IMG/VR virus record: IMGVR_UViG_3300029448_000493
Span: 1 to 22,251 of that record
Direction: 5' to 3' (one strand)
From: a virus
Length of the DNA stretch: 22,251 nucleotides
In this document: positions 1 to 22,251 of the stretch, piece by piece
How the letters are laid out: each line of letters opens with the position of its first letter
Position numbering within the stretch: the first letter of the stretch is position 1
Made by a program: the position numbers and the translations under genes
Notes under the pieces: generated by a model
Seen by the model: the letters and a program-made list of their open reading frames with translations, nothing else
Databases searched by the model: none
Told to the model about the DNA's origin: nothing

Positions 1-19
1 CACAAAGGAAAGTAATCTA

Positions 20-199
20 ATGGCAAGAAGAACTTCAGCAATGCAAAAGATAGAAGACCACGAAAAACTTTGTCGTATTATGCAAAAACAAACCTTTGAA
101 AAAATACATGGTTTAGAAGAAAGAATATGTAGAATGGAAAAGGTTATTGTAGGTGGTTTATTTGCAATCTTTTTAGCTTTACTATCAAATCATTTGTAG
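20..199 (+). CDS. small membrane protein, XhlA-like topology (59 aa)
   Basis: The ATG at 20 follows a purine-rich AAAGGAAAG ribosome site and gives 59 residues. Residues 1-42 are charged and helical, with Glu, Lys and Arg throughout and a Cys at 18 and 37. Residues 43-57 form one hydrophobic segment (VIVGGLFAIFLALLS) that should span or insert into the membrane, and only His-Leu follow it. This cytoplasmic amphipathic helix plus C-terminal anchor is the layout of phage XhlA/holin-accessory proteins, which help release the endolysin. The resemblance is topological only, since no family motif is visible and no lysis gene lies beside it. It sits 13 bp upstream of the exonuclease gene on the same strand. 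The open frame is clear; the function is a guess. Confidence 0.55.
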   Translation: MARRTSAMQKIEDHEKLCRIMQKQTFEKIHGLEERICRMEKVIVGGLFAIFLALLSNHL

Positions 200-212
200 A
201 TAATAATTTCGA

Positions 213-941
213 ATGAAATTAATTAAGAGTGGAACGGCATTCACCGTTAAAGGATTCACGTGGGATGCAACCTATAATTACGAAAAATATGAAAGAACTG
301 ATGGAGACGGGCAACGCCTTTACCAGGTCGGAGAATATTCTGTTCCATCAGTTACAACAATCTTATCAAAAACTCAATCCGATGACAAGAGAAAAAAGCT
401 CGATGAATGGAGAGCAAGGGTTGGATATCAAGAAGCTCAAAGAATAACAGTAAAAGCAGCAACACGTGGTACAGAAATGCACTATGTATTAGAGAATTAT
501 ATTAATGGTATTGGTTATCTAAACCTTTCAGAAAAGGGTGCAGAAGCACGGCTCATGGCCCACGAAATTATTAAGGGATTACCAGAACTCACAAAAGTAT
601 ATGGATCAGAAGTTTCATTAGCCTATGAAGATAAGTGGGCAGGATCTACAGACTTAGTATGTGAATATAAAGGTGAACCTACGATACTAGATTTTAAACA
701 ATCTAATAAACCTAAAAAAGAAGAATGGATTGAAGATTACTTTTATCAGATCGCAGCATACTCACTAGCACACAAGAAACAATATGGTGAAATCAAACGG
801 GGTTGTATTGCCATGTGTACTCCAGATTTAGTCTTTCAACGATTTGAGATGACAAATAGCCAATTATTAGAATATGAAGAAAAGTGGTTAGATAGGGTAG
901 AAACGTACCATAAAAAACGCTCTGAGAAGCCTCAGAATTAA
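213..941 (+). CDS. PD-(D/E)XK exonuclease (Cas4/MGME1/RecB-like)
   Basis: A 242-residue nuclease of the RecB/Cas4/MGME1-like PD-(D/E)XK superfamily. The order of motifs is typical: an RG-x3-H motif at residues 85-90 in a helix, Glu133 in a strand, WAGSTDLV with the metal-binding Asp147, the DFK signature with Asp160 and Lys162, and the Q-x3-Y helix motif at Gln179/Tyr183. Enzymes of this family use two metal ions to degrade DNA ends; in phages they usually act in recombination, replication clean-up or host DNA breakdown. All catalytic positions are present, so it should be active. The start lacks a strong ribosome site, but the N-terminus reads as coding. The last 25 bases lie in a 35-bp element that is 77% identical to sequence at 18521-18555. 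Confidence 0.9.
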   Translation: MKLIKSGTAFTVKGFTWDATYNYEKYERTDGDGQRLYQVGEYSVPSVTTILSKTQSDDKRKKLDEWRARVGYQEAQRITVKAATRGTEMHYVLENYINGIGYLNLSEKGAEARLMAHEIIKGLPELTKVYGSEVSLAYEDKWAGSTDLVCEYKGEPTILDFKQSNKPKKEEWIEDYFYQIAAYSLAHKKQYGEIKRGCIAMCTPDLVFQRFEMTNSQLLEYEEKWLDRVETYHKKRSEKPQN

Positions 942-951
942 CGAAACGACC

Positions 952-980
952 TTGACATGACCTCTGATACCTCCTATATT
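952..980 (+). promoter_or_regulatory. sigma70-type promoter
   Basis: A perfect -35 box TTGACA (952-957) is followed after exactly 17 bp by TATATT (975-980), five of six matches to the -10 consensus. It lies just past the exonuclease stop and 35 bp before the first of two mini-genes. It is the best-matched promoter in the window and would be read by host RNA polymerase. Confidence 0.65.
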
Positions 981-1014
981 ATATTGCAGAGCAACATAAA
1001 ACAAGGAGTTTAAA

Positions 1015-1119
1015 ATGTTTCCATCATACACACAAGTAAAAGAATTTTGGACAAACTATTCAGCTAATGTTCAAAAATTCTGGGAAGACTTCTACAAAGA
1101 TCTTTCGAAAAAAAATTAA
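1015..1119 (+). CDS. 34-aa aromatic-rich mini-protein
   Basis: A short frame that starts at an ATG with a strong site (AAGGAG, about 7 nt upstream) and lies 35 bp downstream of the promoter at 952-980. The 34 residues are rich in Phe, Trp, Tyr and Lys, with a heptad-like spacing of aromatics (FW at 11-12 and 23-24, F-Y at 26-27) that would form an amphipathic helix. No signal peptide or known motif is visible. The stop codon overlaps the start of the next gene (TAATG), which indicates translational coupling. The combination of a clean promoter, a strong ribosome site and coupling argues for a real gene. Function unknown; a small inhibitor or membrane-surface peptide is possible. Confidence 0.6.
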   Translation: MFPSYTQVKEFWTNYSANVQKFWEDFYKDLSKKN

Positions 1120-1226
1120 TGACATTTGGTGATGATCCCTTTGGGCACAATAAAAATCTCAGAGGGGTCAAGCCTATAGAATTTTTTATAGCTTTTTTAT
1201 TTGTCTGGTATTTATTAGGACATTAA
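1119..1226 (+). CDS. 35-aa single-pass membrane mini-protein
   Basis: This frame starts one base inside the preceding stop codon (TAATG) and encodes 35 residues. Residues 1-20 are polar, and residues 21-34 form a hydrophobic aromatic segment (EFFIAFLFVWYLLGH) that would insert in the membrane near the C-terminus. It is translationally coupled to the 34-aa gene and shares its promoter. The frame ends directly at the minus-strand terminator of the SNF2 gene. The gene is too short for family assignment; a holin-like or membrane-targeted accessory role is possible but unsupported. Confidence 0.5.
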   Translation: MTFGDDPFGHNKNLRGVKPIEFFIAFLFVWYLLGH

Positions 1227-1256
1227 AAAGCCCCTAAGCAACGTAACCTAGAGGCT
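1225..1256 (-). terminator. rho-independent terminator of the SNF2-like gene
   Basis: Read on the minus strand, AGCCTCTA (1256-1249) pairs with TAGGGGCT (1236-1229) through one G-T wobble, with a 12-nt loop, and is followed directly by a run of five T (1229-1225). It lies about 95 bp past the stop of the minus-strand helicase gene. The plus-strand version has a C-A mismatch and no T tract, so the minus direction is favoured. Confidence 0.6.
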
Positions 1257-1269
1257 CCAAGAAAACACA

Positions 1270-1317
1270 ACAAACTTGTTAAGTTTGTATAGTTAATCAT
1301 ACCCACATGATATGATT
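1270..1317. repeat. two adjacent perfect inverted repeats
   Basis: ACAAACTT (1270-1277) pairs with AAGTTTGT (1281-1288) around a 3-nt loop, and AATCATA (1295-1301) pairs with TATGATT (1311-1317) around CCCACATGA. The second is followed on the plus strand by GTTTTTAC, so it could be a weak plus-strand terminator for the mini-gene operon; otherwise they are transcript-end structures between converging genes. Confidence 0.35.
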
Positions 1318-1351
1318 GTTTTTACATTTTAAAGATATTAAATTTTTAAAA

Positions 1352-2761
1352 TTATTGCAACCATTTTTTTGCTTGTTCCCCTAAAGTTTTTGCACTAAGT
1401 TTGATTTTATTTTTAAGAGCTGAGATAATCATCTCATCTACGGTACCACGTGTAATTAAATCGATAACCAATACGTTTTTAGTTTGTCCAATTCTGTGAG
1501 CTCTGTCTTCACTTTGTTCACGCACTTCCAAATTATAAGAGTTAGAATAATAGACGACATAACTGGCTTTAACCAAATTAAGACCGTAACCGCCAGTAGT
1601 AGGATTGCCCACAAAGAAGCGCACCCTATCATCATTTTCAAATCGTTTGACATTCTCTATCCTTTTCTCAGCATCAATGGAACCATAGATGGCGACTGTA
1701 CTTTCTATGCCATAACGATCTTGAAGAACCTTTATGATTTTTTCAATGTTGTAAATATAATTTGCCCATATTATATACTTTCCTTCATTTTCTTCAATAA
1801 GATTAAGAAGTTCATCTAACTTTGGATCTGCAAACTCAAGTATATTACCATCGTCTGTTTTAACATGACCATTCACACATTGATGTAATTTTAAAATCTC
1901 AGTAAGTTTATTTGAGTAACTGACTTCTTCGTTCTGGATCACGGCCCACGCATTTCTTTTTAATTTGTCATATGCCTTTTGATGCTCATCTTTTAATGTG
2001 ATATAATGTTGCGTATATAATTTTTCAGGTAAATCTAAACACTCAGACTTTCTACAACGATATGAAAACTTTTTTATATTTTGTTCTAATTCTTCTAAGT
2101 TTGTATAGTATTTTGGTAATAGTACAGAACGACCTCCCATATCTATTTCATGCATTACAGCATATCTTGCACGAAATGTATAAAACGATTCGTGCCCTAA
2201 TAGAGATTTATCTAGAAATGCGCACTGACTATATAAATCAAGCGGTGACTTGGTAACAGGAGAACCTGTTAAAATTCTTTTGTAAGCAACACCTTTTCCT
2301 AATTCAATAATATTCTTAGTTCGTTTCGCCGTTCTCGTTTTAATGGTTGTTGCCTCATCAATAATAATCATTGTACGATCTGCTTCTCCTAAAAGTTCTT
2401 TTACTTTTTTTAATCCTGATTTGTGACTCAACGCTTCAACATTGAATAAATACCAAGTTAATTTTAACGGGTCTGCGAATTGCGGGGATAACATGGTATC
2501 TACTTTGTGTGCCATTATTTTATAATCAACACTACAATGCGTTTTAATTTCTTTAATCCAATTTAAATATACAGAGTTCGGTGCAATAACAATTGCATGT
2601 TTTATTTTATTTTGTGTAAATAAATACGCAGCATTATCAATGGTTACTTTTGTTTTACCTGTACCCATTTCCATAAAATATGCGAAGTTCTGTGATTCTG
2701 CACCTTGCTTTAATGCAGTTCTTTGATGCTCAAATGGTTTTGTCTTGTAGTTGTATTTCAT
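1352..2761 (-). CDS. SNF2-like superfamily 2 DNA helicase/translocase
   Basis: A 469-residue SF2 ATPase. Visible motifs in order: an N-terminal Q-like segment (FEHQRTAL, 10-17), Walker A EMGTGKTK (31-38), motif Ia region IVIAPNSV (57-64), Walker B IIIDEAT (132-138), motif III LTGSP (164-168), motif V around TGGYGLNL, and motif VI QSEDRAHRIGQ (416-426). The DEAT box and the DRAHRIGQ motif are hallmarks of the SNF2/RapA branch, which translocates on double-stranded DNA rather than melting long duplexes. Phages use such proteins in recombination, replication restart or transcription remodelling. It is the only minus-strand gene among the replication genes, with its own terminator and a spacer shared with the plus-strand operon. 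No strong ribosome site precedes the ATG. Confidence 0.92.
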   Translation of the reverse strand: MKYNYKTKPFEHQRTALKQGAESQNFAYFMEMGTGKTKVTIDNAAYLFTQNKIKHAIVIAPNSVYLNWIKEIKTHCSVDYKIMAHKVDTMLSPQFADPLKLTWYLFNVEALSHKSGLKKVKELLGEADRTMIIIDEATTIKTRTAKRTKNIIELGKGVAYKRILTGSPVTKSPLDLYSQCAFLDKSLLGHESFYTFRARYAVMHEIDMGGRSVLLPKYYTNLEELEQNIKKFSYRCRKSECLDLPEKLYTQHYITLKDEHQKAYDKLKRNAWAVIQNEEVSYSNKLTEILKLHQCVNGHVKTDDGNILEFADPKLDELLNLIEENEGKYIIWANYIYNIEKIIKVLQDRYGIESTVAIYGSIDAEKRIENVKRFENDDRVRFFVGNPTTGGYGLNLVKASYVVYYSNSYNLEVREQSEDRAHRIGQTKNVLVIDLITRGTVDEMIISALKNKIKLSAKTLGEQAKKWLQ

Positions 2762-2790
2762 GTTTAAACAAAATTCTTTTAAAATAAATC

Positions 2791-2832
2791 TTGCATTAAG
2801 TAAACATTTAAATTATATGATCTCCCAGGAGG
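2791..2832 (+). promoter_or_regulatory. probable promoter and strong RBS of the replication operon
   Basis: The 78-bp spacer between the divergent SNF2 and replication genes holds TTGCAT (2791-2796), 17 bp, then TATATG (2814-2819): a moderate sigma70-like match. It is followed by a perfect AGGAGG (2827-2832), 7 nt before the ATG at 2840. The ribosome site is certain; the promoter is likely from position rather than match quality. Confidence 0.45.
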
Positions 2833-2839
2833 TTCTAAT

Positions 2840-3385
2840 ATGGACTTAGAAGCAGAGTCGACCATAACGGTTGATACGGCGAAATCTGCGGATATCGCCC
2901 AAACATGCAATAAGCTTTTGGAAACTCAGAAAGAAATAAAAATGGCGGAAGATAAAATAAAGACGCTAAAAGAAACAGAACGAAATCTTTCTGATAATAT
3001 CATTCCAAACTTAATGCGTGAAGCAGGCCTAAGCTTGCTTAAACTCACGGATGGAAGTCAGGTAGAAGTTAAACCTTACTACCAAGCTAACATCACAGAG
3101 TCATTTAAAGAACGTGCTCACAATTGGTTACGTGAGAACGGTTTTGGTGACTTAATAAAAAACAACATCACTCTTGAATTCGGAAAAGGTCAAGATGAAC
3201 AAGCACAATCTGTAATCAGAGAAGCCCAAGAAAAAGGCTACAATGTGAAACAGAAAGAAGGTGTTCATTGGGCAACTTTACGTACGTTTGTTAGAGAACA
3301 AATTCAAGAAGGCAAACAAGTCCCTAATGACATGTTTGGTGTGTATGTTGCAAATCGAGTAACCATTAAGAAGGAGGACAATTAA
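2840..3385 (+). CDS. conserved-looking phage protein, first gene of replication operon (181 aa)
   Basis: A 181-residue protein with the strongest ribosome site in the operon. Residues 25-55 are a charged heptad-like helix, probably a coiled coil, followed by a compact alpha/beta part (about 60-181) with a KLTDGSQVEVKPYYQANI stretch, which looks like a small beta-sheet, and a C-terminal FGVYVANRVTIK strand. No catalytic motif or metal site is visible. It directly precedes and overlaps by one base the SSB-like gene, so a DNA-binding, SSB-partner or nuclease-inhibitor (Gam-like) role is possible. The coiled coil followed by a globular domain is compatible with Gam, but I see no decisive signature and leave the function open. 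Confidence 0.85.
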   Translation: MDLEAESTITVDTAKSADIAQTCNKLLETQKEIKMAEDKIKTLKETERNLSDNIIPNLMREAGLSLLKLTDGSQVEVKPYYQANITESFKERAHNWLRENGFGDLIKNNITLEFGKGQDEQAQSVIREAQEKGYNVKQKEGVHWATLRTFVREQIQEGKQVPNDMFGVYVANRVTIKKEDN

Positions 3386-4185
3386 TGTCTAAAGAAGTAG
3401 TAAAGAAAAAAGAAGCACAAGTTCCAGCTAAGATGGATCTTGAGGCTTTATCAGGACAAGGAACTGAGAACATTGGAACTAAAGATACAAGGTTACCTAT
3501 CCTAAAAATTCTTTATGCTAGTAACGTTTTACTAGATGAAGATGAAGCAAACTATAATGCGAAAGCTAAAGAAGGTGATTGCTATAATGAAATCACTGGG
3601 TCTTTGTATAAATCCAAAGAAGGCTTCTTAGCTGTACCATGTCATTATAATAATACTTTTAACGAATGGGCAGATAGAGGAGAAGGAACAGGAAGACCTG
3701 TTGCAATCCATACTGATCCAACCGTGATGAGTAAAACAACTAAAGCAGATGATGGTAAGGACAGAACTAAAGAAGGAACTTACATCGAGGATACTGGAAA
3801 TCATTTCGTTTATATTTTAAATGAAAATTATGAACCAGTTGAAATGGCTTTAATTCCAATGAAGTCAACGCAAAAGAAAAAATCTAAGTTATGGAACTCA
3901 ATGATAATCTCTAGAAAAATAAAAGGTTCTAAAGGTTTATTTAATCCACCAGCTTGGTCTCAAGTATATAGAATAAAAACTACGAAAGAGTCTAATAGCA
4001 ATAATAAGTGGTGGGGTTGGGTAATTGAATTTGATTCAATCTTAGACACTACAAAACACTTAGATGCTTTACAATCAGCAAAAGCTTTTTATGAACAATC
4101 AAACAAAGATAATGCGTTTGATAAAGTAGCGTTTGAAGAAGATAAAGCAGAGAAAAAAGTAAACGATCAAGAAACTCCGTTTTAA
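3385..4185 (+). CDS. probable single-stranded DNA-binding protein (SSB-like)
   Basis: A 266-residue protein started by AAGGAGG 8 nt upstream of ATG. The central part (about 40-225) is rich in aromatic and basic residues, with strand-like segments (FLAVPCHYNNTFNEW, HFVYILN, WWGWVIEFDSI), as expected for an OB-like DNA-binding fold. The C-terminus after residue 240 is acidic and disordered and ends in Glu-Thr-Pro-Phe, like the acidic tip ending in Pro-Phe of bacterial SSB or the Phe-ending tail of T7 gp2.5, which recruits replication partners. Its place just before the primase, helicase and polymerase fits a fork SSB. Assignment rests on tail, composition and context rather than on a recognised domain signature. 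Its TAA overlaps the primase ATG (TAATG). Confidence 0.7.
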   Translation: MSKEVVKKKEAQVPAKMDLEALSGQGTENIGTKDTRLPILKILYASNVLLDEDEANYNAKAKEGDCYNEITGSLYKSKEGFLAVPCHYNNTFNEWADRGEGTGRPVAIHTDPTVMSKTTKADDGKDRTKEGTYIEDTGNHFVYILNENYEPVEMALIPMKSTQKKKSKLWNSMIISRKIKGSKGLFNPPAWSQVYRIKTTKESNSNNKWWGWVIEFDSILDTTKHLDALQSAKAFYEQSNKDNAFDKVAFEEDKAEKKVNDQETPF

Positions 4186-5762
4186 TGCATCGTAAATTAC
4201 TTGAGTTGTTTGAAGGCGACTCGGGTCAATTCATCAAGGTCACCTTAACGGGTGACCAAGATGAACGTGGCAAGAGAAAAGCTGACTACACCACGCTTCA
4301 CGAACCTGTAACAGAAGACTTATGGAAGGGTCATCTGGACGGTAAGTATGTTATGGGTTTAAGACCCGAACGTGAAGGTAAAATGAAATGGGGTTGTATA
4401 GATGTCGACCCACAAAGTTATAAAGATTACAGTTCAAAAAAATATATTGATATTATAAAAAATAATAAATTACCTTTAATACCAGTAAGATCAAAATCGG
4501 GTGGCTTACATATTTTTGTTTTCTTCAAAGATTGGGAAGATAAAAAAGAAGCTTTAAAAGTTTTACATAAATGGAATGAAGATTACTTCATGGCTAATGA
4601 AGTCTTTCCAATGAACAAAGCATTAGGAATGCCATACTTTAATGCAAAGATGACAACTGAGTTTGCATACAATGATGATGGTACACCAATCATGCTAGAA
4701 GCATTTTTAGAATTAGCAGAACAAAAAAGAACAACTCTAGAACAAATACAAAAATTTAAAGATACAAAATATGAACCTGAAGATAGTTGGAGAGATTATC
4801 CTCCTTGTGTTCAAAAGATGATACAAGAAAAATGGTCGGGTAATCATAGAAATGATTTTCTTTTTAATGTTTTAGTTCTTGAATCTAAAAAGAATGAAAA
4901 TTTAACTATTGAAGAACTGATTGAAATTGGAAGAAAAAGAAATACAGAAATATTTGCAACACCACTTCCTGAAAGAGAAGTTATAACTACAGCTAAGTCA
5001 GTTAAGAAAGGTGGTTACTTTTATAAATGTCCACCAAAGCTAAACGCAATTACCCCATTATGTAATAAAGAATTATGTAAGAATAGAACACTTGGTATTT
5101 TTCAAGAAACACCTGCAATGATAGATGAGTTTGAAGATGTGATGTTTATCAGAGATATTAAAGAATCATTTTATAGATTTAAATATCAAGACGAAGAGAT
5201 TATGGTCAAACCAGAAGATCTTGCATCAGAATTAAATTTTAAAAAGAAATTATTAAATTACAAAATACTTTGGAAAACTTTACCAAGAAGAAAAAATATT
5301 AATGTATGGGATTTATTTTTAGATGCACTTGTAAAGAAAGCATCAGAGTCAGATGATTTTAATTATCAAGAAACTTTAGAAGATATGAGATACCAAACTC
5401 TTAAAGAATTTTTTGAAGATACCATTGAACAAGATGATTTTCAAAAACTTAAAGATGGATATGTAGTATTAGATTCAAAAACAAATGTTTGTTATTTTAA
5501 AAGAACAACTTTAGATAATTGGATGAAAAAGAAAATGAATAAAGCATTTAACAATTCAATGGAAGCTTTGCGATTATTAAATTGTAAACGATTAGAATAC
5601 CATGAAGGTGAAAAGAATATCTGGGCAGTAGATATGCCAGAGTTTATTAATCACCAAGCAGTAAAGAAAAATAAATCTAAACCAAAAAATGAAGTGTCGG
5701 AGATGGATGATGACTATCACACAGGAAAATTCAGAGATTCAAAACCTAAAGCAACTTCATAA
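4185..5762 (+). CDS. archaeo-eukaryotic-type (AEP) DNA primase with PriL-like Cys domain
   Basis: A 525-residue primase. The N-terminal AEP catalytic domain (about 1-180) shows the DxD metal motif in CIDVD (Asp73, Asp75) and the nucleotide-binding S-x-H motif in SKSGGLH (103-109), as in the TOTE/PrimPol-like AEP clade. After it, residues 204-305 hold four spaced cysteines (Cys207, Cys281, Cys292, Cys297) in a helical context with PPC, SGNHRNDF and KCPPKL-x9-C-x4-C, which resembles the iron-sulfur or zinc domain of primase large subunits (PriL). The remaining 220 residues are of unknown fold. Fusing catalytic and accessory primase functions in one chain is known in mobile elements; metal type is inferred. 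The gene has no clear ribosome site and depends on TAATG coupling to the SSB gene. Confidence 0.85.
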   Translation: MHRKLLELFEGDSGQFIKVTLTGDQDERGKRKADYTTLHEPVTEDLWKGHLDGKYVMGLRPEREGKMKWGCIDVDPQSYKDYSSKKYIDIIKNNKLPLIPVRSKSGGLHIFVFFKDWEDKKEALKVLHKWNEDYFMANEVFPMNKALGMPYFNAKMTTEFAYNDDGTPIMLEAFLELAEQKRTTLEQIQKFKDTKYEPEDSWRDYPPCVQKMIQEKWSGNHRNDFLFNVLVLESKKNENLTIEELIEIGRKRNTEIFATPLPEREVITTAKSVKKGGYFYKCPPKLNAITPLCNKELCKNRTLGIFQETPAMIDEFEDVMFIRDIKESFYRFKYQDEEIMVKPEDLASELNFKKKLLNYKILWKTLPRRKNINVWDLFLDALVKKASESDDFNYQETLEDMRYQTLKEFFEDTIEQDDFQKLKDGYVVLDSKTNVCYFKRTTLDNWMKKKMNKAFNNSMEALRLLNCKRLEYHEGEKNIWAVDMPEFINHQAVKKNKSKPKNEVSEMDDDYHTGKFRDSKPKATS

Positions 5763-7335
5763 GAAAACCATAAAGATTTATGGGCCGCCTGGAACAGGTA
5801 AAACGTTTACTTTAATTGAACGTATTTTAAAAAACTATTTAAGAAAAGGCGTGCCTCCAGAAAGAATTGCATTTATTTCTTTTACAAATAAAGCGGTTAA
5901 TACAGCAATTGATAGAGCCTTATCGGCTTTTCCTCAATACACGATAGAAAATTTTACAAGATTTAAAACCTTACATAAATATTGCAGACGTTATTTTAAA
6001 GAAGAAATCTTTGATATTAAGAATTGTATGATTGATTATGCACTACAAGAAAGTATTTTAAAAAGATCTGATAATCGATTAGAAGATGATGAATTTATCT
6101 ACAAAGATTGGTCACTATCTATTTATGATAAAGCAAGAAACATGATGACGGATCCAATCAAAGTTTACAAAATGGAATCGTATAAGAAAGATAACATTGA
6201 TGTATTTCAAAGAAAGATCGCAACCTATGAACATTACAAGAAAGATTCTTTTATTGATTTCACAGACATGATTGAAAGAGCTATTGATGAGATAGATTTT
6301 CCACCGCTTGATGTTTTAATTTTAGATGAAGCTCAAGACTTTACGCCTTTACAGTGGTCAGTGTTATACAAGTTAGCAAAAAATTCTAAAAAAATTTATT
6401 TAGCAGGAGATGATGATCAAGGTATCTATCAATGGAATGGAGCAGACTCAAAATATTTTACAACATATTTTCCTGGTCGAAAGGTTGTCCTAAGAAAGAC
6501 AAGACGTTTTGGTGAAGCCATTCATCACTTTACTGAAATTATTAGAAGAGGAATTATAGACTCAGAAGAAAAAGAATATTTACCAACAAATAAAAAAGGT
6601 GCAGTTAAAAGATATTTAAATTTTAAAGAAATAGACTTTAATCAAGAAGGCACATGGTACATTTTAGGAAGAGTCAATCGTGTTGTAAATGAATTAAGAA
6701 TGTCAGCAAAAGAAGCGGGTTTATATTTTGGCGATAATAAAGGAAACAAATCATTTGATCGTAAACAATGGACAGCTATTAAAGCTTGGACAGCAATCTC
6801 TAATGGAAAGATTATTAATAAATCTGAAGCAGAAACCATGTACAAATATATTAGGGACATTGAGAAGGACGCATTCAGAACCGAAAAATTTTGGATAAAT
6901 GAGCCCGATTTTAAAACTTATAATTTTGAAACATTAAAAGAATGGTGTGGTCTTGCTGTACCTGATGAAAAGAAAAACAAAGAATGGTGGTGGATATTAA
7001 GACGTAACTTTACATCAAGACAAAAAATATATTTTATAAGATTGCTAAAACGATATGGTCAAAAACAATTAAACGAAGACCCACAAATAATTATTGACAC
7101 TATCCACAGCGTTAAAGGTGGTGAAGCTGATCATGTGGTACTTGCAAGTAAAAATGATTATGCATCAGATTTTAGTCGTAAAAATAAATTAGATAAAAGT
7201 GGTGAAAGAAAAGTTTATTATACTGGAGCCTCACGAGCAAAAGATACTTTACATATTCTTTCAACTGATTATAAGTATCATTATCCAATTGGAAAAGATT
7301 ATTTAATTTATCTGGAAGAAAGTAGACATGAGTAG
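5710..7335 (+). CDS. UvrD/Rep-like superfamily 1 DNA helicase
   Basis: An SF1A helicase of about 541 residues. With the start at 5710, motifs fall at: Walker A GPPGTGKT (25-32), Ia FISFTNKA (about 56-63), Walker B ILDEAQD (204-210), motif III GDDDQGIYQW (233-242), motif V TIHSVKGGEAD (464-474) and motif VI YTGASRAK (about 504-511). Such enzymes move 3' to 5' on single-stranded DNA. Here it is the only candidate fork helicase, since no DnaB-like gene is present. The frame stays open back to 5689, but GGAG at 5699-5702 sits 7 nt before the ATG at 5710 (5707 is also possible), so I choose 5710; it overlaps the primase gene by 53 bp. The insert between motifs IV and V carries a WWWILRR stretch. 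Confidence 0.9.
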   Translation: MTITQENSEIQNLKQLHKKTIKIYGPPGTGKTFTLIERILKNYLRKGVPPERIAFISFTNKAVNTAIDRALSAFPQYTIENFTRFKTLHKYCRRYFKEEIFDIKNCMIDYALQESILKRSDNRLEDDEFIYKDWSLSIYDKARNMMTDPIKVYKMESYKKDNIDVFQRKIATYEHYKKDSFIDFTDMIERAIDEIDFPPLDVLILDEAQDFTPLQWSVLYKLAKNSKKIYLAGDDDQGIYQWNGADSKYFTTYFPGRKVVLRKTRRFGEAIHHFTEIIRRGIIDSEEKEYLPTNKKGAVKRYLNFKEIDFNQEGTWYILGRVNRVVNELRMSAKEAGLYFGDNKGNKSFDRKQWTAIKAWTAISNGKIINKSEAETMYKYIRDIEKDAFRTEKFWINEPDFKTYNFETLKEWCGLAVPDEKKNKEWWWILRRNFTSRQKIYFIRLLKRYGQKQLNEDPQIIIDTIHSVKGGEADHVVLASKNDYASDFSRKNKLDKSGERKVYYTGASRAKDTLHILSTDYKYHYPIGKDYLIYLEESRHE

Positions 7336-7573
7336 TAAAGAGGACTTTGAAAATACATTTCCAAAATGTAAACAAGAAGGCGGATCTCATTATAAAAATA
7401 AAAAGATTCAACCTTTTAAGTATTGTAGGACTAATGGTTTTAATACAACACAATCTAATATAGTTAAATATGCGACAAGGTTATATGATCATAAAGATGG
7501 CCCAGAAATACAATTAAAAAAAATAATTCATTATTGTGAATTAGAATTAGAATTTTTAAAAAATGAAAAATAA
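7328..7573 (+). CDS. DUF3310 (SaV-like) protein, possibly nucleotide metabolism
   Basis: An 81-residue protein that overlaps the helicase gene by 8 bp. It contains the DUF3310 pattern: a GGSHYKNKKIQPFKY start, then a short loop and NIVKYATRLYDHKDG, followed by a helix of hydrophobic and acidic residues (CELELEFL). DUF3310 proteins are widespread in phages; T7 gp1.7, a nucleotide kinase, is associated with this family, so a role in nucleotide pools is possible but not demonstrated by this sequence, and no Walker motif is seen. The length (about 80) is typical of stand-alone members. Placement between helicase and polymerase fits a replication role. Confidence 0.85.
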   Translation: MSSKEDFENTFPKCKQEGGSHYKNKKIQPFKYCRTNGFNTTQSNIVKYATRLYDHKDGPEIQLKKIIHYCELELEFLKNEK

Positions 7574-7712
7574 AAAGAAAAAAGGCGGTTGGAGCCGAAC
7601 TCTTGCAAGAAAAAAATTAAACAAAATTACATTATATGGTCATTATTTATGGTGCAAAAAAGAAGGGAGAGATACAAGTTGGTATGAGTCTACAACTCGC
7701 AATGAATTTTAA
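7563..7712 (+). CDS. 49-aa basic mini-protein overlapping polymerase start
   Basis: An open frame of 49 residues that starts inside the end of the DUF3310 gene and runs over the start of the polymerase gene in another frame. It is strongly basic at the N-terminus (MKNKKKKGGW), then aromatic (LYGHYLWC, SWYE). No strong ribosome site is present, so it would rely on coupling to the DUF3310 gene. Its existence would close the otherwise untranslated gap between 7573 and the polymerase start, which is why I list it. It could bind nucleic acid because of its charge. It could also be chance. Confidence 0.45.
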   Translation: MKNKKKKGGWSRTLARKKLNKITLYGHYLWCKKEGRDTSWYESTTRNEF

Positions 7713-9552
7713 AAAGAATATGTGGAATGCACCAAATGAATTTAAAGATTTAACTGGTTACAATGAAATCGCAATTGATTTAGAAACCAAAGATGATGGT
7801 ATCAGCCAAGGACTTGGTGCAGGTTGGGCATCAGGACGAGGAGAGATTATTGGATTTGCTGTGGCCGTAGAAGGCTGGCAAGGTTATTTTCCTTTTGGTC
7901 ATTATGGTGGAGGAAACTTAATTCCTGAACAAGTTAAAAAATATATGAAAGATGTTTGTAGTTTACCTGCAACTAAAATATTTCATAACGCTCAATACGA
8001 TGTTGGTTGGCTTAAAGCATTAGGGATCGAAGTTAAAGGCCAGATTGTGGATACGATGGTTGCTGCTGCACTAATTAATGAAAATCGTTGGAGTTACTCT
8101 TTAAATGCATTGTCCGTTGATTATCTTGGTGAGATTAAAGCTGAGACAGATTTAAAAGAAGCCGCAGCGGCTCATGGTGTGGATCCAAAAGCAGAGATGT
8201 GGAAGTTACCTGCTGAACATGTTGGACACTATGCGGAACAAGATGCACGGCTCACGCTCCTTCTATGGCAAAGATTTAAAGCAGAGATTAGAACTCAAAG
8301 CTTAGAAACCATATGGAAACTAGAATCTGATCTTTTACCTATTTTAATTGAAATGAGATTTAATGGAATTAATGTTAACTTAGAAAAAGCTGAAGCATTA
8401 AAATTAGAATTTGCGGAACAAGAAAAGCACTTACTCCACAAAATAAAACAATTAGCAGGCCGAGACATAGATATTTGGGCAGCACGTCAGATTGGAGAAG
8501 CTTTTGATAAACTTGGTATAGATTATCCAAGAACACAGAAAACAGGCGAGCCATCATTTACACAAAATTTTTTGTTTAATTCCCCTCATGAAATTTCTAA
8601 ATTAATTGTCCAAGCTAGAGAAGTCAATAAATTTCATAACACATTCTTAACTGGAATTACTAAATATCAACACAAAGGAAAAATTCATGCGGAAATCAAT
8701 CAACTACGTTCTGATTCTGGCGGTACTGTTTCTGGTCGTCTCAGCATGTCAAACCCGAACTTACAACAACTCCCAGCAAGGAACAAAGAATTTGCACCGA
8801 AAATTCGTGGTCTATTTATGCCAACAACAAATTGTAAGTGGGGTTCATTTGATTATTCGCAGCAAGAACCAAGATTGGTCGTGCACTACGCTTCTTCGAT
8901 CGGAGAAGGCTATGAAGGATCTCAAGAACTTGTGGAAGCTTATGCGAATGCTTCAGCCGACTTTCACCAAACTGTAGCCGATCTTGTTGGTATTGATCGT
9001 AAGGCCGCTAAAACGATTGGCCTGGGACTTATGTATGGAATGGGTAAAAATAAATTAGCAAATTCACTTGGACTTGAAAGAGAAGAGGGAGATAAAATTA
9101 TTGCAAAGTATAATCGTAAAGTTCCTTTCGTAAAATTATTAAGTGATCGTTGCATGAAGAAAGCTGATGAAGAAGGAGTGATAAGAACAAAGCTTGGCCG
9201 TAAGTGTCGTTTTGAAGAATGGGAGCCAAGAGATTGGGGTTTATGGACAAGTGAAACTTTTGAAAATGCGGTTGCTAAATACGGTCGTGGTAATATTAAA
9301 AGAGCCAAAACTTACAAAGCACTTAATAGATTAATTCAAGGATCGGCAGCCGATCAAACTAAACTTGCAATCGTAGAATGTTATAAACAAGGTTATATTC
9401 CAAAACTACAAATCCATGATGAATTATGTTTTGATGTAGAAACAGAAGAAGATGAAAAAAATATTAAACAAATCATGGAACAAGCTTTAGAACTTAAAGT
9501 TCCAAGTGTTGTTGATGTAGCGATTGGTGATAACTGGGGTGAAACATCGTAA
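7684..9552 (+). CDS. polA: family A DNA polymerase with 3'-5' exonuclease, Leu762 type
   Basis: A PolA of about 622 residues with a DEDDy proofreading domain and polymerase domain, without a 5' nuclease domain. Numbered from the ATG at 7684: exo I IAIDLE (29-34), exo II HNAQYD (101-106), exo III HYAEQD (182-187); polymerase motif A DYSQQEPR (390-397), motif B RKAAKTIGLGLMYG (439-452) and motif C IHDE (577-580). Exonuclease and polymerase metal ligands are all present. The position equal to E. coli Phe762 is Leu (codon 9022-9024), a variant common in marine virioplankton. The frame is open to ATG 7636; I prefer 7684 because GGGAG (7665-7669) precedes it, while 7702 matches the usual family N-terminus. 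Replicates the phage genome with the primase and helicase upstream. Confidence 0.95.
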   Translation: MSLQLAMNFKKNMWNAPNEFKDLTGYNEIAIDLETKDDGISQGLGAGWASGRGEIIGFAVAVEGWQGYFPFGHYGGGNLIPEQVKKYMKDVCSLPATKIFHNAQYDVGWLKALGIEVKGQIVDTMVAAALINENRWSYSLNALSVDYLGEIKAETDLKEAAAAHGVDPKAEMWKLPAEHVGHYAEQDARLTLLLWQRFKAEIRTQSLETIWKLESDLLPILIEMRFNGINVNLEKAEALKLEFAEQEKHLLHKIKQLAGRDIDIWAARQIGEAFDKLGIDYPRTQKTGEPSFTQNFLFNSPHEISKLIVQAREVNKFHNTFLTGITKYQHKGKIHAEINQLRSDSGGTVSGRLSMSNPNLQQLPARNKEFAPKIRGLFMPTTNCKWGSFDYSQQEPRLVVHYASSIGEGYEGSQELVEAYANASADFHQTVADLVGIDRKAAKTIGLGLMYGMGKNKLANSLGLEREEGDKIIAKYNRKVPFVKLLSDRCMKKADEEGVIRTKLGRKCRFEEWEPRDWGLWTSETFENAVAKYGRGNIKRAKTYKALNRLIQGSAADQTKLAIVECYKQGYIPKLQIHDELCFDVETEEDEKNIKQIMEQALELKVPSVVDVAIGDNWGETS

Positions 9553-9724
9553 TCATAAATGTTTTAAATGTGGGAGAACTGCTCACGTTATCGATAATGA
9601 AATGTATTTTTGTGCAGATTGTATGCTCAAGATTTTAAAGAGACAAGAATACCGTCACGGGAAACCCGATCCACGGCTCACGCACCACAAAAGTTATACG
9701 CTAGGAAGCGTAATTAGGAATTAA
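9539..9724 (+). CDS. small zinc-ribbon protein (61 aa)
   Basis: Overlaps the polymerase gene by 14 bp. I choose the GTG at 9539 because GGTGAT (9526-9531), a good complement to the 16S tail, lies 7 nt upstream; TTG 9524 and GTG 9527 are also open. The N-terminal half holds two knuckles, CFKCGR and CADCML, which together make a four-Cys zinc ribbon, followed by a basic tail with several His. Single zinc ribbons next to phage polymerases often act as DNA-binding or clamp-like accessory proteins, but function here is inferred. The tail is encoded by a copy of the CACGGCTCACG motif (9672-9682), with rare GC-rich codons. Confidence 0.7.
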   Translation: MKHRNHKCFKCGRTAHVIDNEMYFCADCMLKILKRQEYRHGKPDPRLTHHKSYTLGSVIRN

Positions 9725-9919
9725 ATCTTCTGTAGGTATTTCGTTATGAGCAAGTCTGATATCTTCCATGTCAGCAGAAACCATTTGTCTTCTTACAAAT
9801 CTGATTTCTTCTTCGATAGGTTTCATTTCAACGGTAACTTTACCCGCTTCTAAATAGCATCTATTCCATTTAGATTCTAACTCTATCTTTTTAGCCAACA
9901 GGTCTTTGTTTGCTGTCAT
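9701..9919 (-). CDS. 72-aa coiled-coil protein of unknown function
   Basis: A 72-residue minus-strand frame with a very good ribosome site (GAGGAG, 8 nt before the ATG). It is almost entirely helical and charged (KKIELESKWNRCYLE, EMKPIEEEIRFVRRQM), probably a short coiled coil that would dimerise. Its start overlaps the end of the next upstream gene (9891-10103) by 29 bp, and its 3' end converges on the zinc-ribbon gene with a 24-bp overlap of opposite strands. No known motif is seen. Last gene of a three-gene minus operon beginning at 10356. Confidence 0.65.
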   Translation of the reverse strand: MTANKDLLAKKIELESKWNRCYLEAGKVTVEMKPIEEEIRFVRRQMVSADMEDIRLAHNEIPTEDLIPNYAS

Positions 9920-10103
9920 TAGCTATCTCCTCGTAAAAAAAGAAAATTCTGTCTGGTCTATAAACTGTTTCATACGAGACAGTGGCGTTTCCTTTATTTA
10001 ACTGTTTGATGAAGTCTTCTCGTACATCCTTATCATCTTGTCCTTGGAACTCTGAGACAATCAAACGCCCGCCTAGACGACATTGGACACGATAAGTCTT
10101 CAT
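9891..10103 (-). CDS. 70-aa protein of unknown function
   Basis: A 70-residue frame with an alternating-strand N-terminus (KTYRVQCRLGGRLIVSEF) and a helix-turn-aromatic second half (RIFFFYEEIAN), which suggests a small folded alpha/beta domain. AGAAGG lies rather far (about 13 nt) upstream of the ATG, and the gene overlaps its upstream neighbour by 71 bp, so coupled translation is likely. No family recognised. Composition and codon use look coding. Confidence 0.55.
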   Translation of the reverse strand: MKTYRVQCRLGGRLIVSEFQGQDDKDVREDFIKQLNKGNATVSYETVYRPDRIFFFYEEIANDSKQRPVG

Positions 10104-10356
10104 AAGATAATTTTACCTTCTCTTTGGGTGGTTTGTCAATAGGTAAACAATATATCTCTAAATGAGTTATCGTCAAACCATTTTTTAAAAAATCTTTTTC
10201 AATTTCTTTTCCACGTCTCATTGCTGCTGCACCGCACGCTTCAATTTTTTTATATTTAACAACGGGTTCTTCCCAGAAATTCATACATTTTTTTTCAACA
10301 GAATCATCTGTAGCGTGAACGCATAATATACCAAAGATTGCGAAAAGTTCTGTCAT
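10033..10356 (-). CDS. 107-aa protein with signal-like hydrophobic N-terminus
   Basis: First gene of the minus operon. Residues 1-15 (MTELFAIFGILCVHA) are hydrophobic and could be a signal or anchor, with a Cys at 12 that does not make a proper lipobox. The middle carries several Cys (24, 41, 69) and Lys/Glu-rich helices. The last 24 residues overlap the next gene in another frame and look less protein-like, so the C-terminus may be under weak constraint. No good ribosome site precedes the ATG. No family recognised; a periplasmic or membrane-bound small phage protein is one option. Confidence 0.5.
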   Translation of the reverse strand: MTELFAIFGILCVHATDDSVEKKCMNFWEEPVVKYKKIEACGAAAMRRGKEIEKDFLKNGLTITHLEIYCLPIDKPPKEKVKLSYEDLSCPMSSRRAFDCLRVPRTR

Positions 10357-10383
10357 TAAATAAGAATATCACATAAAAAAAAT

Positions 10384-10417
10384 CATTGATATCTCTTTGT
10401 GATTGAGATAAACAATG
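10384..10417. promoter_or_regulatory. dyad-symmetric operator-like element upstream of RHH gene
   Basis: The 80-bp divergent spacer holds a bipartite dyad: CATTG (10384-10388) and TATCTC (10390-10395) pair with GAGATA (10405-10410) and CAATG (10413-10417). TTGATA at 10386-10391 with TAAACA 17 bp later could be a weak promoter inside it. It is followed by AAGGAG (10426-10431) and the ATG at 10437. A dyad over the start of a ribbon-helix-helix gene is the usual layout of autoregulation. Confidence 0.45.
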
Positions 10418-10436
10418 GGAAAAATAAGGAGTAAAA

Positions 10437-10634
10437 ATGGATATCAATAAATGGAAATCTGTAGCTGTTAGAATTCAAGACTACAATATTTTAAAAGCGA
10501 TTTCTAAAAATAAATTTAGAGCGCCCGCTTCTATGATCTCAAAATTAGTTGACGATTATGTAGAATTCCAAGCAAAGAAGATGAAAGTTTCTAAAGATTC
10601 TTTTGTAAAAAAACTTCTCAATGGCAAGTCTTAA
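10437..10634 (+). CDS. ribbon-helix-helix (Arc/CopG-like) DNA-binding regulator
   Basis: A 65-residue protein with AAGGAG 5 nt upstream of ATG. The pattern is that of a ribbon-helix-helix domain: a short strand (WKSVAVRIQ, 6-14), then helix A (DYNILKAISKNK, 15-26), a turn, and helix B (ASMISKLVDDYVEFQAKK, 31-48), followed by a basic tail. RHH proteins bind DNA as dimers through the strand, so the dyad 20 bp upstream is the likely target. It opens a four-gene plus operon of small genes (10437-11431). A small transcription regulator of the middle genes is the best guess. Confidence 0.7.
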   Translation: MDINKWKSVAVRIQDYNILKAISKNKFRAPASMISKLVDDYVEFQAKKMKVSKDSFVKKLLNGKS

Positions 10635-10776
10635 ACACTTAAATCAAAAGATTGAGCGTCTTCTGGAGGATAATCACAATCTTTCAGAAGAACTTACCTA
10701 CTATAAAAATCGTTGCAAAACGCTCAGAATGATCATACAAAAGTTCAAAAGCGGGATTAAAAGAATTATCAATTAG
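10621..10776 (+). CDS. 51-aa coiled-coil protein
   Basis: A frame of 51 residues that overlaps the RHH gene by 14 bp. The sequence is one long helix with heptad spacing of Leu/Ile (LKHLNQKIERLLEDNHNLSE, then LTYYKNRCKTLRMIIQ) and a basic C-terminus, so it should form a parallel coiled coil. No ribosome site is obvious, and translation is probably coupled to the RHH gene. Small coiled-coil partners of phage regulators exist, but no family is recognised. Confidence 0.55.
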   Translation: MASLKHLNQKIERLLEDNHNLSEELTYYKNRCKTLRMIIQKFKSGIKRIIN

Positions 10777-10797
10777 TCTCGTCAAGGACTTTAAACT

Positions 10798-11022
10798 ATG
10801 GCAAAAAATCATTACAATAGGCTTATGCCTAGAGATAAATTTGAGGATATTTTATACGACACTGAGATCGACTTTTCTAAATTCAGTCGTCAAGAAATAA
10901 ATGTACTCATGCTGGAAATCGACAAAGATGTCGATTATTTGATGTCAGCCTACGCACCCCCATCGCTAATCAGACACCATCATGAGCTATTATCAAGACT
11001 TATTAAACGTTATGGGCATTAA
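10798..11022 (+). CDS. 74-aa helical protein of unknown function
   Basis: Started by AAGGA about 9 nt before the ATG. The 74 residues are helical and mixed in charge, with a central FSKFSRQEINVLMLEID stretch that resembles a helical hairpin, and a His-rich helix near the end (LIRHHHELLSRLIKRYGH). The last 41 bp overlap the following gene. No known family or metal motif is clear, although the HHH cluster could bind metal. Part of the RHH operon. Confidence 0.6.
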   Translation: MAKNHYNRLMPRDKFEDILYDTEIDFSKFSRQEINVLMLEIDKDVDYLMSAYAPPSLIRHHHELLSRLIKRYGH

Positions 11023-11431
11023 TTTTGCGACCGAAATGGTCAAGCAAAATATACCTAATGAAACTAAAATGTGGAGAGCGGTCATTAATAATGCGATTGG
11101 TGATGTTGCGTTAAACTTATCCGATCGAAAAAGCTCACTTCTTAAAATGGAAGCTCACTATTGGATCATGGATAATACCGAAGATTTTCAACAAGTATGT
11201 TATTTTGCCGAACTCGAACCTGATAATGTAAGGCGACAATACATACGAGCATTAGAACAAAATAAAATTGTATTTACTGACCGACAAATTAAATGGAAAA
11301 AATATAATGACAATTACCAAAAATTAAAAACCATACCGACAAAAGAGGGTAGACGAGAACTTAGAAAAATTGTTGAGTATTTAAGACGACTTGTTTCCAA
11401 CGCTACGAATAAACCGATAAAAGTCGGGTAG
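10982..11431 (+). CDS. 149-aa phage protein with predicted helix-turn-helix-like segment
   Basis: The 149 residues begin with a helical part (MWRAVINNAIGDVALNL), followed by EAHYWIMDNTEDFQQVCYFAELEPDNVRRQYIRAL, a helix-turn-helix-like stretch of a kind common in small phage proteins (F..VC..A.L.P..VR). The C-terminal third (KTIPTKEGRRELRKIVEYLRRLV) is basic. This layout fits a DNA-binding protein acting on transcription or replication; I do not have a family name for it. It is the last gene of the RHH operon, and its TAG stop lies inside the first stem of the hairpin cluster that follows. Confidence 0.7.
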   Translation: MSYYQDLLNVMGINFATEMVKQNIPNETKMWRAVINNAIGDVALNLSDRKSSLLKMEAHYWIMDNTEDFQQVCYFAELEPDNVRRQYIRALEQNKIVFTDRQIKWKKYNDNYQKLKTIPTKEGRRELRKIVEYLRRLVSNATNKPIKVG

Positions 11432-11659
11432 AGGAGAACGAGTCACCTCTACCCTATGTTTAAACAACTTTTCTGAAAGGGAGTAGTTGAAATAACTACT
11501 ACAAAAAGAAAATTAGCACGAGTATTGAACTAATGCAAGATTTGATTTACAAGGGTAGTAGAGCTCCCCAACTGCTACTACCCTCTCTCTAGAGCCTCGT
11601 ACGAGGGCATTTAGACTCTCAGTTCACCCAATTATGAACTTGTGCCGTCCAATCACGGC
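11426..11659. other. dense cluster of perfect inverted repeats, possible structured RNA
   Basis: A gene-free, relatively GC-rich stretch between converging operons. In order: GGGTAGAGG/CCTCTACCC (11426-11434/11446-11454), AGTAGTT/AACTACT (11482-11500), AGGGTAGTAG/CTACTACCCT (11552-11561/11575-11584), the palindrome CCTCGTACGAGG (11595-11606), AGTTCA/TGAACT (11621-11640) and GCCGT/ACGGC (11644-11659). The first three stems share a GTAG core and could exchange partners. None has a proper T tract, so these are not simple terminators. It could be a small RNA, a switch-like 3' structure or a protein-binding site. I see no open frame with a ribosome site and no tRNA cloverleaf. Confidence 0.5.
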
Positions 11660-11785
11660 TCACGAGCCTAAAACTTGTAATATCATGACACAGGTTAAAC
11701 CTAACCCTGCGATTAAAAAATACGCAAACCAATGTTCTGGTTTTGGTTTTTTACACAATATAATTCTTTTTAATAAATCTTTCAT
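11660..11785 (-). CDS. 41-aa single-pass membrane protein
   Basis: The ATG overlaps the stop of the gene before it in an ATGA arrangement (11782-11785), so it is translationally coupled. Residues 1-18 are basic (KDLLKRIILCKKPKPEH) and residues 19-40 form a clear membrane helix (WFAYFLIAGLGLTCVMILQV); positive-inside topology puts the N-terminus in the cytoplasm. Its TGA stop lies inside a CACGGCTCACG repeat. A holin-like or membrane-targeting role is possible. It is the last gene of the minus operon starting at 12741. Confidence 0.6.
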   Translation of the reverse strand: MKDLLKRIILCKKPKPEHWFAYFLIAGLGLTCVMILQVLGS

Positions 11786-12024
11786 TTTATAAATTTAAAT
11801 TCAGCACCCTGAAATTTACTCGCATTTTTCATAGATTTAATCTCTACATCAGAATACAATTCATCAATATAAAGTGTAATTGCTTCTTCAGTTCTTTTTC
11901 CTTGTGGCGTAACAAAATAACACCATGTGCTTGGAAAAATATTTTCCATTTCGACTAAGCGATAATGATCGACCTCGTCTTTTGATTTTTCTTCATCATA
12001 TTTAAATGTAAGTTTTCTTATCAT
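11782..12024 (-). CDS. 80-aa protein of unknown function
   Basis: I start this at the ATG at 12024, because a perfect GGGAGGT (12037-12031) lies 6 nt upstream; a longer TTG-started version would put this ribosome site inside the gene. The 80 residues form a beta-rich protein (MIRKLTFKYDEEK, WCYFVTPQGKR, AITLYIDELYSDVEIKS) with an N-terminal strand, a central aromatic hairpin and a C-terminal FKFIK. The ATG overlaps the stop of the preceding frame (ATGA). No family recognised. Confidence 0.65.
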   Translation of the reverse strand: MIRKLTFKYDEEKSKDEVDHYRLVEMENIFPSTWCYFVTPQGKRTEEAITLYIDELYSDVEIKSMKNASKFQGAEFKFIK

Positions 12025-12176
12025 CTTTTTACCTCCCAAATCGTATATTGTTGTTTTCCGTCAAAATAGTAACCCGATATATCTAACTTTTTTGTAGGGC
12101 TTTCAGACAAGCTTGTGGGCTTGAGAAAGCTATTCTTCGATATAACTTGTCGTTTTCCTCTTGGTTTTTTCCGCAT
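12021..12176 (-). CDS. 51-aa overlapping gene or frameshifted C-terminus
   Basis: A frame that begins inside the 61-aa gene (12083-12268) in another register and continues past its stop. AGGAGA (12191-12186) lies 9 nt before the ATG at 12176. The first 30 residues are basic and low in structure (MRKKPRGKRQ), but the last 21 (LDISGYYFDGKQQ, YTIWEVKR) look like a natural beta-hairpin sequence. Its TGA overlaps the ATG of the next gene. Either it is a true overlapping gene, or its second half is the proper C-terminus of the 61-aa gene, reached by a -1 shift near the six-A run at 12093-12088. Confidence 0.5.
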   Translation of the reverse strand: MRKKPRGKRQVISKNSFLKPTSLSESPTKKLDISGYYFDGKQQYTIWEVKR

Positions 12177-12268
12177 AGTTCTATATCTCCTGTTTCCCAG
12201 TTTACTTTTACTTTTTTCTTTTCTTCAAGTTTTCTTAAAACTGATTTTGTATTTTCAATGCTACTCAT
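12083..12268 (-). CDS. 61-aa protein, possibly frameshifted into the next frame
   Basis: A 61-residue frame with a lysine-rich helix (SVLRKLEEKKKVKVNW), a short acidic strand region (ETGDIELCG) and a helix (RRIAFSSPQACLKALQKS) before the stop. Its ATG overlaps the stop of an 18-aa hydrophobic leader (ATGA). Just before its stop the minus strand reads CAAAAAAGTTAG; a -1 shift in this A run would extend the protein to about 82 residues through a convincing 21-residue tail that ends at the next gene. A single-base error in the homopolymer would have the same effect. No family is recognised. Confidence 0.55.
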   Translation of the reverse strand: MSSIENTKSVLRKLEEKKKVKVNWETGDIELCGKNQEENDKLYRRIAFSSPQACLKALQKS

Positions 12269-12321
12269 AAAATTATTGCTAATGCCAAAAATAAACTAAA
12301 TATTAATAAATCGTGGCTCAT
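12265..12321 (-). CDS. 18-aa hydrophobic leader peptide
   Basis: A tiny frame with AAGGAA close upstream of its ATG, which reads MSHDLLIFSLFLALAIIL and then stops at a TGA that overlaps the ATG of the next gene. Nearly every residue after position 4 is hydrophobic, so it would insert in the membrane. The good ribosome site and ATGA coupling to the 61-aa gene support translation; it may serve only to load ribosomes on the next gene. The start region contains a degenerate CACG heptad repeat. Confidence 0.45.
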   Translation of the reverse strand: MSHDLLIFSLFLALAIIL

Positions 12322-12356
12322 GTTTCCTTTCTATATTAATTGTTTGTTTTTTCATT

Positions 12357-12581
12357 TTATTTTTTTCTCTTATTTTGTTGTATAATCTTATATGCATTAT
12401 CCATAGCGGATTGTAGCATATGCGATTGTTCAAACCTTTTGATCTCTACATCTACGACATTGAATAAATTTTCCAATGCCGTAAATGTTTGAGAATCTAA
12501 GATATTAGCTTGGGTATCCTTCACTAATTCTTGTTGTTTTTTCGTCAATATCTCTATTGCTTGTTTCTTTTCTATATCCAT
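12357..12581 (-). CDS. 74-aa coiled-coil protein
   Basis: A 74-residue, almost fully helical protein (EKKQAIEILTKKQQELVKD, LENLFNVVDVEIKRFEQ) ending in a basic KRKK tail. It overlaps the preceding gene by 77 bp in another frame. The ATG has no strong ribosome site and two stop codons lie just upstream in its frame, so the start is fixed. It may form a coiled coil. No family recognised; it could be a nucleic acid or partner-binding accessory protein. Confidence 0.6.
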   Translation of the reverse strand: MDIEKKQAIEILTKKQQELVKDTQANILDSQTFTALENLFNVVDVEIKRFEQSHMLQSAMDNAYKIIQQNKRKK

Positions 12582-12741
12582 GTTTCGTTATTAGTTTCTG
12601 TAAGTATTTATGTGTTGCATTCATTTTATCCGCTTCTTTTTTTTCTTCAGCGTAATGACCCTTATTAGATTCAAACTCATTGACGAATACATCAAATAAA
12701 TCTGCTTTTAGTCTTTTGAAGTTTTTTAATTTTAGTGCCAT
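12505..12741 (-). CDS. 78-aa charged protein, first gene of minus operon
   Basis: The ATG at 12741 is preceded by AAAGGGGGTG, an acceptable ribosome site, and by a promoter-like TTGACA. Residues 1-55 are charged and helical (LKLKNFKRLKADLFDVFVNEF, AEEKKEADKMNATHKYLQKL). The last 25 residues (NRDIDEKTTRISEGYPS) overlap the next gene and look less ordered. It opens the minus operon that ends at 11660 and is probably transcribed with all six following frames. Function unknown. Confidence 0.6.
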   Translation of the reverse strand: MALKLKNFKRLKADLFDVFVNEFESNKGHYAEEKKEADKMNATHKYLQKLITKHGYRKETSNRDIDEKTTRISEGYPS

Positions 12742-12764
12742 AGCACCCCCTTTCGCTTTATATT

Positions 12765-12791
12765 ATTATAAGATTTCATAAGATATGTCAA
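12765..12791 (-). promoter_or_regulatory. sigma70-type promoter of the minus operon
   Basis: Read on the minus strand, a perfect TTGACA (12791-12786) precedes a perfect TATAAT (12770-12765) with a 15-bp spacer, shorter than ideal; AT-rich alternatives at 17-18 bp also exist. It lies 24 bp from the operon's first ATG (12741). The TTATTTGACATAT context is also found before the ArdC-like gene (from 18618). Confidence 0.5.
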
Positions 12792-12897
12792 ATAAAATAA
12801 TTCCTTGATTTTATTACTTTTTTTTATTTGTCCCATAACTAACTCCCATAAATTTTTTATGCCAAAATTGTCAAAACAACTAACCGAGGATAACAAA

Positions 12898-13098
12898 ATG
12901 GCAGAACGATCAATTAAAGATCTTGTTGCAGAAGCGATTAACGAAATTATCACTGATGGAAAATTACAAATCCAAGATATGAATGGTGATAAAATCGAAG
13001 ATTTAGACATAGCTTTTGTAGAGGAAGATTTTGACGACGAAGACAGCGAAGAGAATGAGGAAGATTCGTCAGAAGATGACGAAGAAGAAGACGAGTAA
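12898..13098 (+). CDS. 66-aa protein with hyperacidic C-terminus
   Basis: I use the ATG at 12898, with GAGGA about 8 nt upstream, rather than further upstream starts. Residues 1-40 form a small helix-strand domain (SIKDLVAEAINEIITDGKLQIQ). Residues 41-66 are almost all Asp and Glu with a few Ser, giving a very negative tail. Such tails may mimic DNA or bind positively charged surfaces (RNA polymerase, SSB partners, restriction enzymes). No family is recognised. It stands alone on the plus strand between two minus operons. Confidence 0.6.
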   Translation: MAERSIKDLVAEAINEIITDGKLQIQDMNGDKIEDLDIAFVEEDFDDEDSEENEEDSSEDDEEEDE

Positions 13099-13126
13099 AA
13101 TTCTTCATTATTATTATTTAATCCAT

Positions 13127-13164
13127 AAGCGTGAGTCGGGGTCATAGAATCACGGCTCACGCTT
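13127..13164. terminator. strong 12-bp hairpin at convergent gene ends
   Basis: AAGCGTGAGTCG (13127-13138) pairs with CGGCTCACGCTT (13153-13164) through 12 pairs with one T-G wobble and a 14-nt loop. It lies between the acidic-protein gene (plus) and the end of the 114-aa gene (minus), so it can act as a two-way transcript end, though it lacks a T tract on either strand. The right arm is a CACGGCTCACG motif and contains the TGA stop of the 114-aa gene. Confidence 0.45.
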
Positions 13165-13501
13165 GTTTAGGAAATTGTACGATATTATTTTTTTTCTTAA
13201 AAATTCTTTCATTGTCTTTTGGAACACGACCCACGACCCCATAACTATTTAACAACATACAATCGACTAAGCCAACGGGGTAAACTTTTCTTACAAAACA
13301 AGTACGCATTTCATCATAGAGCCAATACACACCCTCGCTTTCAGTTCTTAGTTTAATATTCTTATCTCCCTCATAAAAATATGCAATCAATTCAGGATCA
13401 CTCATTTTTTGAAAATCGCTAGTAAAAAAAATATGGTTTTGATGATAAGTATTTTCTCCGTCCTGTACCTCAAATTTTACCATTGTAAATTTTTTGCTCA
13501 T
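13157..13501 (-). CDS. 114-aa protein of unknown function
   Basis: A 114-residue beta-rich protein (MSKKFTMVKFEVQDGENTY, NHIFFTSDFQ, GVYWLYDEMRTCFVRKVYPV) with many aromatic residues, probably a small globular fold. The ATG overlaps the preceding gene's stop (ATGA) and has GAGGA upstream, so translation is coupled. The stop codon is embedded in the right arm of the 13127-13164 hairpin. The gene covers a perfect heptad pair CACGACC-CACGACC at 13225-13238. No family recognised. Confidence 0.65.
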   Translation of the reverse strand: MSKKFTMVKFEVQDGENTYHQNHIFFTSDFQKMSDPELIAYFYEGDKNIKLRTESEGVYWLYDEMRTCFVRKVYPVGLVDCMLLNSYGVVGRVPKDNERIFKKKNNIVQFPKQA

Positions 13502-13659
13502 ATTTCCTCGACCTCATCATCTGTAATCGAATCGCAAATATAACTACAATCAATGTGATCTTTGAATGTAAATTGTTTAACATTTCCTTTTAAATCACAG
13601 ATTTCGTTTCCGTCATCATCATATTTAACGAATGTGATATTTGCTATTGAATAACTCAT
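13498..13659 (-). CDS. 53-aa acidic protein
   Basis: A 53-residue frame with AAGGAA just before its ATG. It begins with a strand-like MSYSIANITFVKYDDDGNEI, followed by Cys21, Lys-rich and Phe-rich strands (VKQFTFKDH), Cys39 and Cys42, and an acidic end (SITDDEVEEI). The three Cys could bind metal or be incidental. Its TGA overlaps the ATG of the 114-aa gene, forming a two-gene minus operon. No family recognised. Confidence 0.6.
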   Translation of the reverse strand: MSYSIANITFVKYDDDGNEICDLKGNVKQFTFKDHIDCSYICDSITDDEVEEI

Positions 13660-13720
13660 TATTTTCCTTTCATTGTTGTTTTAGTACCCGTGAGCCGTGA
13701 AACATGGTCAAAAGGATATA

Positions 13721-13816
13721 ATGAAAAAACTTAACATTAACCACGAGCCACGAACCACGGGTCTAGGCAACTCCACGCCAACGCAACTGTTGGTGTACCT
13801 AGTGTCCTATATATAA
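13721..13816 (+). CDS. 31-aa mini-protein across heptamer repeats
   Basis: The ATG lies 5 nt after an AAAGGA ribosome site. The frame reads a basic and polar start (MKKLNINHEPRTTG), then STPTQLLVYLVSYI, an amphipathic or membrane-seeking helix. The frame includes the three tandem 7-bp repeats (13741-13761) and the long hairpin (13763-13802), so part of its sequence may be forced by DNA structure instead of protein function. The ribosome site and Gln-Leu-Leu-rich helix make it plausible; it is short enough to be chance. Confidence 0.4.
   Translation: MKKLNINHEPRTTGLGNSTPTQLLVYLVSYI
13741..13802. repeat. three tandem 7-bp repeats plus imperfect hairpin
   Basis: CCACGAG, CCACGAA and CCACGGG follow each other without gaps (13741-13761). 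Directly after, CTAGG (13763-13767) and ACGCCAAC (13775-13782) pair with GTTGGTGT (13789-13796) and CCTAG (13798-13802), forming a two-part stem with an asymmetric internal loop. A reverse-strand copy of the same motif lies 50 bp upstream (13689-13699). The layout resembles iterons beside the AT-rich region that follows. Confidence 0.55.
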
Positions 13817-14266
13817 TGGGACAAATCTGAAAGTCAAGTCAAATTCTAAGCGTAACTAAGAAAAAATTCCTAGTTTCCTGAAAATTAGGAAAGCAAAATA
13901 AAACTGGGAAGAAATAACCCGCATAAAACCTCACTTTTCCTAAAAGTACCCCCTATAAGGGCGTTTTCCCCACAAAATTTTTTTTAAAAAATTTTTTTAT
14001 GGGGAAATTTCTGGGAAACTGGGAAAAATCGGCTAGAATCCGCATAAACATTGGCTTTTTTGCCAAAAAAAACTAGGAAAAAACTAGGAATTTTTCCTAA
14101 AAAATAGGAAAGTGTTTAAAATCAATAACTTATTTGGCTATTTTTTTAAAAAGTCAATAAAATCAATAATAATATTAAATTTTATATAAGGACTAAAATC
14201 TCAAAACAATTTTTTTATTTTTTTTATTTATATTATTTTTTGCTTTATAGGGTGGTATTATATCTT
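13817..14266. other. AT-rich repeat region, candidate replication origin
   Basis: About 450 bp without a credible gene. It contains eight copies of TAGGAA or its complement (from 13867 to 14112), two spaced 11 bp apart (14073, 14084) and some in perfect inverted pairs (TAGGAAtttTTCCTA, 14085-14099). A two-part direct repeat, AAACTGGGAA then CCGCATAAA, occurs at 13901-13928 and again at 14017-14048. TTTCCCCA and TGGGGAAA (about 13965-14007) close an almost pure A/T block that would melt easily. AATCAATAA-like units follow (14120-14170). Repeats plus an AT-rich melting block are typical of origins; regulatory use before terS is also possible. Confidence 0.5.
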
Positions 14267-14779
14267 ATGCCAAAAAAACCAAATGCACTAAAAACAGTAC
14301 ATGACCTAACACCAAAACAAAGATTGTTTGTAGATACCCTCGTTCAAAATTGGGGTCAAAAATCAAAACAAGATGTTGCTATGGAAGTTTATGATTGTAA
14401 AGATCGAACTAATGCGTCTAAGTTTGCATACGAATTATTGCACCCTGATAAATCACCTCATGTTGTAAGATATTTGGAAATGCAATTATCAAAAGAATTA
14501 AAAAAATACGAAAGTGATAAACTTCGTCATTATAAAATTTATGAGCGACTACAACAAAAGGCGGAAGATAAAAAACAATTTAATGCCTCAATCAATGCTC
14601 AATTTAGAGCAGGACAAATGGCAAATTTATTTGTAGATCAAAAACAAATTCAAATCTCAGGTATCGAGGGCATGAGTAGAGAAAAATTAGAAAAAAGATT
14701 AGAAGAACTTGAAAGCAAAATAAATGAAAACAAAAAGATCATTGACATCACGCCAGAAGAAATTGTTGAAGGACAATAA
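14267..14779 (+). CDS. terS: terminase small subunit
   Basis: The 170-residue protein starts at ATG 14267; the open frame reaches a TTG at 14240, but that start has no support. Residues 12-35 (DLTPKQRLFVDTLVQNWGQ) match the opening of Terminase_2-type small subunits, and the next part (QDVAMEVYDCKDRTNASKFAYELL) fits their helix-turn-helix, which binds packaging-site DNA. A long amphipathic helix and a MSREKLEKRLEELESKIN coiled coil follow, as needed to make the ring oligomer. It recruits the large subunit. Unusually, the large subunit lies 5.6 kb downstream. Confidence 0.8.
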   Translation: MPKKPNALKTVHDLTPKQRLFVDTLVQNWGQKSKQDVAMEVYDCKDRTNASKFAYELLHPDKSPHVVRYLEMQLSKELKKYESDKLRHYKIYERLQQKAEDKKQFNASINAQFRAGQMANLFVDQKQIQISGIEGMSREKLEKRLEELESKINENKKIIDITPEEIVEGQ

Positions 14780-14795
14780 CTTTTTTGTTGTGTTT

Positions 14796-14817
14796 AATGA
14801 GATTTTCAATTCTCATT
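14796..14817 (+). terminator. weak hairpin after terS
   Basis: AATGAGA (14796-14802) pairs with TCTCATT (14811-14817) around an 8-nt loop. It lies 17 bp past the terS stop but is preceded, not followed, by a T run, so it may only be a stabilising 3' structure. Confidence 0.3.
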
Positions 14818-14853
14818 TATCAACTAATATAGGGCAAGTGGAAATAAAAACGA

Positions 14854-15150
14854 ATGAAACAAAAAAGAAAAATAATAATCAATAAAAAAGCTAAAACTGA
14901 TTTAGAAAAATATCCATTGGTATCTTGTGAATGGCTCGATATACAAGCGGACAGTTCTTGGCGTTCTATTGAAGAATTGAAAAAAGACAAATTACCTATT
15001 TGCACAACTAAGGGACATTTATTGGGACAATCAAAAGGCATTACAAGGATATTTGCAGACTATCAACTTAATGATGAAAAAAATATTAATGAAATTGGAA
15101 ACACAACTATAATTCCAACCTCAGTAATTGTTTCAATCAAAAAAATTTAA
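14854..15150 (+). CDS. 98-aa phage protein of unknown function (W-x-D type)
   Basis: A 98-residue protein with a basic N-terminus (KQKRKIIINKKAK), then YPLVSCEWLDIQADSSWRSIEEL, a strand and Trp-rich stretch seen in short hypothetical phage proteins, a second part with CTTKGHLLGQSKGITRIFADYQL, and a strand end (TTIIPTSVIVSIKKI) that recalls proteins ending in a P-x-x-x-V-x-x-I segment. The fold is probably a small beta barrel. Only a weak GTGGA is seen before the ATG. It lies after terS and converges on the GP88-like gene with a 4-bp overlap. Function unknown. Confidence 0.65.
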   Translation: MKQKRKIIINKKAKTDLEKYPLVSCEWLDIQADSSWRSIEELKKDKLPICTTKGHLLGQSKGITRIFADYQLNDEKNINEIGNTTIIPTSVIVSIKKI

Positions 15151-15851
15151 AATACAACAAAACCCGATTGATCATGCCTTGCCTTACCTTTTGCAATTAA
15201 TCCGACAATAATGTTTTTTGGGTCTAAAAACCTTAAATCGGTTTCATCTCCGTCAATAACTTTTCGACCTAAATATTTTTTTGGTAATTGTTTGAATACA
15301 ACCGCAATATTTATTTTCTTATCTTTTATTAAATCATTTACAATATCGTCATTACTTTCAGACTTGCTAAATGTAATATGATAATTTTTTGGTAAATTAT
15401 TTTTTAATCTCAAATAATTTTTCGTATAATCATAAAAAGGTACACTCGGATTTAATTCCATGAGATTTTTATTATCTCGCACTTTAAATTTTTCAAAACT
15501 TAAATCGCTTGTCCCATTTAATCTAACAGCAAATTTTAAATTTTTCTTTTTTGCTTTCTTAACTCCGAGTTTTATTTCATGGTCTAATTGCTCCAAAAAC
15601 TTTTGGCGGTCATATCTAAAATAATTGGTTCGATTTATTCTAGCGTCTTGGGTCGTTGAAAATACACCCATGCCAGATGTATTTAAACAACTTGCTATAC
15701 AACCTTTGGAAGCTTTTGGGCATACATTTAACCCCGATAATTTATACGGGGCTAAATGCAAAATAGCTGTTTCGTATCCCTTTTTGATTGCTTTTTTAAT
15801 TTTAAAATTACTATAACTTAACAATTTTTTGGGCTTTTGATATTTTGACAT
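15147..15851 (-). CDS. GP88-family protein
   Basis: A 234-residue protein that matches the GP88 (mycobacteriophage gene product 88) pattern: an N-terminal GYETAILHLAPYKLSGLNVCPKAS, then KGCIASCLN with Cys clustered at about 44, 51 and 55, followed by DARINRTNYF, the conserved RLNGTSDLSF, FYDYTKNY, TFSKSE and a final SGFVVF. The family occurs on phages and plasmids; its biochemical function is not settled. The clustered cysteines suggest a metal site or cofactor. The ATG has no ribosome site and overlaps the upstream RHH-like gene by 41 bp, so the two are probably co-translated. First gene of the accessory island on the minus strand. Confidence 0.8.
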   Translation of the reverse strand: MSKYQKPKKLLSYSNFKIKKAIKKGYETAILHLAPYKLSGLNVCPKASKGCIASCLNTSGMGVFSTTQDARINRTNYFRYDRQKFLEQLDHEIKLGVKKAKKKNLKFAVRLNGTSDLSFEKFKVRDNKNLMELNPSVPFYDYTKNYLRLKNNLPKNYHITFSKSESNDDIVNDLIKDKKINIAVVFKQLPKKYLGRKVIDGDETDLRFLDPKNIIVGLIAKGKARHDQSGFVVF

Positions 15852-16077
15852 TAGCTAATTCACTTTCAATTAATTGTTTTTGTTTTTTGTTGATTTCATT
15901 TTTTAGATAATAATTAAATAAAAATTTAATTGTTTTTGCTACGGATAAATCAACTCCCATTGGATTGTTTTGTGATAGTTCAAAAATACTTTCATAAGTT
16001 TTTAAATCTAATGAAATATTTTTAAAACCTTTGATACTATCTAATGTGCCAATATGTAGTTTTTTGTTTTTTGTCAT
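15811..16077 (-). CDS. 88-aa putative ribbon-helix-helix regulator
   Basis: An 88-residue protein with GAGGA 5 nt before the ATG. The segment KNISLDLKTYESIFELS, then NPMGVDLSVAKTIKFLFNYYLKNEI, fits a strand-helix-helix order as in RHH regulators, with a basic helical tail after it. RHH pairing with an adjacent gene is common in plasmid and phage cargo. It overlaps and probably regulates the GP88-like gene. The divergent spacer (16078-16231) holds the promoter for the plus-strand operon and could hold its operator. The RHH call rests on pattern only. Confidence 0.5.
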   Translation of the reverse strand: MTKNKKLHIGTLDSIKGFKNISLDLKTYESIFELSQNNPMGVDLSVAKTIKFLFNYYLKNEINKKQKQLIESELANVKISKAQKIVKL

Positions 16078-16165
16078 ATTTTCCTCATTGTTGGTGTTTT
16101 ATCATATATATTATTTCATGGGATAATATTCAAGGGGTATTTTCCCATTATATCTCATTTTTTTA

Positions 16166-16194
16166 TTGACAAAAATTTTAAATCAGTTTATTTA
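16166..16194 (+). promoter_or_regulatory. promoter of the 16232 operon
   Basis: A perfect TTGACA (16166-16171) followed after 17 bp by TATTTA (16189-16194). A longer version of the gene would start translation at TTG 16166, but that triplet is the -35 box. The element ATTATATCTCAT lies just upstream (16148-16159); nearly the same sequence precedes the promoter at 18622. Confidence 0.5.
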
Positions 16195-16231
16195 TTTAGG
16201 CATGTCAAAAAATCTAACTGAAAGGGATAAA

Positions 16232-17215
16232 ATGACTAAAACAAAAAAAATAACTTTAAATGCTCAAAAAAGAAAATTAGCATTAAAAGTTTTTGAAAAT
16301 GATCTTCAAACTGAAGATAACATTTTAAAAGATGAATATTTAAAAGCAAAAAAACAATGTGATGTACATATTGAAAACGCTTTTAAAACCGCAAAACAAG
16401 TTGTTGAGCGAAAATACCCGTCTGAAACTATTAAAACATTAAAAGAGATACAGACAAAATATGATTTAAATGTTTGTAGACCTGATAGTTGTTTTAATTT
16501 TCAAAGCGATCAAACTGAAGAGCATACAGACTGGAATGGCACTGTTTCACAAGTTCCAAAACAAAAACATATTAGTTTTAAATTAACAGGAACTTTAAAT
16601 GGTGAAAATCAATATGGGAGTGAAAGTAGTGAATTTGCTTTTGCTTATTATCATAACCATTTAAGAAATTTAGGATTTACACCTAATGTTTACGTTCTTA
16701 AAGGGGAAAAAGATGATAACCCGCATCACTCAAAACTGATTGAAGAAAATAACGACCAACTTGGAATATACTCGCATAGAAATACACAAGCGGGCGTTTC
16801 CGAAAAATGGAATAAAGATTATTCTTTAACAGTTATTTCACAACATAGTCATTGCTCATCTCGTTATATTGAGTGTACGCAAGATGAACTCGATATAATG
16901 AATGATATGTTAATTGCAAAACAAAAAGTTGTTCAAACTTATAATGAGTGGCAATCTAATATATTAGAGCGTAAAAACTTAATTGAGCAAACTTTGAAAT
17001 CTTACAAGTATTTTGATGAACTCAAAAAACTTGCAGATAATCAAAATGTTGAAATAAAGGAAAATGACATTGAAATGCACTCAAGTGAATTATCAATTTA
17101 TAATCCTGATAATGTTTCAGCTATGCTTGATAATTTAAAACCCAAAACTAAAGAAACGAGAGCGGAAAAGATTGCAAGAATTACAGCATTAAATAGCGGG
17201 GTCGCTAATGCCTAA
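16232..17215 (+). CDS. 327-aa protein of unknown function (accessory island)
   Basis: I start at ATG 16232 because AAAGGG (16221-16226) lies 5 nt upstream and the promoter occupies the extended frame. The 327 residues consist of an N-terminal Lys/Glu-rich coiled coil (1-80), a central strand-rich part with CRPDSCFNF, KHISFKLTG, EFAFAYYHNHLRN, HSHCSSRYIECTQDE (several Cys and His, a possible metal site), and a C-terminal helical part with KPKTKETRAEKIARITAL. This layout could be a metal-binding domain between coiled coils. I do not recognise a family. It overlaps by 8 bp the Cys-rich gene that follows; both share one promoter and one terminator and are likely to act together. Confidence 0.75.
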   Translation: MTKTKKITLNAQKRKLALKVFENDLQTEDNILKDEYLKAKKQCDVHIENAFKTAKQVVERKYPSETIKTLKEIQTKYDLNVCRPDSCFNFQSDQTEEHTDWNGTVSQVPKQKHISFKLTGTLNGENQYGSESSEFAFAYYHNHLRNLGFTPNVYVLKGEKDDNPHHSKLIEENNDQLGIYSHRNTQAGVSEKWNKDYSLTVISQHSHCSSRYIECTQDELDIMNDMLIAKQKVVQTYNEWQSNILERKNLIEQTLKSYKYFDELKKLADNQNVEIKENDIEMHSSELSIYNPDNVSAMLDNLKPKTKETRAEKIARITALNSGVANA

Positions 17216-17528
17216 AAATTTTTGCCAAAATCCACTTTGTCATTTAGATAATACTAAGGACAGATTAAAAAAAGGTAAATATCGAACTAGAAAAGCTTCA
17301 TCGAGTTGGTATAATTATTTTTGTACTCAATTATGCTTTCATCAATATTTTGATATTTATAAAAATCAAATAATTAATTTTATTGGTTTAAAAACTCAAC
17401 CTAGTATTAGAAATGAAAATGACCCAAATTTTTGGGCTATGGCTAGTGAAGTCCATAATAGACCAGACTATGATTGGAAAACTACTCAAACTAATGAAAT
17501 AGTTTATAGAGAATTAAATCAAAATTAA
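17208..17528 (+). CDS. 106-aa small zinc-finger-like protein
   Basis: Overlaps the previous gene by 8 bp. The first 50 residues hold CQNPLC (Cys6, Cys11) and FCTQLCFHQYF (Cys39, Cys43), which fit a treble-clef or FYM/MYND-like zinc site; a basic stretch KKGKYRTRKASSSW sits between the pairs. The second half is polar and aromatic without motifs. It is a likely DNA-, RNA- or protein-binding partner of the 327-aa protein. A strong terminator begins 22 bp after its stop. No family recognised. Confidence 0.65.
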   Translation: MPKNFCQNPLCHLDNTKDRLKKGKYRTRKASSSWYNYFCTQLCFHQYFDIYKNQIINFIGLKTQPSIRNENDPNFWAMASEVHNRPDYDWKTTQTNEIVYRELNQN

Positions 17529-17549
17529 ATTATTTAATTTTCAAAAATT

Positions 17550-17580
17550 AAGGGCGGAATTAAAAAACCGCCCTTTTTTT
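17550..17580 (+). terminator. strong rho-independent terminator
   Basis: AAGGGCGG (17550-17557) pairs with CCGCCCTT (17568-17575), with a 10-nt loop, followed by seven T. It lies 22 bp beyond the stop of the two-gene operon at 16232-17528. Confidence 0.85.
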
Positions 17581-17602
17581 ATTTTTTATTTAAAAAAAAT
17601 CT

Positions 17603-17629
17603 CTCTCAGACGCTCAAATTTTAACGAAA
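17603..17629. repeat. 27-bp direct repeat, copy 1
   Basis: Begins CTCTCAGACGCTCAAA and ends TTTTAACGAAA, identical over 27 bp to 18524-18550 in the same orientation. The pair bounds the three-gene minus cassette. The flanking TTTTAGG and GATAC words are also shared. Confidence 0.85.
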
Positions 17630-17665
17630 TTAATTTTTAGGATACTTAGTAAGGGGGGATTTTAT

Positions 17666-17685
17666 GCCCCACTAAAAAGCGGGGC
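17666..17685 (-). terminator. hairpin after the minus cassette
   Basis: GCCCC (17666-17670) pairs with GGGGC (17681-17685), and on the minus strand the stem extends through a C-G pair and a wobble (GCCCCGC/GTGGGGC). ATTTTAT and ATAAAAT flank it. It lies just past the stop at 17693 and probably ends the minus-strand transcript, though the T tract is poor. Confidence 0.45.
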
Positions 17686-17692
17686 AATAAAA

Positions 17693-17905
17693 TTATTTTT
17701 TTAATATTTCTCTTATTTGATTAAAAGCGTTTCTTAATTTTGCGACTTGATCGGGTGTCTTATTTTTTAAGCTACTTTCAAGTAAAGCAATATTTAAAAA
17801 ACTTTGCATTGTTTCATTTAGTTGAAAAAAATTATTATTTAATTTTTTTAACTCATGATCTATATTTTCAATTGAACTTGAAATTATATCATCATATTGT
17901 CCCAT
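17693..17905 (-). CDS. 70-aa helical protein, cassette gene 3
   Basis: The ATG has AGGAGGT 9 nt upstream, the best ribosome site in the island. The 70 residues are helical (SSSIENIDHELKKLNNNFF, ETMQSFLNIALLESSLK, DQVAKLRNAFNQIREILKK) with heptad spacing, so it should be a coiled coil or helical bundle. No membrane segment or catalytic motif is seen. Last gene of the minus cassette between the 27-bp repeats. Function unknown; the layout (short all-helical protein) would fit an inhibitor or antidote. Confidence 0.65.
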   Translation of the reverse strand: MGQYDDIISSSIENIDHELKKLNNNFFQLNETMQSFLNIALLESSLKNKTPDQVAKLRNAFNQIREILKK

Positions 17906-17930
17906 AACTAATTACCTCCTCTCTTGTCTG

Positions 17931-18164
17931 TTATTCTTTATTCCAAATTTTTTCGAAATTTTCATTAAATTCATGAAAATTTGAATCTTCAAAAGCTGAA
18001 TAAGTTGTTTTAAAAATTTTGTTACCGTCCCATTTAAAAAATTGAGATATTAAAATTCCTAAAACTTCTTCATCAGTTATTTTTTGCGGTTCATTAAAAA
18101 ACTCAATTTTTTTTTCTTCAATCAAATTTTTTAATCTTTTATTTATTATCCTTTCATTTTTCAT
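17931..18164 (-). CDS. 77-aa acidic/aromatic protein, cassette gene 2
   Basis: AAAGGA lies 9 nt before the ATG. The 77 residues start with a basic helix (NERIINKRLKNLIEEKK) and go on to an acidic, Phe-rich part (EVLGILISQFFKWDG, FEDSNFHEFNENFEKIW). The codon use is extremely AT-rich, as in both neighbours. No known motif. It is spaced 6 bp after gene 1 and 25 bp before gene 3. Confidence 0.6.
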   Translation of the reverse strand: MKNERIINKRLKNLIEEKKIEFFNEPQKITDEEVLGILISQFFKWDGNKIFKTTYSAFEDSNFHEFNENFEKIWNKE

Positions 18165-18170
18165 TTTTAA

Positions 18171-18449
18171 TTATCCTTTGTTAAGTTGATTTAAAACAAA
18201 TTCAGCATTATCAATATTTGTAAAAAATTTATAATGTTTACCAAAATTCATAACTTTTTTATGATAATAAATATTATCAATTGTATGTTTAAAATTTTGA
18301 TCTGAACTTGTTAGCCCTTTATTTATAAATCTAATAAAATCTAAAAGACTTATAAATTCGATTTTCGGTTTTTTTAGATCAAAGTTAATATAATAAATTT
18401 TCATATTATTTTTTGATCTACCCCAAAAAACATTGTTTCGTTTTTTCAT
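18171..18449 (-). CDS. 92-aa basic protein, cassette gene 1
   Basis: The frame starts at ATG 18449 without a ribosome site; an internal Met at residue 16 is an alternative. The product is basic and aromatic (MKKRNNVFWGRSKNN, MKIYYINFDLKKPKIEFISL, KVMNFGKHYKFFTNIDNAEF) and likely a small alpha/beta domain. On the minus strand a perfect TTGACA (18485-18480) lies 31 bp upstream of the ATG with a poor -10. No family recognised. Confidence 0.55.
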   Translation of the reverse strand: MKKRNNVFWGRSKNNMKIYYINFDLKKPKIEFISLLDFIRFINKGLTSSDQNFKHTIDNIYYHKKVMNFGKHYKFFTNIDNAEFVLNQLNKG

Positions 18450-18523
18450 AAGTTAATAAGTAGTGGGATTTTATGAGATTGTCAAATATAAGCATTTTTT
18501 CAAATTTCAGCGAAAAAAAAACG

Positions 18524-18550
18524 CTCTCAGACGCTCAAATTTTAACGAAA
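18524..18550. repeat. 27-bp direct repeat, copy 2
   Basis: Second exact copy of the 17603-17629 repeat. The surrounding 35 bp (18521-18555) are 27/35 identical, without gaps, to 917-951 at the end of the exonuclease gene, including a shared 14-bp TTAACGAAACGACC end. That third copy directly precedes the best promoter in the window. Confidence 0.8.
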
Positions 18551-18621
18551 CGACCCTTTTAGGTACTAGGATACCCCCCAAAATTAAAGCTAAAAATACC
18601 CGTCTTATTATATCTTATTAT

Positions 18622-18649
18622 TTGACATATATAAAAAAATCGCTATTTT
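18622..18649 (+). promoter_or_regulatory. promoter of the ArdC-like gene
   Basis: A perfect TTGACA (18622-18627), then TATTTT (18644-18649) after 16 bp, 39 bp before the ATG. ATTATATCTTAT lies just upstream (18607-18618), as at 16148. The leader TAACTGAAAGG before the ATG is also shared with the 16232 gene. Confidence 0.5.
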
Positions 18650-18687
18650 GTGTTTATGTTTAAATTTAACTTAACTGAAAGGTAAAA

Positions 18688-19641
18688 ATGATAAACAGTA
18701 AAATAACTAAAGATGCTCTTTTATCAGTTGGTAGACAGATTGCGGCTGGACTAGAGCAAGACGGCTTAAAATGGATTAAGCCTTTTGCAAGTCAATCACT
18801 TGCTAATTGTCCAAAAAATGCAATTACTGGATATGAATATAGCGGTGTCAATTTTTGGAATTTAAGCTTTATTCAAGTTCAAAATAAATTTGATTTTCCG
18901 CTTTTTGCATCAAAAAACGCTTGGGCAAAAGTTGGGGCTACTATTAAACCCGATCAAGTAAAAAATGGATTTCCTATTTTTTATTGGTGGCAAGCAAAAG
19001 TAAAATATAAAAAACCTGAAAATGAAGAGCAAGACAGCTATTCAAGATGGTTTTTAAAAATTACTTGGGCATATAATCCCGATCAATTAGATTTAACTAA
19101 TTCGACTTGGACATATCCAAAAGTTGAAAATACGCCAGTTAATAAAGTTAAGGACAATATGGCGGTTTTTAATTTTGTTGATAATCAAAAAGGGTTAGTT
19201 TTAAAGCATAGCGATCAACCCCGTTGTTATTATGCCCCTGAATTGGATTATATTCATATGACTAGCAAGATTAATTTTAAAGGAAAAAAATCTTGTGCTA
19301 GTTTTGAATATTACTCAACTTTGCTACATGAGTTAATCCACTGGTCGGGACATAAAACTAGAACTGGACGTTTTGAAAAAAACTTAAAATTCTTTAAAGA
19401 CAATAGACGTAAAGAATACGCTTTAGAAGAATTAATCGCTGAGATCGGGGCTAATTTACTTTGCATTAAATTTGATATGCAAAAAAAAGTAAATAAGAAC
19501 TCATTAGCTTATTTAAAGTCTTGGATTAAAGCTTTAAAAAATGATGATGTTTTTATCTATAAAGCATTGTCCCAAAGTGCAGGGGCTATTGATTTTTTAA
19601 AGAAAAACTTAAAAGAAAATAAAGCCGTTAAAACAGCTTAA
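18688..19641 (+). CDS. ArdC-like antirestriction protein with zincin domain
   Basis: A 317-residue protein with AAAGG 5 nt before the ATG. The N-terminal half (about 5-135) matches the ArdC single-stranded DNA-binding domain: W-rich KPFASQSLANCPKNAITGYEYSG (residues 31-53, partly quoted), NFWNLSF, FPLFASKNAWAKVGATIKP, and IFYWW. The C-terminal half is a zincin-like metallopeptidase with HELIHWSGH (His214, Glu215, His218, His222) and the downstream EELIAEIGA helix (Glu247-Glu252) that offers the third zinc ligand. In plasmids, ArdC protects incoming DNA from restriction; here it may guard phage DNA at entry or cleave a host defence protein. It stands alone between a promoter and a strong terminator. 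Both domains look intact. Confidence 0.85.
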   Translation: MINSKITKDALLSVGRQIAAGLEQDGLKWIKPFASQSLANCPKNAITGYEYSGVNFWNLSFIQVQNKFDFPLFASKNAWAKVGATIKPDQVKNGFPIFYWWQAKVKYKKPENEEQDSYSRWFLKITWAYNPDQLDLTNSTWTYPKVENTPVNKVKDNMAVFNFVDNQKGLVLKHSDQPRCYYAPELDYIHMTSKINFKGKKSCASFEYYSTLLHELIHWSGHKTRTGRFEKNLKFFKDNRRKEYALEELIAEIGANLLCIKFDMQKKVNKNSLAYLKSWIKALKNDDVFIYKALSQSAGAIDFLKKNLKENKAVKTA

Positions 19642-19662
19642 AAAATACATAAATTAATAATT

Positions 19663-19690
19663 AAAGGCGGGTAAAATCCCGCCTTTTTTT
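19663..19690 (+). terminator. strong rho-independent terminator
   Basis: AAAGGCGGG (19663-19671) pairs with CCCGCCTTT (19678-19686) through 9 bp around a TAAAAT loop and is followed by a seven-T run (19684-19690). It ends the ArdC-like transcript. Confidence 0.85.
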
Positions 19691-19753
19691 ATGCCTGATG
19701 TAAAAATTTCAAGTGATTTAAAATCACCTTTTAAAATGATAAAAGACTTTTAA
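19691..19753 (+). CDS. 20-aa possible leader peptide
   Basis: The frame ATG at 19691 directly follows the terminator and reads a 20-residue peptide (MPDVKISSDLKSPFKMIKDF) whose TAA overlaps the next ATG (TAATG). There is no ribosome site, and any transcript must start after the terminator. It is listed only because it would couple to the nuclease gene. Confidence 0.2.
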   Translation: MPDVKISSDLKSPFKMIKDF

Positions 19754-20127
19754 TGAAGAGTGAAAATCAATTTTATAAATGGATTAAAACCAACTCAAAT
19801 AATATTTATTTATGCAAAATAGAGCATAGTTTATCAATTGGAATACCCGATATTTTAGCGGTTATTAATAACAAAACAGTATTTATTGAATTAAAAATAA
19901 ATGCCACTAATTCACCTGAAAAAATAGGATTAAATAAATTTCAAAACGCCTGGCATATCAAATTTAATAGGTCAGGTGGACAAGCTTTTATCTTAGTTAA
20001 TAGGCTCAAACAAAGTAGTCTTGAACTTTTTAGGCGTGGGGCTGGGGGATTTTCGCACATAATCACGCAACCAAAGACACGGGACGGGCTACAAAATATT
20101 TTTACAGCGATAAAAAATACAAAATAA
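19753..20127 (+). CDS. VRR-NUC-like PD-(D/E)XK nuclease
   Basis: A 124-residue nuclease. Motifs in order: an N-terminal helix with Glu4 and Trp10, HSLSIGIPDILAVI with the G-x-PD signature (Asp33), FIELKIN with Glu46 and Lys48, then NKFQNAWH with Gln64, and a final hydrophobic strand AFILVN. This is the layout of small VRR-NUC/Holliday-junction-resolvase-like enzymes found on phages, which cut branched DNA. All catalytic residues are present. It could resolve replication or packaging intermediates before terL acts. The C-terminal GC-richer stretch (20030-20090) differs from the island's base use. Confidence 0.8.
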   Translation: MKSENQFYKWIKTNSNNIYLCKIEHSLSIGIPDILAVINNKTVFIELKINATNSPEKIGLNKFQNAWHIKFNRSGGQAFILVNRLKQSSLELFRRGAGGFSHIITQPKTRDGLQNIFTAIKNTK

Positions 20128-20392
20128 ATTCACATATTTTCTAATAAGTAATAATCATCAATTATCACTTACAATTTATTCTTATAAATTCACGTGGGGC
20201 GTGGGGTTTTACCATAGCCCAACGCCCGAAGGCTCAATACTCAATCGGAAATAGTTTTTACAAATTCCTAGAAAATCACGGAAAAATAATATAAAATATA
20301 ATCAGATATGTGTGTGTACGTAAGTTACTTACACGTAAGCAAGGAAATAACATTTGAAAAAAATTTTATAAAATTTTAAAACTTTAAGGTTC
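20128..20392. promoter_or_regulatory. intergenic region upstream of terL with repeats
   Basis: No gene is seen. It holds an 11-bp near-perfect stem TAAGTAATAAT/ATTATCACTTA (20145-20171), a tandem CGTGGGG-CGTGGGG (20193-20206, the reverse-strand form of the window's CACG heptads), a TG run at 20309-20317, and three alternating half-sites GTAAG, CTTAC, GTAAG (20320-20339), which form a perfect GTAAGT-T-ACTTAC dyad. This looks like a binding site for a regulator or for packaging proteins. A clean promoter is not visible. A short AAGG lies only 3 nt before the terL ATG. Confidence 0.4.
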
Positions 20393-21865
20393 ATGGATCA
20401 TAAAAATTTACCAACAGATCAATTACGAGATCGTGTAGAAAAGGCCTGGCTTCAACACATAAAGTTGTGCCAAGATAATTTTTTATATTTTGTACGAGAA
20501 GTCTGGCCAGATATTGTGATGAAACAAGAGAAAGATCCTGAGAAATGGGGCCATCATCAAATTATGGCTCATGAGTTTACAAAGATTGCAACGCAAAAAA
20601 AAGGGAGGCTCATTATCAATATGCCTCCAAGACATACTAAATCTGAATTTGCTTCCTTTTTGTACCCAGCATGGATGATAGGGAAGTTTCCAAAAATGAA
20701 AATTATGCAGGTGACACACAACGCAGAATTATCAGCAAGGTTCGGTGCGAAAATCAGAAACCTTATGGATACACCTGCTTACAAACAAATATTCGGCGAT
20801 GTGTTTTTAAGACCTGATGCTAAAGCAAAATCTAAATGGGAAACCAATCATGGTGGTGAATATTTTGCTGCGGGTGTAGGAGGCTCGATCACAGGTCGTG
20901 GTGCTGATTTGTTAATTATTGATGATCCTCACACAGAGCAGGATGCACATAATAAACAATCTTTTCCTAGAACATATGATTGGTATTTATCGGGACCCAG
21001 ACAACGTTTGCAACCTGGCGGATCAATTGTTTTGGTTATGACAAGATGGGCCACTAATGATTTAACAGGTCTCCTAACAAAAGCTGAGGATGAACCAAAA
21101 GCTGACAAATGGTCTAAGATTTCTTTTCCTGCATTACTTGATGACGGAGAACCATTATGGCCAGAGTATTGGTCAAGGGAAGATTTAGAAAGAACCAAAG
21201 CATCTATTTCAATACGTGGTTGGTCTGCGCAATATCAACAAAATCCAACTTCAGAAGAAGGCGCATTAATTAAACGTGAATGGTGGCAACCTTGGGAAGG
21301 TGCGATACCAGAATTAGAATATGTGATTCAAAGTTATGATACTGCATTTTCTAAAAAAGAAACTGCAGACTACTCTGCTATTACGACATGGGGAATATTT
21401 AGACCTTATGAAGGTTATGAAAAAGCATTAATTTTATTAGATGCAGAAAAGGGTAAATATGATTTTCCTGAACTTAAAAACAAAGCATTTGAATTATATA
21501 AATATTGGGAACCCGATATGTGTATCATTGAGGCAAAAGCATCAGGACAACCTTTGCTTCAAGAGTTTAGACGAGCAGGTATACCTGCCATAGATTTCTC
21601 ACCAAACAAAGGAAAAGATAAATATACCAGGGTAAATACCTGCGCTGTATCATTTGAGGCGGGGTCTATTTTTTATCCAGAAGGTGAAAAATTTGCTGAA
21701 GAGGTCATCGAAGAATGTGCAGCATTTCCACATGGAGAATACGATGACTATGTGGACAGTACGACACAAGCTGTGTTAAGATACCGACAAGGCGGATTTC
21801 TAAAGCTCGATACTGATTATGACGAGCCAGAACCGTTTCAAAAAGATTACGTGTATTACGGATAG
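20393..21865 (+). CDS. terL: terminase large subunit
   Basis: A 490-residue packaging motor with both domains. The ATPase has Walker A-like MPPRHTKSE (77-85), Walker B LLIIDDPH (173-180) with its catalytic acid region, and an adenine-binding KIMQVTHN (103-110). The C-terminal RNase H-like nuclease (Terminase_6C type) shows SYDTAFSKKETADYSA with Asp316 and Asp326, IIEAKASG, and the last acidic cluster HGEYDDYVDS. It pumps DNA into the prohead and cuts the concatemer. Length is normal. The gene is followed after 11 bp by the next gene and marks the start of the morphogenesis region. The small subunit is 5.6 kb upstream, beyond the island. Confidence 0.95.
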   Translation: MDHKNLPTDQLRDRVEKAWLQHIKLCQDNFLYFVREVWPDIVMKQEKDPEKWGHHQIMAHEFTKIATQKKGRLIINMPPRHTKSEFASFLYPAWMIGKFPKMKIMQVTHNAELSARFGAKIRNLMDTPAYKQIFGDVFLRPDAKAKSKWETNHGGEYFAAGVGGSITGRGADLLIIDDPHTEQDAHNKQSFPRTYDWYLSGPRQRLQPGGSIVLVMTRWATNDLTGLLTKAEDEPKADKWSKISFPALLDDGEPLWPEYWSREDLERTKASISIRGWSAQYQQNPTSEEGALIKREWWQPWEGAIPELEYVIQSYDTAFSKKETADYSAITTWGIFRPYEGYEKALILLDAEKGKYDFPELKNKAFELYKYWEPDMCIIEAKASGQPLLQEFRRAGIPAIDFSPNKGKDKYTRVNTCAVSFEAGSIFYPEGEKFAEEVIEECAAFPHGEYDDYVDSTTQAVLRYRQGGFLKLDTDYDEPEPFQKDYVYYG

Positions 21866-21876
21866 GAGATTTTAAA

Positions 21877-22251
21877 ATGGCAGAAAAAAGAGAATACAAA
21901 CCAGGTATCAGAAGAATTAAAGATTTTTTTACAAAAGGAAAAATTAATCCAAAATCACCAAGAGCAAGATTAGAAAGACAAAAAGCACAAAAGCAAAGAG
22001 CTAAAGGTATCGGCACATCAGGAGATACAGATACAGAATTCAAAGGTTCAGTTAAAAATTTAACTAAAAAAGGTATGGCAAGAAAAATGGAAGATGCCAA
22101 ACCAACAGCAACAGCTGGTAAAGCCGCAGGTAAAGCAGCAGCCGCTGGAGTAGGAACAGCTGCAGGTAAACAAACTGGAAAAAGGGCAATGGCTGGACTA
22201 TCTGAATTTGGTAAAGCTTTTGCTGCAGCAAGAAAAGCAGGAAAAAAAGAT
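21877..22251 (+). CDS. Lys/Ala/Gly-rich probable virion-associated protein (partial)
   Basis: AGGAGAT lies about 7 nt before ATG 21877. The frame is open for 125 codons to the window edge, so the 3' end is missing. It begins with a basic part (EKREYKPGIRRIKDFFTKGK), a linker, then low-complexity repeats of Ala, Gly and Lys (GKAAGKAAAAGVGTAAGKQ) and ends in FGKAFAAARKAGKKD, which resembles a C-terminal motif seen in some phage virion proteins (F..ARK.G...F.GK.Y). Its place right after terL suggests a head-related or internal protein; a portal would be expected near here but this is not one. Function is inferred from position and composition. Confidence 0.6.
   Translation, partial: MAEKREYKPGIRRIKDFFTKGKINPKSPRARLERQKAQKQRAKGIGTSGDTDTEFKGSVKNLTKKGMARKMEDAKPTATAGKAAGKAAAAGVGTAAGKQTGKRAMAGLSEFGKAFAAARKAGKKD

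Follow-up and report, generated by a model that had tools for sequence, protein, structure and literature searches.

The window, the whole stretch of 22,251 nt that was analysed, is a fragment of an HTVC023P-type pelagiphage genome. Short heptad repeats are scattered over its genes and spacers, and their coordinates are listed in Table 1 together with those of the gene for a small protein with a predicted RHH fold. The earlier note had placed an exact 11-mer at five positions and related units in strict 7-bp phase at six others, and every one of them was recovered; the middle unit of the site at 547 reads CATG, not CACG. Four of the 11 sites fall in the 13.1-13.8 kb cluster, among them a divergent pair (13689 on the minus strand, 13742 on the plus strand). 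The 13689 site lies downstream of a TTGACC, and its placement upstream of a start codon is kept in two relatives, L006 (+29) and L093 (+25), thus in three phages in all. The SNF2-type helicase site is found at the identical residue in L006, L008 and L094, while the PD-(D/E)XK nuclease gene of relatives carries its sites at other codons.

Table 1. Heptad sites of the window and the gene of the candidate binding protein
Feature	Position	Strand	Heptad starts or match	Context
Three-heptad site CACGGCT-CATGGCC-CACG	547..564	+	547/554/561	within PD-(D/E)XK nuclease gene (213-941)
Two-heptad site CACGGCC-CACG	1940..1950	+	1940/1947	antisense within SNF2-type helicase gene (1352-2761, minus)
Two-heptad site CACGCTT-CACG	4292..4302	+	4292/4299	codon 36 of AEP-type primase gene (4185-5762)
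Two-heptad site CACGGCT-CACG	8246..8256	+	exact 11-mer	codon 204 of DNA polymerase A (7636-9552)
Two-heptad site CACGGCT-CACG	9672..9682	+	exact 11-mer	small zinc-ribbon-like ORF past polA (9524-9724)
65-aa RHH protein (MDINKWKSVAV...), proposed heptad binder	10437..10634	+		predicted fold, co-occurrence
Two-heptad site CACGGCT-CACG	11654..11664	+	exact 11-mer	spacer of converging genes; matching site in L006
Two-heptad site CACGGCT-CACG	13151..13161	+	exact 11-mer	3' end of minus gene 13157-13501
Two-heptad site CACGACC-CACG	13225..13235	+	13225/13232	antisense within gene 13157-13501
Two-heptad operator-like site	13689..13699	-	exact 11-mer	29 nt upstream of SD-led leftward start codon (13659)
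Three-heptad array CACGAGC-CACGAAC-CACG	13742..13759	+	13742/13749/13756	divergent partner of 13689 site
Two-heptad site CACGCCC-CACG	20193..20203	-	20193/20200, reversed	upstream of terL; opposite to majority orientation

Could these repeats have arisen by chance? The window contains 11 CACG-N3-CACG pairs at the 7-bp phase, while codon-preserving shuffles gave a mean of 0.12 and a maximum of 2 (n=1000). For the exact 11-mer, 5 copies were observed against a mean of 0.04 in the same kind of shuffle, and with up to 2 mismatches there are 13 matches against 0.68 expected, a number reached by none of 100 dinucleotide shuffles. The spacings between CACG starts point the same way: 7 bp accounts for 11 pairs and each other spacing from 4 to 39 for 0-3, and no other phased tetramer of the window gives as strong a signal as CACG at 7. 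The repeats are real and not a product of chance, as had been claimed at first reading. The unit, in contrast, had to be redefined: what is conserved is the heptad CACGNNN, with NNY preferred, and not the 11-mer, of which CACGGCTCACG is merely the commonest pair. In de-duplicated contexts weaker CANG heptads stay in phase at -14, -7 and +14. The earlier note would have given up the motif if relatives lacked it or shuffled genomes had it as often; it is present in relatives and rarer in shuffles. No prior description of these heptad sites was found in the literature searched.

The 7-bp spacing is common to about 80 relatives, with at least 199 pairs against about 2 at control spacings; totals from the protein-based and pattern scans are lower bounds. 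The polymerase site is kept in 61 of 80 genes among the matches listed, where codon usage predicts 0.05, and its window ranks top for codon conservation of 593 four-codon windows; in a larger set it is found in 82 of 135, again among the matches listed. The primase site is kept in 43 of 55 genes among the matches listed (0.13 expected from codon usage), or 43 of 56 listed matches when counted by locus. The first codon of the primase site encodes nine different residues and yet retains its final C. Site-bearing polymerases read DARLT, whereas the HTVC027P-type and KWKSVLLP polymerases read DAELT. These observations strongly support that selection acts on the DNA of the sites and not on the encoded protein, and the suspicion first raised by rare codons in the coding copies is amply justified.

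The sites are also polar. Pol-sense copies outnumber the reverse by 191 to 15, and a strand bias of the dispersed asymmetric sites was found across the 18 records examined, which carry about 2-16 sites each. Sites inside opposite-strand genes hold the genome orientation in 13 of 13 and 21 of 21 cases; an RNA-level mRNA element was rejected for this reason, and Rfam returned nothing at its gathering threshold. CACG pairs show no enrichment at sigma70-like promoters (27 against 48 expected), so the sites inside genes are no ordinary operators of promoters.

What protein, then, might read the heptads? The best candidate is the 65-aa RHH protein, as suggested by its predicted fold and its co-occurrence with the sites. 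Its AlphaFold2 model (single chain) has helices at 13-26 and 30-48, following an N-terminal strand as in small RHH proteins, and the top Foldseek matches in the PDB are all RHH proteins (CopASO, MatP, CopG and Arc; probability up to 0.99, E above 0.1). The homolog in L257 clears the Pfam RHH_5 cut-off; the window's own protein stays under the Pfam cut-offs, and a PDB search by RHH sequence gave chance-level matches only. RHH homologs occur in at least about 60 pol-seeded relatives and in HTVC023P, where the protein is gp13, and loci seeded on the RHH protein bear CACG heptads. When DNA alone was scanned for four CACG heptads, RHH-signature genes were met at 16 of 120 loci, against 0 of 112 for the reversed pattern, among the matches listed. 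In 023Pt_psg01 an RHH homolog is present and heptads were not detected, a point against the RHH protein as binder.

The type of RHH protein goes with the type of heptad. CACG at spacing 7 reaches 103, 77 and 14 times the control spacings in the KWKSV families and 0.7 times in HTVC027P-type loci, while for CAAGC the ratio is 33 in HTVC027P-type loci and about 0 in families of the KWKSV type. Phages with a KWKSV-type RHH protein therefore have CACG heptads, and those with the diverged HTVC027P-type protein (gp21 of HTVC027P) have CAAGC heptads, a switch that amounts to effectively one event. The kinship of the HTVC027P-type protein is drawn from profile comparison, by which the three RHH profiles are homologous, since Foldseek of its model gave no RHH fold match. 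No single residue was found to serve as a recognition code, as KYR proteins accompany both CACG and CAAGC. In HTVC027P the CAAGC arrays abut the -35 boxes (TTGACA) of gp33 and gp34, the sole members of extra temporal cluster 2 in the published transcriptome (PMC12753301).

Several known systems resemble this arrangement in part. MatP is an RHH protein with dispersed genomic sites and one of the top fold matches. Its matS is a palindromic site of a cellular chromosome, whereas the phage sites described here are direct heptads in tandem. CopG and Arc share the RHH fold, the small size and a phage or plasmid repressor role; their action is confined to a single operator or a few, and they are not known to have a dispersed network of sites. 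The 7-bp phase recalls omega (ParB-pSM of pSM19035), a small RHH protein that binds unspaced asymmetric 7-bp heptads (WATCACW), direct or inverted, in tandem at promoter operators; its affinity for a lone heptad is low and becomes high when at least two are present (PMC9499535). The sites of omega, however, form promoter arrays of 7-10 heptads and serve partition with ParA, while those described here are mostly isolated one-strand pairs in genes. A match to the ParA (delta) partner (PF13614) was found in 0 of 19 phage records, which are possibly incomplete, and control genomes do match; a partition system was rejected on this ground. In cluster A mycobacteriophages the stoperators, to which the L5 repressor binds, are asymmetric repressor sites dispersed genome-wide with a strong orientation bias, alongside true operators (PMC9283540), and dispersed asymmetric sites with strand bias are likewise found here. 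But stoperators are 13 bases long, are recognised by a repressor monomer that has an HTH and a stoperator domain, lie at promoters and in short intergenic gaps of temperate phages and follow gene direction, whereas the heptads lie within coding sequence, follow the genome strand whatever the local transcription, and have an RHH candidate. No tyrosine integrase (PF00589) was found in the 19 records, and lysogeny was rejected accordingly.

Taken as a whole, the heptads are probably binding sites of the phage RHH protein, operators at the intergenic hub and, inside genes, most likely polar blocks to transcription. They are probably the operators and dispersed sites of an RHH regulator that acts like omega and possibly like stoperators. 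Each CACGNNN heptad would be occupied by one RHH dimer, an adjacent pair would make a cooperative high-affinity site with weaker heptads at its flanks, the hub sites (13.69-13.76 kb) would be classical operators, and the one-way pairs across the replication genes would be secondary sites. We infer that the in-gene pairs most likely block the main rightward transcription by host RNA polymerase, which would shut the early and replication genes down at the proper time. Their orientation ignores gene strand, which a simple per-gene stoperator model does not predict and which speaks against the polar-block reading.

Might the RHH protein instead organise or mark the genome in the manner of MatP and matS, by looping, condensing, recruiting machinery or guiding packaging or replication, without blocking transcription? 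The polarity regardless of gene strand, the sites in genes away from promoters and the fold match to MatP all favour this, but the HTVC027P arrays at the promoters of two co-clustered genes, the divergent operator-like hub of the window and the lack of ParA matches in 19 records make it rather unlikely. It is also conceivable, with still less probability, that another phage protein such as a small terminase or replication protein binds the sites and the RHH protein just travels along. The replication and packaging core is common to all lineages compared, so another co-diverging protein could be the binder, for example TerS, which adjoins the cluster at 13.1-13.8 kb and takes different forms in the CACG and CAAGC lineages. 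However, RHH proteins are known for a tandem pitch of 7 bp (PMC9499535), the CAAGC arrays lie at promoters, and many sites are nowhere near a pac or origin region.

Polar signals for recombination or repair, Chi-like or of another kind and read by a phage nuclease and helicase, would suit the strand bias, the in-gene location and the presence of PD-(D/E)XK and UvrD genes; they are improbable given so few sites locked to exact codons, the tandem 7-bp arrangement flanked by further heptads, and the clusters at divergent intergenic regions. Heptanucleotide repeats are known from cyanobacteria, as the STRR heptamers. Many GC-rich phages without this RHH protein have simple tandem CACG heptads, which appeared in the DNA-only scan and were set aside as a different phenomenon. 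A functionless mobile or slippage-generated repeat is nevertheless the least credible reading, for codon positions are conserved against codon usage, N3 varies while CACG is fixed, and there are the polarity and the lineage-specific switch to CAAGC. Among the three options of the earlier note, protein-binding sites are well supported, and a mobile short repeat is disfavoured by the identical codon in dozens of diverged phages and the single strand orientation. Iterons find no support: instead of direct repeats clustered at an origin beside a Rep gene most sites are isolated pairs spread along 20 kb, within the genes of the polymerase, the primase and the helicase, and the ORFs scanned with Pfam included no Rep.

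The viruses that carry the heptad sites belong to a group that is very abundant in the ocean. Their one-way sites, placed within replication genes and about a single control region, look like landing places of a very small viral DNA-binding protein and may serve as gene brakes or switches. A tentative extension is that in HTVC023P-like marine phages a minimal RHH protein is a polar regulator of the whole genome, with pairs embedded in codons of essential replication genes as one-way roadblocks or genome-organising marks, and that CACG and CAAGC co-evolved with the RHH protein to give lineage-distinct specificities. With a single candidate regulator, a readable DNA code and selected sites within coding sequence, this control is open to direct test. 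The sites are, moreover, a clear example from nature of DNA-binding sites that outweigh the choice of codons in essential genes, and even the identity of the amino acids encoded.

The repeat unit dispersed over the window is a heptad, CACGNNN. Every position that the earlier note had listed for its CACG repeats was correct on recheck. CACG pairs occur 11 times at a spacing of 7 bp and 0-3 times at each other spacing from 4 to 39, and codon shuffling that kept each protein and its codons gave a mean of 0.12 pairs (maximum 2 in 1000). Around 120 de-duplicated contexts, CANG is found in phase at -14, -7 and +14 for 13, 31 and 20 times, against 1.0 out of phase. These flanking heptads are weaker than the core, thus the site is a short heptad run with a two-heptad core.

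The window, an IMG/VR virus fragment of 22.25 kb, has the gene content of the left arm of an HTVC023P-like phage, and its polymerase A shares 72% identity with the homologue of Pelagibacter phage HTVC023P. Its genes encode a PD-(D/E)XK nuclease, an SNF2 helicase, Pam3 gp33/gp34-like proteins, an AEP primase, a UvrD helicase and PolA, followed by small genes, TerS and, at the right edge, TerL.

Features of the window and of two related phage records
Record	Feature	Coordinates	Remark
Window	Second dispersed repeat (CGCTCTCAGACGCTCAAATTTTAACGAAACGACC...), ~63-73 nt	912-974; 17574-17646; 18516-18578	three diverged copies, within or close to spacers; no convincing Rfam match (two copies tested)
Window	65-aa ORF	10437-10634	putative heptad binder
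Window	Minus-strand CACG site	13689	29 nt upstream of an SD-led start codon
Window	AT-rich palindrome TTTTCCCCACAAAATTTTTTTTAAAAAATTTTTTTATGGGGAAA	13964-14007	long spacer ahead of TerS gene; hairpin, terminator or origin-like
Window	Protein with ArdC N-terminal and zincin-like metallopeptidase domains	18688-19641	possible anti-restriction protein
023Pt_psg01 (L088)	RHH homolog, KYKSL start	10602-10778	
HTVC027P (L089)	Annotated gp32	16499-16747	overlaps CAAGC heptad arrays

Are the sites conserved in relatives? In 80 IMG/VR loci found via the polymerase, among the matches listed, there are 199 CACG pairs at spacing 7 versus 1.9 at control spacings, and 73 of the 80 loci have them. HTVC023P has nine, seven of them within the first 30 kb. 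The site at PolA codon 204 is retained in 61 of 80 genes, and that at primase codon 36 in 43 of 55, where codon usage predicts 0.05 and 0.13; these sequences are related and not independent events, and the codon-usage comparison carries the argument. The PolA window ranks first for codon conservation among 593 four-codon windows. At the primase site the first residue is T, L, I, R, F, S, A, Y or V, and the codon-final C is kept in 43/43. Selection at both sites acts on DNA, not on protein. The KWKSVLLP lineage is more distant. Its PolA lacks the site, with DAELT or DAEIT in most cases, and sites are found instead in 41 loci at UvrD codon 470 and in 15 loci at codon 41 of the primase. Site turnover occurs across lineages, but within the same genome stretch. 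KWKSV-type ribbon-helix-helix (RHH) genes also lie on bacterial MAG contigs (Maricaulis, Pirellulaceae and others) with 1-4 CACG pairs each; these are probably phage contigs.

The sites are strongly polar. Of the sites in pelagiphage loci, 191 are on the strand that is sense for the polymerase, against 15 on the opposite strand. Most of the longer records are biased in the same way. Inside homology-supported opposite-strand genes, for example the SNF2 gene of the window, the site follows the genome strand in 13/13 cases in pelagiphages and 21/21 in the KWKSVLLP lineage, some of these loci being close relatives. This argues against an mRNA-level element, and also against a simple gene-by-gene orientation rule.

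What protein might bind the heptads? The candidate is the 65-aa ORF, with homologs in HTVC023P and about 60 polymerase-seeded loci among the matches listed. The top PDB matches of its predicted fold are all RHH proteins (CopASO, MatP, CopG, Arc), with probabilities up to 0.99 and the weak E-values that are to be expected from a protein of this size. In loci fetched with this protein, CACG at spacing 7 is the strongest tetramer of all (137 versus 1.9). Viral contigs were also scanned from DNA only for four CACG heptads, with the reversed pattern as control. Genes for small RHH proteins with the same D-x-x-K-[WY]-[KR]-[SN] start were present in 16 of 120 loci from the CACG scan and 0 of 112 from the reversed one, among the matches listed (Fisher 2e-5, which is optimistic with some loci near-duplicates). 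In many phages, which vary in GC content, CACG heptads form long and simple tandem arrays; no KWKSV-type RHH was detected near these.

The heptad type changes along with the RHH type. HTVC027P has a diverged RHH (KYKSLAV), and its genome lacks CACG pairs but has CAAGC heptads instead. In 80 loci fetched with this RHH, among the matches listed, CAAGC pairs number 412 versus 12 and CACG pairs 3 versus 4. The three families of RHH are related by profile comparison (E 4e-8 and 5e-10). All these phages have a common polymerase, primase and helicase core, therefore the change is one switch within a family and not many independent ones. In 023Pt_psg01, which has an RHH homolog, no 7-bp heptads were detected; either the sites were lost or the motif was missed.

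There is also a link to transcription. In HTVC027P three CAAGC heptads abut the TTGACA box of gp34 and six that of gp33, and in an infection time course these two genes alone form an extra temporal cluster with high expression at 6-9 h (PMC12753301). The array under the annotated gp32 may be regulatory DNA and that gene call questionable. The window site at 13689 has the same upstream placement in two other loci (L006, L093). CACG pairs overall show no enrichment near promoter-like sequences.

Omega of plasmid pSM19035 binds one dimer per 7-bp heptad, weakly singly and strongly in pairs, at promoters (PMC9499535). The site anatomy fits this binding mode, and if binding is omega-like, the intergenic sites at 13.69-13.76 kb would be operators of the putative RHH binder. 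The nearest known behaviour to scattered one-way pairs is that of stoperators in cluster A mycobacteriophages, where the repressor stops elongation in one orientation only (PMC9283540). We infer that the scattered pairs form a polar block against the main rightward transcription, which would explain the single strand throughout, minus-strand genes included. The main rival to such a block is that the heptads organise the genome, as MatP-matS does in E. coli. Neither ParA, which omega systems would suggest, nor integrase, which stoperator phages would suggest, was found in 19 phage records, and the orientation rule differs from that of stoperators; membership of either family is therefore not claimed. 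A search of open-licence papers found no description of pelagiphage heptads or RHH regulators. The individual parts are of known kinds, while the combination of an RHH protein with dispersed, in-gene, polar and lineage-specific heptads appears to be new.
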